NCBI GenBank assembly: GCA_017461605.1
Contig: JAFTXN010000010.1
Span: 1 to 64,000, forward strand
Length of the DNA: 64,000 nucleotides
Direction of reading: 5' to 3'
Source of the DNA: Bacteroidaceae bacterium
GTDB taxonomy: Bacteria > Bacteroidota > Bacteroidia > Bacteroidales > Bacteroidaceae
Every line of letters starts with the position of its first letter. Within the stretch, counting starts at the first letter, position 1. Below, one piece after another: positions 1 through 64,000 of this stretch. The notes under the pieces were generated by a model. That model saw only the letters and a list, made by a program, of their open reading frames with translations, did not search any database and had not been told where the DNA came from. A program made the translations under genes and the position numbers.

Positions 1-109
1 CCCTTACAGGGCGCATGGTGAATATGCTTTGTGTTCTTAGGGCGTTGCCCTAAGCTGAGGGCTTCTTCCCCTTTCAGGGGAGTTTTCGGGATGGGTATGA
101 ACGCTTCGG
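1..109. repeat. Dispersed intergenic repeat, copy 1 (truncated by window edge)
   Basis: This stretch is repeated in the same orientation at 31062-31170 with only a few mismatches and no length change. It is made of nested short inverted repeats, for example CCCTTACAGGG, AGGGCGTTGCCCT and CCCCTTTCAGGGG. It probably continues to the left of the window, because the second copy extends upstream to about 30925. A shorter shared block follows at about 136-170 and recurs at about 31212-31246. The open frames across it are repeat-derived and show no protein-like composition. Between this repeat and the ompA terminator (110-410) I see no gene. Confidence 0.85.
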
Positions 110-231
110 CCAAGGACGTGCAAACGGCATATCTCATCTGCTCATACCCCCTCCGCTTCGCTCGTCCCCCTACCTTAGGGGGACAGCCCCGTCCGGAGGA
201 TTTGCCCTCTGATTATAATGGTTTTGTCCTC

Positions 232-330
232 GCCTCGCAGATTTCTTCGCAAGCACGGGAGAAAAATTTGCAAGCACTGCGAAATTTTCAGAACGCCTCG
301 CAGAATTTTCCCGAGGCCCGACATATTACA
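232..330. repeat. Degenerate member of the GCAAGCACTGC palindromic family
   Basis: The stretch carries the words GCAAGCACTGCGAAATTTTC and CGCCTCGCAGAATTTTC, which resemble the long perfect inverted repeats at 11088, 25936, 52715 and 61543. Pairing here is imperfect, so this is called a decayed or divergent copy from shared vocabulary only. Confidence 0.4.
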
Positions 331-410
331 CCGCAAGCCTCGAGAAAAAAATCACAAGCCCCCAGAAATCTCTTCCGCCCTAGGAAAAGGCTTGCAGCTC
401 CCGAATAAAG

Positions 411-448
411 CAAAAAAGAAAGGAGCCGAACGAATGTCCGACTCCTTA
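411..448 (-). terminator. Rho-independent terminator of the ompA-like gene
   Basis: On the minus strand a 9-bp stem (AAGGAGTCG paired with CGGCTCCTT, one G-U pair) encloses a 10-nt loop and is followed by TTCTTTTTT. It lies about 37 nt past the stop of the OmpA-like gene. Confidence 0.8.
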
Positions 449-484
449 GGGTTATCGTTAATCAGCAGCTAGTGCTGCAATTGA

Positions 485-1642
485 TTATTGTTCGATAGTG
501 GCGATGCTTACGCGGTTCCAATCGGGTTCAGAGAACATGTCACCGATACCCTGACCAGAAGCGTCGATGCGGTCAGCAGCGATACCATACTTCTTAACGA
601 GCATGTTCTTCACAGCCTGTGCACGACCTTCTGCCAAACGGTTGTTGAGATCAGCAGGACCTTCGGGAGAAGCATAACCCTTGATAACAACCTTAGCATC
701 AGCGTGGTTCTTCAAGTAAGTAGCGATGCGCTCAACATTGGGGAGCTGAGAAGCGTCGATCACAGTCTTGCCCTGACGGAAAGTAACGATGCTTTCGAGA
801 GACTTAACGTTGCTTTCAACAGTCTGAACAACAGGCTTGCGGTTGCGGAGATCGTTAACCTGACCCTGGAGATCACGGATCTTCTTGTTAGCAGCGTCGA
901 GCTGACCGTTCTTGTTGTTGAGGTCGCCACGGAGAGCGTTGATCTGAGCGTTCAAGCCGTCAACTTCAGCCTGGTCGTACTCCTTGATCTTAACGAAGTG
1001 GTGCTTACCGTTGCTGGTCTTGAAGTGGTAAGTAACACCGGCCATCAACTCAATAACAGAGTGATTGAGGTTGAACTGAGCGTGAGTGTTAGCATCGCCA
1101 CGAGCACCTTCGAGATCGTAAACGATAGCGGGCTTCAGAGCTACTGTCCAAGCCTTCTTCTCACCGAGGTTGAAGTTGAGGTTCAAACCGAGCTTACCGG
1201 TGAAAGTGTTACCAGAGCAGAGGTTAGGATCAACAGCAGTGAAACGGTCGTTGTGGCCAAAATAGTGGTTGAAGCCTACACCGGCAACACCTTCTACTTC
1301 GAACAAACGGGGCTCACCCTTGTAACCGCAGAACCAGTTGCTGAAGTTCACGTTACCGAGAACAGAAGCGTTCACGTTGTCAACAACAGTGTTGGCACCG
1401 GTTGTGTTGATACCGGAGATGCCCTGGAAAGCGAGGCCGAACACCGGAGTGATCTGCTTAGTCACTTCGAGACCGGCAACACCACGAGTGTCCTTAAAGT
1501 AGTTACCCTGAGTAGGGATAACACCACCACCAACGAGGCCGATTGACCAGTTGTCAAAGAACTTGTGATTTGTTACGGAGTGCTGTGCACTGGCAGTCAG
1601 AATGGCTGCGCCCATAACGAAAAGCGTAAAGAACTTTTTCAT
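485..1642 (-). CDS. OmpA-like outer-membrane porin
   Basis: A 385-aa outer-membrane protein expected to tether the outer membrane to peptidoglycan. A signal peptide (MKKFFTLFVMGAAILTASAQ) is followed by a beta-barrel-like region (about 25-215, ending in VTYHFKT). A coiled-coil linker follows (about 225-270, rich in LNAQINALRGDL-type heptads), then a C-terminal OmpA peptidoglycan-binding domain (about 285-385) with the VVIKGYASPEGP and NRLAEGRAQAVKNML motifs. Length and layout match Bacteroidales OmpA-like porins that are usually abundant. The gene is monocistronic, with its own -7/-33 promoter near 1708-1737 and a strong terminator at 411-448. The start is the only methionine giving a signal peptide. 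The family assignment is firm; the specific paralogue is not. Confidence 0.93.
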   Translation of the reverse strand: MKKFFTLFVMGAAILTASAQHSVTNHKFFDNWSIGLVGGGVIPTQGNYFKDTRGVAGLEVTKQITPVFGLAFQGISGINTTGANTVVDNVNASVLGNVNFSNWFCGYKGEPRLFEVEGVAGVGFNHYFGHNDRFTAVDPNLCSGNTFTGKLGLNLNFNLGEKKAWTVALKPAIVYDLEGARGDANTHAQFNLNHSVIELMAGVTYHFKTSNGKHHFVKIKEYDQAEVDGLNAQINALRGDLNNKNGQLDAANKKIRDLQGQVNDLRNRKPVVQTVESNVKSLESIVTFRQGKTVIDASQLPNVERIATYLKNHADAKVVIKGYASPEGPADLNNRLAEGRAQAVKNMLVKKYGIAADRIDASGQGIGDMFSEPDWNRVSIATIEQ

Positions 1643-1707
1643 AATTGTGATTGATTAATAAAAAAACTATTAGTGAATAAGTGATTTTTCTTGTAGCTAT
1701 TTTGCTG

Positions 1708-1737
1708 CAAATGTACAACAAAATCAAAATCTCACAA
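1708..1737 (-). promoter_or_regulatory. Bacteroidetes-type promoter of the ompA-like gene
   Basis: On the minus strand TACATTTG (1708-1715) matches the -7 consensus TAnnTTTG, with a TTG 19 nt upstream (1735-1737). The predicted leader to the start codon is about 60 nt. Confidence 0.65.
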
Positions 1738-1929
1738 CAAAATCCGCTTTATTTTCAGCATTTAAGGCATAAAAACGGGAAAAATGTGCAAAAATGCGGA
1801 CTGGAGTATACAGAAATGAGGAAAAAACTGAAGAATACGAAGACACCAGACCGGTCCGCATACAAGGCTGAATTATTACGTTTCTACATGATATACCTTG
1901 ATTTTACTGAGGCACCGCGGTTATCTCTC

Positions 1930-2125
1930 ACTCGCCTTGCATACTTTCGCTAACGCGCAAGGGAGGCTGCGGCTCGGGAATAAAAGAAAAACCTGCGGTC
2001 TTTCTTTGTATTCCACTCGCCTTGCACACTTTCGCTGAAGCGCAAGGGAGGCCGCGGCTCGGGAATACAAAGAAAAACCTGCGGTCTTTCTTTGTATTCC
2101 ACTCGCCTTGCACTACCTTTGCCAC
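1930..2125 (+). promoter_or_regulatory. Tandem palindromic promoter module before the DUF3467 gene
   Basis: Two 85-86-nt near-identical units (1930-2014 and 2015-2100) are followed by the start of a third, which carries the functional-looking -7 box TACCTTTG (2112-2119). Each unit reads ACTCGCCTTGCA, then CTTTCGC..GCGCAAGGGAGG, a GCGGCTCGG box, and a hairpin. In unit 2 the hairpin is a perfect 14-bp stem, 2062-2075 with 2087-2100. The -33 TTTG (2089-2092) lies in the right arm, 19 nt from the -7 TA. The first two units have CTTTCGC in place of CCTTTGCC and so look decayed as promoters. The same architecture occurs at 50171-50321 and 61790-61861. From 1738 to 1929 I see nothing else. Confidence 0.75.
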
Positions 2126-2157
2126 GCAATAATAATTATAAAGAAAACAAGAACATT

Positions 2158-2496
2158 ATGAGTAATCAAAACAATGCAAACAAAGAAGGGCAGTTGCAGA
2201 TTGAATTGTCGCCCGAAGTTGCTGAAGGTATCTACACAAACTTGGCCATCATCACTCACTCAAGCGCAGAAGTGGTACTCGACTTCATCCGTGTGCTTCC
2301 CGGTGTGCCCAAAGCCAACGTGAAGAGCCGTATCGTACTCGCCCCCGAACATGCCAAACGTCTGCTCTTTGCTTTGCAAGACAACATCATGAAATACGAA
2401 AGCGCATTCGGCCCCATCAACCTGCCCGGCGCAGAGCCTCAGCAGGGCGGTGGTCGCACTGCCACTCCTTTTGGAATTCCCGAAGGAAAGGCCTAA
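2158..2496 (+). CDS. DUF3467 domain protein
   Basis: A 112-aa cytoplasmic protein of the DUF3467 family, whose function is unknown. The diagnostic core is visible as NLAIITHSSAEVVLDF and PKANVKSRIVLAPEHAKRL, followed by a Gly/Pro-rich tail. The start is the ATG at 2158; an upstream in-frame ATG at 2092 would begin upstream of the -7 box and is excluded. From memory of Bacteroides genomes the homologue lies directly after rpoC. Here it is about 9 kb from rpoC and on the opposite strand, with the M60 operon between, which suggests a rearrangement. Transcription is expected from the tandem promoter module at 1930-2125, leaving a leader of about 30 nt. Confidence 0.9.
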   Translation: MSNQNNANKEGQLQIELSPEVAEGIYTNLAIITHSSAEVVLDFIRVLPGVPKANVKSRIVLAPEHAKRLLFALQDNIMKYESAFGPINLPGAEPQQGGGRTATPFGIPEGKA

Positions 2497-2518
2497 GGAA
2501 TTTACATCCCAAGTTATC

Positions 2519-2560
2519 AAGCGAGGCGGTTCTTCACAGGAATCGCCTCGCTTGTTTTCG
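2519..2560 (+). terminator. Terminator of the DUF3467 gene
   Basis: A 10-bp stem, AAGCGAGGCG with CGCCTCGCTT, encloses a 13-nt loop and is followed by GTTTTCG. It lies about 22 nt after the stop. Confidence 0.85.
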
Positions 2561-2599
2561 TCCGTTAGATAGGATGACCAATATCTGCAAATAACAGAA

Positions 2600-2634
2600 G
2601 CGGAGCTGCCCATTCGGGTTGCTCCGCTTCACAT
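2600..2634 (-). terminator. Probable terminator of the M60 operon
   Basis: A 9-bp stem, AAGCGGAGC with GCTCCGCTT, is followed on the minus strand by CTGTTATTTG. It lies just past the stop of the 59-aa gene in a convergent gap. The T-run is weak. Confidence 0.55.
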
Positions 2635-2658
2635 TTAACAATCTAAGACCTCAAAGGC

Positions 2659-2838
2659 TTATTTCACATCTTTCCAAATACCATTGTCTCCGGTATTTAC
2701 TTCGCGTTTGCGACTGAGTTCGTTAAAGCTATCGTCAGCTTTGTCATTTCCACCGCTGACATCACTTCCCCCCATTATCACTGAGGGCTGCAAGCCGATG
2801 GTCAAGGTCTGCGGCTGTACATATATCTTCTTTTCCAT
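2659..2838 (-). CDS. 59-aa small protein downstream of the M60 peptidase
   Basis: A short gene encoding 59 residues that begins MEKKIYVQPQTLTIGLQPSV, continues IMGGSDVSGGNDKADD and ends in NTGDNGIWKDVK. It starts 26 nt after the stop of the M60 gene on the same strand, so the two are probably co-transcribed. There is no signal peptide or membrane segment. The layout is a basic start with a (V/I)xPQ-type segment, a central MGGS and an acidic/Gly-rich tail. It resembles small Bacteroidales proteins of unknown function that often carry an M(A/G)GS motif; that resemblance is from memory. AAAAAAG precedes the ATG. No function can be assigned. Confidence 0.7.
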   Translation of the reverse strand: MEKKIYVQPQTLTIGLQPSVIMGGSDVSGGNDKADDSFNELSRKREVNTGDNGIWKDVK

Positions 2839-2864
2839 AATTCTTTTTTCTTAATTGAATAATA

Positions 2865-5800
2865 TTACTTGATTTGAGATGCACGCACATACTGTTTTCT
2901 TCCATTCACGATATAGATACCGGAAGTTGTGATGCGTTCAATGCGGCGACCACTAAGGTCATAGATTGCCGCATGCTCCAGGTCTGTCTCAACACCGTCA
3001 ATATCCGTAACGGTATCACCGAAACCGAACATGGTCACTGCACCGCTGATGCTATAATCGTAAGGCAGATACACCTTGTTGGCTCCTACGCGGAAGTGAG
3101 TACCATTGTCCGTGTCATTCAGGCTTTCACCTTCCACTGCATTACCATTTTCATCGTAAACGGTCTGCGTACCATCTTCATTGTATTCCAAATAAGCCAT
3201 GTAGAAACCTACAAGGTTATTCTTCACACCGAACAGATAGTAGCTATAACCCGCAGCTCCGGGCAGATAAGTAGTGTAAGCACTACCGGACAAGAGGTTA
3301 TCGGTAATCTCTGCTGCCGGAGTGGTGTCATAATAGAAGGTGTAAGTACCCTGACTTCCCTCTACAATCACACCGGTGCAAGCCGGAAGTTCGTCTTCCA
3401 CCTGAGCAAACATAACCTTTCCGCCCTCGGCCTTGGTCACCTCAATATCGTTAGGATATTTCACCACAACACCATCAGGAATGGTTACCGGATAGTTGAG
3501 GTACATACCGGCGTGTTCGTATTGACCAATGGTGAGCTCGAACTTAACGGCCGACATATCGGAGATTTCTTTGAGAGTCCAAGCAGAATTTGAATCAGCA
3601 CCATAAGCACCCCAGCCCATAACAACGCCACCACTGGCATGCATCGGTTGTCCACCGGCAGGAACAAGAAGCACAATACCATTATTTGCATCTGCAGACT
3701 GCATCTCAACATTCTTTGCTTCGGAGCCTAATTGGTATTCACCTCCCCAAGTAAGAGCATTACTCAGCGTACAACCTGTTTGGAGGTTAGCTAAATGGAA
3801 TGTATTGTTCTCTTCATTAACATCTGTCACATACCATATAGTCTCAGCCTTGTCGGTTCTTCCTCCACCATACGAAACCTTATTCTCTCCGGTGGCATAC
3901 ATCACCTGACCTTCATGCAATACAGACTCAATCACATAGTGCTTACCCTCTTCCGGCAAAATCAAATCAAGCGCCTCGTTGGCTGCTTTCAGCGCATTGT
4001 ATGCCGCAGTGTAATCAGCATCTTCAATCGAAGTCTCGGCATAATAGCACACTTCATAGACGTTATAAACCGTCCAAACTCCGGTGCTGCCATTATACGC
4101 TGTAAATCCGGGATTCAGATAGGTTGTACCATCTTCACTACCGAGGACAAAACGCACGAGGTTTTCCAGATCGGAAGCGCCACTCAAGTCAGCGTTGCTT
4201 CCGGCGAATGCCGTATTTCCACTACCGCCCTGATATATAGCTTCTACAGGGACAAATGCTTGTGCACTTTCTTTTGCACCAAGAGCATAACCACTCTGCT
4301 GGAAGTAACCGTCATCACCTTCACTCATAGCTTTCAGATAATAACTGCCACTCTGTCCATCTGTGGTTGGTTCAAGACTGAAGATGGTATTAGCGGCCAA
4401 TGTTTCACTTAATCCATCGGCTTCACTCACCCATTTTTCAAAAGATCCTTCCTGCACACACTTGATACCAATGGTACGTTTAGCAACTCCGGCTCTCAAC
4501 TCATCTGCAGTGAGGATGCGTTTGGTCTCCACAATCGTACCGGGATTCAGCAAAGCTGTTGCTACTGCATAAGCCGAATTGTAAGTAGTTGCCTGCGCTT
4601 CGGGATAGAAACCAACGGCAGTACCACCCGTGATATTGCTTAACGTCAAACCATCGTAATACGTTTTAAGGCTGTTGTATGCAGCACTACCTTCAACCGT
4701 GGTGGAAACAAATTGGAGGTACGAGCCATCATCAGCGGCAGAATAGAAGCCCATCTTATTGTTGCCTCCACCATAGTGGCTGAAGTAAGTGCTTGTACCT
4801 ACGGGTTGCAAGCTGTACCAAGTAGCTTCTTCGACGGTTGCCTCTACAAACTTCCACTGCTCGTATGTGGCACCGCCCATTTTGGCAGCAAATGCCTTGT
4901 CTGCACCATCGCCAGTATTGTTGGCTGCAAGCACCATACCACCGGCTGCATAGGGATGAACGTACACCTGTCCGCGCTCTGTGCCTTCCATGAAGTAGAA
5001 AGCTTGAACAGCAGAACCGTCGTTCGTGTCAGAGATGTTGAATTTGTGTCCCTCGAACGGCAGATATTGCACCACCTTGGCATCACCACGACGACTCTTC
5101 ATGATATAGAGTACGGGATTTGCTGCATCCGTTGTCAAGGTTACAGGATAAAGCTTCGTATTGTACGCAGCGAGAAGAGCATCGTAGTATGCTTGGAGCT
5201 CAGCTGTTTTTGCTGTAACCTCCTCCTGAGTGCAATCGGAATTTGTAAGAGCTACAGCCTCTTCCTTAGAATTGTATGCATCCAGTATTTGTTCTTTTGT
5301 AACACTGCCTGCATTGGGATCAACGCTTGCAACGTTTTCCGAATTATAAGATGTTATGGGATACAAGTCAAATTCACGCATACCGAAGAAATACTGTCCG
5401 CCATATTCTGCGTTTCCTGGTCCGACAGATGCAGTAACCACAAAGCGCAAGTAACGATACTTCGTAGCAGAAGTTATTACATCAGAGGTGTAGGTGCTTC
5501 CTGAATTGTGTGCAGGGAGGCCGGAGGTTATGGTTGCAAGGACATCGGTGAATGAATTTGCATCGTTACTACCATACACTGTCATAGCTGTGGGTGCGGG
5601 AGAACCATTTCTTGGAGTATAACTGAACTTGAAATCAGAAAGAAGGTTTGCATCACCAAGGTCTATCTGGACATGGTGCGCCTCATCAACTACTGTACCG
5701 CTCCAACGTGTATGGAAATAAGTTTCCTCACTATTATCCACAAGAGCAGCAATACCACCTCCATCGTTATTGCCTCCGCCGGTGTTTTGATCGGCATTGG

Positions 5801-8800
5801 TTGAAACGTAGAAGTCGGAGTTTTCGGTAGTTGTCAAAGCTGAGGCTTCACCCACAACAGGAGTTTGAACAATGTCAATATCTCCACAGCGATCAAGCAA
5901 CTCGTTGGTTTGCGCAATCAGAGCCTCCAACGCGCTCTTATCCACTGCAACAGAAGCATTCTTCTTTTCATATAGTTCATCGTATTCAGCCTGCAAAGCT
6001 GCAATAGCCTGAATGAGTTGCATTTCTGTTGTCGCATTATCCAAGGTTGCTGTGGCAGAAGCTGTTTCGCGATAAGCCGAAATCATCAATTCCTCGGTTA
6101 CTTCTCCAGCGTTTGCGCCTAATTCTACTGCATAGTTGTCGGATGTACCATTAATGGTCAATCCGAATTCTGCCATGTGGAATATGGGGTGACCGCCTTG
6201 TTCCTTGTTATTGTTGGTAGCTGTCACCATGAAGCGGAGGTACTTGAGCTTCGCGTCTGATGTTATAACTGTAGATGTATAACTTTGAGTGTTACCGGTT
6301 GGCAAACCGGTAAATGTAGCCAAGGGGTCACCGTAGTTCGTTCCATCTACACTTCCGTACACTTCAATCGTCTCTGGATAATTGGCATCTGCATTATGAC
6401 GCGTAACATAATTAAATGTAAACGAAGAAGCGGTGGCTACTCCCAAATTCACTGTAATATGGTGGTCAAGACCATCGTTTGAATCATTGCCACTATAATC
6501 CGAATGGAAGAAAGTGCTGTTATCACCATCAACCAAATCCTTAATGGGACCTTCAACAGCGGACTGCGCGTTTGTCCAAATATAGAAGTTTTCACTGTTG
6601 TCAGTTGATTGCAACTTGGGAGTACCATCATAAGTACCGGGGGTATAATTCACCGTGCCACATTCAGTCATCAACGTGTTGGTGTTGGTGATGAGTGTCT
6701 GAAGTTCCTGCTTCTTCGCTGCAAGGCTTGCACTATTTGCATTGGTATATGCATCAAGCAACTTTTCGTATTCAGCGTATAAATCGTTGTAAGCCGTTTG
6801 ATATGTTTCGGCTGTAGCCTCCGTATTATCATAAACCGATACAGCATCTACTATTTCATCGCAGGCTGTGGTCAAAACGGAAGTTTCCAAATAAGAAGTA
6901 TACTTCGTCTGAATCTTATGGACCTGCGTCTCCGGAATATTTAATTTCACTTCAGCTAAGCCAAAGTATTTGTAGCCATTGAATGAGCCTCCGGAAGAAG
7001 TGCCTGTTACAGTGAAACGCCAATAGCGGTACGAAGTTGAACCATCTCCCAAAACAGCACTCGTATAGTCTGTCCCTTGTGTTGTAGGCAAGTTGGTCAG
7101 AGTTGTAATGTCATTCCACAACTCACCGTCTGTGCTTGCGGTAACCACAATGGTTGTAGGCAGGTCGGCTGTCCACCCTGTGGTATATGTAGTGTATTTC
7201 AGTACAAATTCCGACAGACTTTCTCCGTCTCCCAAATCAATTTGGAAATAATGGTTTTCTGCCACTTCAGAATCTCTCCAAACCGTATGGAAATAAGTAT
7301 CGTTGTTGTTGTCTACCAAGTAATTGGTTTCGTGGCCGGATTCTGTCGCATTGGAAGAAATTCTATATTGACTCATATCCAAATCGCCCCGATAAGTAAC
7401 GACACTCATTTCGTCTACCAAATCTTTGGTCTTCGCGATCAGCTCTTCCAACTGAGCGCGATTGTTGGCAACTTCGTTTTCTTCAACAGCTGTGATGTAC
7501 CAATGCGAAGCAGGAGTATCAGAACCCCATCCCCAACCTACAATGTTGTAGCTTTGACTCGAAGCGCAGTGAAGACCTGTATTCCCGGAGAATGCCCATG
7601 TACCATCGCCAAGGTCGTGGAATGTATAGGCGTAAGCTGCATCATTGCCAGAAGTTGCGGTCTTGTCGGCACTGAGCACACTACCAGAATAAACATTACC
7701 CGGATATTTTGACGTGGACTTGTTCTTCAAATAGTAGGTGCCACTTGTACTTCCAGCTTCGAAATACCAAAGTTGTGCATCACTGCTTTCTGTTGTGAGA
7801 CCGAACATTTCATCCACAGAAGTATCCGTATCGACATCTTTAACGTCAACGGCCATACTGCGATCAGGATATGCCTTATTCACTAAACGATAGGCCGTGC
7901 CTTCAACGATGCCTATCTTCGCATATTCATCACCTTGAACATCAATATATGCTTGGAGAAGGTTGTTGTAAACAGCTTTGTAAGATCCAACAGTCTTGTT
8001 ATCATAGGCCGTCTTAGCTGCAGTATAGGCTGTGTTCAGGGGTGCAATGCTTTCTTTGCGATACCATCCCACTTTCGTTCCTGTGTCGTCACTCAAATCG
8101 ACGATAACTTTTGCCGATTCCAACAATTCGCCCAACACCTCATACTGTTCATCGTTGCTACCGGAATTCATGATGTCTGTCGCTACGACAGGTTCGGAGT
8201 TATCATAATTGGTCACAACCACCTTTGCTTCGCCTGAAACAATAAGAGCAGCACATTCATTGGAGATTTCAAAGGTTGTTTTGTCTGAGAAACCGATGAT
8301 TTCACCATCTGCATTCAGAATGGCGAAACCTACACCGCCTGTTCCCTCCATGGTAATGGTGTTACCTGACACGGTGTAAGTGTACTCCGAAGCTACATTG
8401 GCACTGGTATATGAAGCATAACTACCCACTTCTGCACAAATGGTTGTTTCGCCATAGAGATCGAGGTTGTCGCCCTTGTAGCTCTGTATGGTTTCACCCG
8501 TAGCATCATTAACGAAAAGCACAGCGAGGTTTTCGGGATAACCCCAACTCTTCACATCCTCAATGGCAGCATCAATCTGATCCTGCGTCAAGTTATACAC
8601 AGCATTGTTGTAGTCACCGACAAGGCGATTTTCCATCACTTCGAAGAATCCGTGTGCACGGAAGAATTCGGTGAGGTCATCGCCGGATGCCAGACAACAC
8701 TTCTTGTAGAAGTGCATCAAGCACTTGCTACCATCCTGCTCGTACGCAATATTCATCGGGTCCTGACGGAGCATTTCAAAGAGACGGGGGTAGAACTTGG

Positions 8801-10754
8801 GATTGTTACCCAATACATGGTAGTACAAGAAGAGCTTGTAATACATGATGGTCTGTGCCCAGATGTTGTTGCTGAAGAAGTCGGTTCCCTCAGCATTGTA
8901 TTGTTTGAGCACATTGGTCAATGAACCATTATCACCATTGTAACGCGAGGTGGTTTCACCAAAATACCACAGCACAACATTGGCAAACAAGTTGTTGGTC
9001 ACCTCGGTCAGACCGCGCATATTGAGTAATTCCTGATGTTGGTGGCCGATTTCGTGACCGGGTCCCCAGTGGCTACCAGCATCGGTCGGCAAATTCTGAA
9101 TGACACCACCCATCGTATTATAGTGGTATCCGCAGTGATCCCAGCCACCATACATGTAAGAACTACCTCCAACACCGAAAGCCAAACCATGCACATTGTA
9201 ATAATCACCATAATCTGTGCCAAACCCATCGGTATCGTCTCCTGTATAAGCAAACACATGATCTTTGTCGGAATAGGGTGACTTCTGTGCATTGCCCTCA
9301 ATCGTTTCCTTATCGAGTACACCCAACACGAGGCGTTCCCACAGCATCACTTTATCCCATTCATCAATCACCGGTTCGATGTTCACCAACTCATTGAAGT
9401 AAGAACCAAGGCCCTTATTACCTTCGGTGTCGGCATCATTGAGCGGGAACTGCAGGGTTATATACTTACCCAATACCGTTACATCGGTCTGGGTGGCGCG
9501 AGCCTCGATGTAATCCCAATCGGCATTCTTATCACCTGAGCCATAAAGTTCATCACCCATCTTGTTGTAGTAACCATTGATGTAGCCACCCTCGATGTGT
9601 ATCTTCAGGTCAGCATAATCGGAGAGTTTACGAACCTTTGCATTATTACCCTTCTTGCCACCACTCGTATCGAATGTATGTACCACATAATTGACGCAGA
9701 GGTTGCAGTTATCTGCATAATAGGGAATAATGTTTAGTCCTTCGTGCAGCTCCACACCGTCACTGTAGCTATTGCCCAACTTGCCATGACCGGTGTAATA
9801 AGTCAAGTACAATGACGCACCATCCTTGATTGTGCCTTCCACCATCACGTAAACAATTCCGCGGTTGTTTACAAAGATACCCGTCGGGTTGTTGATATTG
9901 GTATGCGCATTGAGGCCCAAAGCTGATGAAGCCGCCCCAACCTCATTGTAAGGTTCATAGAGCTGCACACGATATTTCTTGGCATAATCAGAACCCCAAG
10001 CAGACTTGCCTGTATCATAGTTGGGTTCTTCCCAAGTGCCGTCTGTAGTCATCTTAAGCACCATCGCTTGAAGGGCAGCCGGCAAGGCTTTATAGTTATT
10101 ATCCGCCTGCATCTGTGCTGTGGTGTATGCAGCATAGGTAGCATTCAGCGCAGAACATGATTGATCCGTGAAAAGAGCATTGAGAGCCGTTTGGTAATTG
10201 CCTACATTGGCTGAAGTATTAGCCAACGCATCCAATTCCGCCCAGTTGGCCGCCAAATCTGAGGCACTCACACTCACCTCACTGACAGTCCACTGTGTAG
10301 CCTCAGCTCCCAACTCCCAACAAACAACGCTACCCTGGTTGGCACCATAGTGCATATAGCCGTAGCTATTGTTATCATTGGTGGCCCGGAGAGTGTAACC
10401 TGAACCTGCCGCCGAACAAGCAAACTTACAGTTGTCGTCAATGGACACAACCATTGACCACAGCTCGGAAGTAGCATTCGAACTGCGCAGATACTTTCCA
10501 TTACCCAAGTTTCTGAGGGTGTAAACACCTGAGGATACTTCCTCAACATACCACAATTGCTTGTAGTCGCTTGTCAAAGTAGCCGCAATCGAAACATTAG
10601 TTCCGGCGGTGGACGTCATCGAAGACCCACTGTTGGCTACATTCACAAAGTTGTAGACTTTTCCATTCGAAAGTTGTGCCCAAGTCAGGCCACCCACGAA
10701 CGGAGAAAGCAACAACAGAGAGATAATCAATCTCCACACTTTTGTGTTTCTCAT
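2865..10754 (-). CDS. Secreted M60-family (mucinase-like) metallopeptidase, 2629 aa
   Basis: A very large secreted gluzincin. A signal peptide (about 1-26) precedes a beta-trefoil-like domain (about 30-160) and a helical linker. The M60 catalytic region (about 230-720) has zinc motif H567-E568-I-G-H571 and a probable third ligand E584 in GLTEVTNNLF. M60/M60-like enzymes act on mucin-type glycoproteins; the substrate here is inferred. Then come FIVAR-like helical segments alternating with three discoidin (F5/8 type C) domains at about 1125-1285, 1378-1541 and 1634-1801, each with a DNNNDTYFHT- or DGDNSTFFHS-like motif. Further trefoil-like domains occupy about 1850-2400. The last 45 residues (IYDLSGRRI..GIYIVNGRK) form a type-A sorting-like tail. 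It is the first gene of a two-gene operon with the 59-aa gene. Confidence 0.9.
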   Translation of the reverse strand: MRNTKVWRLIISLLLLSPFVGGLTWAQLSNGKVYNFVNVANSGSSMTSTAGTNVSIAATLTSDYKQLWYVEEVSSGVYTLRNLGNGKYLRSSNATSELWSMVVSIDDNCKFACSAAGSGYTLRATNDNNSYGYMHYGANQGSVVCWELGAEATQWTVSEVSVSASDLAANWAELDALANTSANVGNYQTALNALFTDQSCSALNATYAAYTTAQMQADNNYKALPAALQAMVLKMTTDGTWEEPNYDTGKSAWGSDYAKKYRVQLYEPYNEVGAASSALGLNAHTNINNPTGIFVNNRGIVYVMVEGTIKDGASLYLTYYTGHGKLGNSYSDGVELHEGLNIIPYYADNCNLCVNYVVHTFDTSGGKKGNNAKVRKLSDYADLKIHIEGGYINGYYNKMGDELYGSGDKNADWDYIEARATQTDVTVLGKYITLQFPLNDADTEGNKGLGSYFNELVNIEPVIDEWDKVMLWERLVLGVLDKETIEGNAQKSPYSDKDHVFAYTGDDTDGFGTDYGDYYNVHGLAFGVGGSSYMYGGWDHCGYHYNTMGGVIQNLPTDAGSHWGPGHEIGHQHQELLNMRGLTEVTNNLFANVVLWYFGETTSRYNGDNGSLTNVLKQYNAEGTDFFSNNIWAQTIMYYKLFLYYHVLGNNPKFYPRLFEMLRQDPMNIAYEQDGSKCLMHFYKKCCLASGDDLTEFFRAHGFFEVMENRLVGDYNNAVYNLTQDQIDAAIEDVKSWGYPENLAVLFVNDATGETIQSYKGDNLDLYGETTICAEVGSYASYTSANVASEYTYTVSGNTITMEGTGGVGFAILNADGEIIGFSDKTTFEISNECAALIVSGEAKVVVTNYDNSEPVVATDIMNSGSNDEQYEVLGELLESAKVIVDLSDDTGTKVGWYRKESIAPLNTAYTAAKTAYDNKTVGSYKAVYNNLLQAYIDVQGDEYAKIGIVEGTAYRLVNKAYPDRSMAVDVKDVDTDTSVDEMFGLTTESSDAQLWYFEAGSTSGTYYLKNKSTSKYPGNVYSGSVLSADKTATSGNDAAYAYTFHDLGDGTWAFSGNTGLHCASSQSYNIVGWGWGSDTPASHWYITAVEENEVANNRAQLEELIAKTKDLVDEMSVVTYRGDLDMSQYRISSNATESGHETNYLVDNNNDTYFHTVWRDSEVAENHYFQIDLGDGESLSEFVLKYTTYTTGWTADLPTTIVVTASTDGELWNDITTLTNLPTTQGTDYTSAVLGDGSTSYRYWRFTVTGTSSGGSFNGYKYFGLAEVKLNIPETQVHKIQTKYTSYLETSVLTTACDEIVDAVSVYDNTEATAETYQTAYNDLYAEYEKLLDAYTNANSASLAAKKQELQTLITNTNTLMTECGTVNYTPGTYDGTPKLQSTDNSENFYIWTNAQSAVEGPIKDLVDGDNSTFFHSDYSGNDSNDGLDHHITVNLGVATASSFTFNYVTRHNADANYPETIEVYGSVDGTNYGDPLATFTGLPTGNTQSYTSTVITSDAKLKYLRFMVTATNNNKEQGGHPIFHMAEFGLTINGTSDNYAVELGANAGEVTEELMISAYRETASATATLDNATTEMQLIQAIAALQAEYDELYEKKNASVAVDKSALEALIAQTNELLDRCGDIDIVQTPVVGEASALTTTENSDFYVSTNADQNTGGGNNDGGGIAALVDNSEETYFHTRWSGTVVDEAHHVQIDLGDANLLSDFKFSYTPRNGSPAPTAMTVYGSNDANSFTDVLATITSGLPAHNSGSTYTSDVITSATKYRYLRFVVTASVGPGNAEYGGQYFFGMREFDLYPITSYNSENVASVDPNAGSVTKEQILDAYNSKEEAVALTNSDCTQEEVTAKTAELQAYYDALLAAYNTKLYPVTLTTDAANPVLYIMKSRRGDAKVVQYLPFEGHKFNISDTNDGSAVQAFYFMEGTERGQVYVHPYAAGGMVLAANNTGDGADKAFAAKMGGATYEQWKFVEATVEEATWYSLQPVGTSTYFSHYGGGNNKMGFYSAADDGSYLQFVSTTVEGSAAYNSLKTYYDGLTLSNITGGTAVGFYPEAQATTYNSAYAVATALLNPGTIVETKRILTADELRAGVAKRTIGIKCVQEGSFEKWVSEADGLSETLAANTIFSLEPTTDGQSGSYYLKAMSEGDDGYFQQSGYALGAKESAQAFVPVEAIYQGGSGNTAFAGSNADLSGASDLENLVRFVLGSEDGTTYLNPGFTAYNGSTGVWTVYNVYEVCYYAETSIEDADYTAAYNALKAANEALDLILPEEGKHYVIESVLHEGQVMYATGENKVSYGGGRTDKAETIWYVTDVNEENNTFHLANLQTGCTLSNALTWGGEYQLGSEAKNVEMQSADANNGIVLLVPAGGQPMHASGGVVMGWGAYGADSNSAWTLKEISDMSAVKFELTIGQYEHAGMYLNYPVTIPDGVVVKYPNDIEVTKAEGGKVMFAQVEDELPACTGVIVEGSQGTYTFYYDTTPAAEITDNLLSGSAYTTYLPGAAGYSYYLFGVKNNLVGFYMAYLEYNEDGTQTVYDENGNAVEGESLNDTDNGTHFRVGANKVYLPYDYSISGAVTMFGFGDTVTDIDGVETDLEHAAIYDLSGRRIERITTSGIYIVNGRKQYVRASQIK

Positions 10755-10848
10755 AATGTTGTTTAAGTATTTATTGTTAATTGTTTCGTTGTTTAAGACC
10801 TCTCGTCTTCAATCCTTCCTTTTTAGAAAAAGGTACAATTACCCACGG

Positions 10849-10880
10849 CAAAATTAAGGCTTTTAAACTCTGCATTCAAA
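10849..10880 (-). promoter_or_regulatory. Promoter of the M60 operon
   Basis: On the minus strand TAATTTTG (10849-10856) lies 20 nt downstream of TTTG (10877-10880), an excellent match to the Bacteroidetes consensus. The leader is about 90 nt. Between here and the rpoC terminator (10881-11157) the only recognisable structure is the inverted repeat at 11088. Confidence 0.75.
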
Positions 10881-11087
10881 TACTGACCAAGAAAATATAC
10901 CAATACACGGATTTTATGTATAGAATTGGCAACTATCATATTATAAATTGGGCAAAAATGTGTAAAATGCGACGAAAAGACGCTGCACGAGACGCGTCAT
11001 GAGCTATGAGGAATTTACCTCCTTGCTCTGTGTGAGCAAATTATCCCGTATGCCTCGCAGCACAATCTGCAAGCACTGCAGAAAAAA

Positions 11088-11123
11088 CGGGAAGCACTGC
11101 AGAAAATTCTGCAGTGCTTCCCG
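11088..11123. repeat. Perfect 17-bp inverted repeat, GCACTGCAG family
   Basis: The two arms (11088-11104 and 11107-11123, CGGGAAGCACTGCAGAA and its complement) are separated by only AA. A further copy of GCAAGCACTGCAGAA lies just upstream at about 11069. It lies in the gap between the divergent M60 promoter and the rpoC terminator. Confidence 0.8.
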
Positions 11124-11157
11124 TCATCCCTCCCTTGGGACCTCGGAGTTTGCACAA

Positions 11158-11192
11158 CAAAAAAAGGGCTGCGAACCGAAGTCCGCAGCCCC
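11158..11192 (-). terminator. Terminator of the rpoBC operon
   Basis: On the minus strand an 11-bp stem, GGGCTGCGGAC with GTTCGCAGCCC (one G-T pair), is capped by a TTCG tetraloop and followed by eight T residues. It is a canonical strong terminator about 65 nt after the rpoC stop. Confidence 0.95.
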
Positions 11193-11255
11193 TAGCTTAT
11201 GTTTGCCACTCCCCTATTTGTATCAGGAGAGAAGGCTTATCGAGGAGAATTACGA

Positions 11256-14200
11256 TTAAATCTCCTTATCGTCGGTTTTGAGCTTGGCATAATCGTCCAT
11301 ATCGCCCACAACGATGCGATTGAACTCGCGCAAACCGGTACCGGCCGGGATGAGGTGTCCGCAGATTACGTTTTCCTTCATACCCTCGAGATAGTCGGTC
11401 TTGCAGCTGATGGCAGCCTCGTTGAGCACCTTGGTGGTTTCCTGGAAGGACGCAGCCGACATGAAGCTCTTTGTCTGCAACGCTGCACGGGTAATACCCT
11501 GCAGAATCTGCGTTGAAGTAGCTGCCATGGCATCACGCACCTGTACCAACTTCAAGTCGCGGCGCTTGAGCATGGAGTTCTCATCACGGAGCTTGCGTGC
11601 CGTAACGATCATACCCTTCTTCATGGTTTCGCTGTCGCCGGCGTCCACCACAACCTTCTTACCCCAGATGCGGTCGTTCTCCTCGGTGAAATCGAGTTTG
11701 TCCACAATCTGCTGTTCGAGGAAACGGGTATCTCCGGGTTCGTTAATCTGCACCTTACGCATCATCTGGCGGACAATCACTTCGAAGTGTTTGTCGTTGA
11801 TCTTTACACCCTGAAGACGATATACGTCCTGCACTTCGTTAACAATGTACTCCTGAACGGCAGTGGGACCCTTGATGGCCAAGATGTCGCTTGGGGTAGT
11901 CGAACCATCGGAAAGCGGCGTTCCGGCACGAACATAGTCGTTCTCCTGCACCAGAATCTGCTTGGACAGAGGTACGAGATACTTCTTCACTTCGCCCAGC
12001 TTAGAGGTAACAATGATTTCGCGATGTCCGCGCTTCACACCGCCCATGCTGATTTCGCCATCGATTTCGGAAACCACTGCGGGGTTACTCGGGTTACGAG
12101 CTTCGAAGAGCTCGGTTACACGCGGCAGACCACCGGTGATATCGCCGGCCTTACCCACAGCACGCGGTATCTTGATGAGGATGTCGCCGGCCTTCACCTG
12201 CTGACCATCTTCCACAACGATGTGACCGTTGATGGGGAAGTTGCAAGTGCGGATCAGCTCGCCATTCTCGTCAACAATATGGCCGGAGGGTACACGACCA
12301 CGCTCCTTCGACTCAATAACGATACGTTCACGCAGACCGGTTGCATCGTCTTCTTCCACACGATAAGTAACACCTTCGATAACATCCTCGAAGTTGATAG
12401 TACCGGCACTTTCGGTTACGATAACGGCATTGAAGGGGTCCCACTTGGCAATCAGCGTGCCCTTGGCTACCACATCGCCTTCGTTCACGAAGAGCTGTGA
12501 ACCGTAAGGTACGTTCTGTGAAGAAAGTACAATGCCTGTATTCTCATCAACAAAGCGTACTTCGGCCAAACGACCTACGACCACCTTACCGGGAGTACCG
12601 TCTTCGTTGGTAACATCAACTGTACGGAGTTCTTCAAACTCGAGGCGGCAATCATTCTTCGCTACGATGGTGGCATTGGCTGCAGCGTTACTTGCGATAC
12701 CACCGGCGTGGAACGTACGGAGTGTCAGCTGAGTACCCGGTTCACCGATGGACTGTGCTGCAATGACGCCCACAGCCTCACCCTTCTGCACCATACGGCT
12801 CGTGGCAAGGTTGCGGCCATAACACTTCATGCAGACACCATGCTTACTTTCGCAAGTAAGAACGGAACGAATTTCGACACTCTCGATGGGAGAAGCCTCG
12901 ATCTCTGCCACAACAGCTTCGGTGATTTCCTCACCGGCCTGTACGATGCAACGGCCCGTAGTGGGATCGATGATGTCGTGAACGGATACGCGACCAAGGA
13001 TGCGTTCGCCCAAAGAAGAAATGATTTCATCACCATCTTTCAGTGCAGAGCAAACAAGTCCGCGCAGCGTGCCACAGTCCTCTTCGGTGATAATCACATC
13101 GTGAGAAACGTCCACAAGACGACGTGTCAGATAACCGGCGTCGGCCGTCTTAAGAGCGGTATCGGCAAGACCCTTACGGGCACCGTGCGTAGAGATAAAG
13201 TACTCCAACACGGACATACCTTCCTTAAAGTTCGAAAGAATGGGGTTTTCGATAATCTGTGCTCCCTCGGCACCGGCTTTCTGAGGCTTGGCCATAAGTC
13301 CACGCATACCGGCCAACTGTGCAATCTGATCGGCAGAACCACGGGCTCCGGAGTCGAGCATCATGAACACAGCGTTGAAGCCTTGGTCGGCTTCGGTCAT
13401 CTGCTTCATGAGTGTGCGCTTGAGGTCAGTGTTGACGTGCGTCCATGTATCAATTACCTGGTTGTAACGCTCGTTGTCGGTGATGAAACCCATGTTATAG
13501 TTCATGGTAATCTGATCGATTTCTTCATTACCACGCTTCACGAAGTCTGCTTTCTCCTTCGGGATGATAATATCGTCAAGGTTGAAGGACAAGCCGCCTT
13601 CGTAGGCCATGCGATAACCGAGGTTCTTGATACCATCGAGGAATTCGCAAGCACGAGCCATACCAACTCCCTTGATGACCTTGGCAATGATGTCGCGCAG
13701 AGACTTCTTGGAGATTACGGTATTGACATAGCCCACTTCCTTCGGCACGATCTCGTTCACGATGACACGGCCCACAGAGGTCTCAACCAACTGCTTGATC
13801 GGATTGCCATTGTCGTCAACGTCTTCTACAAGTACCTTGACGGGAGCATGCACATCCACACGCTTCTCATTGTAAGCAATGATGGCTTCTTCAGCACCGT
13901 AAAAAGTGAGACCTTCGCCCTTTGCACCGGGACGGAGTTTCGTGATATAATAGAGACCAAGCACCATATCCTGTGAGGGCACCGTGATAGGAGCACCATT
14001 GGCAGGATTGAGAATGTTGTGGCTCTGAAGCATCAACATCTGAGCTTCAAGAATAGCCTCATTGCTCAAGGGGAGGTGCACAGCCATTTGGTCACCGTCG
14101 AAGTCGGCATTGAACGCCGTACATGCGAGGGGGTGAAGCTGAATGGCCTTACCTTCTATCATCTTAGGCTGGAAGGCCTGGATACCGAGACGGTGAAGTG

Positions 14201-15515
14201 TCGGAGCACGGTTGAGCAGAACGGGATGTCCCTTCATCACGTGTTCGAGAATATCCCAAATCACAGCTTCGCGACGGTCCACAATCTTCTTCGCACTCTT
14301 CACTGTCTTAACAATACCGCGCTCGATGAGCTTACGGATGATGAAAGGCTTGTAGAGCTCTGCAGCCATCAACTTGGGAATACCGCATTCGCCCATCTTC
14401 AGTTCAGGACCTACGACGATAACCGAACGAGCCGAATAGTCGACACGCTTACCTAGGAGGTTCTGACGGAAACGTCCCTGCTTACCTTTCAGATAGTCGG
14501 AAAGCGACTTCAACGGGCGATTGCTGTCGCTCTTCACGGCACTGCTCTTGCGAGAATTGTCGAAGAGGCTGTCAACAGCTTCCTGAAGCATACGCTTTTC
14601 GTTACGCAAGATAACTTCAGGGGCCTTGATTTCGAGCAAACGCTTCAGACGGTTGTTGCGGATAAGCACGCGACGATAGAGGTCGTTGAGGTCGGATGTG
14701 GCAAAACGTCCACCATCGAGCGCCACAAGCGGACGAAGCTCGGGAGGTGTAACGGGGATAATCTTCATGATCATCCACTCGGGACGATTACGATCCTTGC
14801 TTGCACGGAAAGACTCTACAACCTGTAAGCGCTTCAATGCCTCGTTCTTACGCTGCATGGAAGAGTCGGAATTGGCACGGTCGCGCAATTCGTATGAAAG
14901 GGAGTCGAGGTCAAGACGTGCCAACAGGTCGTAAACAGCCTCTGCACCCATCTTAGCAATAAACTTGTTGGGATTGCTGTCCTCCAAGAACTGGTTGTCT
15001 TTGGGAAGCTTCTTCAGAATGTCAAGATATTCGTCCTCAGTAAGGAGGTCGTTGACCATCAATTCCTCAGAAAGCACACCGGGCTGGATAACAACATAAC
15101 GCTCATAATAGATGATGGAGTCGAGCTTCTTCGTGGGAAGTCCCAAGAGGTAGCCAATCTTATTGGGCAAAGAACGGAAATACCAGATGTGAGCTACGGG
15201 CACAACCAGCTGAATGTGTCCGGCACGCTCACGGCGCACCTTCTTTTCTGTTACCTCAACACCGCAACGATCGCAGACAATACCTTTATAGCGGATGCGC
15301 TTGTACTTTCCGCAATGGCATTCGTAGTCCTTGGTCGGACCAAAGATACGCTCGCAGAACAAGCCATCGCGCTCGGGCTTATAGGTACGATAGTTGATGG
15401 TTTCAGGCTTCAGAACCTCACCATAAGAGTTGGCCTGAATCTCTTCGGGAGAAGCCAAGCCGATGGTGATTTTCGTGAAGTTACTCTTTATTTTGTTTTC
15501 TCTTTTGAAAGCCAT
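11256..15515 (-). CDS. rpoC: DNA-directed RNA polymerase subunit beta'
   Basis: A 1419-aa catalytic subunit of RNA polymerase. Visible hallmarks are the N-terminal zinc site ([20 protein letters not shown]), the active-site NADFDGD with Mg-binding D471, D473 and D475, and the bridge/trigger region ([20 protein letters not shown]). The second zinc cluster is [13 protein letters not shown]. Length and motif order are normal for Bacteroidetes. It lies 33 nt downstream of rpoB and is the last gene of the operon, ending in a TTCG-loop terminator. Confidence 0.99.
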
Positions 15516-15548
15516 ATCGATAATGTTTTAAGTAAAGAGACTTTGTGT

Positions 15549-18500
15549 TTAATCCAACGTGATGCTAAGACCTAAGCCACGCAATTCGTGCAGGAGCACA
15601 TTGAGCGACTCGGGAATACCCGGGGTGGGCATTGCATCACCCTTAACGATGGCTTCGTAAGCCTTCGAGCGGCCCACAACATCATCGGACTTAATGGTAA
15701 GAATTTCTTGAAGTACATGAGAAGCGCCAAATGCCTCGATGGCCCAAACTTCCATCTCTCCGAAACGCTGACCACCAAACTGTGCCTTACCACCGAGAGG
15801 TTGCTGCGTGATGAGAGAGTACGGACCGATGGAACGAGCGTGCATCTTGTCTTCAACCATGTGTCCAAGTTTCAACATATAGGTTACACCCACAGTGGCC
15901 TTTTGGTCGAAAGGTTCACCGGTACCGCCATCATAAAGCTGCGTAGAGCCATAACGGGGCAGTCCGGCCTTGTCAGTCCATTCGCAAAGGTCATCCAACT
16001 TGGCACCATCGAAGATAGGAGTGGCAAACTTCACGCCCAAATTCTTACCTGCAGCACCCAACACAGCCTCGAAAATCTGTCCGAGGTTCATACGTGAGGG
16101 CACACCCAGCGGGTTAAGAACGATATCGACGGGAGTACCATCGGCCAAGAACGGCATGTCTTCCTGACGCACAATCTTAGACACGATACCCTTGTTACCG
16201 TGACGACCGGCCATCTTATCACCCACACCGATCTTACGCTTCTTGGCAATATAAACTTTGGCCATCTGAACAATGCCGGAGGGAAGTTCGTCACCGATAG
16301 TGATAGCAAACTTCTTACGCTTCAGCGCGGCATCCATAATGTTGTGCTTCTTCAAGAAGTTGATTACCAAACGACGGATCAGGTCGTTGATGTGCTCATC
16401 GGTGGTCCATCCACTGAGTTGAACCGAGCTGTAATCCAAAGTATTGAGAATGGTCTTGGTAAACTTGGTTCCCTTAGCTACTACTTCGGCACCGATGTTG
16501 TCGAATACGCCCTGTGAAGTCTTATCCTTAACAAGCGTCATCAACTTTTTAATCATCAAGTCGCGAAGAGCAGACGTTTCCTTCTCGAACTCTTCATCCA
16601 ACTTTTGGAGTTTGAGCTTATCGGCAGCGCGTGAAGCACGAGTCTTCTCAGCCTTAGAGAACAACTTCTTATCAATCACGACACCATTCAGAGAGGGATT
16701 GGCCTTCAACGAAGCGTCCTTCACATCACCGGCCTTGTCACCGAAGATAGCACGGAGCAGTTTTTCTTCAGGAGTGGGATCGCTCTCTCCCTTCGGTGTG
16801 ATTTTACCAATCAAGATGTCACCGGGCTTCACACAAGCACCGATGCGGATGATACCATTTTCATCCAAATCTTTCGTAGCATCTTCGCTGACGTTGGGGA
16901 TGTCGTTGGTTAGTTCTTCCATACCACGCTTGGTTTCGCGCACTTCGAGAGCGAACTCGTCAACATGTACAGAAGTCAAGATATCCTCACGCACCATTCT
17001 TTCGTTCAGCACGATGGCATCCTCGTAGTTGTAACCCTTCCAAGGCATGTATGCCACAAGGAGGTTACGACCCAGTGCCAACTCGCCCTTTTCGGTCGCG
17101 TATCCTTCGGTAAGTATATCACCGGCCTTAACATGCTGACCAACTTCACAGATAGGACGAAGGTCAATGGTCATGTTTTGGTTGGTGCGACGGAACTTCG
17201 GAATGTTATATTCCTTAACAGCCGAATCAAAACTAACAAATTCTTCGTCTTCGGTTCTATTATATATAATACGAATGGTAGTAGCATCTACATAATCTAC
17301 GACACCTTCACCTTCGGCTGTAATCATGGTGCGAGAATCCTCACAAACCTGCTTCTCGATACCGGTTCCCACAATAGGAGCTTCCGAACGAATCAGAGGT
17401 ACTGCCTGGCGCATCATGTTCGATCCCATCAATGCACGGTGAGCATCATCGTGCTCAAGGAACGGAATGAGCGAAGCTGCAATAGAAGCAATCTGCTGAG
17501 GAGCCACGTCCATAAGTTCTACTTGTGCTGGCGGAACGACAGGGTAGTCGGCATCACGACGGCACTTCACCTTGGACAGGATAAATGTTCCATCTTCGTT
17601 CAAGGGAGCATTGCCCTGACCGATAATCTTGTCTTCTTCCTCTTCTGCGCTAAGATAAACCACATGGTCGTTGTCCAAATCTACCTGCGAGTTTTCCACC
17701 TTGCGATAGGGAGTCTCGATGAATCCGAGTTCATCAATCTTAGCATATACACAAAGTGAAGAAATCAGACCGATGTTCGGACCTTCAGGAGATTCGATAG
17801 GACACAAACGGCCATAGTGAGTATAGTGTACGTCACGCACCTCGAAACCGGCACGTTCACGTGACAAACCACCGGGACCCAGTGCAGAAAGACGACGCTT
17901 GTTCGTTACCTCTGCCAAGGGGTTGGTTTGGTCCATGAATTGAGAGAGGGCATTCGTTCCGAAGAAGGAGTTGATTACAGAAGAAATGGTCTTCGCATTG
18001 ATCAAATCGGTCGGAGTGAACACTTCATTGTCGCGCACATTCATACGTTCGCGAATGGTGCGACTCATGCGAGCCAAACCAATGGCAAACTGATTGGAGA
18101 GTTGTTCACCCACGGTACGTACACGACGATTGCTCAAGTGGTCGATATCGTCCACTGTAGCCTTGGAGTTGATCAGTTCAACAAGATATTTGATGATGTT
18201 GATGATATCCTCCTTCGTCAAGACACGAGTTTCGTAGTCGGTGTCCTGACCAAGTTTTTTATTGATGCGATAACGGCCCACTTCTCCCAAGTCATAGCGC
18301 TTTTCAGAGAAGAACAGATTGTTGATTACTTCGCGGGCACTTGCATCGTCCGCCGGGTCTGCATTACGCAACTGGCGATAGATATAAAGAACAGCCTCTT
18401 TTTCAGAGTTACTGGGGTCTTTCTGAAGGGTATTGAAGATAATTGAGAAATCCGTAGAAGACGATTCTTCTTGGTGCAACAGGATGTATTCTGCACCGCT

Positions 18501-19361
18501 CTCAATAATTTTTTCGATATCTTCGGCTTCCAATACGGTTTCGCGATCGAGAATCACCTGATTACGCTCGATAGAAACCACTTCGCCGGTATCTTCGTCA
18601 ACAAAGTCTTCCACCCAACTCTTCAGAACACGGGCGGCCAACTTGCGGCCCACGCATTTCTTTAAGTTAGTTTTGTTGACTTTGATTTCCTCTGCGAGGT
18701 TGAAAATTTGCAGAATGTCACGGTCGTTCTCAAAGCCGATTGCACGCAACAGCGTTGTAACGGGCAACTTCTTCTTACGATCGATGTACGCATACATCAC
18801 ATTGTTGATGTCAGTTGCGAACTCAATCCACGAGCCCTTGAAAGGAATAATTCGGGCAGAATAGAGCTGGGTTCCATTGGCATGCACACTGGATCCGAAG
18901 AACACACCGGGTGAGCGGTGCAACTGCGACACAACAACACGCTCTGCACCATTGATAATAAATGTTCCGTTGTTGGTCATGTAAGGAATAGGACCGAGGA
19001 ACACATCCTGCACAACAGTGTCAAAGTCTTCGTGATCAGGGTCTGTACAATACAGTTTTAATTTTGCCTTGAGAGGAACACTATAAGAGAGGCCACGCTC
19101 CAAACATTCTTCAATGGAGTAGCGAGGAGCATCGATATAGTAATCCAAGAACTCTAATACAAAGTTATTTCGGGTGTCTGCAATCGGAAAATTCTCTGCA
19201 AAAACCTTATAAAGTCCGTCATTCTTACGTAACTCCGACGGAGTGTCGAGTTGCAGAAAATCACGAAACGACTTCAACTGTACATCCAAGAAATCGGGAT
19301 AAGGCATCGGCTTCTTCACAGATGCGAAGTTGACTCGTTGATTTATTACTCTGGAAGACAT
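15549..19361 (-). CDS. rpoB: DNA-directed RNA polymerase subunit beta
   Basis: A 1270-aa subunit, the usual length in Bacteroidetes. Conserved blocks include [21 protein letters not shown], the rifampicin-binding cluster ([20 protein letters not shown] then LSALGPGG) and the C-terminal [18 protein letters not shown]. At the site equivalent to E. coli H526 this protein has asparagine, N487 (AAC, 17901-17903); S531 and D516 equivalents are conserved. Expression is probably set partly by a hairpin-plus-T-run in the rplL-rpoB gap. It precedes rpoC by 33 nt. Confidence 0.99.
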
Positions 19362-19398
19362 TCTGATTAATTATTGATGATACTTGATGAGAAGACAC

Positions 19399-19436
19399 AA
19401 AAAGGTTAAGAACCCTCTACCAGAGGATTCTTAACC
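19399..19436 (-). terminator. Attenuator-like hairpin between rplL and rpoB
   Basis: On the minus strand a 15-bp stem, GGTTAAGAATCCTCT with AGAGGGTTCTTAACC (one G-U), has a 3-nt loop and is followed by TTTTTGTG. It lies about 23 nt past the rplL stop and 40 nt before rpoB. A partial terminator at this place is established in E. coli; the same role here is inferred. Confidence 0.8.
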
Positions 19437-19459
19437 AATAGGATTAAGATTGTAACTGA

Positions 19460-19837
19460 TTAAGCGATTTCCACTTCAGCACCAGCCTCTTCGAGAGCCT
19501 TCTTCAGTGCTTCAGCTTCTTCCTTAGCAACGCCTTCCTTCAGCTTAGAAGGAGCACCGTCTACAAGGTCCTTAGCTTCCTTCAGACCGAGACCGCAAGA
19601 TTCCTTAACAGCCTTTACAACCTGAAGCTTAGCAGCACCGGCGCTCTTCAATACAACATCGAAAGAGGTCTTTTCTTCTGCGGCAGCAGCACCACCGGCA
19701 GCAGGACCGGCAGCAACAGCAACAGCTGCAGCAGCGGGTTCGATTCCGTACTCTTCCTTAAGGATAGTTGCCAACTCGTTAACTTCTTTTACTGTCAAAT
19801 TTACCAATTCTTCAGCAATAGCTTTGATATCTGCCAT
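19460..19837 (-). CDS. rplL: 50S ribosomal protein bL12 (L7/L12)
   Basis: A 125-aa stalk protein that recruits translational GTPases. The N-terminal dimerisation helix ([20 protein letters not shown]) is joined by an Ala/Gly-rich hinge (about 33-55) to the globular domain with the conserved [20 protein letters not shown] and [15 protein letters not shown] segments. It lies 42 nt after rplJ in the ribosomal-RNA polymerase operon. Confidence 0.98.
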
Positions 19838-19879
19838 GATTTTAAATTTTTATTTGTTTATTTATTTTGTTCTTAAAAA

Positions 19880-20401
19880 TTACTCGGGACGCTCGCCCAA
19901 AGTTTTGAGGACACCGTGAATAGTCTGTCCACCTGACTGCAGTGCAGAAATAACGTTCTTTGCGGGAGACTGCAGCAAAGCAACAACCTCAGCAATAACT
20001 TCATTCTTGCTCTTAATAGCGCAAAGTGCATCAAGTTGATCAGCACCTACGTAGAAGCCTTCTTCAGCATAAGCAGCTTTCAGAGCGGGAATACCAGTAG
20101 CTTTACCTACTTCTTTAATCAACTTGGCGGGAACATTAGCGGTGTTACAGAAGAACACAGCAGTGTTACCTTTCAAGCAACCATAAAGAGGAGAAAAATC
20201 TACTTCAGCAGCTTCGAATGCTTTTTCAAGAAGTGTATTCTTTACCACCACCATTTTGATGTCAGAACCGAAACACTTTCTTCTGAGAGCACTTGTCTCT
20301 TCAGCATTCATACCCGTAACATCTACCAAATAGAAGTGCGCGTATTCGTTCAATTGTTCACCGAGTTGCTCGATGATGATAGCTTTATCTTCCTTTCTCA
20401 T
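19880..20401 (-). CDS. rplJ: 50S ribosomal protein uL10
   Basis: A 173-aa stalk base protein that binds 23S rRNA and anchors bL12 dimers through its C-terminal helix (EVVALLQSPAKNVISALQS). The N-terminus has the typical MRKEDKAIIIEQLGE start and a VVVKNTLLEKAFE segment. It lies 14 nt after rplA. Autogenous control of rplJL is known in other bacteria, but the short leader here shows no clear L10 site. Confidence 0.97.
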   Translation of the reverse strand: MRKEDKAIIIEQLGEQLNEYAHFYLVDVTGMNAEETSALRRKCFGSDIKMVVVKNTLLEKAFEAAEVDFSPLYGCLKGNTAVFFCNTANVPAKLIKEVGKATGIPALKAAYAEEGFYVGADQLDALCAIKSKNEVIAEVVALLQSPAKNVISALQSGGQTIHGVLKTLGERPE

Positions 20402-20415
20402 GATTCTTCCGATTT

Positions 20416-21111
20416 TTATTCATCTACAGATTTGGGGTCAACTTTCACACCCTTACTCATAGTGGAGGAAAGATAAATACTCTTAATATAAGTGCCCTTG
20501 GCAGCAGCCGGCTTCAACTTGATGATAGTCGCGATGAATTCCTTGGCATTTCCGACGATCTGCTCAGGAGTGAAAGACACTTTACCGATAGATGTGTGCA
20601 CGATACCTGCCTTATCTACCTTAAAGTCAATCTTACCTTGTTTCACTTCGCGAATGGCCTTAGCCACATCCATTGTTACCGTACCGCTCTTGGGGTTAGG
20701 CATCAAACCACGAGGTCCGAGCACACGTCCCAGCGCACCGATTTTACCCATGATGGCAGGCATTGTGATGATAACATCAATGTCAGTCCAGCCACCCTTG
20801 ATTTTCTCGATATACTCATCGAGACCTACATAGTCGGCACCGGCTTCTTTAGCAGCAGCTTCTGCATCGGGAGTACACAGACAGAGAACACGAACGGTTT
20901 TACCGGTTCCGTGGGGGAGTGATACCACACCGCGCACCATCTGGTTGGCTTTACGGGGGTCAACGCCCAATCTCACGTCGATATCCAAAGAAGCATCAAA
21001 CTTGGTTGTTGTGATTTCCTTCACCAATGATGCAGCTTCAGTCAATGTGTAAGCTTTCCCTGCTTCAATCTTGCCAGCGACCAATTTCTGGTTTTTTGTC
21101 AGTTTGCTCAT
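20416..21111 (-). CDS. rplA: 50S ribosomal protein uL1
   Basis: A 231-aa L1-stalk protein. Diagnostic parts are [36 protein letters not shown] and the [17 protein letters not shown] block. In other bacteria L1 represses its own rplKA mRNA. It starts 20 nt after the rplK stop. Confidence 0.98.
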
Positions 21112-21131
21112 TTTTCAAAAATTGAAGTTTA

Positions 21132-21569
21132 TTATCCAGGGAAATCTCCCTTTACAGTGATACCCATACTGCGCGCAGTACCAGCAACGAGACGCATAGC
21201 AGCCTCTATGGTAAAGCAGTTCAAGTCAGGCATCTTATCTTCTGCAATTGCTTTCACCTGCTCCCAAGTCACTTCAGCAATCTTGGTACGGTTAGGCTGT
21301 GCAGAGCCACTTTTTTTCTTAGTAGCTTCAAGCAGTTGTATTGCTACAGGAGGAGTCTTTACAATGAAAGAGAACGATTTGTCATTGTAGTATGTAATGA
21401 CAACCGGCAACACCTTTCCGGCCTTCTCCTGAGTTCTGGCATTGAACTGCTTGCAGAAATCCATAATGTTGATACCCTTAGAACCCAAAGCAGGTCCCAC
21501 GGGAGGAGAAGGATTTGCAGCGCCACCTTTAATCTGTAATTTGATTAATCCAGCAACTTCTTTAGCCAT
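21132..21569 (-). CDS. rplK: 50S ribosomal protein uL11
   Basis: A 145-aa GTPase-centre protein. It shows the proline-rich [20 protein letters not shown] segment and the C-terminal rRNA-binding region ending [19 protein letters not shown]. It lies 49 nt downstream of nusG. Confidence 0.98.
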
Positions 21570-21618
21570 TTTACTTATTTTATTGATTTATATTCGAAAG
21601 AACAGTACGTAACAAACA

Positions 21619-22164
21619 CTATTCTTTCTCTACCTGCATAAAACCAAGATCCAGCGGTGTGTTTCGTCCGAACACCTTTACCATAACGGTCAACTTCTTC
21701 TTCTCGTTGTTCACTTTGTCAACAACGCCGGAGAAGCCACTGAACGGACCATCCACCACCTTCACAGCCTCGCCTTCACTGAAAGGAACAAAGTATTCTG
21801 CATCTTCTGCTGCAGCTTCTTCATTCACCTTACCTAAGATACGATTTATCTCACTTTGACGCAACGGAGTAGGATTATCCATTCCGCCCAAGAAGCCCAA
21901 AACATTCGGAGTGTTTCTCAATTCGTGAGCAATTTCACCCACCAAACGAGCTTCCACCAAGACATAACCGGGTAGATAGTTTCTCAACTTCTCAACGCGC
22001 TTTCCGCCTCGAACTTGATAAACTTTTTCTGTCGGGATAAGTACCTGCGCAACATGTCCATCGAGGCGGCCATTCTTAATTTCCGCATCGATGTACTCTT
22101 TTACTTTGGTTTCCTTTCCACTGACGGCACGCAACACGTACCAAGACATTCCTACTTCAGCCAT
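21619..22164 (-). CDS. nusG: Transcription antitermination factor NusG
   Basis: A 181-aa NusG with the NGN domain (about 6-110: WYVLRAVSGKE, LPGYVLVEA, RNTPNVLGFLGG) and a C-terminal KOW motif (VKVVDGPFSGFSGVVDKVN). It couples RNA polymerase to ribosomes or Rho. The first ATG gives MAEVGMSWYVLRA; a start at the second methionine (MSWYV) is possible. It lies 12 nt after secE. Confidence 0.98.
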   Translation of the reverse strand: MAEVGMSWYVLRAVSGKETKVKEYIDAEIKNGRLDGHVAQVLIPTEKVYQVRGGKRVEKLRNYLPGYVLVEARLVGEIAHELRNTPNVLGFLGGMDNPTPLRQSEINRILGKVNEEAAAEDAEYFVPFSEGEAVKVVDGPFSGFSGVVDKVNNEKKKLTVMVKVFGRNTPLDLGFMQVEKE

Positions 22165-22176
22165 CTCCCTCAGTGA

Positions 22177-22368
22177 TTACGCTCCGTAAATGAGCTTCAT
22201 TAGAGATTCAATCAACGTATCTACGGCGAACACAGACAATGCAATGAGTATGGAAGCAATAAGTACTACAATTGCACTTCTTGTCAGTTCCGCACGTGTA
22301 GGCCACGTAGTCTTATGAGCTAGTTCTTCGTAAGATTCTTTGCAATATGTGATAAAAGACTTCAACAT
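22177..22368 (-). CDS. secE: Preprotein translocase subunit SecE
   Basis: A 63-aa protein with the conserved amphipathic segment (YCKESYEELAHKTTWPTRAE) followed by one transmembrane helix (about 30-52). It is a small core subunit of SecYEG, here in the normal tuf-trnW-secE-nusG position. Confidence 0.96.
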   Translation of the reverse strand: MLKSFITYCKESYEELAHKTTWPTRAELTRSAIVVLIASILIALSVFAVDTLIESLMKLIYGA

Positions 22369-22384
22369 ATATTTTCTATTTTAG

Positions 22385-22457
22385 CACGGGAAGAGAGGCT
22401 CGAACTCCCGACACCCGGTTTTGGAGACCGGTGCTCTACCGACTGAGCTATTCCCGT
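22385..22457 (-). tRNA. tRNA-Trp (anticodon CCA)
   Basis: A 73-nt cloverleaf: acceptor ACGGGAA with TTCCCGT, anticodon stem CCGGT/ACCGG around loop CTCCAAA, and T-arm with GGTTCGA-type sequence (GAGTTCGAGCC). The discriminator is G. The 3' CCA is not encoded. It sits between tuf and secE as in many bacteria. Confidence 0.97.
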
Positions 22458-22511
22458 AAAAATAGGCCTCGCCTTTCAACGAGGACCTATCTCTTATTTT
22501 GACTATTTGTA

Positions 22512-23693
22512 TTAGTCGAGGATTTCAGTAATCTGACCAGAACCTACGGTACGACCACCTTCACGGATAGCGAAGCGGAGACCTACGTTCAGAGCCACAG
22601 CGTAGATAAGTTCTACAGTGATTTCTACGTTGTCGCCAGGCATTACCATCTCAACGCCTTCGGGGAGGTGAATTTCACCTGTGCAGTCCATAGTGCGGAG
22701 ATAGAACTGAGGACGATACTTGTTACCGAACGGAGTGTGACGACCACCTTCTTCCTTCTTCAGAACGTAGATAGAAGCCTTAAACTTCTGGTGGGGCTTG
22801 ATTACACCCGGGTGAGTGATAACCATACCGCGCTTGATTTCGTTCTTATCGATACCACGGAGGAGGAGACCTACGTTGTCACCTGCTTCACCCTGATCGA
22901 GGAGCTTACGGAACATTTCAACACCGGTTACAACAGACTTCTTGTCTTCACCGAGACCGAGGATCTGAACTTCGTCACCAACCTTGATAACACCAGTTTC
23001 TACACGACCAGTAGCAACAGTACCACGACCGGTGATAGAGAACACGTCTTCAACAGGCATCAAGAAAGGTTTGTCGCGATCGCGTTCAGGCTCCTGAATC
23101 CAAGTATCGCAAGCCTCCATCAGCTTCATCACTGATTCTTCCCACTGAGCAACACCATTGAGAGCACCGAGAGCAGAACCACGGATGATGGGAGTATCTT
23201 CTTCGAAATCGTAAGAAGTAAGAAGCTCAACCATTTCCATTTCTACGAGTTCGAGCATTTCTTCGTCTTCAACCATGTCGCACTTGTTCAAGAACACAAC
23301 GAGACGAGGAACGTTCACCTGACGAGCGAGCAGGATGTGCTCACGAGTCTGAGGCATCGGACCGTCGGTAGCAGCACAAACGATGATAGCACCGTCCATC
23401 TGAGCAGCACCAGTTACCATGTTCTTAACGTAGTCGGCGTGACCCGGGCAGTCTACGTGTGCATAGTGACGGTTAGCAGTTTCGTATTCTACGTGTGCAG
23501 TGTTAATAGTGATACCACGTTCCTTTTCTTCAGGAGCATTGTCGATAGAATCAAAAGAACGAAGTTCAGAAAGACCAGCTTTTGCCAATACTGTAGTAAT
23601 AGCAGCAGTCAAGGTAGTCTTACCGTGGTCAACGTGACCAATGGTACCGATGTTTACGTGCGGTTTTGAACGCTCGAATTTTTCTTTAGCCAT
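22512..23693 (-). CDS. tuf: Elongation factor Tu
   Basis: A 393-aa translational GTPase that delivers aminoacyl-tRNA. All G motifs are present: GHVDHGKTT (G1), [11 protein letters not shown] (G2), DCPGHAD (G3), NKCD (G4) and the SAL-type G5 (GSALGAL). Domains 2 and 3 are complete, ending [11 protein letters not shown]. It is flanked by tRNA-Thr upstream and tRNA-Trp downstream in one operon; no second copy is in the window. Confidence 0.99.
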
Positions 23694-23740
23694 AGCTGTT
23701 TATTATTATAATTATTGAATAGATTTTTCAAAAAGAAAAG

Positions 23741-23812
<72 letters not shown>

Positions 23813-23819
23813 AAAAAAG

Positions 23820-23892
23820 AGCGGAAGACGAGGCTCGAACTCGCGACCCCCAGCTTGGAAGGCTAGTGCTCTACCAACTGAGCTACTTCCGC
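23820..23892 (-). tRNA. tRNA-Gly (anticodon TCC)
   Basis: A 73-nt cloverleaf with acceptor GCGGAAG/CTTCCGC, anticodon stem CTAGC/GCTGG around CTTCCAA, and discriminator T as usual for bacterial tRNA-Gly. CCA is not encoded. It lies 10 nt after tRNA-Tyr. Confidence 0.97.
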
Positions 23893-23902
23893 AATTTTTG
23901 TG

Positions 23903-23985
23903 TGGGCAAAGATGGATTCGAACCACCGAAGGCGTAAGCCAGCAGATTTACAGTCTGCCCCATTTGGCCACTCTGGTATTTGCCC
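23903..23985 (-). tRNA. tRNA-Tyr (anticodon GTA)
   Basis: An 83-nt class II tRNA: acceptor GGGCAAA/TTTGCCC, anticodon stem GCAGA/TCTGC around CTGTAAA, a long variable arm (GCTTACGCCTTCGG region), and T-arm GGTTCGAATCC. It is the first transcribed element of the translation/transcription operon. Confidence 0.97.
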
Positions 23986-24042
23986 GTTGCTTCCTGGTTT
24001 TTCAAAAGACTTTGCAGCCGCCGAGAACCCCGGAAACGGCTG

Positions 24043-24072
24043 CAAAGGTAGGCATTATTTTTTACCCACAAA
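24043..24072 (-). promoter_or_regulatory. Promoter of the tRNA-tuf-rpoBC operon
   Basis: On the minus strand the -7 box TACCTTTG (24043-24050) lies 18 nt from -33 TTTG (24069-24072), about 58 nt upstream of tRNA-Tyr. The box and its spacer (24041-24062) are almost identical to the rpsU promoter at 63552-63573. Confidence 0.85.
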
Positions 24073-24089
24073 ACTTTTTGTACTTTTTT

Positions 24090-24389
24090 TTACTTAGAGC
24101 GTTGCTTTTCCTTGTACTTATCCAACTGCCGTAGCATGATATCCACACAGAGGTCCACACCCTCCTCAAAGGTATCGCAGGTTTTTTCCGCATGAAGTTC
24201 CGAACCGGGCACCTGTACATTGAGCACCGTCTCTTTGTTCTTTACAGTTTCTGGTTTCACCACCTTAAGAATAAACTCCGCCTTGATGACGTCCTCATTA
24301 TTCTTTGCTAACTTCTCCACTTTCTTTTGGATGAACGCGTGCAACTTCTCCGTTGCGTCGAAGTGAATGGACTGAATGCGTAATTCCAT
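24090..24389 (-). CDS. hpf: Ribosome hibernation-promoting factor, short form
   Basis: A 99-aa HPF/RaiA-family protein that dimerises or silences ribosomes in stationary phase. The beta-alpha-beta-beta-beta-alpha fold is visible: MELRIQSIHFDATEKLHAFI, then EFILKVVKPE, TVLNVQVPGSELHAE and the DLCVDIMLRQLDKYKEK helix. There is no long C-terminal extension, so it is a short-type factor. It lies 16 nt after xerC and is probably co-transcribed with it; the next operon's promoter overlaps its 3' flank. Confidence 0.93.
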   Translation of the reverse strand: MELRIQSIHFDATEKLHAFIQKKVEKLAKNNEDVIKAEFILKVVKPETVKNKETVLNVQVPGSELHAEKTCDTFEEGVDLCVDIMLRQLDKYKEKQRSK

Positions 24390-24405
24390 AGTTACCTCCT
24401 TTTCT

Positions 24406-25293
24406 TTATGCCCGGGGATGGGCTTGTTCGTATTCTTTTTTCAGCTCCGCAAAAGTAGCATGCGTATATACTTCCGTCGCAGCCAAACTTTCATGCCCCA
24501 ACAGTTCCTTCACTGCTTCGAGTTCCGCACCGTTGTTCAGCATGGCGGTAGCGAAAGTATGCCGCAGCACATGCGGGCTTTTCTTTTTCAATGTTGTCAC
24601 CATCGAGAGAGCATTTCGCACCACGAGCCTTACCTCATGATATTGCATCTGCCTCCCGTCAATTCGCACGAAGAGATGATTACCGACCGCCGGCACACTT
24701 TGGCTTCGCAGTTCCAAATAACCCTTCAGCTCCTTCTGCAATTCTTCTCCGAAAGGAACAATTCGTTGCTTGTTACGCTTACCGGTTACTTTCAGCTCGC
24801 ATTTTTCTAAGTCCAGAGAAGACAATGCCAGCCCCATCAGTTCAGAAACGCGCACGCCGGTCGTATAGAGCAGCAGCACCAACAATCTGTTACGCCTACC
24901 AATGAAATCGTCACCAAAAGCCTCTACTTCAAACAATCGTTCCATTTCCGACTCTTTCACATACGTCGGCAACCGATTCTCGACCTTGGGATTGCCTACA
25001 TATCGTACCGGATTTCCGTCGCCTCGCCCCATACGGTGGCGATACTTGAAGAACGACCGAAGCGTACTCAGTTGTCGTTTCACCGTTTGCGGTGCTGTGT
25101 GATGCTTCATGCGTTCCATCACCCACCGCCTCACCAAGTCACTATCCACATCATCCCACCGGAGATTGGCATCAACACTTCGCAGATACTCGGAGAAAGC
25201 AGACAAATCACTGACGTAAGTACTGATTGTACGGGGCGAATATCCTCGATCGCCCGACAAGTACATCCTGAATTCATCGATCTCACTCCTCAT
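24406..25293 (-). CDS. xerC: Tyrosine recombinase, XerC/XerD type
   Basis: A 295-aa site-specific recombinase expected to resolve chromosome dimers. A core-binding SAM-like domain (about 1-85, GYSPRTISTYVSDLSAF) precedes the catalytic domain with the full set of residues: Arg in TTGVRVSELMGL, Lys in VTGKRNKQRIVPFG, His-x-x-Arg in HVLRHTFATAML, His in LLGHESL, and Tyr in ATEVYTHATF. The chosen ATG (25293) has AGAGG 7 nt upstream and gives the family's usual length. The frame stays open a further 92 codons upstream, and an ATG at 25500 lies just below a promoter-like TACCTTTTG, so a 364-aa form is possible. The neighbour hpf follows after 16 nt. C versus D subtype is not certain. Confidence 0.88.
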   Translation of the reverse strand: MRSEIDEFRMYLSGDRGYSPRTISTYVSDLSAFSEYLRSVDANLRWDDVDSDLVRRWVMERMKHHTAPQTVKRQLSTLRSFFKYRHRMGRGDGNPVRYVGNPKVENRLPTYVKESEMERLFEVEAFGDDFIGRRNRLLVLLLYTTGVRVSELMGLALSSLDLEKCELKVTGKRNKQRIVPFGEELQKELKGYLELRSQSVPAVGNHLFVRIDGRQMQYHEVRLVVRNALSMVTTLKKKSPHVLRHTFATAMLNNGAELEAVKELLGHESLAATEVYTHATFAELKKEYEQAHPRA

Positions 25294-25527
25294 CCGTGTG
25301 CCTCTTCTTGCATTTGTCAAGAACGCCACCTCGTCGCTTTCCTCCCTCCTTGGATTCTTGTCAAACGATGCGTAATCCGCGTCCTTTCGTTGGCGAATAT
25401 AAGAAACAATCTCTGCAAATCCAAATTTATTGACAAAATGTTTCTTCAACCTTTCCGAACGGAAATGATTTGGCCATGGCTGTTTAACAGAAAAACTCAT
25501 ATTCAGTTTATTTGTTGCAAAGGCAAA

Positions 25528-25536
25528 CAAAAGGTA
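25528..25536 (-). promoter_or_regulatory. Possible promoter of xerC-hpf
   Basis: The minus-strand sequence TACCTTTTG resembles the -7 consensus. No convincing -33 is seen. If used, it gives a leader of about 230 nt to the start at 25293, or about 25 nt to an in-frame ATG at 25500. Confidence 0.4.
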
Positions 25537-25745
25537 CTTGCTTTGCAACCTTTCTAATGAGTCCATCAACCTGATTTAATTAACATAGAACATCAGGGCA
25601 ACAAGATAAAGCAGAAGTAGTGCAAGATAAGAAAGACAAGAGACGCACATTCGTAGCATACACCACCCATACATTTCTCGTTGCTATACACATAATATAT
25701 ATCGCGCGCAGGCGCGCGCATCAAGCTTTTTTACAGGCTTTTTTT

Positions 25746-25846
25746 ACTGCCATACTGCCATTTTCGACAACAAAGTACTGATAGACAGGTCGCTGCTTTA
25801 TGGCAACAAGCACAAAGTTACTGCCATTTGTTGCCATTACTGCCAT
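25746..25846. repeat. ACTGCCAT repeat cluster
   Basis: ACTGCCAT occurs back to back at 25746 and 25754, then again at 25820 and 25839, with TTGCCAT at 25831 and an inverted ATGGCA at 25800. The spacing is irregular. Meaning is unknown; similar TGCCA runs are remembered near mobile-element genes in Bacteroidales, but none is present here. Confidence 0.6.
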
Positions 25847-25935
25847 CCGGCCTGTTTCTCCGAGTTGAGAGAATTACATCACGAACATCGATCGGACACT
25901 TCCTTTCATCCGACGGAAGCATCAGCGGAAAATTG

Positions 25936-25988
25936 GCACGGCGTTTAGAAAATTCTGCAGTGCTTGCAGAATTTTCTAAACGCCGTGC
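25936..25988. repeat. Perfect 24-bp inverted repeat, GCGTTTAGAAAATTCTGCA family
   Basis: Arms 25936-25959 and 25965-25988 are perfectly complementary (starting GCACGGCGTTTAGAAAATTC) around the loop GTGCT. Related elements sit at 52715-52765, 61543-61578 and 11088-11123. No T-run follows, so it is not a standard terminator. Confidence 0.92.
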
Positions 25989-26147
25989 AGATTCTGCCCC
26001 AAAGCCGGAGGCTGTATCACGCCGGCAACCATCTGCCCGGAAACTCCCTGCTCCGTTACTCCCGTCCCGGCTGCCGGCCGACAACGTAGGTCTATAAGAT
26101 TTGGGTTAAAATAATTATTCATCTCTCACACACCTGCAAAAAAAACG

Positions 26148-26155
26148 TATATTTG
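26148..26155 (+). promoter_or_regulatory. -7 box of the CotH-family gene
   Basis: TATATTTG matches TAnnTTTG about 85 nt upstream of the start codon. No clear -33 box is seen 19-21 nt further upstream. Confidence 0.5.
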
Positions 26156-26239
26156 CCACATCATTATCATATTGCGGAAGTAGGCCTCAATCCATGCAGG
26201 CCTATTTGCCTCACATGCTAACTAACACCTCATCATATT

Positions 26240-29200
26240 ATGAAGACAACACGACACTTGTTGCTCACTCTTTTCTGCTCGCTTCCGCTGTTTCTATGCG
26301 AAGCCCGGGCAACCTCTACCGACGACACAACCCCCTTGTGCGTCTATCTCAACAACGGACAAGCCGATGTGTTCCCTGCCGATCTGATCAAATCGCAAGT
26401 ACAGGCCGACGGGAAGCTTAGCATCACGCTCATCAGCGACTCTGTCATCAGCTACAACTTGTCAGAAGTAAGTTCTGTGGGTGCGCCCCCCACAGACTTG
26501 CCGACTTTCACATCGTTTAAGTTCAACAACAAGTACAACGACCAAGTGTTCACCGATGTCATCGCCACGATTTCGGCCGACAGAGTGACGGCCACCGTGG
26601 GAGCTATCGGTAAGCGGCTCACTCCGTCGTTCCAAATGAATATGGACAATGCCAAAGCCTATGTCAACGGCATTGAGCAACAGAGCAAGGTATCACGTCT
26701 GCGCTTTGAGAAACCTATCACCTACACCTTAGCTCTCCCCGAGCATCGCCAACTGACCTACCGCCTTGTGCAGGACGAAATTTGGAGTAAGCCTGAAGAG
26801 GTGGTCGAGACTTCTCCCATCACCCTCACGGCCGACATGCTCAGCACCAATGCGCCTTCAAATTACGACGAAGGGTTGGACAAACTTCTCGATAAGGACA
26901 TCAACACATTCTTCCATTCCACATGGAGTTCGAATGCGTATGACACATACCAGCCCCTGCCGCTCGACCAACATCCCTACATTGAAGTAAGTCTCCAAAA
27001 GGCTATCAACAAATTCCGTATATCATATACTTCCCGACCCAACTCCGACAAATACTTTCCCACCGCTCTATTATTCCAAGCCAGTTATGACGACGGAAAA
27101 ACATGGACAGACCTACGCACTCTGACATCGGACAACGATGGACTACCCACCACCGGATATAGCATCAGTTACACATCTCCCGTCATAAAAGCCGAAAAAC
27201 CTTTCACATTGTTGCGCATCACCATGACAAGTGCGAGCTACAAGAATTATCTGGTATGGGCAGAATTCTCGATGGAAGAGGTGTTGAAAGAAGAGATAAA
27301 GGAATCCGAACTACTGGAGCCGGCCCGCTATGCATACGAATGGATACCCTACGGCCGCGAAGTGCCGGTCAGCGTCTCTTGGCTCACCGATGAAGCCACC
27401 CAGGTGCCACGCATCGACATCGACATTGAGGGGGGCGCCATGGTCGAGGACAAAGAGACCTATCTCAATGCCCTCATCACCATCGATGGTGCCGAGGTGT
27501 TCCCCGACTTCCAAGACTCCGTGAAGATTAAGGGCCGCGGCAACTCCAGTTGGGCCGGCACATGGGGAAAGAGCCCCTATCGCCTGAAGTTCGATTCCAG
27601 CGTGAAGCCCTTCGGACTCACCAAGGGAAAGAGTTGGGTGCTGCTGGCCAACCGACAGACCGGATCCATGCTCTCCAACGCCATGGCCATGAAGATAGCC
27701 TCCATGGTGCAAACGGCAGGTGCCAACCGTATCGTCCCCGTGGAGCTTTACATCAACGGCAATTATCGCGGCAGCTACAACTTCACCCAGCACGTAGGAC
27801 TGGCCAACAACAGCATCGATCTGGAGGACGAGACCTATGCCGTTCTGCTCGAACTCGACTCCTACTATGACGAAGACTATAAATTCATGAGCAGTTCCTA
27901 CGACCTGCCCGTCAACATCAAGGATCCCGATTTGTCCGAATACCCATCTCCCGACTCCAAAATGGCCGGCATACAGGAGGACTTCAACAACTTCTGCGAT
28001 GCTGTGTATTCCGGTACCGACGAATATGCAAGTCTGCTCAACGCCGACATGTTTGCCCGCTTCATGCTGGTCAACGAACTGGTGCTCAACCTGGAGCTGG
28101 GACACCCCAAGAGCACATTCCTCTACAAGGAAGACCTCCGCGCCCTGCACAGCCGTTACGTCTTTGGTCCGGTATGGGACTTCGACTGGGCCTATGGTTA
28201 CGAAACCACTTCCAGCTACTGTGATGAAAAGCCCGAACGCAACTACTACTCAGAACTGTGGGGCAAAGGTTACAGTTTCTTCGGCGACATCCGACACAAC
28301 AGCGAAGAAGTGCGACGCGCCTGCTACAAAGAGTGGAAGGACTTCATGGAACAGCACCTCGACGAACTCATTGAGTATGTCCACGATTATTACAACTATG
28401 CCAAGCCTTCGTTCGAACACAATGCCGAGTTATGGGGCGACGGCTACAGCTACGGAGCCATCGCAGACAAGACAGCCGACTGGCTGCGCAAACGCGCCGA
28501 ATATATCTACAACAACATCGAAGCCTTCGAGCTTGACAAACCTATGACCATCAGCATCGGCGATGTCAACCAAGATGGTTACATCACGGCAGCCGACGTC
28601 GTTTGCGTGCTCAACTACATCTTAGGACTCGAGAACGAGAGTTTCTCCTTTGGTCAGGCCGATGCCGACTATAGCAAGAGCATCACCATCAACGATGCCG
28701 TTCACATCATAGCCTTGGCCATGAACCAAAGCGCAGCCGCCACTCGTCAGCTGAACCTGCCCCGGGCCGAAGCCACCCTGCAACCACAAGCCTTCCAAGC
28801 TTCGGTGGGTACAGAGACCGCGATGCCCCTCGTACTAAACATCACAGAGGGAAGCTACAACGCTCTGCAGTTTGACATCACCCTGCCGGCCGAAGTGCTG
28901 CTCACCGATGTGCAACTCCCCGAGGCGCTCGCCGGATGTACCCACCACTTCACACAGCTCAACGAGAGCACTTATCGCATTCTGCTCTACAGCTCCGCCG
29001 GCCGGTCACTGCCTTATGGTCCGTGCACACTCTCGCTCGGCATCACACCGCAGACCCAACCGGCTCCGTCGCACTGCCTGCTGAGCATTGAAAACGCTCT
29101 CATCGCAACAGCACAAGGCGAAGACCTCCGCATCGCTCCGCGTACCACCGCCTTCGGTATGGGGCAAGCCACCGACATCCACGATGTCCGACTGAACGAA

Positions 29201-29326
29201 AGCGGCATCCGTCTGCCGGCTGACATCTACAACACCGAGGGACGCCTCATCCGCAAGGCTGCCACTACACTGGAAGGTCTTGAGCAAGGCATCTATATCA
29301 TCAATGGTAACAAAGTCATCCTATAA
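26240..29326 (+). CDS. Secreted CotH-family protein with discoidin, dockerin and cohesin-like domains
   Basis: A 1028-aa exported protein. A signal peptide (about 1-24) is followed by an N-terminal region and a discoidin-like domain (about 195-350, LDKDINTFFHSTWSS). The CotH domain (about 390-760) contains the kinase-fold metal motif V-W-D647-F-D649-W-A-Y-G and VKIKGRGNSSW. A dockerin-like pair of calcium loops follows (about 771-835: GDVNQDGYITAADVVCVLNY and ADADYSKSITINDAVHI), then a cohesin-like beta-sandwich (about 845-960) and a sorting-like tail (IYNTEGRLIRK..GIYIINGNK). CotH proteins are atypical protein kinases in spore formers; in this non-sporulating lineage the substrate is unknown. 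The next gene starts 36 nt later, probably in the same operon. Confidence 0.88.
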   Translation: MKTTRHLLLTLFCSLPLFLCEARATSTDDTTPLCVYLNNGQADVFPADLIKSQVQADGKLSITLISDSVISYNLSEVSSVGAPPTDLPTFTSFKFNNKYNDQVFTDVIATISADRVTATVGAIGKRLTPSFQMNMDNAKAYVNGIEQQSKVSRLRFEKPITYTLALPEHRQLTYRLVQDEIWSKPEEVVETSPITLTADMLSTNAPSNYDEGLDKLLDKDINTFFHSTWSSNAYDTYQPLPLDQHPYIEVSLQKAINKFRISYTSRPNSDKYFPTALLFQASYDDGKTWTDLRTLTSDNDGLPTTGYSISYTSPVIKAEKPFTLLRITMTSASYKNYLVWAEFSMEEVLKEEIKESELLEPARYAYEWIPYGREVPVSVSWLTDEATQVPRIDIDIEGGAMVEDKETYLNALITIDGAEVFPDFQDSVKIKGRGNSSWAGTWGKSPYRLKFDSSVKPFGLTKGKSWVLLANRQTGSMLSNAMAMKIASMVQTAGANRIVPVELYINGNYRGSYNFTQHVGLANNSIDLEDETYAVLLELDSYYDEDYKFMSSSYDLPVNIKDPDLSEYPSPDSKMAGIQEDFNNFCDAVYSGTDEYASLLNADMFARFMLVNELVLNLELGHPKSTFLYKEDLRALHSRYVFGPVWDFDWAYGYETTSSYCDEKPERNYYSELWGKGYSFFGDIRHNSEEVRRACYKEWKDFMEQHLDELIEYVHDYYNYAKPSFEHNAELWGDGYSYGAIADKTADWLRKRAEYIYNNIEAFELDKPMTISIGDVNQDGYITAADVVCVLNYILGLENESFSFGQADADYSKSITINDAVHIIALAMNQSAAATRQLNLPRAEATLQPQAFQASVGTETAMPLVLNITEGSYNALQFDITLPAEVLLTDVQLPEALAGCTHHFTQLNESTYRILLYSSAGRSLPYGPCTLSLGITPQTQPAPSHCLLSIENALIATAQGEDLRIAPRTTAFGMGQATDIHDVRLNESGIRLPADIYNTEGRLIRKAATTLEGLEQGIYIINGNKVIL

Positions 29327-29362
29327 TCACACATACCCACTCGGTAAAAACACCTGACACAC

Positions 29363-30568
29363 ATGAAACGATTATTCCAACATATCACAGCCATGCTCCT
29401 GCTGCTGACAGCCTCCACCGGCCACCTCGCAGCCGCCGAGTACGTCACTGCCGTTTTCACAGAGACCGAAGCCGGCAAAGCCTGGGATGTTGACATCCGA
29501 CTCCGCAACACCAACACCAACTACACAGCCTTTCAGATGGACCTCAGCTTGCCCGACGGAGTAAGCTATGTCGAAGGCAGCCTGGCCCCATCGTCACGCA
29601 TCGCCACTCATAGCGCATTGGCATCCACCTTGTCAGATGGCAAGTTGCGCCTGCTGGCTTATTCGGCCACCAATACCGCCATCACCGGTGTGGGCGAGAA
29701 CTCCATTCTTACCTTAAAACTGCAAGCCGACCAGGCACTTAGCCCCGGCAACTACCCTGTCACCATCTCCAACATCCTGCTCTCGCTCCGCACCGGTGTG
29801 GAACAAACGCTTGACGACGCCAATGTCACGCTGGTAGCCTCCTCGCACCTCACCAAGACCTACCACCTCATCTACATGGTCGATGGAGTGGAATATGCCC
29901 GACAGGAGCATGAAGCCGGAAGCGTTATCACCCCTCTCGAAGCCCCCGAGAAAGAGGGCCACACTTTCAGTGGATGGCAGAACCTGCCTGAGGTTATGCC
30001 CGAAAGTGACGTAACCGTCACCGGCACATTCACTGCCAACACTTACAACCTCATCTACCTGTTGGACGGTGTGGAGCATCACCGCGAACCCGTGATATTC
30101 GGGGCTGCCATCACTCCCCTCGCAGCCCCCGAGAAGGAGGGACACACCTTCAGCGGATGGCAGAACCTGCCTAAAACCATGCCGGCGCACGACGTAACCG
30201 TCACCGGCACATTCACGGTGAACACTTACGTCGCCAACTTCTACCTGGACGGAAAGCTATACGCTAAGCAAGAGGTAGCCTTTGGCGCCACTATTCCCCT
30301 GCCTGAAGTAACACCTGCCGAGGGTTATGCCTTCAGCGGATGGCAAAACGTACCCACCACCATGCCGGCACACGACATCGACATCCACGGTACCACCATC
30401 GACACCGGCATCGAGAGCATCTTCACCGACGCAGCACACATCACCCTGCGGCAGGCCACCGACATCCGCGACTTGAGCGGTCGCCTGGTACGCCAAGGTG
30501 CCACCACCCTCCGAGGATTGCCGCGCGGTATCTATCTTATCGGTACGCAGAAAGTCTTTGTGAGATAA
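29363..30568 (+). CDS. Cohesin-like/InlB-repeat surface protein
   Basis: A 401-aa exported protein. A signal peptide (about 1-25) precedes a cohesin-like domain (about 27-160, with AFQMDLSLPDGVSYVEGSL and ENSILTLKLQADQALSPG). Three Listeria-Bacteroides (InlB B-type) repeats follow at about 165-225, 226-283 and 284-345, each ending EGHTFSGWQNLP or similar plus MPxxDVTVTGTFT. A sorting-like tail (IRDLSGRLVRQ..GIYLIGTQK) closes the protein. Its N-terminal domain resembles the cohesin-like module of the upstream CotH protein, which also carries a dockerin, so the pair could interact; that is inference. A strong terminator follows at 30607. Confidence 0.85.
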   Translation: MKRLFQHITAMLLLLTASTGHLAAAEYVTAVFTETEAGKAWDVDIRLRNTNTNYTAFQMDLSLPDGVSYVEGSLAPSSRIATHSALASTLSDGKLRLLAYSATNTAITGVGENSILTLKLQADQALSPGNYPVTISNILLSLRTGVEQTLDDANVTLVASSHLTKTYHLIYMVDGVEYARQEHEAGSVITPLEAPEKEGHTFSGWQNLPEVMPESDVTVTGTFTANTYNLIYLLDGVEHHREPVIFGAAITPLAAPEKEGHTFSGWQNLPKTMPAHDVTVTGTFTVNTYVANFYLDGKLYAKQEVAFGATIPLPEVTPAEGYAFSGWQNVPTTMPAHDIDIHGTTIDTGIESIFTDAAHITLRQATDIRDLSGRLVRQGATTLRGLPRGIYLIGTQKVFVR

Positions 30569-30606
30569 CCGAACAGCATACTCCCAGAGAAATACAACGA
30601 TAGCCA

Positions 30607-30653
30607 CAGTGCCCCGAAGACTCATCTTGACTTCGGGGCACTGTTTCTCTTTT
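30607..30653 (+). terminator. Terminator of the CotH/InlB-repeat operon
   Basis: A 13-bp stem, CAGTGCCCCGAAG with CTTCGGGGCACTG, encloses an 11-nt loop and is followed by TTTCTCTTTT. Confidence 0.92.
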
Positions 30654-30924
30654 GTTCAACCGGCATGTCTCATCTGCTCATACCGCGTTTCCCGTTTGCT
30701 CATACCCGCTACGCTACGCTCGTCCCCCCCTTGGTTGAGATTATCTTATTTGTTCATACCCCCTCCGGTTTGTTCATATCCCTCACCCGTTCCGGGAGTT
30801 ACCCTACCTTAGAGGAGCAGCGCCATCCGGCTTGTTCGCATGCTGACAATCAAAAGGAAAAATCATCCGGACAGGGCTGCCCCACTAAGGTGAGAGGTAT
30901 GAGCAAACGGCGAAGTATTTTCAA
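30654..30924. other. Intergenic stretch with reiterated GCTCATACC words
   Basis: No gene is supported. The motif GCTCATACC (or GTTCATACC) occurs repeatedly at about 30678-30775 and, inverted as GGTATGAGCAA, near 30897. Similar words flank both copies of the 109-nt element (about 138 and 31212). It appears to be outer debris of the dispersed element. Confidence 0.5.
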
Positions 30925-31290
30925 CTGATTAAACAGAGGAAACGGCCTGAAAGGCCGGCAAGCCCTCAGCTCGGGGCAGCGCCCCGAGTATATGCAACGA
31001 CGATGAACGCGCCCTGCAGGGGCAAAAGCAGTATTCCCGAGATGGTTCACATAGGCTTTTGCCCTTACAGGGCGCATGGTGAATATGCGTTCTGTTCTTA
31101 GGGCGTTGCCCTAAGCTGAGGGCTTCCTCCCCTTTCAGGGGAGTTTTCGGGGTGGGTATGAACGCTTCGGGGCGAACGTACATGAGGGTGTTCCGTTTGT
31201 TTATGAGCGTATACCGTCTGCTCATACCCCCTCCGCTTCGCTCGTCCCACTAAGGTAGAGGAGCTCCCGGAACGGGTGAGGGGTATGAGC
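30925..31290. repeat. Dispersed intergenic repeat, copy 2 (fuller copy)
   Basis: The interval contains the 109-nt block (31062-31170) that matches 1-109 in the same orientation. Preceding it is a chain of small palindromes: GGCCTGAAAGGCC, CTCGGGGCAGCGCCCCGAG, GCCCTGCAGGGGC and GCCCTTACAGGGC. Following it is a shared CTGCTCATACCCCCTCCGCT segment. Frames across it yield low-complexity R/P/G-rich proteins and are rejected. Confidence 0.8.
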
Positions 31291-31319
31291 AAGCTGCGGA
31301 GTTATTTTAATAGATAAAA

Positions 31320-31371
31320 CAGAGCAAATAGCCTAAACCATAGGCCGGTGACCTTTGGTTTAGGCTATTTG
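31320..31371 (-). terminator. Terminator-like hairpin after the GEVED gene
   Basis: A perfect 16-bp stem, CAAATAGCCTAAACCA with TGGTTTAGGCTATTTG (31325-31340 and 31356-31371), encloses a 15-nt loop. It is followed on the minus strand by CTCTGTTTTAT. It lies about 50 nt past the stop of the 1386-aa gene. Confidence 0.75.
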
Positions 31372-31421
31372 TCAATGATAGGCTATTTGCCAATGAGATG
31401 TACATTGTACATCCGTTAATA

Positions 31422-34400
31422 TCACAACAACAGTTTCTTACCGTTGACAATGTAGAAGCCCTTTCCGGGTTTCGTTACGCGACGACCTTGCATGTCGTAA
31501 ATGATTGTTTCGTCAAGATTGCCTGCGGGAAGACCTTCGATGCCGGTCGTATCATCAGCCCCAAAGCGAATGCGGATGGATTTCATGTCGCCGGGCACAT
31601 TCAGGTAGGCCTTGTGGTTGTAGACCTTGAATGCTGATTCCTTACGGTAGAAACCGGCTATGCCTTCCTTGATGGTAAGCACATAGTTCACGGAGCCATC
31701 GGTAGGAAGTGCCACATCGGAAAACTCCTGATAACCTGCATAGCCGCGCAACAGGTTGCCCTCAACAGGTGTGCCGGCCGTGCCGGTATACTCAAAGGTA
31801 TAATCACCTTGCTCGCCACGGAGCACAACACCGGTGTTTGCCGGGATGATGTCCGAAATCTCTGACAGGACAATAACTCCCACATCGTTTCCTTCCGCAT
31901 CCTTACCATCCATTACGGGATCCTGAATAGCAACATACGCTGCCACATTCTCCGGAATGAGCACTGACTCGTTGGCATAGAAGGTGGCTATACCATGTTC
32001 GCTGATGGTTACAACTTCGGGGGCAAGGAAGTCGGCATAGTCAACTTCCACAATAAAGAACCGGCTACCGACATCTTTATTGTTATATGCACTTGCATTA
32101 TTCCACAAAGCCAAGAATCCGTCACGGTAGTTCCAATAGTTGTTGCCATCACTGGCCATTCGGATATAGGACGCTTCTTCGCTACCTAAATTGATATAAC
32201 CATGGAACGTGGTGGTGTGTGTGGTGGCATCGGGTGATACCATCGATGCACGAGCACCGGCTTCACTACCTGTCATACCCAGCACTTTGGCAAAACCGGT
32301 GGAGATGTTATATATTTTATATCCGCCACCATCCTGCTGCACAAAGGACCAAAGACCCATATTGTCGTTCACTGCTGTGCTGTTCGAGAGTTTCAGATTT
32401 CCAACAGCATCAGTATAGTCTGCATTAAGGCTGACATATCCACCCTTTCCATTCCGGATGGTATAGAACGGGGGAGTCATGTAGCTGACATGGATATTCA
32501 TTCCGTCAATATTCACCACGACCACTTTGTCATCAACATCCTGTGCGAAGATGTCCTCCTTTTGAATATATTCAAGCGTCTCAATGGTTGCTCCGTTCTC
32601 GAATTGTTCGCCATCGAAAGTGATAGTAGCCGCATCGTCTCCGAATACAGTCACCTGATAATTGTTGTATTGGGGCTCAAACTCACACAATTGCCAGAGC
32701 GAGCACGCATTACCACTACCGGGGCCACCGGAGTGAGAGTTGGGTTGCAAATTGGTGCATGTTCCATCACTTGAAGTACCATTGTTGTTAAGATACTTGT
32801 CACCACTGAGACCAAAGGTTACCACATTGGCTACCTTGTCCTTTCCGCCTACGCCAAACGTCCAAGCAGTTTGTTTCTGTGCGCTTGCTGTTATCTTACT
32901 TCCATCACTGTTGATGTACTTTCCCGAAACGACGCTCTTGATGTAATAGGTGCCTTCGGTCTCACCAGGCTCGAACATCAAATAGGTAGGTTCTGCCGAC
33001 CGACCATTTATCACCGTACCATTATCGCTAATGAATCGCTCTGTGCTGTGTGCTGCACCTGAGCGACATTCCAAGGTGTAATACATCTCAGGATTGATTG
33101 CTGTAACGACTTTGGGAGCGATATATTCTACAATAATCTTGCTGTTCTCCTTATCAACTGTTATAACTGAGGTATAGTTTCCCACCTTCTTTGCAACGAT
33201 ATCTGTCGCCGTGAGAAAACTGGTGGAAGTGAGCGTATCGCCTTTCGCATAATCGGCATCTTCGAAGGTAAGGCCTCCACGCTCATTGCCAACAACCTCT
33301 ACGATGTAGTCGAGCGCATATACGTTGGGGTTCTCGATGATCCACAACACTGAGCCATGGTCACTCCATGTCCAGTTACGTACAGCAAATTGGGCTTCGT
33401 TGGTTGTGATACAGGCGAAGTTTGTAGAACCATCGCTATATCCGCCACCGGCATGGATACCGAAGGTACCTGAGTAATCGTCACCGCTATTGACACGTAT
33501 GCCGTCCAGTGCCGTTTTGGTTTCAGTAAACTTGTAGTTTCTGCCATCGCGGGTCACATAGGCCTTTCTTTCGGGCTGGTAGAGATAGTACTTACCCTCT
33601 TCCTCAATGATCTGCCATACGACAGTTTCATCAAACGGGCTCACCTCTTCCTGATAAGTATTGGCCACAGTGGCATCACCGGGAAGATTGTTATGAGCAT
33701 GGTTGGTCACACCGCGCAGACTGACATAGTCGTTGGTGATGCTACTGTTGTAAGCCCAATATCCTTCACCACTCTTGGCGGAAATCTGATAGAGCTTGTA
33801 GTTCTTCAACTCAGAGAGCGAAGTTACCTGGTAATAAGGGATTGCTGTTGTGGTGTAGGTTACGGTTATCACACGATCTTCAATATTGACAGCACCCGTA
33901 TATCCTTCCACTGCGATAGGAGCTACCTGCTCTGCAGAGAAGAACTGCGTAGCGCGTACAGTGCCACCATCAAGGGTTTCGATATTGGCATAGACCGCAC
34001 CACCCTTACCTTCAAGACCTACCACCTCAACGGTATAGAGTTGCTCTTGCTGCATATCACCCTTGATACTTACCTGGCTACCACGCATATATTCTGCAGG
34101 AATGGTATATGTTCCATCACCGGCGATGGCCGTATAGGGAACATTTACCTCAATCCAGTTGGGGTTGCCATTGTCATCGAGTTGCTGCGATGCATTGACA
34201 TTGTAGCCATACTTCAGCAAGAAGCCATATTGCACGAAACCAGGGGCGGGAATGTCCTTCACTTGCAAGGGTTGACCATAGTCGGACACGTAATTCTGCA
34301 AGGCACTCTCATCACTCGCCAACACGATGTCGCCATTCAGCTGCGATGCGTTCACTGTTACATTATCACCATGCACGTCGAGCATCACATCCACATATCC

Positions 34401-35582
34401 ACCTCCATCGGAGATAATGGTGCTTCCACCGGCCGGATTAAGACTGTTCCAATCCACCTTGTAGCGCATACGATAGAAACCGGCGGGCGTTCCGGCAGGA
34501 ATGGTAAATTTGGGTACACCCCCACCAATGGTGTTTCCGTTGTTGGTGGTTGTACCGTCACTCTTGCGCCAGACTCCATTAACTTGAGCCGCACTATAAC
34601 TTACAATTTCGCTACCCTCGGCAGGTGTACCATCGTCATTCACTGTGTACTCGAATCTGCCGTCATTGTTCCAGTCAACATATACATAAGCGCTCATCCA
34701 ATTGCCTGTATAGTTGAATGTGGGCTGCACTTCTGCACCAGCTTTTCCCGAGAATACGCTCAAAGCGGTATTGTCGGTATAAACTTTACCTTGGGTTGCA
34801 GCAGACGAGTAGCTGACACCGTCAGCCGTGAGGCCAACACCATTGAGGCGACGATCAGTGCGCGTGCTCGCTGCATCTTTTTCGTAAGTGAGTGCATACT
34901 TGTCGGTGGAGAATCGCTTGTCGGGACTATTGTCGACCACAATTTCGTCGAAGTAGGCATACCAATCGGCTGCATCGGCATGAGGTGAGCGCACATCGGG
35001 AACGATGACCAAAGAGTAGATATCGATACCGCTGTTAGCATTCTCCTCCTTAGAGTAAGAGAATCCCTTGAAGCTGACAACAACATCCTGCCAGCCTTCT
35101 TTGGGCTTTACATTCGAAGTAGTGACTGCCCAGAACTGTTCGTCCTCGCCATCTTGCCAGTTCCAGCTTTCTTCCACTCGCTTACCAAGTCCGATGACCA
35201 TCATACGGCTGTCGGCAGGTTTGTCCTTGAGGTAGGTCATGATATGGATATATTGCAACTGCTTGGTCATACGGATGGGCTCTTTGAGGTCGATACGCAC
35301 GCCAAAGGTATTACTGCCATAGCGACTGCGACGCAACTTCACAACCTTCTCTGTAGCATTGGGAGCAGTGCCCAACACTTCGTCAACTTCGGTATCCGGG
35401 TTATTAACGACGGATGCATCGAAGTCAATGACCGGAGTCTCGGCGCGGAAAGGGCTTTCCACCCATGTGTCGTAAACACTTATAGACTTATAATCTTCGC
35501 TGTCGAAGGTTATCGTGGTCTGTGCCTGTGCGGTGAGTCCGAAAAACATCAACGCAGCAGAAAGGATGATATTCTTTTTCAT
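31422..35582 (-). CDS. Large secreted GEVED-domain protein with sorting-like tail
   Basis: A 1386-aa exported protein. A signal peptide (MKKNIILSAALMFFGLTAQA) precedes an N-terminal beta-sandwich-like domain (about 22-215), which could bind carbohydrate. Around 285-400 is a GEVED-type domain (SAYVYVDWNNDGRFEY then IPAGTPAGFYRMRYKVDW). The rest is beta-rich, with trefoil-like repeats (LYQISAKSGEGYWAY, YYTLECRSGAAHSTERF and VSLNADYTDAVGNLKL). The last 45 residues (IYDMQGRRVTKPGKGFYIVN) are a type-A sorting-like tail. It follows the GH29 fucosidase by 38 nt on the same strand, so the two probably form an operon. No catalytic motif is recognised. Confidence 0.8.
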   Translation of the reverse strand: MKKNIILSAALMFFGLTAQAQTTITFDSEDYKSISVYDTWVESPFRAETPVIDFDASVVNNPDTEVDEVLGTAPNATEKVVKLRRSRYGSNTFGVRIDLKEPIRMTKQLQYIHIMTYLKDKPADSRMMVIGLGKRVEESWNWQDGEDEQFWAVTTSNVKPKEGWQDVVVSFKGFSYSKEENANSGIDIYSLVIVPDVRSPHADAADWYAYFDEIVVDNSPDKRFSTDKYALTYEKDAASTRTDRRLNGVGLTADGVSYSSAATQGKVYTDNTALSVFSGKAGAEVQPTFNYTGNWMSAYVYVDWNNDGRFEYTVNDDGTPAEGSEIVSYSAAQVNGVWRKSDGTTTNNGNTIGGGVPKFTIPAGTPAGFYRMRYKVDWNSLNPAGGSTIISDGGGYVDVMLDVHGDNVTVNASQLNGDIVLASDESALQNYVSDYGQPLQVKDIPAPGFVQYGFLLKYGYNVNASQQLDDNGNPNWIEVNVPYTAIAGDGTYTIPAEYMRGSQVSIKGDMQQEQLYTVEVVGLEGKGGAVYANIETLDGGTVRATQFFSAEQVAPIAVEGYTGAVNIEDRVITVTYTTTAIPYYQVTSLSELKNYKLYQISAKSGEGYWAYNSSITNDYVSLRGVTNHAHNNLPGDATVANTYQEEVSPFDETVVWQIIEEEGKYYLYQPERKAYVTRDGRNYKFTETKTALDGIRVNSGDDYSGTFGIHAGGGYSDGSTNFACITTNEAQFAVRNWTWSDHGSVLWIIENPNVYALDYIVEVVGNERGGLTFEDADYAKGDTLTSTSFLTATDIVAKKVGNYTSVITVDKENSKIIVEYIAPKVVTAINPEMYYTLECRSGAAHSTERFISDNGTVINGRSAEPTYLMFEPGETEGTYYIKSVVSGKYINSDGSKITASAQKQTAWTFGVGGKDKVANVVTFGLSGDKYLNNNGTSSDGTCTNLQPNSHSGGPGSGNACSLWQLCEFEPQYNNYQVTVFGDDAATITFDGEQFENGATIETLEYIQKEDIFAQDVDDKVVVVNIDGMNIHVSYMTPPFYTIRNGKGGYVSLNADYTDAVGNLKLSNSTAVNDNMGLWSFVQQDGGGYKIYNISTGFAKVLGMTGSEAGARASMVSPDATTHTTTFHGYINLGSEEASYIRMASDGNNYWNYRDGFLALWNNASAYNNKDVGSRFFIVEVDYADFLAPEVVTISEHGIATFYANESVLIPENVAAYVAIQDPVMDGKDAEGNDVGVIVLSEISDIIPANTGVVLRGEQGDYTFEYTGTAGTPVEGNLLRGYAGYQEFSDVALPTDGSVNYVLTIKEGIAGFYRKESAFKVYNHKAYLNVPGDMKSIRIRFGADDTTGIEGLPAGNLDETIIYDMQGRRVTKPGKGFYIVNGKKLLL

Positions 35583-35620
35583 GAGTTTCTGTTTTTATGA
35601 TGAGTGTTGATGTCTGCGTA

Positions 35621-37129
35621 TTAATATACATTCAAGTTAGAAAGCAAGGGACAAGCACGGCTGTCGAGAATCGTGATGCGCAATTTCATTGCCCGGTATC
35701 CGTCGCCATAACTATTACTGGTACTGCCATTGAGCGGAATGATGCGTTTGTAACCCACTGTGGTCGTCTGCATATCCGGACAGAGTTCGGTCCAAGTTGC
35801 ACCATCTTCGCTGTATTCTATCATAAAGTCCTTGATGCGCTGCCCCAACTTGATAGGCTCTTGCATCACAAGGTAACGTATCACCTGCGGAGTGTTCCAA
35901 GTGAGGGTGATGGTAGCATCAAGATCGCCATCGTTCGTACCCCAGTAAGTCTCTTTGTCACCATCGGTGAGATTTCCTACTTCATACTTGCCACCCGTGC
36001 GCGTGTCGCTCACCTCGATGGTGGCAACTTTTGCCAAGTCGGTGGCAGGTTCGTTGAGTCCCTCAACAGGCCATGCAAGACGATTGTGGAGCAGTTTGCC
36101 CAACTTCACAAGTTCGTTTACTGTTTGGTCGGGGAGTACGCCATATTGATTGGGCGGACAGTTGAGAATGAGCGTAGCGTTGCGACCCACGGTTTCGAGG
36201 TACATTTGGAACAAGCGTTCGGCGCTCTTCATCGTTTCGCCGTTGTGCCAGAACCAACCGCCACTGGTCGCCTTGGCATCACTCTCTCCGGGATTCCAAA
36301 ACCATCCGTTGATATCGCCCTCCTCGCGCACCACGGTTTCAGACAGGTAATCGGTCATCGCCCAGTCGGTTTCGCCGGCATAGCCCGACTCATTGCCAAT
36401 CCAACGGGCTTCACCACCTACTCCCCACATGATACAGTTGGGTGCAATGCGGTGTACACGAGCACGCAGGTTGGGCACGTCGTAATAGATTTCGGCATCG
36501 ATGTTGCGTGATCCACCCTCGCCACCATAGTAGCCATCGCCACCTCGAGCACCATCAAACCACATTTCGAATTGATCAGAACCATACGCTGCCAATTCCT
36601 CACATTGCTTCAAGAAGACCTCGGTTACATAGGTATCCTTACCATAGTGCGCAGAGTTGCGATCCCACGGCGAGATATAGAAGCCATACTTCATTCCGTG
36701 CTTCACACTCGCTGTAGCAAACAATTGAGGGATATTTGCGTTTTTTCCATAATCGTTGCCGGCATTTACAATGCTGTGTGTGGTGGTAGCAGTGGGCCAC
36801 AGACAGAAACCGTCGTGGTGCTTCACCACAGCGATGCCGCCACGCATGCCCGCAGCCTTTACAGAGGTTACCCACTGTTCGGGGTTAGGCATTGCCAAAG
36901 GGGCATATATAGCCTCATCCTCGTCACCAAAGCCCCACTCCTTTCCTGTAAAGGTGTTCATTCCATAATGGAAGAAAGCATAAAACTCCGTTTCGTTCCA
37001 CAATATCTGCCTTTCGTGAGGCACCGGATGACAAGGAGCCGGCGCATTGTCCGGATTGGGTAAGTCGTAATTCTGAGCCATTCCCAGTGTGGGTATCGCC
37101 AAACCGACCAACAATGTTTTGATTCTCAT
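35621..37129 (-). CDS. GH29 alpha-L-fucosidase
   Basis: A 502-aa exported glycoside hydrolase. A signal peptide (about 1-19) is followed by a GH29 (beta/alpha)8 barrel (about 40-350) with the substrate-binding KHHDGF (H104-H105) and the catalytic nucleophile D192 in EMWFDGARG. The C-terminal 140 residues form a discoidin-like domain (LTDGDKETYWGTNDGD). GH29 enzymes release alpha-linked fucose, for example from host glycans. The expected acid/base is not assigned here. It is the first gene of a two-gene operon with the GEVED protein and, unlike its neighbours, lacks a sorting-like tail. No susC/susD pair is nearby. Confidence 0.93.
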   Translation of the reverse strand: MRIKTLLVGLAIPTLGMAQNYDLPNPDNAPAPCHPVPHERQILWNETEFYAFFHYGMNTFTGKEWGFGDEDEAIYAPLAMPNPEQWVTSVKAAGMRGGIAVVKHHDGFCLWPTATTTHSIVNAGNDYGKNANIPQLFATASVKHGMKYGFYISPWDRNSAHYGKDTYVTEVFLKQCEELAAYGSDQFEMWFDGARGGDGYYGGEGGSRNIDAEIYYDVPNLRARVHRIAPNCIMWGVGGEARWIGNESGYAGETDWAMTDYLSETVVREEGDINGWFWNPGESDAKATSGGWFWHNGETMKSAERLFQMYLETVGRNATLILNCPPNQYGVLPDQTVNELVKLGKLLHNRLAWPVEGLNEPATDLAKVATIEVSDTRTGGKYEVGNLTDGDKETYWGTNDGDLDATITLTWNTPQVIRYLVMQEPIKLGQRIKDFMIEYSEDGATWTELCPDMQTTTVGYKRIIPLNGSTSNSYGDGYRAMKLRITILDSRACPLLSNLNVY

Positions 37130-37477
37130 AAACTTTGTTCTTAAGGTTAACTATTACTTTTTTGATTAGATTTCTTTCGTCGTCAGGCCATAGCCTCGGC
37201 AAAATTGCAGCCACCTCTCAGGGACACTCACAAGGGAAGTTGCAACAAAAACACCGTGATTATCAAGGCCAAAAATACTAAAAACACCGAAAATAGGAAT
37301 TCCGTTGCTTACCAAACAGGCATAAATTAACATATATTGGTATCCGATAAGCTTTTATCAGCAAACGGCCTATCCACTGACTGAGTAGCCTTTGCGTAGC
37401 CCTACACAGAGAGTTTCGCCCTCGGGACTCCTCAGGGAAGCAACTGTGAGCGCACCCTTCAGGGGTATCTCTTGTCA
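37130..37477 (-). other. Upstream region of the fucosidase operon
   Basis: No gene is supported. On the minus strand a -7-like CAATTTTG lies near 37203-37210 (TGCAATTTTGCC), with TTGT about 22 nt upstream. It is a weak but plausible promoter about 75 nt before the fucosidase start. The rest shows no structure. Confidence 0.45.
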
Positions 37478-37522
37478 TACAAAAAAAACAACGAGGGCCG
37501 TCCCCATACGGAACAGCCCTCG
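37478..37522 (-). terminator. Terminator of the giant LamG gene
   Basis: On the minus strand a 13-bp stem, CGAGGGCTGTTCC with GGGACGGCCCTCG (two G-U), is capped by a short GTATG loop and followed by TTGTTTTTTTTG. Confidence 0.93.
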
Positions 37523-37560
37523 CCTGCGTCTTTTTGTTCTTATTATTCACTCTGTTCTTT

Positions 37561-40500
37561 TCACCACAACACGCGGAAGGTGCGATGTTGTCCGTTCGAA
37601 AGCGTAGCCTCCACCAGGTATACTCCCTGCGGGAGGTTTTCCATTGCGATACGCACCTCATTCACATTGCCTCCAGCGGAGTGTATGTGGCGACCGGCGG
37701 CATCGTAAACCTTGACGTCGCGCATCGACACTGCGCTCTGCAGCGTTATGCTGCCTTGATTCTTGATGAGCGTGATGCCGGTAACAGAGGCACTCGGATC
37801 GAGCTGGATGACATAGGGGCGTTGCAGGCTGCCCAGCAGGGTGTCTTCGTTGAAAAAGAGGGGTTCTGCTGCTTCGATGGTGGTGCCATCGTGCTCCACT
37901 ACGACACGAAGCATTGCGCCACTGCCTTCGCCCTGAATGGTGATGAAATGCAGTTTGTCGGCACGGCAGGACTGTGATGCCCCACGGAGCTCTTCACCAC
38001 AGAGCACACGCACTCGGGCATCGGTGATGATTTCGTCTCCCTGTCGCACCTCGGCAATCACATTCATGTTGCCGGGATATGCACTGCCTTCGGAGATATC
38101 GGCATTGTGCAGCGTGCGTGTCGGCTTGACTGTCGGCTTGCTTTGGTGGGATGCTGCTGTAGGGTAAACTAGCATCTTGGTGCCGGCATGGGTGGAGCAA
38201 TAGATGTAGCCTTGACCGGGGAGCAACGCATCGAGCGTGCCTTCCCATGCATAGTCGGAATAGACGGCAAAGTCATATTGGCTCTTTACCACATCGCCAT
38301 CCTCAGGGCCAAACGGTGCGAAGGCATCGGCAACGGTCATGCCTACGGGCGAGCTGAAGCCAATCCAGTTCCAACCCTTCATGATGGGTATCTCGTGTTG
38401 GCTCAAATCTACTCCAAGCCCCACCACGGGGAACGTGGCTGTTTGGGCAGCGTGCATCTTATACATGCCACCGGGCTCCATCGTGTTAAAGAAGCCGCCA
38501 CTCCATTTTCCTGTGGTTTCGTTGTATGCTGCAAAGCCGTCGCGCACCTTGATGTAGGTCACATTGCCTTGTACCGGAGCCAAGAGTGAGGCAAGGGCTG
38601 CATCTGTGGGAGCAACGTAGAGCGAACGCCATTGCCATCCTTTATCAACATGCACCTCTTGCTCTATCTCGTCGGAGGTAAAGAAGAGAACGGGGTCGCC
38701 ATACGTTCCCATCAGATGTTCGCTCATGAAGGTGACGACATTCAACGTCTTGACACGAGGGTGGACAATGCCTGTTTCGGCATCATAGACACGGAATTGT
38801 ATTTCCTGATTGTGGTGCTCATCATTACCATAAACGGTCATCACTACATAGTAGGTGTCATAGCGTTTCATGTATTGGGGGTACGCCACTCCCACACATG
38901 TGTTGCCAATGAAGGCGGCCAACATGTTGTCGGGATTCTCGCTTACCTCGCCATCGATGCGCAGACGGCCTATGATGTTCATTGAGGTGCTGTAATCGGC
39001 GGGATTCACTCTCCAGTCGGGCTCTTGTCCCTGCGACTTCAAATGTACTTCAAGCGGAGAGGCTATACCATTGTTGCCCACTAGGTAGACTGTGGTCTCA
39101 TAACGGCCCACTGTGGCTGCCTTGGAGATGGTGAAGGTCAATTCGGCGGACGACAAGGGCTGCAAGCTTCCTGCGGCTTTGTTGACCTCGAGCCACTCGG
39201 GCAGACCGCTGACGCTCCACACCTCTGTGGTGTGACCGGTGTTGACGATGCGGGCCACAAACTGCGCCGTTTCTTCGCTCTGCTTCGTGATATTTACCTC
39301 CGATTCTTCCCAGTTGAGCGGATTTTGCTTCACAAGGGCTGTCCACTTGTATTCGCCGGAATAGTTGCCATTGACATCGCGGATGCCCTTCACGGTGAAG
39401 TGGAGTGTGGTTTCCTCAATGCGCTCGGGAGCTATCTCGGGCTCAATGCGCAACATTCTGTCGGAGGCTACAAAGCGGAATGGTACGTTTTGCAACACGG
39501 GAGCTGCCTTTAGAGGGGGAGCTTGCTGGCCAACCCATTCGGCCACATCGCTGCCGGTCAATGTGATTACTCGGGCCGCCGGTGATGCCAACGAACTATG
39601 GTCGGACAAATCGGCAACAACTACTGCCTGATTGCCTTCGTCTAACGTATTGCGCTCGAAAGGATAATAGGCCAACAATGATGTTTCGCCATCGGGTACG
39701 CGATAGAACATGTTCTCACGTATAAACGATGCTGTGAGCGTACCCTTCCAATAGCGCACTTCGTCAAATTCACCTACCATCGGGCGATCGTAAACGTACG
39801 TATTGGCGTCGTCTTTGGCCGAATGTGCGCCCAAGATCAGGCTTTCGGCTTGCAGTCCGGGCAGCACATCAGCATCCCACTGACGCTGTGCCACACCATC
39901 GATATAGAGTGTGGTTACACCCTTCGTACGATTCAGAACATTCAGGGCTACGTGGTGCCAGGCGTTGTCCATGAAGGTATTGGCCGAAACAAGGTAGGGG
40001 CGACCTTTCACCACCATGTACATCACTTCTTTGTCAACGTGCACGTCGCTTTGATCCAACTTCAGATTGCCTACATTCAGACTGATCATATCGTCTCCGG
40101 CAGAGAAGATGGTGACGGGCAAGGTCTGCTGATTGACATTGGCCTTGAACCAGAATTCCAACATGTAGTCGTCGGTATCCACGGTGGGACATGCGCCGAG
40201 TGCAATGGAGGCATAGGAGTCGCCACCGAGGTGAAGTGCCTTGTTGACACTGCTGAGCTGCCATGCGTTGGCATTCGGCAGAAGGATATGGCGATTGCGT
40301 GCCACGTCGGTAGCAGTGTTGCCATGACCTTCGTCAAACTTCCAATATCCCACCAAACCAGGGGTATAGGGAGCTTTGGTGGTATTCTTCTCGCTGATGG
40401 CCACCACGGCACTGCGCGATGTATTCCAAAGCGTCACCTCGTGTATGGAGCCTATGAGACCTTCGCCAAGACTCAGCGGACCACGACCTGCGTAGTTGCC

Positions 40501-43500
40501 AATGGCCACCTCGGAGAAGAGTGTATCCACGGCGTCATTGTATGCAGAATGCACAGAGAGATAAGCTTGTTGCTCATCGGCATCATAGCTGACGGAGGCA
40601 TTGACAAAGGTCCAAGTGTCGGCCGGTATGGCCTTGCCCGTAGCCACTACATTATTGTCGATCATCACCACCGTGGCATCGTCCTGCAACACAAGTGCAA
40701 GGCCCTTGTCGCTACTGCCATGGCTAAACACTGTTCCGGGCTTGCTGTAGTTCATCCATAGGTTGACCGCAAACGAGCGTTGGGCCAAGTCAATGAGGGC
40801 TTCCGTCCGAGCCGGTTCACCGCCCTCGGCATGATAAGCCACACTATGATCCACTTGGGTTTCGTTGAGCAATCCGGTTACAACGATATTGTCGTCGGCA
40901 TTGATGCTGCCACCGATAATTTCTTCATTGAAGATAAGGGCTATTTCATCACCCACATTGTAGACTCCGTCAGCAGGCGAAGGCAGCGCAAGCAATGCCG
41001 GTTGCTTCATATCCTTCACGATGGTGAGAAGCGGACTCTCATTGTTTACCTCTCCCTGACCGAAATCGCAAACCGTGATAGCACGGAATTCATATGTTTG
41101 GTCCGGATATGTGATAGCATCTGCCATGGAGAGCTTGAAGGTCTTCGAGCCGTCCTGTCCCAAGGCTTCGCACACGACAGAGGTCGAGTCGGCTTTATCA
41201 ACGAAATAGCCCATCACGGTAACCCAATCGCTACCGGCCGTTTTCTTCTGAATCTGAATGCTCTTCAGGCTGCGATGGTTGGGATCGTAGCCATCAATGG
41301 TAAGTTCAAGCACATCACCGGTAACTGTGTTGATGACCGACTCAGAAGCTTGCAGACGCACCTCCGAACAAGCCGGCACGAAGTGGGCCGAAATGGGAAC
41401 AGACACTGAGATGGCTCCATTGGGACTGGTCGGGTCGCCTTGGCACTGCGAAGCCAAGAACACCTGAATGCTGTCGTAATCGAGCACGGAGGGATCGCCC
41501 TGCTCGATGGTAACCACTTGTGTTACGCTTTGGCCGGCAGGTATCAGCAGACTCTTTCCACCGGGAGTTCCGTTAATCAGCACTCGTGCCCCATTCTTGT
41601 TGGATGCTTCCACTGTGCCGAAACTATACCACACATCGGTTTCCACTTCACTGTTGTTTTGCAACTCAAAGGTGAAATAAGCCTTTCCGCCCACCGGCAC
41701 ACCGGTCTTAATCGGCTCGGCACACAGGATGGCAGGTTTCTCAATTTGCATGGTGGCTTCCGAAATGGTGTAAGGCAGGCCACTCGAATCAAGATAGTAC
41801 TTGGTCTTCACTTCGCCTTCATAAGGGCAACTGGTCTGTCCGCCACGTGTACGGAACACGGGGCTAGCTTCCCCCTTAACACTATAAACATCCACAGAGA
41901 GTGCATCGCGCGTTCCGCTTTCGGCAAGGGTATATATGGTCGTGGTTTTATCGGTGTGAACAGAATCTTCGGAGTGGGTATAGTCTCCTTTCGCATGAAC
42001 GTGGAAATTTATCTGGAATCCTTTGTTCTTATATTCATAACCTTTCACTTTTTCATATAGGATCATAATGTTAAAGCCTGCACTCCATGTCAGTCCGTCA
42101 CCTTCAGCTTTAGACACGGTGTTCCTATAAGAAGTACCAGCATCAAATGAGACATTATCAACATTCTCACCGCTTTCTATTGCTTTAACCTTCACTGCTT
42201 CGTTGTTGGACAACTCCTGTTGCCATTTACGCACTTGCTCATTGAACAAGTACACACTATCAACCTCTAAAGCCTCGCTGAGTTCCTTGTCTTCACCACT
42301 CGTAAATGAGGTGGGGAAATATATGGTATAACTCGGACCTACACAGACTCCATTTACAATCTGCAAGTTTTCAGGATCTAATTTACTATCACCCCATACT
42401 TCATCGTAATTGCTCGTACCATAGTTCTCATGATTCTCCGGCACATTAGAAACATAGTATACGGTATCTTCCTGTGATTGCTGCACTACAGTTCCCTGAG
42501 GAAGCAATACACCATTTCGCAGATCAATCAGATTGGGTATCAAAGTGGACTCTATGTAATGCTGCGTGTAGAGGAACGTCGTACCGTATTCCTCTCCGAC
42601 ACTGATAATATCCTTCAAACCAAGTTCGATGTTGCCCCCTTCCACTTCATGGAAGCCCACTTCGCGAGCTTCTCCAAAAGTTAAGTTGGTAGACACTCCA
42701 TAGAACAAATCGCCGTTGGCTCCTACATATTCAGGCGAAGCACTGGTGGAAATCGTCGTAGCTGCAACTGATTGGAAAGTTTCCACTCCTCCAGCCTTAC
42801 CCTGTACATGCACATCGAAACCGGCTGTTCTGTCTTTTAATTTATCAAAATCCTGTAAAAGATAAAATCCCGGAGCTCCCGTTGCAGTTTCCCTTGCAGC
42901 CCCCCACTTGAAAGTACCCTTGAATGCCAAGTTTGCATCAAAGTTTCCAACATTTGTTGTTTTTGTATCAATGATGGTTCCTTCTTCCCACGAAGCGGAG
43001 GAGTTAGAACCCGGTGGATCGCGCAATACGGCAAGGATTTTCTCCGGTCCTTTGGTTACGAAATTGGTTCCGGTGGGAATAGCACCCAAAGCAATGGCAT
43101 AGAATTCTCCATTCTTGTTCCAAGAGTGGAAATTTCCATCATATTGATAGGTGATGCTCAGACCCAACGTGTAGGGAGCTTGAATGTTGGGCAAACCGCC
43201 TACAAAGCTGTACTCCACTTCACCTTCCTCATTAAGTATCAGCTCATGGCTCTCGGGTTCTCCCACAGTGGTTTCTGCCGTCTCGTCGTTGCTCATCGGA
43301 GTATCTCCGGCAAACTCGTTTGCGATGGTCAGCACGGCTCCTTTGAGGAACACCTTATCCGTCTTCACTTCTGTGCCGTCATGGTTTTCGTACACTTCAA
43401 AGCCTGTAATCCTATACTTATATGTATTACCGGTGATGACACACGGATAGCTCTGCGTATAAGTGATGACATTGGCTTGTGTTTCGGGATCCTTGGATAC

Positions 43501-46500
43501 GGTATAAAGTGCTATCGTATCTGTTTTCTCCACGACCTTTCCATCTTCTTCCACCGAACGATTTACATAGTAGAACTGTTCTCCGATACCACCCAAGCCC
43601 GGATTTCCGTCTGAGATATCCGTCAACTGTAGCTGAGACGGACTGCGATAACTCAGATTCAACGAGGTGTTGTAGATAAGAGAGTCCAATCTCACCTCTG
43701 TTCCGTCCTCATTGGTTTCCACCAGAACAGATTTGTGTCTGTTCAAGGCCTCCGATGCATCCAACATGGGCAAATTTTCGAACGAAACATTCGGATTCTT
43801 CACCGAAACACTCTTCACCGTATATTGGACAGGTGGAAGCCATGCGGCAAACTCACCGGTCTCAGCATCGGTGGTGATCGTGATGGTACGGACAGCCGTT
43901 TCGCTGCCACCACCCACCACAGCGGTGCTGTTCACCTTCTCCACATCATTGGTATAGGTCAGTGGTCCGGTAGCATTGTCATAATAACTGCTTACGCCTT
44001 CACCTTTCAATTCGACATTCATCTTGCGGTCGCCGGCATTAAGCTCGATCACAGCCTGTCCGATGTTGGCCACACTCTCGCCGAAACCGATTGGCAGTTC
44101 CTTCTGCACCTTACCACCGCTGACACGTCCCACAACGAGCACCTTGGTGTTGTCTGTGAAGGTCAGTCCGGAAATATCACGGTCGAAAGTGTACAATGTG
44201 CCGATGCTGTCGGGGTCGGCCGGATAACGGCCTCCATGGGCAAAGACATGTCCTTCTTTTACCACAGTGATATAGTGGTCGCCGATAGGAACACTGATGG
44301 TGAAACGGCCTTCATCATCGGTTTCTACAATACGATTGTTGTAAATGCACGGCTCGCCATCCACCAACAACTGACAGCCTTTCACGGGATAGGTGGTGTT
44401 CTCATAATAGATGACACCGCTTACCGTGAAACTCGAAACATCTTGGAAGTTCACATCACTATAAACCAGCGAATTTTCAGAGATGAAACGAGGCGTATTG
44501 ACCGGAGAGAATTCGTGCACACCCAGCATGGGGGTGATGTTGTAAGTGATTCCATCCTTTCCGGTAGAGAGGCTGCGCAGAATATAGTTACCACCGGCAT
44601 CGGTGAGACCATAATTGGACAATTGGGATTGCGTAGGTGTATGCTTGTGGATCACTCCACCAACACCGATGAGTCCATGCATATTGTTGGTCACACCGGC
44701 TGTACGCGAATAGTCATAAGCTGCTCGCTGCCCTTCAATGTTCTCATCCAGCGGATAATAGAGTGCCAATCCCTCTTCCTGGCCATCGAGCAGACGACCA
44801 CAGTTACGGACAATTTCTTCATCGTTCAGTGCACGCTTCCACAGTCGGAGTTCATCCAGAAAACCTTGGAAGTTGTGCACAGCCAAAGTGTCGGCATTGA
44901 TACCGAACAGGAGTGCACGCTTCTTCTGCGGAATATCTTTCACGGCAAACAAAGCCGACTGACTGACAACAGCTTTCTGCAGGACGCTGTCGCCTGCCAC
45001 CACAATACGCCATTCCTTGTTGCCGGCATCGTAGGTAAACGTAAGGTGGTGGTATTCATGTGTAGATAGCTCAATGCTTGTTTCGTGCACCTGCAGCGTT
45101 CTGCTTTCATTCGGTACCTTGGCCACCAATTTATACTTGCCGTTGTCCTGACGCTTGGCATAGAATGCAAAGGCATTGCTCAGTTCCAACAACATCGGTT
45201 CGGCATAACTCGACTCGTCCTTCAAGTTCTTGATATTCTTATCAAGGCTCACCCACATTTCGGCAGAGAAGCCTTTCTCTCCACCAAAAATATTTGTCAT
45301 CTTGACACTGTCCATCGGAACAACGATACCGGCTTTCAGACCTTGACCACGAAGGGCGTACATCTGTTGTTCCACCGGATGATCAGGGTCAGAAGCCGGC
45401 ACAGCTATTACCCTGACATTCTCCACTGCAGTTCCGGTGCCATAAGTTACACGGCCGGACACCACACCGGTTGCCATGCCGAAACCATTCTGATAGAAAT
45501 ATGTCGGTGAGGTGAATTCGCCACCACAAGACACACGGACTTCCAGCTGGTATTCGTAATACAGACCCGGCTTCACCGAAACATCCTCAAACGAGTACTG
45601 TGCATCCGTACCGGTTACGGTATAAATCTTTGTCCACTCATCCTGCTTGTGTCCATTCAGACGGCGATATAATATATATTGTGTGTCGTCAGAACCATAT
45701 TGGTCCACACTCCACCACAATTTCACCAGGTTGGCATAGGCCCCTTTCGAAGCATCGAAATCGGTAACTTTCGTTGTTCCCAACATACTGCCGGACGCAG
45801 GGTTAGAAATGTGCTGAACACCCATGGTCGTAACAGCCACCTTATAATAATAGACATCACAAGCCGAAGCCATATCGATATCGTCATAGTAGTAGTCGGT
45901 CTGGTATCTGTCTGTTACCTGAACTTCTTTCAGTTTGTTGTAGGTTAACGTGTCGTTTTTCGAACGCAGAATATCAAATGTGTACTTCCCGTTGTCACCG
46001 AATTCCGGGTTCTCCCAATGCAACTGCACACCACCTTCCAAGCTGGTAGCTTCAAGGTTGATATAGAAGGTGCGTTCCAACTTTGCCGAAACGGTTTCCT
46101 TCAAGTCATCGGCTATTTCCACCGGATTGGTGTTCCAATGTGAGGGAAGGAAAGTAACCAGGTATGTGTAGTCCTTGTCGTAGTCAAGGCTTTTGTCCGT
46201 GTAACTCATTTCGTTCACATTCAGAGCAGCCAATTGCGTACGCGTATCTACCCCCTCGGATGTTACATACCTGAATACATACCATTTACCGTTTTCGTCC
46301 GGTTGGTAACTTGTTCCGTTTTTCCAATTCAGTTTTACCTCCTTACCCCATGCGTTGGTGGTAGCGGTCAGATTTTCAGTCGAAGTGAAACCCGCGAAAA
46401 TTTTACTATCGGCAGTATTAGAGAATACAATGGTGGTCGGCTCTTTATTTAGTTCTTCGACAATTTTATCGTATTCACCTTTGTGATCGCTATTGTCTTT

Positions 46501-47427
46501 CAAAGAGTTTTCCATCTCTAACAGGGCAGGCAGATAAACATTGCTGTTAGTGATGGACTGTGTTAGGTATGTTTGAAACTTTCCAATATTATCATCGGTC
46601 GTTAGCTTCAAAAACCTTTCCTCTTTTGCATTTTGACCATTTATCTGGAATGTTTCGGTGGCAGTTTTTCTGTATTGACCATTATGATAATAGAAATACT
46701 CTAAAAATTCCAATCTATATTTAAGGTCAGAAGCTAACAGAGGCAAACCGGAGATGGTATACTCCACATTGTTGTTGTTGCGTGAATAAGTCCCCTCTTT
46801 GAAATAGTCCCATGAAACGGGGGACGTTGTGAGTGTGAGGGACGTACTTTCCCATGTGTCATTGTCTGCACACCATTGCCCCTGAAATTTAATTTCAAAA
46901 ACGTCACCGGGAGAGAATTTCACCGCCGGCAGAATTTCCACATATACATAATATGTATTATCGTCCCAACCACTACTTGTTCCATAAGGATTGTAGAACA
47001 TCACAGTGGCCTCCTCGCTATCATAAAGTTTCCATATTCCATCAATGGCACGATGCCCGTCGATATCTTTCTTCTGTGATACGATAAGTCCGTGCGGCTC
47101 ATTACATGTCAAAAAGCCTAAGTCGGAATAGGTCGACACTCCGGCTCCTGTTGTTCGGGTTATAGTGATGGACGGATTGTCAGTATCACCGTAATCCCAG
47201 TAGCTGGGTGCACCATTTGTGTCGCCATACATCAAGAGTGCTCTGACCGTGGGACTCTCCGGTGTCATGGTACTGTCTATCCATGTAAAAGTGGGCTCTG
47301 TACTCCAAACCGGCAAACTTCCCACCAACATCAACGCAACAAACCACAGCTGCCGCAGCTGGATATGCAACACGCGATCTGCCGAATGCCGCAACTTCAA
47401 AACGCTTTGTGTAAAAATGTCTTTCAT
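37561..47427 (-). CDS. Giant secreted LamG-domain protein, 3288 aa
   Basis: A 3288-aa exported protein, one of the largest in the window. An unusually long basic N-region precedes the signal hydrophobic core (about 24-43). Fibronectin-like stretches follow, then a LamG/concanavalin-like lectin domain (about 722-896, FSAEMWVSLDKN and FLDELRLWKRALNDEEI). A carboxypeptidase-regulatory-like domain lies at about 1004-1075. Two more LamG domains sit at about 2205-2390 and 2395-2593, both with (L/I)xYYPF or GYWKFDEG motifs. A tandem near 2730-3050 is followed by a module (about 3115-3230) that resembles the whole 219-aa protein encoded upstream. The tail (VKVYDAAGRHIHS..LPQGVYLVEATL) is the clearest type-A sorting signal in the window. 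No catalytic site is seen; adhesion or glycan binding is inferred. Confidence 0.85.
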   Translation of the reverse strand: MKDIFTQSVLKLRHSADRVLHIQLRQLWFVALMLVGSLPVWSTEPTFTWIDSTMTPESPTVRALLMYGDTNGAPSYWDYGDTDNPSITITRTTGAGVSTYSDLGFLTCNEPHGLIVSQKKDIDGHRAIDGIWKLYDSEEATVMFYNPYGTSSGWDDNTYYVYVEILPAVKFSPGDVFEIKFQGQWCADNDTWESTSLTLTTSPVSWDYFKEGTYSRNNNNVEYTISGLPLLASDLKYRLEFLEYFYYHNGQYRKTATETFQINGQNAKEERFLKLTTDDNIGKFQTYLTQSITNSNVYLPALLEMENSLKDNSDHKGEYDKIVEELNKEPTTIVFSNTADSKIFAGFTSTENLTATTNAWGKEVKLNWKNGTSYQPDENGKWYVFRYVTSEGVDTRTQLAALNVNEMSYTDKSLDYDKDYTYLVTFLPSHWNTNPVEIADDLKETVSAKLERTFYINLEATSLEGGVQLHWENPEFGDNGKYTFDILRSKNDTLTYNKLKEVQVTDRYQTDYYYDDIDMASACDVYYYKVAVTTMGVQHISNPASGSMLGTTKVTDFDASKGAYANLVKLWWSVDQYGSDDTQYILYRRLNGHKQDEWTKIYTVTGTDAQYSFEDVSVKPGLYYEYQLEVRVSCGGEFTSPTYFYQNGFGMATGVVSGRVTYGTGTAVENVRVIAVPASDPDHPVEQQMYALRGQGLKAGIVVPMDSVKMTNIFGGEKGFSAEMWVSLDKNIKNLKDESSYAEPMLLELSNAFAFYAKRQDNGKYKLVAKVPNESRTLQVHETSIELSTHEYHHLTFTYDAGNKEWRIVVAGDSVLQKAVVSQSALFAVKDIPQKKRALLFGINADTLAVHNFQGFLDELRLWKRALNDEEIVRNCGRLLDGQEEGLALYYPLDENIEGQRAAYDYSRTAGVTNNMHGLIGVGGVIHKHTPTQSQLSNYGLTDAGGNYILRSLSTGKDGITYNITPMLGVHEFSPVNTPRFISENSLVYSDVNFQDVSSFTVSGVIYYENTTYPVKGCQLLVDGEPCIYNNRIVETDDEGRFTISVPIGDHYITVVKEGHVFAHGGRYPADPDSIGTLYTFDRDISGLTFTDNTKVLVVGRVSGGKVQKELPIGFGESVANIGQAVIELNAGDRKMNVELKGEGVSSYYDNATGPLTYTNDVEKVNSTAVVGGGSETAVRTITITTDAETGEFAAWLPPVQYTVKSVSVKNPNVSFENLPMLDASEALNRHKSVLVETNEDGTEVRLDSLIYNTSLNLSYRSPSQLQLTDISDGNPGLGGIGEQFYYVNRSVEEDGKVVEKTDTIALYTVSKDPETQANVITYTQSYPCVITGNTYKYRITGFEVYENHDGTEVKTDKVFLKGAVLTIANEFAGDTPMSNDETAETTVGEPESHELILNEEGEVEYSFVGGLPNIQAPYTLGLSITYQYDGNFHSWNKNGEFYAIALGAIPTGTNFVTKGPEKILAVLRDPPGSNSSASWEEGTIIDTKTTNVGNFDANLAFKGTFKWGAARETATGAPGFYLLQDFDKLKDRTAGFDVHVQGKAGGVETFQSVAATTISTSASPEYVGANGDLFYGVSTNLTFGEAREVGFHEVEGGNIELGLKDIISVGEEYGTTFLYTQHYIESTLIPNLIDLRNGVLLPQGTVVQQSQEDTVYYVSNVPENHENYGTSNYDEVWGDSKLDPENLQIVNGVCVGPSYTIYFPTSFTSGEDKELSEALEVDSVYLFNEQVRKWQQELSNNEAVKVKAIESGENVDNVSFDAGTSYRNTVSKAEGDGLTWSAGFNIMILYEKVKGYEYKNKGFQINFHVHAKGDYTHSEDSVHTDKTTTIYTLAESGTRDALSVDVYSVKGEASPVFRTRGGQTSCPYEGEVKTKYYLDSSGLPYTISEATMQIEKPAILCAEPIKTGVPVGGKAYFTFELQNNSEVETDVWYSFGTVEASNKNGARVLINGTPGGKSLLIPAGQSVTQVVTIEQGDPSVLDYDSIQVFLASQCQGDPTSPNGAISVSVPISAHFVPACSEVRLQASESVINTVTGDVLELTIDGYDPNHRSLKSIQIQKKTAGSDWVTVMGYFVDKADSTSVVCEALGQDGSKTFKLSMADAITYPDQTYEFRAITVCDFGQGEVNNESPLLTIVKDMKQPALLALPSPADGVYNVGDEIALIFNEEIIGGSINADDNIVVTGLLNETQVDHSVAYHAEGGEPARTEALIDLAQRSFAVNLWMNYSKPGTVFSHGSSDKGLALVLQDDATVVMIDNNVVATGKAIPADTWTFVNASVSYDADEQQAYLSVHSAYNDAVDTLFSEVAIGNYAGRGPLSLGEGLIGSIHEVTLWNTSRSAVVAISEKNTTKAPYTPGLVGYWKFDEGHGNTATDVARNRHILLPNANAWQLSSVNKALHLGGDSYASIALGACPTVDTDDYMLEFWFKANVNQQTLPVTIFSAGDDMISLNVGNLKLDQSDVHVDKEVMYMVVKGRPYLVSANTFMDNAWHHVALNVLNRTKGVTTLYIDGVAQRQWDADVLPGLQAESLILGAHSAKDDANTYVYDRPMVGEFDEVRYWKGTLTASFIRENMFYRVPDGETSLLAYYPFERNTLDEGNQAVVVADLSDHSSLASPAARVITLTGSDVAEWVGQQAPPLKAAPVLQNVPFRFVASDRMLRIEPEIAPERIEETTLHFTVKGIRDVNGNYSGEYKWTALVKQNPLNWEESEVNITKQSEETAQFVARIVNTGHTTEVWSVSGLPEWLEVNKAAGSLQPLSSAELTFTISKAATVGRYETTVYLVGNNGIASPLEVHLKSQGQEPDWRVNPADYSTSMNIIGRLRIDGEVSENPDNMLAAFIGNTCVGVAYPQYMKRYDTYYVVMTVYGNDEHHNQEIQFRVYDAETGIVHPRVKTLNVVTFMSEHLMGTYGDPVLFFTSDEIEQEVHVDKGWQWRSLYVAPTDAALASLLAPVQGNVTYIKVRDGFAAYNETTGKWSGGFFNTMEPGGMYKMHAAQTATFPVVGLGVDLSQHEIPIMKGWNWIGFSSPVGMTVADAFAPFGPEDGDVVKSQYDFAVYSDYAWEGTLDALLPGQGYIYCSTHAGTKMLVYPTAASHQSKPTVKPTRTLHNADISEGSAYPGNMNVIAEVRQGDEIITDARVRVLCGEELRGASQSCRADKLHFITIQGEGSGAMLRVVVEHDGTTIEAAEPLFFNEDTLLGSLQRPYVIQLDPSASVTGITLIKNQGSITLQSAVSMRDVKVYDAAGRHIHSAGGNVNEVRIAMENLPQGVYLVEATLSNGQHRTFRVLW

Positions 47428-47442
47428 ATAGTCTTGTGTTTA

Positions 47443-48102
47443 TTATTTCACCACATATTTCTTTCCGTTCACCACATAAACTCCGGCCGGCAACGACACC
47501 ACTTGTCGGCCGGCGACGCACAAGGTGCGCATCTTGCCACAAGCAGTGCAGATGCGCACCTCAGCACCATTACCGGCCTCTATCACGAGTGCTCCCGATA
47601 TAGGTTGCACACGGACCCCGGACACCGAAGCCGAGGAAATGCCCGTAGGATCGGCAGGAATGTTCAGCACAAAGGGAGCAGCAAATGTACCCACCATGGC
47701 ATCGCTCATATAAGTATAGGTCTCGGTTGCAGCTACGTCCACCGGTCCCTCGGTACCATTGTAAACCACCCTGAATGTCAGGGCTTCGCCGGCACCCTCG
47801 CCCTGAATAACGAGATACACCAAATGACCATCTTCTGACACAGAGAAACTGCTGGCACGGCATTCGCCTTGGCTATCAAGTACTGCAACTTCACAGTCGG
47901 CCAACACCACACCCTGCTGCTTTACCACAGCAATCATCGTCATGTTGCTCTGATACTTGTAGGGATCACATGGCTCATACTTTTTTTCCTGAGAATCCGA
48001 AACTTCAGATTTCACCAAAGAATATACCGATACAATGGAGGCATACATGGAGATACAACTCGCTGCCACCAAAAACAGGACAGTCAACAATATCTTTTTC
48101 AT
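47443..48102 (-). CDS. 219-aa exported protein related to the giant protein's C-terminal module
   Basis: A small exported protein with a signal peptide (MKKILLTVLFLVAASCISMYA). Its middle (NMTMIAVVKQQGVVLADCEV to PFVLNIPADP) aligns by eye with the giant protein's C-terminal module (NMNVIAEVRQGDEIITDARV to PYVIQLDPSA). Shared words include RAS or GAS after a Cys/Glu turn, and IQGEG(A/S)G. It ends in a sorting-like tail (LPAGVYVVNGKKYVVK). It starts at 48102, where MKK gives a signal peptide; a start nine codons upstream would add a non-signal extension. It precedes the giant gene by 15 nt, so the two are co-transcribed. Function is unknown; it may be a cut-down partner or a duplicated module. 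Confidence 0.8.
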   Translation of the reverse strand: MKKILLTVLFLVAASCISMYASIVSVYSLVKSEVSDSQEKKYEPCDPYKYQSNMTMIAVVKQQGVVLADCEVAVLDSQGECRASSFSVSEDGHLVYLVIQGEGAGEALTFRVVYNGTEGPVDVAATETYTYMSDAMVGTFAAPFVLNIPADPTGISSASVSGVRVQPISGALVIEAGNGAEVRICTACGKMRTLCVAGRQVVSLPAGVYVVNGKKYVVK

Positions 48103-48394
48103 AGTAATATGTAACGTTTTATGCTGCAATTATACACAAATGCTCACAAAACAGGCCAAAAGGGTAACAGCCAAGCAGTCTTTTTACGCTTTTTTAAGAA
48201 AAATCACAAATCAGGATTCCACAAAAAAATCCCCACTTAATAACATCCCCCAGTTCGTTCCTACAGAAAGAGAAACCATCGCTCGACTAAAAAGAAAGGC
48301 ATTGACAAACATGCAAAGCCTCCGTACCTTATTTTCTCCCTACTGAAATTTCCGAAATCGCATTTTCTCTGTCACTTCTGTCACTATGGAGAGA
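48103..48394. other. Interval between the giant operon and purF terminator
   Basis: No gene is supported. It should hold the promoter of the 219-aa/giant operon. ATTTGTGTATAATTGCAGC (minus strand, near 48125-48143) contains an AT-rich -7-like element, but no consensus -7/-33 pair is convincing. Confidence 0.35.
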
Positions 48395-48450
48395 TGAAAA
48401 ACAACAGCGCAGAAGTTTTCTTCAGACGAGAAAGCTTCTGCGCTGTTGTA
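48395..48450 (-). terminator. Terminator of the purF-like gene
   Basis: On the minus strand a 15-bp stem, ACAACAGCGCAGAAG with CTTCTGCGCTGTTGT, encloses a 19-nt loop and is followed by TTTTTCATC. Confidence 0.88.
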
Positions 48451-48487
48451 GTATTTATCAACTGACTATCTGAGATTTATATAAGTC

Positions 48488-49900
48488 CTACATACACCCT
48501 GTTCCGTCAAAGCAATGCGTGCAAAGGCGACACTTGGGCAATCCGATGGCTTTGACCAAAGTTTCGAGTTTGTTAAAGCGAAGCGTGGTCAGTCCCAGGT
48601 GCTGACGTATCTGTTCCACCAAACGTTCGTATTCGGGCGAGCCGGTTGTGGCGTATTGAGCCAGATTTTTGTTCTCATCGCCCTCCAGCTCCTTGATGAT
48701 GCGTCGGGTGATGAGTTCCATGTTGCTTTTTTGCGAAGTGAAGCCAATAAATGGACAAGCATATATCAAGGGAGGGCAAGCAATTCGCATGTGTACCTCT
48801 TTAGCTCCTCCATCAAAGAACTCTTTCACATTGTCGCGCAACTGTGTACCACGAACGATGCTGTCATCGCAAAACAACACGCGCTTACCCGCCAACATCG
48901 AGCGATTGGGGATGAGTTTCATCTTTGCCACGAGCGAACGCATCTCTTGGTTGGTAGGGGTAAAGCTACGCGGCCATGTGGGGGTGTATTTGGCAATCAC
49001 ACGATGATATGGGCGACCGATACCTGCCGCATAGCCCAGAGCCATTCCCACTCCTGAGTCAGGGATGCCACAAACGCAATCCACCGGTGTCTCATCCTCA
49101 CTACCCATCATGCGGCCACTCTCAAAACGGGCGTGCTCCACATTACGATTTTCGTAGGAAGAGGTGGGAAAACCATAATACACCCAGAGGAAAGAGCAAA
49201 CCTGCATCCGGTCGTCGGCCGGACGCATCACTTCCATCTTGTCGGAATGAAGTTTCACGATTTCGCCCGGCCCCACATAATGGTGGATGTCATATCCCAA
49301 ATTTGCAAAGGCCGTACTCTCACTGGTGGCAGCATAGGCACCCTCTTTCCGTCCGATGACAATAGGCGTACGCCCCCACTTGTCGCGAGCGGCAATGATG
49401 CCGTCTTCCGTAAGCAGCAACATCGAACACGAGCCTTTGATGTGACGGAACACGTTCTCAATGCCCTCGACGAAGGTCTTGCCCTGAATCAGCATCAGAG
49501 CTATCAGTTCGGTTTGGTTAGTCCTGCCCGACGACAACTCCGCAAAGTGCTTCTGCTCACGCAGCATCTGCTTCTCCAGTTCCTCCAAATTGATAATTTT
49601 GGCAACCGTCACAATAGCAAAACGTCCCAAGTGCGAATTGATAACCAAGGGTTGGGCATCGGTATCACTGATAACGCCTATGCCGGAATTAGATCCGGAA
49701 AAACGATCGAGCCCGGGTTCAAACTTTGTACGAAAATAAGAATTTTCCAAATTGTGTATGGAACGTGTGAAACGCCGCTCGTCTTGATGATAAGTGGCCA
49801 TACCTCCACGCCGTGTTCCAAGGTGCGAATTATAATCCGTACCATAAAAAAGATCTGCCACACAACCGGTGGTGGAGATAGTTCCGAAAAAGCCTCCCAT
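48488..49900 (-). CDS. Amidophosphoribosyltransferase-like protein lacking the N-terminal Cys
   Basis: A 470-aa PurF-family protein. The N-terminal Ntn glutaminase domain (about 1-235) shows LGTRRGGMATY and TNQTELIALML. The phosphoribosyltransferase domain has the PRPP loop RVLFCDDSIVRGTQL and PPLIYACPFIGFTSQ. The C-terminus carries a cysteine cluster (CRLCTHCFDGTGCM). Canonical PurF begins Met-Cys, where Cys is the glutaminase nucleophile after Met removal; here the start is MGGFFGT, so the nucleophile is Gly. The start is well fixed by family similarity. Such MGGFFG paralogues are remembered in Bacteroidales and Lachnospiraceae. It may use ammonia or have another role; PRPP amination is the default guess. 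Confidence 0.85.
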   Translation of the reverse strand: MGGFFGTISTTGCVADLFYGTDYNSHLGTRRGGMATYHQDERRFTRSIHNLENSYFRTKFEPGLDRFSGSNSGIGVISDTDAQPLVINSHLGRFAIVTVAKIINLEELEKQMLREQKHFAELSSGRTNQTELIALMLIQGKTFVEGIENVFRHIKGSCSMLLLTEDGIIAARDKWGRTPIVIGRKEGAYAATSESTAFANLGYDIHHYVGPGEIVKLHSDKMEVMRPADDRMQVCSFLWVYYGFPTSSYENRNVEHARFESGRMMGSEDETPVDCVCGIPDSGVGMALGYAAGIGRPYHRVIAKYTPTWPRSFTPTNQEMRSLVAKMKLIPNRSMLAGKRVLFCDDSIVRGTQLRDNVKEFFDGGAKEVHMRIACPPLIYACPFIGFTSQKSNMELITRRIIKELEGDENKNLAQYATTGSPEYERLVEQIRQHLGLTTLRFNKLETLVKAIGLPKCRLCTHCFDGTGCM

Positions 49901-50016
49901 AGGGTGATTGGTTTTAGTTCAATTCGGTAAGGTGGTTCAGAAATACTTCTTCAGAAAATTCACATGCATTTTCTCATTTTCCGATCACCTTTTACCAACC
50001 TTGATGTTTCTGCGTG

Positions 50017-50024
50017 CAAAATTA
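50017..50024 (-). promoter_or_regulatory. -7 box upstream of the purF-like gene
   Basis: The minus-strand TAATTTTG matches the Bacteroidetes -7 consensus about 117 nt from the start codon. No clear -33 is seen. Confidence 0.5.
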
Positions 50025-50170
50025 AAAACATTATGCGGAGGAATATACACACAGAGGCGAGTTTTTTTTGAAACGGATAACACTTCTTGCCCGTTTTTGT
50101 CAGTCCACTTATCCATTTTTCCATATTTTCACCTAAGAGACTGATACGTTCCGGACGGCTTGCATAGCAC

Positions 50171-50321
50171 ACTTTGGCAAAGTCCAAGTTAGGCGGCTCG
50201 GAAAAATTCAAACAAGTTTGGCTTTTCGCTCGCCTTGCACACTTTGGCAAAGCCCAAGTTAGGCGGCGGCTCGGAAAAGCTCAAACAAGTTTGGCTTTTC
50301 GCTCGCCTTGCACTAACTTTG
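50171..50321 (+). promoter_or_regulatory. Tandem palindromic promoter module of the thi operon
   Basis: Two units with a period of about 70-73 nt, starting ACTTTGGCAAAG at 50171 and 50241. Each has an AGGCGG(CGG)CTCGG box, a hairpin, then GCTCGCCTTGCAC. In the second unit the hairpin is GAAAAGC-t-CAAAC with GTTTG-GCTTTTC (50274-50286 and 50289-50300). The -33 TTTG (50290-50293) sits in the right arm, 20 nt from -7 TAACTTTG (50314-50321). The first unit has CACACTTTGG at the -7 place and looks inactive. The stem sequence is unrelated to the modules at 1930 and 61790, but the layout is the same. Confidence 0.78.
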
Positions 50322-50335
50322 CCCACGCAAGCAAA

Positions 50336-50411
50336 GACAAAGGGGTGCCCGATGCGGGGCTGAGAACATACCCTCCGACCTGATGCAGACAATGCTGCCG
50401 TAGGAATTGTG
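50336..50411 (+). ncRNA. TPP (THI-box) riboswitch
   Basis: All conserved THI-box pieces are present in order: AGGGGTGCCC, GGGGCTGAGA, ACATACCCT, GACCTGATGCAG, and TGCTGCCGTAGGAA. P1 is closed by ACAA (50337-50340) with TTGT (50406-50409). It senses thiamine pyrophosphate. A small hairpin AAGCC-acc-GGCTT (50435-50447) plus a seven-T run (50454-50460) lies between it and thiS and may be the expression platform. Confidence 0.97.
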
Positions 50412-50492
50412 CTTTTATCGCTTTTCTTATCCCCAAGCCACCGGCTTCCCGTGTTTTTTTGCTTTCATGCCAACCTCTCTAAAATTTATGGA

Positions 50493-50690
50493 ATGAAAGT
50501 TTTTATTAACAACAACGAAGTGGAAACTTCGGCCTCTCACCTCTCAGACCTGATGACCCAATTGGGATTTTTGTCCATCGGCTACGCCGTGGCTGTGCAG
50601 GGTTTGCTCGTCCCTCGCTCCGAATGGAAGACGTTTCAGCTGTCGCAAGATATGCGCCTTACCATTATCAAGGCGGCTTGCGGTGGGTAA
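50493..50690 (+). CDS. thiS: Thiamine sulfur-carrier protein ThiS
   Basis: A 65-aa ubiquitin-like sulfur carrier. It ends in the essential Gly-Gly (IIKAACGG), which is adenylated and thiocarboxylated. The start at 50493 (MKVFINNNEVETSASHLSDL) gives the normal family length and follows the TPP riboswitch; an in-frame ATG further upstream at 50409 lies within the riboswitch and is excluded. It donates sulfur to ThiG for the thiazole ring. It is first in the thiS-thiG-thiH operon; thiC, thiE, thiF and others are not in the window. Confidence 0.96.
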   Translation: MKVFINNNEVETSASHLSDLMTQLGFLSIGYAVAVQGLLVPRSEWKTFQLSQDMRLTIIKAACGG

Positions 50691-50735
50691 CACCAAGTAC
50701 ATTCCCACTTCGAATACATATTAATATATCTCTGC

Positions 50736-51542
50736 ATGAACGCCCAAACACATTGCAACACCTCGCCCACGCAGCCACTGATTATTGCCGGGCGAACTTT
50801 TCATTCACGCCTGTTTCTCGGAACCGGCAAGTTCCACTCCAACGAAGCGATGGCCGAGGCCATTGCCACTTCGGGCACGAAGATGGTTACCGTAGCCATG
50901 AAGCGTGTAGACCCGGAAGACACACAAGACGACTTGCTGACGCACATCGTTCGACCGGGGCTACAGCTGCTGCCCAACACCAGTGGGGTGCGCAATGCCG
51001 AAGAGGCTGTGTTGGCTGCACAATTGGCACGCGAGGCTTTCGGCACCGAATGGCTGAAACTGGAGATTCATCCCGACCCTCGCTTTTTGCTACCCGACAG
51101 CACTGAGACGCTTCGTGCCACCGAGCAACTGGCTCGAATGGGGTTTGTGGTGCTGCCGTACTGTCAAGCCGACCCCACCCTGTGCAAGCGGTTGGCCGAG
51201 GCCGGAGCTGCTGCTGTGATGCCACTCGGAGCACCCATAGGTACCAATCGCGGACTGCTGACGCGCGACTTTCTGCGTATCATCATCGAAGAGAGCACCG
51301 TGCCCGTAGTGGTGGATGCCGGCATCGGAGCACCCAGCCATGCCGCCGAAGCCATGGAGATGGGGGCAGACGCTTGTTTGGTCAACACGGCCATTGCCGT
51401 AGCCGGACAACCGGCAAAAATGGCCGATGCTTTCCGACGGGCCGTCATTGCCGGGCGCGAAGCCTACGAAGCCGGACTCGGGCTCGTCAGTACCGGTGGC
51501 GAAGCCGTGGCCAGTTCGCCATTGACGGCATTTCTCGACTAA
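50736..51542 (+). CDS. thiG: Thiazole synthase ThiG
   Basis: A 268-aa TIM-barrel enzyme that condenses deoxyxylulose 5-phosphate, dehydroglycine and ThiS-borne sulfur into the thiazole phosphate. Conserved parts include [49 protein letters not shown] (with the Schiff-base lysine), [29 protein letters not shown] and [11 protein letters not shown]. It lies 45 nt after thiS and 25 nt before thiH. Confidence 0.98.
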
Positions 51543-51567
51543 AAATCTGCTTATCCACCGTCTGCAC

Positions 51568-52689
51568 ATGTTTTCCGACTTTATTGAAACCCTTTCGTGG
51601 GACGACATTTCTGCACGTATTGCCACCAAGACCGCGGCCGACGTGCAACGTGCGCTGCACAAAACGCGCTGCGACATGGACGACTTCCTGGCACTCATCA
51701 GCCCGGCTGCCGAACCTCACCTCGAACAGATGGCGCACCTGGCCCGCCGCTACACAGAAGAGCGCTTCGGGCGCACCATGTCGATGTTTATCCCGCTCTA
51801 TCTCACCAACTCGTGCTGCAATTCGTGCGTGTATTGCGGTTTTCACGTGTCCAACAAGATGAAACGCACCATTCTCACAGAGGATGAAATGGTGATGGAA
51901 TACAAGGCCATCAAGCAGTTGGCACCTTTCGAAAACCTACTCCTGGTTACGGGTGAAAATCCGGCAAAAGCCGGTGTGCCTTACATCGCTCGAGCCCTCG
52001 ATCTGGCAAAGCCCTACTTCTGCAACCTGAAAATCGAAGTGATGCCACTCGATACCGAGGAATATGCAGAACTGCGACGCCATGGCATGAACGGAGTGAT
52101 TTGCTTCCAAGAGACCTACTGCCGCGAACGTTACAACTTGTATCATCCACGGGGAAAAAAGGCGGACTTCACCTGGCGCGTCAATGCTCCCGACCGCATG
52201 GGTCAAGCCGGTGTGCACAGTATAGGGATGGGTGTGCTCATCGGGTTGGAACGCGAATGGAGAACCGACATCGCCATGATGGCCTATCACCTGCGCTATC
52301 TGCAGAAACACTATTGGCAGACCAAGTACAGCGTGAACTTCCCACGTATGCGCCCTTCGAAGAACGGCGGTTTTCGACCCAATTGTGTCATGACCGACCG
52401 GCAACTGGTGCAAGCCACCCTGGCCATGCGCATTTTCGACCACGATGTCGACATTTCCTATTCCACACGCGAACCGGCTGAACTGCGCGACAACATGGCC
52501 ACCTTGGGAGTTACGACAATGAGCGCAGAGAGCCGCACCGAACCGGGAGGCTATTGCACGCACCCACAGACCTTGGAGCAATTTCATGTGAGCGATGAGC
52601 GAACTGCCCTCCAAGTGGCCGAAGCACTACGTCGCAGGGGGCGCGAACCGGTGTGGAAGGATTGGGATGCAATCTTCGACAGGCATTAG
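51568..52689 (+). CDS. thiH: 2-iminoacetate synthase ThiH
   Basis: A 373-aa radical-SAM enzyme that cleaves tyrosine to dehydroglycine (2-iminoacetate) and p-cresol. The 4Fe-4S motif CX3CX2C appears in TNSCCNSCVYCGF, followed by GGE-type VTGENPAKAGVPYI and the C-terminal SAESRTEPGGY segment of the ThiH domain. Anaerobes use ThiH where aerobes use ThiO, which fits a gut or oral anaerobe. It is the last gene of the operon. Confidence 0.97.
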   Translation: MFSDFIETLSWDDISARIATKTAADVQRALHKTRCDMDDFLALISPAAEPHLEQMAHLARRYTEERFGRTMSMFIPLYLTNSCCNSCVYCGFHVSNKMKRTILTEDEMVMEYKAIKQLAPFENLLLVTGENPAKAGVPYIARALDLAKPYFCNLKIEVMPLDTEEYAELRRHGMNGVICFQETYCRERYNLYHPRGKKADFTWRVNAPDRMGQAGVHSIGMGVLIGLEREWRTDIAMMAYHLRYLQKHYWQTKYSVNFPRMRPSKNGGFRPNCVMTDRQLVQATLAMRIFDHDVDISYSTREPAELRDNMATLGVTTMSAESRTEPGGYCTHPQTLEQFHVSDERTALQVAEALRRRGREPVWKDWDAIFDRH

Positions 52690-52714
52690 GGAACACACTG
52701 AGCCAAGAAATCTA

Positions 52715-52765
52715 CAAGGCGTTTAGAAAATTCTACAAGCACTGCAGAATTTTCTAAACGCCTTG
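52715..52765. repeat. Perfect 20-bp inverted repeat, GCGTTTAGAAAATTCT family
   Basis: Arms CAAGGCGTTTAGAAAATTCT (52715-52734) and 52746-52765 enclose ACAAGCACTGC. It lies 26 nt after the thiH stop and could form a long hairpin in the thi transcript, but no clean T-run follows. It shares its arm with the element at 25936. Confidence 0.92.
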
Positions 52766-52857
52766 CAGATTTTCCTCAAAAGCCATCCCATTTGTCATCT
52801 GCTGAAAACTAAATCATAGGAAGACCATTCCATCACCTACTTCTGCGACATAGAAAC

Positions 52858-52888
52858 TTGGCATATCCCACAGCTTTCGCTAACTTCG
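52858..52888 (+). promoter_or_regulatory. Promoter of the P-type ATPase gene
   Basis: TTG (52858-52860) is 20 nt upstream of TAACTTCG (52881-52888), a -7 match with one change. It lies 23 nt before the ATG at 52912 and argues against the longer frame starting at 52858. Confidence 0.7.
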
Positions 52889-52911
52889 CGCACAAAATAT
52901 CTGATAGACAA

Positions 52912-55620
52912 ATGGAAGAAAACAAGAAACACACCGGCCTGACGCAGGAGGAAGTCCTCGCCAGCCGCCGCCAACATGGTGAAAACGTACTGACACCTCC
53001 GGCGAAGACACCCTTGTGGAAACAATTCCTGGAGAAGTTTCAAGATCCCATCATTCGCATTCTGCTCCTTGCCTTCTTGGCATCGGTGGGCATTGCCTGC
53101 TTTGAGTTCTTTCACGAAGGCGAGAGCCAAGGCGACGCCAGCGCTTTCTTTGAGCCGATCGGCATCTTCGTGGCCATCATCTTGGCCACCGGCATCGGTT
53201 TCTGGTTCGAAGTAAAAGCCAATCGTGCTTTCGACATCCTCAATCAAGTGAACGATGACGACCCCGTGCAAGCCATCCGCGACGGACGCGTCACCGAAGT
53301 GCCAAAACGCGACATCGTGGTAGGCGACATCGTGGTGCTCGGCACCGGAGTGGAAGTGCCGGCCGACGGAGAGCTTCTGGAAAGCGTCTCGCTGCAAATC
53401 AACGAGTCTACACTCACCGGCGAACCCATTGTGAAGAAATCGTGCAATCCGGCCGACTACGACAGCGAAGCCACCTACCCTACCAACCAAGCCATGCGCG
53501 GCACCACCGTGGTGGATGGCCATGGCATCATGCGCGTCATTGCTGTGGGCGATGCCACAGAGAATGGAAAAGTTTTCACAGCGGCACAAATCGACAACAG
53601 CGAGCGTACACCGCTCAACATACAGCTTGACGGACTTGGCAACGTCATCACCAAGATTAGTTACGGCCTGGCGGCACTCATCCTCGTGGGACGCATCGTG
53701 TTGTTCCTCGCCGGAAGCAACGATTTCACTTGGGATGCCTTTATCCCCCACTTGCTGCAGACCATCATGATTGCCGTTACGCTCATCGTGGTGTCAGTGC
53801 CCGAAGGCCTGCCCATGAGTGTCACACTCTCGTTGGCACTCAGCATGCGCCGCATGCTCAAGACCAACAACCTGGTGCGCAAGATGCACGCTTGCGAAAC
53901 CATGGGAGCCACAACCGTTATCTGCACAGACAAGACGGGAACGCTCACACAAAACCAAATGCGCATTCATGAGACACGCTTCTTCGGCCTCGACACACAG
54001 CAACTCACTGAGGGCGATGAGATGTCGGCCCTGCTGGCCGAAGCCATCGCTGTCAACTCCACCGCCTTCCTGGCGGCACAGCCCGACGGCTCGCACAAGG
54101 TGATGGGAAATCCCACCGAAGGCGCCCTGCTGCTGTGGCTGACCGACCAGGGACGCGACTATGAGAAGCTGCGCGCCGCAGCACCGGTGCTGGAACAACT
54201 CACGTTCTCCACCGAGCGCAAATACATGGCCACCGTAGTGCGCTCGGCCGCTCTGCCCGGCAAGCGCGTTCTCTTCATCAAGGGAGCACCGGAGATTGTG
54301 CACGGTCTGTGTCGTGAGACCTTGGGCGGCATCACCCGCGCCACCATCGACGAACAACTGCAGGCCTATCAGAACAAAGCCATGCGCACCCTGGGCTTCG
54401 GCTACCAAGTGCTGAATGATGGCGACGCCACTATTGCCGACGGAAAAGCCGTGGCCGAACGCCTGACATTCCTTGGCATTGTTGCCATTGCCGACCCCGT
54501 TCGCCGCGAGGTGCCCGACGCTGTGCAATCCTGCATCGACGCCGGTATCAACATCAAGATTGTAACCGGCGACACCCCCGGCACAGCTCGCGAAATCGGT
54601 CGACAAATCGGCCTGTGGCAGCCCGAAGATGGCGACCGCAACCAAATCACTGGTCCGGAGTTTGCCGCACTGTCCGACAGCGAGCTGGAAGAACGCATAC
54701 TCGACCTGAAAATCATTTCACGCGCCCGACCGATGGACAAAAAGCGATTGGTGGAAACCTTGCAGAAGAAGGGACAAGTGGTGGCAGTGACAGGCGACGG
54801 CACCAACGACGCTCCGGCACTGAAAGCCGCCCACGTGGGACTCTCCATGGGCGACGGCACAAGTGTGGCAAAGGAAGCGAGCGACATCACCATCATGGAC
54901 AATTCGTTCACAAGCATCACACGCGCCGTGATGTGGGGACGTTCGCTCTATCGCAACATACAGCGCTTCATCCTCTTCCAGATGACCATCAACGTAACCG
55001 CCTGCCTGATTGTGCTGATTGGCGCATTTGTAGGAACGAAATCGCCGCTCACAGTAACACAGATGCTTTGGGTAAATCTCATCATGGACACCTTTGCTGC
55101 CATGGCCCTGGCTTCGTTGCCGCCCAGCATGGATGTGATGAACCACAAACCGCGTCGGCGCGAGGACTTCATCGTGTCGCGCGACATGTGGACCGGCATC
55201 GTGGGAATGGGTATCACATTTACAGTAGTACTCACTGCTGTGATGCTCCTCTTCAACCATTGCAGCTTTGCCGATGCCGCAGGCAGAGAGGCCTTACTCA
55301 ACTTCCACATGACCGATGGTGCAGAACCATTTACGCTCTACAAGGGCGCCGTGTTCTTCACGCTGTTCGTCTTCCTGCAGTTCTGGAATATGTTCAACGC
55401 AAAGTCATTCCTGTCCGGCCGCTCGGCTTTCCACAACATGAAGGAGAGCAAAGGCTTCATGGGCATCGCGTTGCTGATTGTCTTCGGACAAGTGGCCATC
55501 GTCAGCCTGGGCGGAAAGATGTTCAGTGTCGCTCCCTTGAGCTTCATCGACTGGGTGCTGTTGTTCGCCATCACCAGCGTGGTGCTCATCCTCGGCGAGT
55601 TGAAACGCATGCTCCGATAA
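52912..55620 (+). CDS. Calcium-type P-type ATPase (P2)
   Basis: A 902-aa membrane cation pump of the PMCA/SERCA (P2) type. The N-domain begins GLTQEEVLASRRQHGENVL. The transduction TGE-type motif is STLTGEP and the membrane PEGL motif VSVPEGLPMSVTLSLA. The phosphorylated aspartate is D340 in CTDKTGTLTQ, and the hinge is VTGDGTNDAPALKAAHVG. C-terminal transmembrane segments include WVNLIMDTFAAMALASLPP. The start at 52912 is supported by a promoter 23 nt upstream. Calcium export is the most likely role; other divalent cations cannot be excluded. It ends in a hairpin terminator that overlaps the next gene's upstream region. Confidence 0.93.
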   Translation: MEENKKHTGLTQEEVLASRRQHGENVLTPPAKTPLWKQFLEKFQDPIIRILLLAFLASVGIACFEFFHEGESQGDASAFFEPIGIFVAIILATGIGFWFEVKANRAFDILNQVNDDDPVQAIRDGRVTEVPKRDIVVGDIVVLGTGVEVPADGELLESVSLQINESTLTGEPIVKKSCNPADYDSEATYPTNQAMRGTTVVDGHGIMRVIAVGDATENGKVFTAAQIDNSERTPLNIQLDGLGNVITKISYGLAALILVGRIVLFLAGSNDFTWDAFIPHLLQTIMIAVTLIVVSVPEGLPMSVTLSLALSMRRMLKTNNLVRKMHACETMGATTVICTDKTGTLTQNQMRIHETRFFGLDTQQLTEGDEMSALLAEAIAVNSTAFLAAQPDGSHKVMGNPTEGALLLWLTDQGRDYEKLRAAAPVLEQLTFSTERKYMATVVRSAALPGKRVLFIKGAPEIVHGLCRETLGGITRATIDEQLQAYQNKAMRTLGFGYQVLNDGDATIADGKAVAERLTFLGIVAIADPVRREVPDAVQSCIDAGINIKIVTGDTPGTAREIGRQIGLWQPEDGDRNQITGPEFAALSDSELEERILDLKIISRARPMDKKRLVETLQKKGQVVAVTGDGTNDAPALKAAHVGLSMGDGTSVAKEASDITIMDNSFTSITRAVMWGRSLYRNIQRFILFQMTINVTACLIVLIGAFVGTKSPLTVTQMLWVNLIMDTFAAMALASLPPSMDVMNHKPRRREDFIVSRDMWTGIVGMGITFTVVLTAVMLLFNHCSFADAAGREALLNFHMTDGAEPFTLYKGAVFFTLFVFLQFWNMFNAKSFLSGRSAFHNMKESKGFMGIALLIVFGQVAIVSLGGKMFSVAPLSFIDWVLLFAITSVVLILGELKRMLR

Positions 55621-55671
55621 CCGGACTTTGTGTCTATGTTTTCAGACTTTCTATCTAAATTTATTGTATAT

Positions 55672-55712
55672 ATCGGCTGCAGATGCGAAATTTGCAGCCG
55701 ATTTTAATTTTA
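55672..55712 (+). terminator. Terminator of the P-type ATPase gene
   Basis: A 10-bp stem, ATCGGCTGCA with TGCAGCCGAT, encloses an 11-nt loop (55682-55692) and is followed by TTTTAATTTT. Confidence 0.85.
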
Positions 55713-55719
55713 CACACAT

Positions 55720-56385
55720 ATGAAAAAGAATTTCTTCGCAGCCGCTCTCATGGCTGCCACTTTGCTTCTCGCTGCCTGTACCGGCACCAACAGTTCCCTC
55801 TTAGGGGCAAACGGGGCAGGTACAGCCACATCCGGCAATTCGGCTTCGGCTTCAGCCTCTTCCACAGGCAGTCTGCTGGGTTCCTTGCTCGGTTCGCTGC
55901 TCAGCGGATCGGCCACACTCAGCCAAAGCAGCCTTGTGGGAACATGGAACTACACAGCCCCCGACTGCGTGTTCGAATCGGAAAACTTCCTGGCACAAGC
56001 CGGTGGCGAAATCGCAGCCTCACAAGTGGAGAGCAAGCTCGCTACCATGTTGGGCAAAGTTGGCATCAAAGCCGGCAGTTGCAGCTACACTTTTAAGAAT
56101 GATGGTACATACACCGCCAAGCTGGGCAGTCGCACCATGAGCGGCACGTACACACTTGATGCTGCCAACAAGAAGATTACCATGACCTATCTCAATGGTA
56201 TGGCTACCACTTCACCCAAAGTGGTCGTGACGGGCAATTCTATCAGCTTGCTCTACGATGCCGACAAGTTGCTGACCATGCTTACAAAAGTATCTTCCAT
56301 GACCAACAACAGCAACCTGAATACGCTCAGCAGCCTGCTGTCCAAATACGATGGTATGCTCATTGGCATGCAGTTGAAGAAATAA
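55720..56385 (+). CDS. DUF4923 lipocalin-like lipoprotein
   Basis: A 221-aa lipoprotein. The lipobox LLLAAC puts the lipidated cysteine at residue 20. A low-complexity Ser/Gly/Leu linker (about 25-70, repeated GSLLGSLLGSL) leads to a DUF4923-type lipocalin-like domain (LVGTWNYTAPDCVFESENFL, CSYTFKNDGTYTAKLGSRTM). Members are common in Bacteroidales and uncharacterised. It follows the ATPase terminator by about 10 nt; no separate promoter is convincing. The downstream gap to 56570 shows no gene and only a weak hairpin near 56425-56455. Confidence 0.88.
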   Translation: MKKNFFAAALMAATLLLAACTGTNSSLLGANGAGTATSGNSASASASSTGSLLGSLLGSLLSGSATLSQSSLVGTWNYTAPDCVFESENFLAQAGGEIAASQVESKLATMLGKVGIKAGSCSYTFKNDGTYTAKLGSRTMSGTYTLDAANKKITMTYLNGMATTSPKVVVTGNSISLLYDADKLLTMLTKVSSMTNNSNLNTLSSLLSKYDGMLIGMQLKK

Positions 56386-56570
56386 TCTACCACCGGCATA
56401 CAGAAAAACAAGCATAAAAGGCAGTTCATTTCAACTTCGTCACATAGAAGGAGAAAGTGCTGCCGCTTTTTCATTAACAGGTCTTACCTTTCATCGCCAA
56501 GAGCAGAAGATAGCGAGGCTTGTATACACCAAATCCCAAAAGCAATTTCAGAAATTCTGAAACGATTACT

Positions 56571-57104
56571 ATGAAAAATCTCCCCAAGCTAATAGTCATG
56601 CTAACCCACGACGATTTCACCGTGCCGAATGCGGCTGAAATTTTCGAGCAATGCAGAAACTCCCAAGCCGATTTTTGGGGATTCAAGGAACACCCACTGC
56701 CTAAGAAGAACATGGAGGAACTATACGCCCGTATGAAGGAGTGTGGCAAAACCACCTTTCTGGAAGTCGTGGCCTACACGGAAGCGGAAGGACTGGAGGG
56801 CGCAAAGATGGCTGCCGACTGTGGATGCGACATCCTGATGGGAACAATTTTCTACGATTCCATCAACGAATTTTGCCAACAGCACCAACTGAAATACATG
56901 CCGTTCGTTGGCGTTGTGGAAGGGCGACCGTCGGTGCTCAGCGGCGACATCAGCGACATCGTTGCCGAAGCACAAAAGAGTTCCCTTATGCTTACAGAAT
57001 CGTGGAGGAAGGACACCATTTTCACAAAGAGGAGAACGGAGAATACTATCGCATCTCCAAAATTTACAGAGAGTGTATTCTTAAGGCTACCGGCGAAGTT
57101 GTAA
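56571..57104 (+). pseudogene. Truncated TIM-barrel-like protein, C-terminal part lost
   Basis: From 56571 (MKNLPKLIVMLTHDDFTVPN) the first 135 residues look like a conserved hypothetical TIM-barrel family (FEQCRNSQADFWGFKEHPLP, GKTTFLEVVAYTEAEGLEGA and CGCDILMGTIFYDS). After residue about 135 (SDIVAEAQK) the family's remaining barrel strands, as I remember them, are absent. The frame instead runs through unrelated sequence to a stop at 57104. At the same place another reading frame becomes the plausible coding one. This looks like a deletion fusion of two genes. The function of the family is not known to me. Confidence 0.65.
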
Positions 57105-57181
57105 AAAAGGAACTCAAGTGGAACAATCATTCAAAAGTGATGTTCGATCATGCACTGATACCGCAGGAGCAAATCCGATAG
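56978..57181 (+). pseudogene. 3' remnant of an unrecognised gene
   Basis: In a different frame from the upstream gene, 56978-57181 encodes EFPYAYRIVEEGHHFHKEEN then GEYYRISKIYRECILKATGE and ends in QEQIR. Its composition is protein-like, but there is no start or plausible 5' half. It seems to be the tail of a gene whose front was lost at the junction near 56975. Confidence 0.5.
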
Positions 57182-57263
57182 CGACACAAAGGTGCTATCT
57201 GCCATTATGAAATGCACAAAAGCCCAATAGAATCCTCTATATTAAAAGGTAGATGCTATAAAT

Positions 57264-57464
57264 TCACTCGAAACGATCATAGTGCTGAGCTTTGGCATAG
57301 CCTTGCACCGCAGCCTTACGCCACCTTTTCGCAGCTTCAGTGTAGCGACCTTGTTGGTCGAAGTCAAGGCCTTTCTTGTACCAATCCTCAACATCGGCTT
57401 GAGTTTGCGCCACGACGGGGAGCAGAGCGATCATTGCGATGAAAAGTGATAGAATGCGTTTCAT
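57264..57464 (-). CDS. Very short exported Sel1-like repeat protein, probably truncated
   Basis: A 66-aa product with a signal peptide (MKRILSLFIAMIALLPVVAQ) and one TPR/Sel1-like repeat (DWYKKGLDFDQQGRYTEAAK then RWRKAAVQGYAKAQ). Family members usually carry several repeats, so this copy has probably lost its 3' part. It lies beside other gene remnants. No promoter or terminator is clear, and 57182-57263 is featureless. Confidence 0.6.
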   Translation of the reverse strand: MKRILSLFIAMIALLPVVAQTQADVEDWYKKGLDFDQQGRYTEAAKRWRKAAVQGYAKAQHYDRFE

Positions 57465-57659
57465 AAATCTGTAGGGTTAGAGAAGTTTGAGAAATCATGC
57501 GGAGTGCTCCATCGTTCAAGCTCTTATAGAACTTCAGCACCAATATGGGGTTATCGAGAACTGTCTCCGGAATTATTCGCGCGTATGTATCTGTTCGGTG
57601 GAATGACTTATGTGCAAGTGTTCCTACGAACTGGTCTGCGCACCATACTCTTCAGAATA
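57465..57659. other. Gene-free interval
   Basis: I see no gene, promoter or repeat here. With the remnants on its left it may be decayed coding sequence, but no reading frame shows similarity that I recognise. Confidence 0.4.
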
Positions 57660-57690
57660 ACACCGCCCCATCGCTGACGATGGGGCGGCA
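57660..57690 (-). terminator. Terminator of the C1 peptidase gene
   Basis: An 11-bp perfect stem, CCGCCCCATCG with CGATGGGGCGG, encloses a 4-nt loop and is followed on the minus strand by TGTTATT. It lies about 120 nt past the stop. Confidence 0.75.
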
Positions 57691-57807
57691 AATATCTGAG
57701 ATTCTAAAGTAGAGCACCATGCTTTTGTCGCCATCGGAAGACGACCAAAGTGGAGTGCATTCCCTTAATGTGTGCTATGCAAATGTTCTTAGTTCGGCTT
57801 CCTAAAA

Positions 57808-58998
57808 TCAGAGGCCGAGCTTGCGAGCAATCTTCTTGGGAAGAGCATCCTTGTGGATGAGGATGTTCATTGTCTTGTAAGCCACGAAAGGCATCGAAGC
57901 ATAGAACATGCCATTGTAAGGTCCGTAGTCGCCCCAAGAGTTCTTAACCATGAAATACTCCTTGCCCTTGGCATCCTTGGCGATACCATAGATCACCATG
58001 CCATGGTCGTCGGTGGTTGTCCAGTTGTCATAACCAATCTGGCGCATCTCTTGCGTGATGGTCAACTCGCCTTCGCCACCTGCCACAGAAGCATTGTTGC
58101 GCTCGTTCGAGCCGGTCCAACGTGCAGCGTCCGAACCTGTCTTATCGTTTTCCTTGGCACCGGAGGGCACAGTTGCAACGCCCTTGCGTGCGTCAAAACC
58201 TTTCTCGCTCACGTCCGAACCCCAAGCAAATGTGTAACCATTCTTCACAGCGCTAACCATGACGTCCATAAACTCGTCGAGCGGCAGGTTGTAGCTCTCA
58301 GCCCAGCGCCAGTTGTCCTGTACCTCGATGATGAATTTGGTGTAGAAGGGGTAGTGTGTGTAAGAGGTCAGCGAAACGTAGTCGTCCATGTTCAGACCGA
58401 GAGACTCGGCATACGAATGCGGAGTATACTCCTTACCATTTACGGTGAAGTTCTTGGGAAGTTCGCCAAAGTAGTTGGCATAAATTCCACAGAGGTCCTT
58501 CTTCCAAGAGAGGGAGAGCTTCTTGTGCTTGCCCTGTGCGATAGCCTTCACATAGGCAGAAGCCACTGCGTCAAGTTGGTTGAAGTTAAACAGAGAGTCG
58601 CCATAGAGCGAACCGGGAGCGGGCATAGCCTCCTGAGGGCAGATGCCATAATTCTTCAAGCAGTATACAGCATCATAGAAAGAGCCGCCCTGCGAGAAGC
58701 TCACGTCGCCATGGGTGCGAACGGCCTTGTCAGCACGGTCCATGTAGGTGTGGTAAACGAGGAACGACTCACAAAGGTCGTGCTCGCCCTTGCCAAGACG
58801 CAAGAGTTCGGCCTCGAAGAAGCCAAATGAGGAGTAAGCCCAGCAAGTACCGCTTTGGTTTTGGTCCTTGATGGAAGTGATGGGATTGGCTTTCACCACG
58901 ACGAACGCGCTGTCCTTAGAGTACGTTCCGGGTTCCTGTGCCTGTGCAGCGGGAGCCAATGTGCAAGCCGCCAGTGCTAAAACAAAAAACTTTTTCAT
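57808..58998 (-). CDS. Exported C1 cysteine peptidase, bleomycin hydrolase/PepC-like
   Basis: A 396-aa peptidase with a signal peptide (about 1-20). The papain-like triad is complete: C52 in QNQSGTCWAYSS, H332 in DDHGMVIYG and N353 in MVKNSWGDYGP. The insertion pattern and C-terminus resemble the aminopeptidase C/bleomycin hydrolase subfamily rather than plain papain. A signal peptide implies a periplasmic or surface role, unlike cytoplasmic PepC. It lies 60 nt downstream of the aminopeptidase P gene on the same strand and may share its transcript. Confidence 0.9.
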   Translation of the reverse strand: MKKFFVLALAACTLAPAAQAQEPGTYSKDSAFVVVKANPITSIKDQNQSGTCWAYSSFGFFEAELLRLGKGEHDLCESFLVYHTYMDRADKAVRTHGDVSFSQGGSFYDAVYCLKNYGICPQEAMPAPGSLYGDSLFNFNQLDAVASAYVKAIAQGKHKKLSLSWKKDLCGIYANYFGELPKNFTVNGKEYTPHSYAESLGLNMDDYVSLTSYTHYPFYTKFIIEVQDNWRWAESYNLPLDEFMDVMVSAVKNGYTFAWGSDVSEKGFDARKGVATVPSGAKENDKTGSDAARWTGSNERNNASVAGGEGELTITQEMRQIGYDNWTTTDDHGMVIYGIAKDAKGKEYFMVKNSWGDYGPYNGMFYASMPFVAYKTMNILIHKDALPKKIARKLGL

Positions 58999-59058
58999 TG
59001 ATTTGATTTTTTATAAAATTGATATTGATCTTTCGTCATTGGTCTGCATCGTCCACGC

Positions 59059-60462
59059 TCAGCCCTTGCGTTCTGCCATAAAGCGTTCCACGTCTTCGGC
59101 ATGGTACGGGATGCGTTCTTCGCCCAAGAAGCGACAACCGTCCTTCGTGATGAGCACATCATCTTCGATGCGAACACCTCCAAAGTCCTTATACTGCTCA
59201 ATGGCATCAAAGTTGAGAAACTCTGCATTGGTTCCCTCTTTTCGCCAAAGGTCTATTAGGTCGGGGATGAAGTAGATGCCGGGTTCGTCGGTCACCACGA
59301 ATCCTTCCTCCAGGCGACGGGCGAAGCGCAAGCTGGCTGTGCCAAACTGCGAGCTGGGACGTGTCTCTTCGTCATAGCCCACGTAGATTTGGCCAAGGCC
59401 CTCCATGTCGTGCACATCCATGCCCATCATGTGGCCAAGGCCGTGGGGTAAGAATAGCGCGTGTGCACCGGCACGTACTGCCTCTTCGGTATCTCCACGC
59501 ATCAGTCCGAGGTCCTTCAGACGGTCGGTCATCAGACGGCACACGTCCATGTGCACATCCCACCACCGCACACCGGGGCGGGCATGCGTCAAGGCGAGGT
59601 CGTGGCAGTCCACCACGATGTCGTAGATGTCTCTCTGCTTCTGTGTGAACTTTCCGCTGATAGGGGTCGTGCGTGTGTGGTCGGAACAATAGTGTTCGCT
59701 CGTCTCGGCACCGGCATCGCAAAGCAGCAGACGGCCGGCCTCCAACTGTCGATCAGAAGGATAGCCGTGCAGAATCTCTCCATGCATCGACACAATGCTT
59801 TGGAACGAAACGATACTGCCGTGAGCCGCAGCTATTCCGTCGAGCACGCCGCCGATGTAGCGTTCCGTCACTCCCGGACGGCACAGCTGCATCGCCGTGG
59901 TGTGCATGAGATAACCAATGTGGCTTGCTCGTTCCATTTCAGCGATTTCATCGGCAGATTTAACGGAACGCAACTTCACCACAGCGTGTATCAGGGGCAA
60001 CGAAGCGCCGGCTCGCTGCTCGGAGGGGTGTATGCCCAACAGGTCGTGCAATGTGAGCATCGTTTCGTGCCGATAAGGAGGCAGATAATGCACCTTACGA
60101 CCGGAACGGCGGGCTTCGCCAACAATTTCGGCCAAAGCCGACATGGGCTGTACTTCACCCACACCGCTCTGCTCGGCCATCTCGCGCACCGAAGTCACGC
60201 TGCCATACCACACGATGTCGTCGATGTCGATTTCATCGCCTATCAGCACTTCGCGACCCGTGTCAGCATCCATCAGGAGCACCAACCCATCGCGGTGCTG
60301 GCCGGTGAAGTATAGGAAACTGCTGTCCTGACGAAACTTATAGGCATTGGCCGGATAGTTCATCGGACTGTCGTTGTTGCCCGGCAGCAGGATCAATCCT
60401 GTGCCCACGAGGCGGCGCAATTCCTCACGCCGTTGCACATACGTTTGTTGCGGAAAAAGCAT
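59059..60462 (-). CDS. Xaa-Pro aminopeptidase (aminopeptidase P), M24B
   Basis: A 467-aa metallopeptidase removing N-terminal residues before proline. An N-terminal AMP_N domain (about 1-140) precedes the pita-bread fold. The five metal ligands are visible in CDAGAETSEHYCSDHTRT, HGLGHMMGMDVHD, VTDEPGIYF and VRIEDDVLIT. The start at 60462 (MLFPQQTYVQRREEL) is chosen because it lies about 25 nt below a -7 box and gives normal family length; an upstream in-frame ATG at 60504 lies above that box. It diverges from the patatin gene and precedes the C1 peptidase, consistent with peptide catabolism. Confidence 0.92.
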   Translation of the reverse strand: MLFPQQTYVQRREELRRLVGTGLILLPGNNDSPMNYPANAYKFRQDSSFLYFTGQHRDGLVLLMDADTGREVLIGDEIDIDDIVWYGSVTSVREMAEQSGVGEVQPMSALAEIVGEARRSGRKVHYLPPYRHETMLTLHDLLGIHPSEQRAGASLPLIHAVVKLRSVKSADEIAEMERASHIGYLMHTTAMQLCRPGVTERYIGGVLDGIAAAHGSIVSFQSIVSMHGEILHGYPSDRQLEAGRLLLCDAGAETSEHYCSDHTRTTPISGKFTQKQRDIYDIVVDCHDLALTHARPGVRWWDVHMDVCRLMTDRLKDLGLMRGDTEEAVRAGAHALFLPHGLGHMMGMDVHDMEGLGQIYVGYDEETRPSSQFGTASLRFARRLEEGFVVTDEPGIYFIPDLIDLWRKEGTNAEFLNFDAIEQYKDFGGVRIEDDVLITKDGCRFLGEERIPYHAEDVERFMAERKG

Positions 60463-60493
60463 AGTTAGGTTGCATTTCGATAAAGTAATAGGG

Positions 60494-60501
60494 CAAAAAT
60501 A
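60494..60501 (-). promoter_or_regulatory. -7 box of the aminopeptidase P gene
   Basis: The minus-strand TATTTTTG fits the -7 consensus and is about 32 nt before the start at 60462. A -33 box is not clear. It diverges from the patatin promoter at 60542-60573. Confidence 0.5.
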
Positions 60502-60541
60502 CACTTTTTATTTGGAAAACTCGTCTTTTTGTCGCCACAAG

Positions 60542-60573
60542 TTGGAATTGCATACGCACGAAGCGTATCTTTG
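60542..60573 (+). promoter_or_regulatory. Promoter of the patatin-like gene
   Basis: TTG (60542-60544) and TATCTTTG (60566-60573) are 21 nt apart, a good Bacteroidetes-type promoter about 58 nt before the start codon. Confidence 0.7.
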
Positions 60574-60631
60574 CCTTGCAAAAAGCGATTTGCATGGCAA
60601 ATTCGAACAATCACACAACGAATACTGAAAG

Positions 60632-61495
60632 ATGAAGACTAAACTTATCAACACGGCCCTCGTTCTGGAGGGAGGCGGGATGCGAGGGGTGTTCAACATC
60701 GGAGTGATGGACTACCTCATGGATGCCGGTATCAGTTTCCCACACTGCATCGCTGTATCGGCAGGTGCGTGCAACGGCCTGTCGTACATGAGTCGGCAGC
60801 GTGGACGCGCCAAGCTCTCGACCATCGACTACATGAAGAAATATCGCTACATCGGGATGAAACACCTCTGGTCGCAACACAGCATTTTCGACCAGCACAC
60901 CATGTACGACCGACTGCCCAACGAACTCCTGCCGTTCGACTATGCCACCTGCTTCGCCAACCCCATGCGCTTTGAGATGGTGGTAACAAACTGCCGAACC
61001 GGTCAGGCAGAATATCTCACCGAGACCCAAGACCCCGAACGCCTGTTGCTCATCACCAAAGCTTCGAGCAGCCTGCCCTACGTCTGCCCCATCGTCAATG
61101 TGGATGGTGAACCGATGCTCGATGGCGGCATTGCCGACTCCATCCCTGTGGAGCGTGCTTTGGCTCTCGGCTTCAAGAAGCCCGTGGTGGTGCTCACACG
61201 CAACCGAGGATACCGCGACACGGGACGCGACATCAAGCAGCCGAAATTCATCTACCGCAACTATCCGCGCCTACGCCTGCTGCTGAGCAAGCGGCACGAG
61301 CTATACAACCAGGAACTGGAACTCATCGAACGCATGGAGGATGCCGGCGAAATCATCGCCATCCGGCCGATACGCCCCATGGAGGTGGACAGACTGGAGC
61401 AGGATGAGGAAAAACTCAACGCGCTCTACGAAGAGGGTTACGAGTGCGCACGAATGGCCCTGCAACCGCTCATCGAGTCGAAAACAGAAGACTGA
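60632..61495 (+). CDS. Patatin-like phospholipase (YjjU-like)
   Basis: A 287-aa serine hydrolase of the patatin family, likely acting on phospholipid acyl chains. The oxyanion loop is LEGGGMRGVF (about 12-21). The nucleophile S43 lies in IAVSAGACNG, so the first Gly of the usual GxSxG is Ala. The catalytic aspartate is D164 in MLDGGIADSIPV. Layout and length fit the YjjU/RssA-like subgroup. No signal peptide is seen, so a cytoplasmic or inner-membrane-associated location is inferred. The gene stands alone behind its own promoter. Confidence 0.88.
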   Translation: MKTKLINTALVLEGGGMRGVFNIGVMDYLMDAGISFPHCIAVSAGACNGLSYMSRQRGRAKLSTIDYMKKYRYIGMKHLWSQHSIFDQHTMYDRLPNELLPFDYATCFANPMRFEMVVTNCRTGQAEYLTETQDPERLLLITKASSSLPYVCPIVNVDGEPMLDGGIADSIPVERALALGFKKPVVVLTRNRGYRDTGRDIKQPKFIYRNYPRLRLLLSKRHELYNQELELIERMEDAGEIIAIRPIRPMEVDRLEQDEEKLNALYEEGYECARMALQPLIESKTED

Positions 61496-61789
61496 CGAGC
61501 GCCAAAGGCAAGGGGCTAATTCTGCAAGGCGTTTAGAAATTTCTGCAGTGCTTGTAAAATTTTCTGCAAGCACTGCAGATTTTTCTTGCATGCGGACGCG
61601 CATTCAGCACCGGTCCTCGCACGCTTTCCCAAGCATCGTCAAGAGAGGGGAAAAGCCCTTTGCAGTTGTTTTAACAAGATTCGTTTTTCCCCATTTCATC
61701 AATAGATTTCCCCTGTCCGCATACTCACTTATTCCCAAGGAAGACTCTGATTTTTTCTCTGCTTGACGCTACCTCAAAATAAGGCAGGA
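61496..61789. other. Interval after the patatin gene
   Basis: No gene is supported. It contains the inverted repeat at 61543-61578 and, next to it, a GCGTTTAGAAATTTC half-arm shared with the 25936 and 52715 elements. The rest to the promoter module at 61790 is featureless. Confidence 0.5.
61543..61578. repeat. Perfect 12-bp inverted repeat, GCAAGCACTGCAG family
   Basis: Arms CTGCAGTGCTTG (61543-61554) and CAAGCACTGCAG (61567-61578) enclose TAAAATTTTCTG. Upstream lies AAGGCGTTTAGAAAT (from 61526), which elsewhere forms the outer arm but here has no partner. It looks like a rearranged relative of the 52715 element. Confidence 0.85.
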
Positions 61790-61861
61790 GGCGGCTCGGG
61801 AATGCAACTGAAAAATCGTGCCGCTTTTTCGTCGCATTCCTCTCGCCTTTCACTACCTTTG
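61790..61861 (+). promoter_or_regulatory. Palindromic promoter module of the spmAB-like gene
   Basis: A single unit: GGCGGCTCGGG, hairpin GGAATGC..GAAAAA with TTTTTC..GCATTCC (61799-61815 and 61825-61840, interior mismatches), then TCTCGCCTTTCAC and -7 TACCTTTG (61854-61861). The layout is the same as at 1930-2125 and 50171-50321 but the stem sequence is different. The -33 is weaker (TTTC, 23 nt away). Confidence 0.7.
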
Positions 61862-61884
61862 CACTCGGACTAAAAAATGTGGGT

Positions 61885-63117
61885 ATGGTACTCAATTATA
61901 TTTGGATTGCATTCTTCCTCATCGCCTTTGTGGTAGCTGTTGTCAAACTCTTGTTCCTGGGAGATACATCGGTGTTTCCGGCCATTATGGACAGTACTTT
62001 CGAAACCTCAAAAACGGCTTTCGAAATATCGCTCGGCCTTACCGGAGTGTTGGCCCTGTGGTTGGGCATCATGCGCGTGGGCGAATTGGGAGGCGTGGTG
62101 CGAGCCATGGCACGAGTGCTGGGACCGGTATTTCAGAAACTCTTCCCCGAAATCCCCAAGAACCATCCCGTGGTGGGAAACATCTTCATGAACATTTCCG
62201 CCAACATGCTGGGACTTGACAACGCGGCAACACCGCTCGGACTGAAAGCCATGGAGGGACTGCAGGAGCTGAACACAAAAAAGGACACGGCATCCAACTC
62301 CATGATAATGTTCCTGGTGCTCAACACCTCAGGCCTTACCATCATCCCCGTAAGCATCATGGTGTATCGCGCACAGATGGGAGCGGCAGCCCCCACGGAC
62401 GTGTTCGTCCCCATCCTCCTTGCCACATTTTTCTCCACCCTGGCCGGCATCATCGTCACAAGCCTCTACCAACGCATCAACTTGTTCAACCGCACCTTGC
62501 TCCTCACGCTCGGAGGTCTGTCGGCCGCCGTGGCAGGCATCATTTGGGGTTTCAGTCGCCTGGACGGCCCTATGATGAACCTCGTAGGCACCACCACTGC
62601 CAACGTCCTGCTGTTCGTCATCATCATCTGCTTTCTCATGGCCGGCATCATGCAGCGCGTCAATGTCTACGAAGCCTTTGTGGAAGGCGCCAAGGGAGGT
62701 TTCGAAACCGCCGTGCGCATCATCCCTTATCTGGTAGCCATGCTCGTGGGTATAGGCGTGTTCCGCGCAAGTGGGGCCATGGAGTGGCTCATCGAGGCTG
62801 TGACGTGGATGGTCAGCCTGACCGGTCTCGATGCCGAATGGGTGGGAGCGCTGCCGACAGCCATCATGAAGCCACTCAGCGGAAGCGGTGCGCGCGGCAT
62901 GATGGTGGATGCGATGCAGACCTACGGTGCCGACTCGTTTGTGGGCCGTCTCAGTTGTATTTTCCAAGGTTCCACCGACACCACATTCTATGTTTTGGCC
63001 GTTTACTTCGGTTCGGTGGGCATACGCCACACACGCCACGCCGTGGCCTGCGGCCTGTTGTCCGATCTTGCAGGTATCGTTGCAGCCATCGCCATCTGCT
63101 ATTTATTCTTCGGCTAA
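61885..63117 (+). CDS. SpmA-SpmB fusion, nucleoside-recognition (Gate) membrane protein
   Basis: A 410-aa polytopic membrane protein joining SpmA-like (about 1-195) and SpmB-like (about 215-410) halves, each with a Gate domain. Motifs include FPEIPKNHPVVGNIFMNISA, NMLGLDNAATPLGLKAM, NTSGLTIIPVSI, KPLSGSGARGMMVDAM and QGSTDTTFYVLAVYFGSVGI. In spore formers SpmA and SpmB are separate proteins linked to spore-core dehydration. In Bacteroidetes the fused form must do something else, and transport of an unknown solute is a guess. The start is the ATG at 61885, 24 nt after the -7 box; a GTG two codons upstream is also open. It is monocistronic as far as seen. Confidence 0.87.
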   Translation: MVLNYIWIAFFLIAFVVAVVKLLFLGDTSVFPAIMDSTFETSKTAFEISLGLTGVLALWLGIMRVGELGGVVRAMARVLGPVFQKLFPEIPKNHPVVGNIFMNISANMLGLDNAATPLGLKAMEGLQELNTKKDTASNSMIMFLVLNTSGLTIIPVSIMVYRAQMGAAAPTDVFVPILLATFFSTLAGIIVTSLYQRINLFNRTLLLTLGGLSAAVAGIIWGFSRLDGPMMNLVGTTTANVLLFVIIICFLMAGIMQRVNVYEAFVEGAKGGFETAVRIIPYLVAMLVGIGVFRASGAMEWLIEAVTWMVSLTGLDAEWVGALPTAIMKPLSGSGARGMMVDAMQTYGADSFVGRLSCIFQGSTDTTFYVLAVYFGSVGIRHTRHAVACGLLSDLAGIVAAIAICYLFFG

Positions 63118-63233
63118 AGCCGTCACGATGTAGCCGAACCCACTCCCAAACATTCCGATTGCCTTCGGAGCGGCAGCCAAAAGCCTCCAGTGAAACAGCC
63201 GAAGGCGCTGCGAAACATGCGTTCCGCAAAGGC

Positions 63234-63273
63234 ACAAAAAAAATCCGCACTCCCGAACTTCGGGGATGCGGAC
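63234..63273 (-). terminator. Terminator of rpsU
   Basis: On the minus strand a stem of about 12 bp, GTCCGCATCCCCGAA with TTCGGGAGTGCGGA, is followed by TTTTTTTTGTG. It lies about 35 nt after rpsU. On the plus strand it may also bound the spmAB-like gene. Confidence 0.9.
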
Positions 63274-63307
63274 TATGTTTTTCCGAACAGACCGGAAAGA
63301 CTTCAGA

Positions 63308-63499
63308 TTAGTCTTCCTGGCTGTGAAGTTTCTGCACGTAAACGGCGTGTTCCTTTGCCAAACGCTTCAAAACTGAAGGCTTGTCAAACTGCTGGCGTGC
63401 GCGAAGTTCCTTCACGATACCGGTCTTTTCGAATTTTCTCTTGAACTTTTTGAGGGCGCGTTCGATGTTTTCGCCTTCCTTTACAGGTACTACGATCAT
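63308..63499 (-). CDS. rpsU: 30S ribosomal protein bS21
   Basis: A 63-aa ribosomal protein with the typical MIVVPVKEGENIERALKKFK start, KKFKRKFEKTGIVKELRARQ core and basic helices. The start at 63499 is fixed by the family N-terminus; an in-frame ATG at 63556 overlaps the -7 box and is excluded. From memory of Bacteroides, rpsU lies upstream of xerC-hpf-tuf; here it is about 38 kb away but carries a promoter core nearly identical to that of the tRNA-tuf operon. Confidence 0.97.
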   Translation of the reverse strand: MIVVPVKEGENIERALKKFKRKFEKTGIVKELRARQQFDKPSVLKRLAKEHAVYVQKLHSQED

Positions 63500-63551
63500 T
63501 GTTTGATGAGTTTTTATTTTGTTATTACTAATTTGCAGGGTTCTTGCGGAG

Positions 63552-63573
63552 TGCAAAAGTAGGCATTATTTTT
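63552..63573 (-). promoter_or_regulatory. Promoter of rpsU
   Basis: The minus-strand -7 box TACTTTTG (63554-63561) is preceded by a spacer AAAAATAATGCC. The block TGCAAAAGTAGGCATTATTT (plus-strand reading) matches 24041-24060 except for one base. Confidence 0.7.
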
Positions 63574-63645
63574 CATACCGAATGGTTTTTGCACTTTTTT
63601 TTCACCTAAAGTGCATGTTTACCACGGGATTTAGGATTTTTCCAC

Positions 63646-64000
63646 TCACTTTCGGGTGATTGTACCATCGTCGGCAATATCGATGGGGGTGCCGGGAACA
63701 TCGAGCAAAGTGAGGCGGCGCATCTCGCGAGCCACTCTGTTTTCGGTATCAAGGCGAGGACCCACACCGCGCTGCTGGATGAAAGAATGAATACGCCCTC
63801 CGGCAAAACGACCGTCCGACAACACTTTCACCTCGAGCACCGGCGCATAACCCGAAATGCCCGACAAGCTCATGCCATAGGGAGTACAAAAATTGCCAAG
63901 GCTGTAAGCAATGAGATGCTCCTTGTAGAGTTCCACCGCACGCACCACATGAGGTCCGTGGCCATAGACCACATCGGCACCGGCATCGATGCAGAAATGT
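63646..64000 (-). CDS. CapA-family protein, C-terminal part only
   Basis: The visible 117 or so residues continue past the window edge, so the start is missing. They show the CapA/metallophosphatase-like end: a CIDAGADVVYGHGPHVVRAV block, then IAYSLGNFCTPYG and a tail ending DDGTITRK. CapA-family proteins include poly-gamma-glutamate synthesis factors of the metallophosphoesterase fold; enzymatic role here is unknown. It lies on the same strand as rpsU, 70 nt upstream of its promoter. Confidence 0.85.
   Translation of the reverse strand, partial: HFCIDAGADVVYGHGPHVVRAVELYKEHLIAYSLGNFCTPYGMSLSGISGYAPVLEVKVLSDGRFAGGRIHSFIQQRGVGPRLDTENRVAREMRRLTLLDVPGTPIDIADDGTITRK

What the first reader, a model, noticed from the sequence alone, without database searches (positions are those of the whole stretch)
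1930..61861. Three-locus promoter module with conserved shell but sequence-swapped hairpin
At 1930-2125, 50171-50321 and 61790-61861 the same layout occurs: a GGCGGCTCGG(G) box, a hairpin, CTCGCCTT(G/T)CAC, then the -7 box TACCTTTG or TAACTTTG. The hairpin stems are unrelated in sequence (GGAATACAAAGAAA; GAAAAGC-CAAAC; GGAATGC-GAAAAA) yet each pairs with itself, so pairing rather than sequence is kept. At two loci the -33 TTTG sits in the right arm, 19-20 nt from -7. The genes driven are unrelated (DUF3467, thi operon, spmAB-like). A structural role is inferred: a hairpin or cruciform regulating -33 access, or a mobile repeat family captured as promoters.
Basis: partly seen in the sequence, partly recalled or inferred. 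Interest (0 to 1): 0.72.

Follow-up and report, generated by a model that had tools for sequence, protein, structure and literature searches.

The report
Hairpin promoter repeats in Bacteroidales
The three look-alike promoters belong to a large family of roughly 84-base hairpin-forming DNA repeats, found in scattered gut Bacteroidales genomes, in which the copy nearest a gene looks like its promoter while the hairpin part is exchanged between sites, as if promoters had become a self-spreading repeat.

Summary
The window's genome (a draft of genus Alloprevotella) gave 147 covariance-model matches, a lower bound. Fetched stretches held 159 HMM hits in 76 head-to-tail arrays. Unit: left arm AAGNTAGG[C/A]..GCGGCTCGG, variable stem-loop, right arm CTCGCCTT[G/T]CAC, then the -7 box TANCTTTG.

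Pairing rather than sequence is kept: 90.9% of paired cells against 39-49% when slid. Covariation reaches the -7 base, the G/T position and the shell. In stems, G.T and A.C mismatches are equally rare (128 and 120 of 3,144), pointing to DNA rather than sense RNA.

The gene-proximal unit keeps TAnnTTTG in 196 of 208 arrays; internal units in 35 of 182.

Between sister genomes array positions are mostly kept, but the stem differs in 23 of 35 and 6 of 11 orthologous last units. Near-identical stems recur at other sites.

Distribution is patchy: 28 of 58 genus genomes, 19 of 393 order genomes, only the own genome of 198 from the class.

Best reading: a REPIN/Correia-like palindromic repeat whose gene-proximal unit became the promoter. 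Regulation by the hairpin is untested.

The parts
1931..1949 (+). remnant of an older unit's right arm (CTCGCCTTGCATACTTTCG), left end of array 1
   Evidence: direct reading
1959..2034 (+). internal unit of array 1, -7 lost (CACACTTTCG)
   Evidence: CM hit 58.7 bits; DNA fold z -1.85
2044..2121 (+). gene-proximal unit of array 1 (hairpin plus promoter)
   Evidence: CM hit 80.2 bits; DNA fold z -4.65
2091..2094 (+). -33 TTTG in right arm, 19 nt before -7
2114..2121 (+). -7 box TACCTTTG
   Evidence: fits TAnnTTTG as given in PMC7366714
2158..2496 (+). DUF3467 gene downstream
   Evidence: Pfam PF11950, E 5.4e-31
50186..50246 (+). internal unit of array 2, -7 lost (CACACTTTGG)
   Evidence: CM hit 41.5 bits; DNA fold z -0.96
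50256..50321 (+). gene-proximal unit of array 2
   Evidence: CM hit 73.3 bits; DNA fold z -4.11
50290..50293 (+). -33 TTTG, 20 nt before -7
50314..50321 (+). -7 box TAACTTTG
50331..50423 (+). TPP riboswitch just downstream of array 2
   Evidence: RF00059, 61.9 bits
50493..50690 (+). thiS, first gene behind the riboswitch; start codon chosen by eye
   Evidence: Pfam PF02597, E 1.7e-6
61781..61861 (+). single unit, G/T position = T type
   Evidence: CM hit 75.8 bits; DNA fold z -2.72
61854..61861 (+). -7 box TACCTTTG
61885..63117 (+). Gate (nucleoside recognition) protein gene downstream; start codon chosen by eye
   Evidence: Pfam PF07670, E 3.2e-25

Best explanation
It is a Bacteroidales family of palindromic DNA repeats (mostly 73-90 bp apart in arrays) that carry a housekeeping-type promoter in the right arm and have taken over many promoters. 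Shown by sequence: each unit is an imperfect hairpin with a conserved, itself covarying shell and a variable, self-paired stem; units form head-to-tail arrays; the unit next to the gene keeps the -7 box and internal units mostly lose it; array positions are mostly inherited while the stem (often the whole unit) is replaced by one like those found elsewhere in the genome. Inferred: stems move as cassettes between arrays by recombination or copying across the conserved inter-stem junction (about 45 nt in arrays); pairing is kept because the copying or retaining step acts on the extruded hairpin as DNA; only the gene-proximal unit is useful to the cell, so extra upstream -7 boxes decay. It therefore works like a REPIN or Correia-type repeat that supplies promoters. 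The factor that copies it is unknown.
For: Copy number and control: 131 vs 0, 147 CM matches. Covariation: 90.9% paired vs 39-49% slid, score 0.319 vs 0.097 shuffled (59 units); in other taxa the -7 base with its left partner is Watson-Crick in 85 of 87 and the G/T position in 85 of 87 units whose left arm fitted the pattern (133 had a left shell, of 170 cut); shell pair 14/73 G-C 389, C-G 21 and pair 15/72 C-G 381, T-A 31 of 440 units (11 of the 21 come from loci of genomes fetched mainly for CTCGGC, 10 do not). DNA level: G.T 128, A.C 120 of 3,144. Promoter: -7 intact in 196 of 208 gene-proximal vs 35 of 182 internal; ORF >=100 aa starting within 200 nt downstream in 185 of 196, median 28 nt from -7. 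Position: array at the matching place in 43 of 51; with stricter matching 39 of 40, 39 of 43, 13 of 13 and 14 of 14. Swapped stems: 23 of 35 (G000/G022) and 6 of 11 (G042/G055, downstream 86-97% identical). Sharing: 22 of 64 G000 arrays share a stem (<=1 difference) with another array; 0 of 20,370 pairs match between the two species pairs.
Against: No mobilising gene found. No clean, fully alignable empty site for a first insertion was found; sites without an array exist (8 of 51, three of them probably paralogous hits; 5), but the upstream DNA of the five aligned was too diverged. Positions are mostly fixed, which fits slow or past mobility. Near-identical stems are about as frequent between sister genomes (4.87 per 1,000 pairs, orthologous places included) as within one (6.40 in G000, 4.71 in G022), so exchange inside one genome is not separated cleanly from common descent. 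Promoter activity rests on motif and decay pattern, not on mapped 5' ends; G042 internal units keep -7 in 10 of 17. Some stem change may be unequal recombination inside mixed arrays (66 of 152 adjacent pairs differ in stem type). Genomes are drafts; arrays of identical units can be mis-assembled.
Confidence: 0.6

Rival explanations
1. Host regulatory module: the palindrome extrudes as a cruciform (or binds a structure-reading protein) and controls access of RNA polymerase to the -33/-7 elements; copies spread because they regulate.
For: Promoter boxes sit inside or at the end of the hairpin; gene-proximal units have somewhat better hairpins than internal ones (z<-2 in 93% of 195 vs 77% of 154; in the window the two internal units fold weakly); single stem differences appear first and compensated doubles accumulate with distance, as under selection on pairing.
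Against: No 20-mer match in 30 of 58 genomes of the same genus (drafts); internal units without -7 mostly keep hairpin and CTCGCCTT core; no -33 in about a third of gene-proximal units; the three window genes are unrelated.
Confidence: 0.22
2. Ordinary tandem-duplicated promoters homogenised by recombination; the palindrome is a by-product with no role.
For: Tandem arrays with same-type neighbours (86 of 152); position stability.
Against: Covariation at the -7 base, the G/T position, two shell pairs and the stem, and in the small hairpin between units at its outer two pairs (0.91 vs 0.56 and 0.89 vs 0.80 re-dealt; third pair 0.92 vs 0.91, no excess), is not expected of a by-product.
Confidence: 0.08
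3. RNA element: a 5'-UTR or antisense hairpin acting in transcripts started upstream.
For: A covariance model works and hairpins fold well; some palindromic Bacteroidetes candidates were listed as RNAs in PMC8040213 (passages).
Against: It lies upstream of the -7 box of the gene; internal -7 boxes are mostly dead; G.T is no commoner than A.C in stems and rarer over the nine outer pairs (147 vs 201, summed); no Rfam family reached its gathering score at the three window loci.
Confidence: 0.06
4. A RAYT-mobilised REPIN family in the strict sense.
For: Inverted shell plus diverse spacer forming a hairpin, as REPINs are described (PMC8049555, passages).
Against: Y1_Tnp found in 16 of 28 genomes with and 12 of 30 without the repeat (tally); none of 30 fetched Y1 loci (of 42 matches) has a right arm within about 1.5 kb, and the one in G000 sits among different palindromes.
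Confidence: 0.04

Closest known systems
REPINs / REP elements (RAYT-associated)
   Same: Hairpin-forming, inverted conserved ends around a diverse spacer, vertically kept population of copies in a genome (PMC8049555, passages).
   Different: Here units sit head-to-tail, end in a promoter box, and the variable part itself pairs; no RAYT link was found.
Correia repeat enclosed elements (Neisseria)
   Same: Short palindromic repeats that can supply promoters to neighbouring genes (PMC2649163, passages).
   Different: CREE have inverted-repeat ends, often a TA target, and only a minority with recognised promoters; here 196 of 208 gene-proximal units carry -7, with tandem arrays and swapped stems.
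BOX elements (Streptococcus pneumoniae)
   Same: Structured repeats with tandem modules in variable number (PMC3049150, passages).
   Different: boxA/boxB/boxC architecture, not seen here; no promoter box at a fixed end is described in the passages seen.
BrickBuilt (Porphyromonas gingivalis)
   Same: Bacteroidales intergenic element with tandem repeats and promoter activity (PMC4596501, passages).
   Different: 23-nt bricks with leader and tail; the bricks are reported without matches outside P. gingivalis. Sequence likeness was not tested here.
Bacteroides sigma-AB promoter (TTTG at -33, TAnnTTTG at -7)
   Same: The right arm carries these motifs, often with 19-20 nt spacing (motif from PMC7366714, passages; spacing).
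   Different: The palindromic shell is not part of that consensus.

Membership tests
REPIN/REP | high-copy intergenic hairpin repeat with inverted conserved ends | tested here: met
REPIN/REP | associated RAYT (Y1) transposase, normally flanked by its own repeats | tested here: not met
   16 of 28 vs 12 of 30 genomes with Y1_Tnp; right arm near 0 of 30 fetched Y1 loci
REPIN/REP | GTAG or CGTC tag not involved in pairing | tested here: not met
   unit ends are AAGNTAGG and TANCTTTG, both inside the paired region; tags as described in PMC3733652 (passages)
MITE / Correia element | terminal inverted repeats with target-site duplication | tested here: inconclusive
   24 of 48 units judged first in array have a TAnnTTT box within 40 nt to the left (control 113 of 3,035); in 4 of 24 its first variable base differs from the unit's own -7 base
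MITE / Correia element | related transposase or IS with the same ends | not tested
   only Y1_Tnp was searched
Sigma-AB promoter | TAnnTTTG at -7 | tested here: met
   196 of 208 gene-proximal units
Sigma-AB promoter | TTTG at about -33 | tested here: inconclusive
   TTTG at 19-20 nt in 106 of 196; no TTG at 15-24 nt in 63 of 196
Sigma-AB promoter | transcription starts a few nt downstream | not testable with these tools
   no transcript data
Structured RNA | G-U tolerated over A-C on the sense strand | tested here: not met
   G.T 128, A.C 120 of 3,144 stem cells; 147 vs 201 over nine outer pairs

The most novel reading that the evidence does not exclude
A self-propagating promoter: a DNA hairpin element, read by its structure and copied by a machinery unlike RAYT, that has overwritten dozens of native promoters per genome in scattered Bacteroidales lineages and keeps exchanging hairpin cassettes between genes while leaving each gene's leader, and mostly its -7 box, in place.
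Probability: 0.35. Interest if true: 0.86.

Novelty: new variant of a known kind. Interest (0 to 1): 0.72.

Why it matters
If right, dozens of genes in common gut bacteria, among them the thiamin operon and probably tRNA genes, are transcribed from copies of one repeat that behaves like a mobile element. That would be promoter takeover on a genome scale, would explain fast promoter change between sister species, and offers a natural experiment with about a hundred variants per genome for asking whether DNA hairpins at promoters matter.

Tried and rejected
RAYT as mobiliser: rejected. Phage carriage: the only exact match in viral contigs lies in a stretch without the left shell and looks like chance. 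RNA structure: disfavoured on mismatch symmetry. Copying of one arm from the other by template switching: not favoured, since nearest-neighbour stems differing at 2 sites showed 0 compensated doubles in 62 comparisons; doubles appear from 3 differences on (4 in 37 comparisons) and grow with distance (reciprocal neighbours are counted twice). Simple target-site duplication: not proved. Alignments of 5 G000 arrays without a nearby array in the fetched G022 stretches did not resolve the upstream side. Integron attC likeness was considered from memory and dropped; it was not tested by a tool.

Papers: searches. In the rows listed (15 of 99, 15 of 46, 15 of 34, 15 of 133; the others in full) none describes this family. 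The library is open-licence PMC only. Supplementary tables of PMC8040213, whose Bacteroidetes palindromes HMP2_1065 and HMP2_1032 might overlap, could not be seen. Of the papers cited I saw passages only.
Full report
WHAT IS THERE. The three loci in the window share one unit. Searching the window's genome (G000, 2,062,558 bases, 10 contigs, 81% complete) for CTCGCCTTKCACTANCTTTG with up to 2 mismatches gave 131 places against 0 for the reversed pattern. A covariance model built from 59 units of the own genome and other taxa gave 147 matches in G000 and 135 in the related G022; only 150 of 1,503 and 150 of 1,930 first-look candidates were scored, so these are lower bounds, though a few matches may be the two strands of one palindrome. 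In the stretches I fetched, an HMM gave 159 hits in 76 arrays in G000 (22 single, 54 with 2-5 units) and 120 hits in 70 arrays in G022; 12 of the 159 cover less than 50 of 80 model positions and 2 neighbouring pairs overlap. Start-to-start spacings peak at 84-85 bp, with a smaller rise at 73.

ORGANISM. G042, placed by the tool in the same genus as the window, has a contig of 42,704 bases with a unit at 4657-4732, matching CALUNU010000017.1, titled uncultured Alloprevotella sp., in length and in the position given there (L059). G022 contigs of 174,151, 256,944 and 108,738 bases match in length JAFYPU records titled Bacteroidaceae bacterium RGIG7311, water buffalo cecum.

ANATOMY. Left arm AAGNTAGG[C/A][T/G]GCGGCTCGG, variable stem-loop, right arm CTCGCCTT[G/T]CAC then TANCTTTG. 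RNAalifold finds the outer helix, the GGC/GCC shell helix and the stem. With the structure named, 90.9% of 1,235 cells pair, against 39-49% when partners are slid by 1-3 columns; the covariation score is 0.319 against a shuffled mean of 0.097 (0 of 500 reach it). The number of pairs with changes on both sides (10 of 21) does not discriminate: shuffled mean 9.0, reached by 105 of 500. Rows of that alignment were 59 of 91 candidates, chosen to have a recognisable AAG..AGG left end, which fixes some columns.

COVARIATION WITHOUT A MODEL. In units cut by shell patterns only, from loci of other taxa (170 cut, 133 with a left shell), the variable -7 base and its left partner are Watson-Crick in 85 of 87 units and the G/T position in 85 of 87; 46 of the 133 did not fit the left pattern and were set aside. 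In the first 30 own-genome loci the figures are 20 and 23 of 24, with 8 of 32 set aside. Among 440 distinct units the shell pair 14/73 is G-C 389, C-G 21, G.G 5, C.C 8, others 17; pair 15/72 is C-G 381, T-A 31, C.A 17, T.G 7, others 4. Of the 21 C-G units, 11 come from the loci, most of which were fetched because their right arm reads CTCGGC; 10 come from G055, G042 and other taxa not picked for it; the T-A units are from G000, G022, G042 and G055. At the 13 loci of G262, G367 and G435 fetched for CTCGGC there are 16 such right arms: 11 have GCGCCTC in the 75 nt before, none has GCGGCTC, 5 have neither. The small hairpin between units covaries at its outer two pairs (0.91 vs 0.56 and 0.89 vs 0.80 re-dealt) but not at the third (0.92 vs 0.91), over 91 junctions.

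DNA OR RNA. In 393 distinct stems, 3,144 mirrored cells: Watson-Crick 74.3% (43.1% with arms re-dealt), G.T 128, A.C 120. Over nine pairs of the outer helix G.T sums to 147 and A.C to 201, 83 of these at pair 5/82. A sense-strand RNA helix would favour G.U over A.C. The unit also lies upstream of the -7 box.

PROMOTER. Gene-proximal units keep TAnnTTTG in 196 of 208 arrays (G000 73 of 76, G022 64 of 70, G042 26 of 29, G055 33 of 33); internal units in 35 of 182 (12 of 83, 6 of 50, 10 of 17, 7 of 32), so G042 is an exception among internal units. Internal lesions are of several kinds: TA lost, one base lost, TTTT, TTTC, CTCTG. Internal units keep the CTCGCCTT core (0.08 mismatches of 8 against 0.12 in gene-proximal units) and mostly the hairpin (z<-2 in 77% of 154 against 93% of 195; upstream control 20% of 203); left shells are worse in internal units (0.83 against 0.45 mismatches of 9). 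This used 349 of 390 units, those in which both shells could be cut within set mismatch limits, which favours intact units. Of 196 gene-proximal units with -7, 106 have TTTG at 19-20 nt and 63 have no TTG at 15-24 nt; 185 have an ORF of at least 100 aa (any frame, ATG/GTG/TTG) starting within 200 nt downstream, median 28 nt from the -7 end; the same test to the left on the other strand gives 94 of 190. Some leaders run straight into tRNA-like sequence (L026, L137; read by eye). In a relative whose DUF3467 gene lacks the repeat (G035), an ordinary TTTG-19 nt-TAAATTTG promoter can be read before the gene (read by eye). The motif itself is from PMC7366714 (passages).

POSITIONS MOSTLY STAY, STEMS CHANGE. 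Of 76 G000 arrays, 51 had a downstream match in the fetched G022 stretches; in 43 of these an array lies nearby in G022. The 8 without include 3 weak hits to one G022 place that are probably paralogous. Requiring the match to begin within 60 nt of the array, which drops 4 of the likely empty sites, gives 39 of 40, in the reverse direction 39 of 43, and 13 of 13 and 14 of 14 between G042 and G055. Comparing gene-proximal stems at orthologous places: G000/G022, 35 of 40 pairs could be cut; 12 have identity 0.84 or more and 23 below 0.75. G042/G055, 12 of 13 could be cut but one row is mis-cut and set aside; of the other 11, 5 are at 0.84 or more and 6 below 0.80, with downstream DNA 86-97% identical in those 6. 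In one G042/G055 pair both flanks and the left shell are alike while the whole stem differs; in another, G055 has one extra unit between a -7 box and the leader, and this unit carries the local CTCGGC variant with a matching GCGCC left arm.

WHERE STEMS COME FROM. Near-identical stems (<=1 difference) are shared between arrays in 22 of 64 G000 arrays with long stems, 13 of 62 in G022, 6 of 28 in G042 and 3 of 30 in G055. Pairs within 2 differences: 43 of 6,719 within G000, 20 of 4,242 within G022, 53 of 10,881 between G000 and G022 (orthologous places included), 0 of 20,370 between {G000,G022} and {G042,G055}. So the shell is shared across the order while stems are private to close relatives; exchange within one genome is suggested but not cleanly separated from sharing between sister species. 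Adjacent units are of the same stem type in 86 and different in 66 of 152 pairs, so recombination inside mixed arrays can also change the last stem.

LEFT EDGE. Of 48 units judged first in their array, 24 have a TAnnTTT box within 40 nt to the left, against 113 of 3,035 control windows. Some of these are eroded older units; two (L105, L223) follow a TTG or TTTG 20 nt before the box and look like native promoters (read by eye). This fits insertion just behind an existing -7 box but does not prove it.

DISTRIBUTION. With <=1 mismatch: 28 of 58 genus genomes, 1-106 places in those with a match; 19 of 393 order genomes including the own one, in 9 of 207 genera; 1 of 198 class genomes, the own one. 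Viral contigs: one exact match, without the left shell. Diverged forms would be missed by the pattern, and drafts are incomplete.

MOBILISER. Y1_Tnp is found in 28 of 58 genus genomes: 16 of the 28 with and 12 of the 30 without the repeat (my tally). In 30 fetched Y1 loci (of 42 matches) no right arm was found; two weak left-shell-like hits lie roughly 0.8 and 1.3 kb from the gene (L158, L169).

SELECTION ON PAIRING. Nearest-neighbour stems differing at 2 sites show no compensated doubles (0 in 62 comparisons); doubles appear from 3 differences on and grow with distance. So changes arise singly and are compensated or replaced later, as expected if pairing is selected, and not as expected if one arm is simply copied from the other.

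VERDICT. A real, large family of palindromic promoter repeats, not described in the papers listed by my searches. Family, DNA-level pairing and promoter placement are well supported; that stems spread by copying between sites is likely; that the hairpin is the handle for that copying is inference.

Noticed in passing
L161 1402-1866 (G000:C10): A RAYT-like Y1 transposase gene flanked on both sides by several copies of a different, GC-rich palindromic repeat (GCCCCGTTGGGGCGT..., CCCTGAAAGGGCAAAAGCA), a typical-looking REP/RAYT setting unrelated to the finding.
   Followed up: partly
window 11057-11113 and 61520-61570: A second intergenic repeat family (21-nt units like TCTGCAAGCACTGCAGAAAA), similar sequence of which also appears just upstream of several promoter arrays in G000 and G022.
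   Followed up: no
G262 and G367 loci L326-L337: Genomes whose sampled copies read CTCGGC in the right arm and, where a left shell is readable, GCGCC in the left arm: a shell variant changed on both sides.
   Followed up: partly
L248 (G000:C3:151000-156000) 2267-2597: Array of four units with alternating stem types A-B-A-B, suggesting duplication of a dimer.
   Followed up: no
window 2865-10754 and 37561-47427, minus strand: Two very long ORFs (2,629 and 3,288 aa), not examined.
   Followed up: no
L026 and L137: The promoter unit stands directly before tRNA-like sequence, so the repeat may drive tRNA genes too (read by eye).
   Followed up: no
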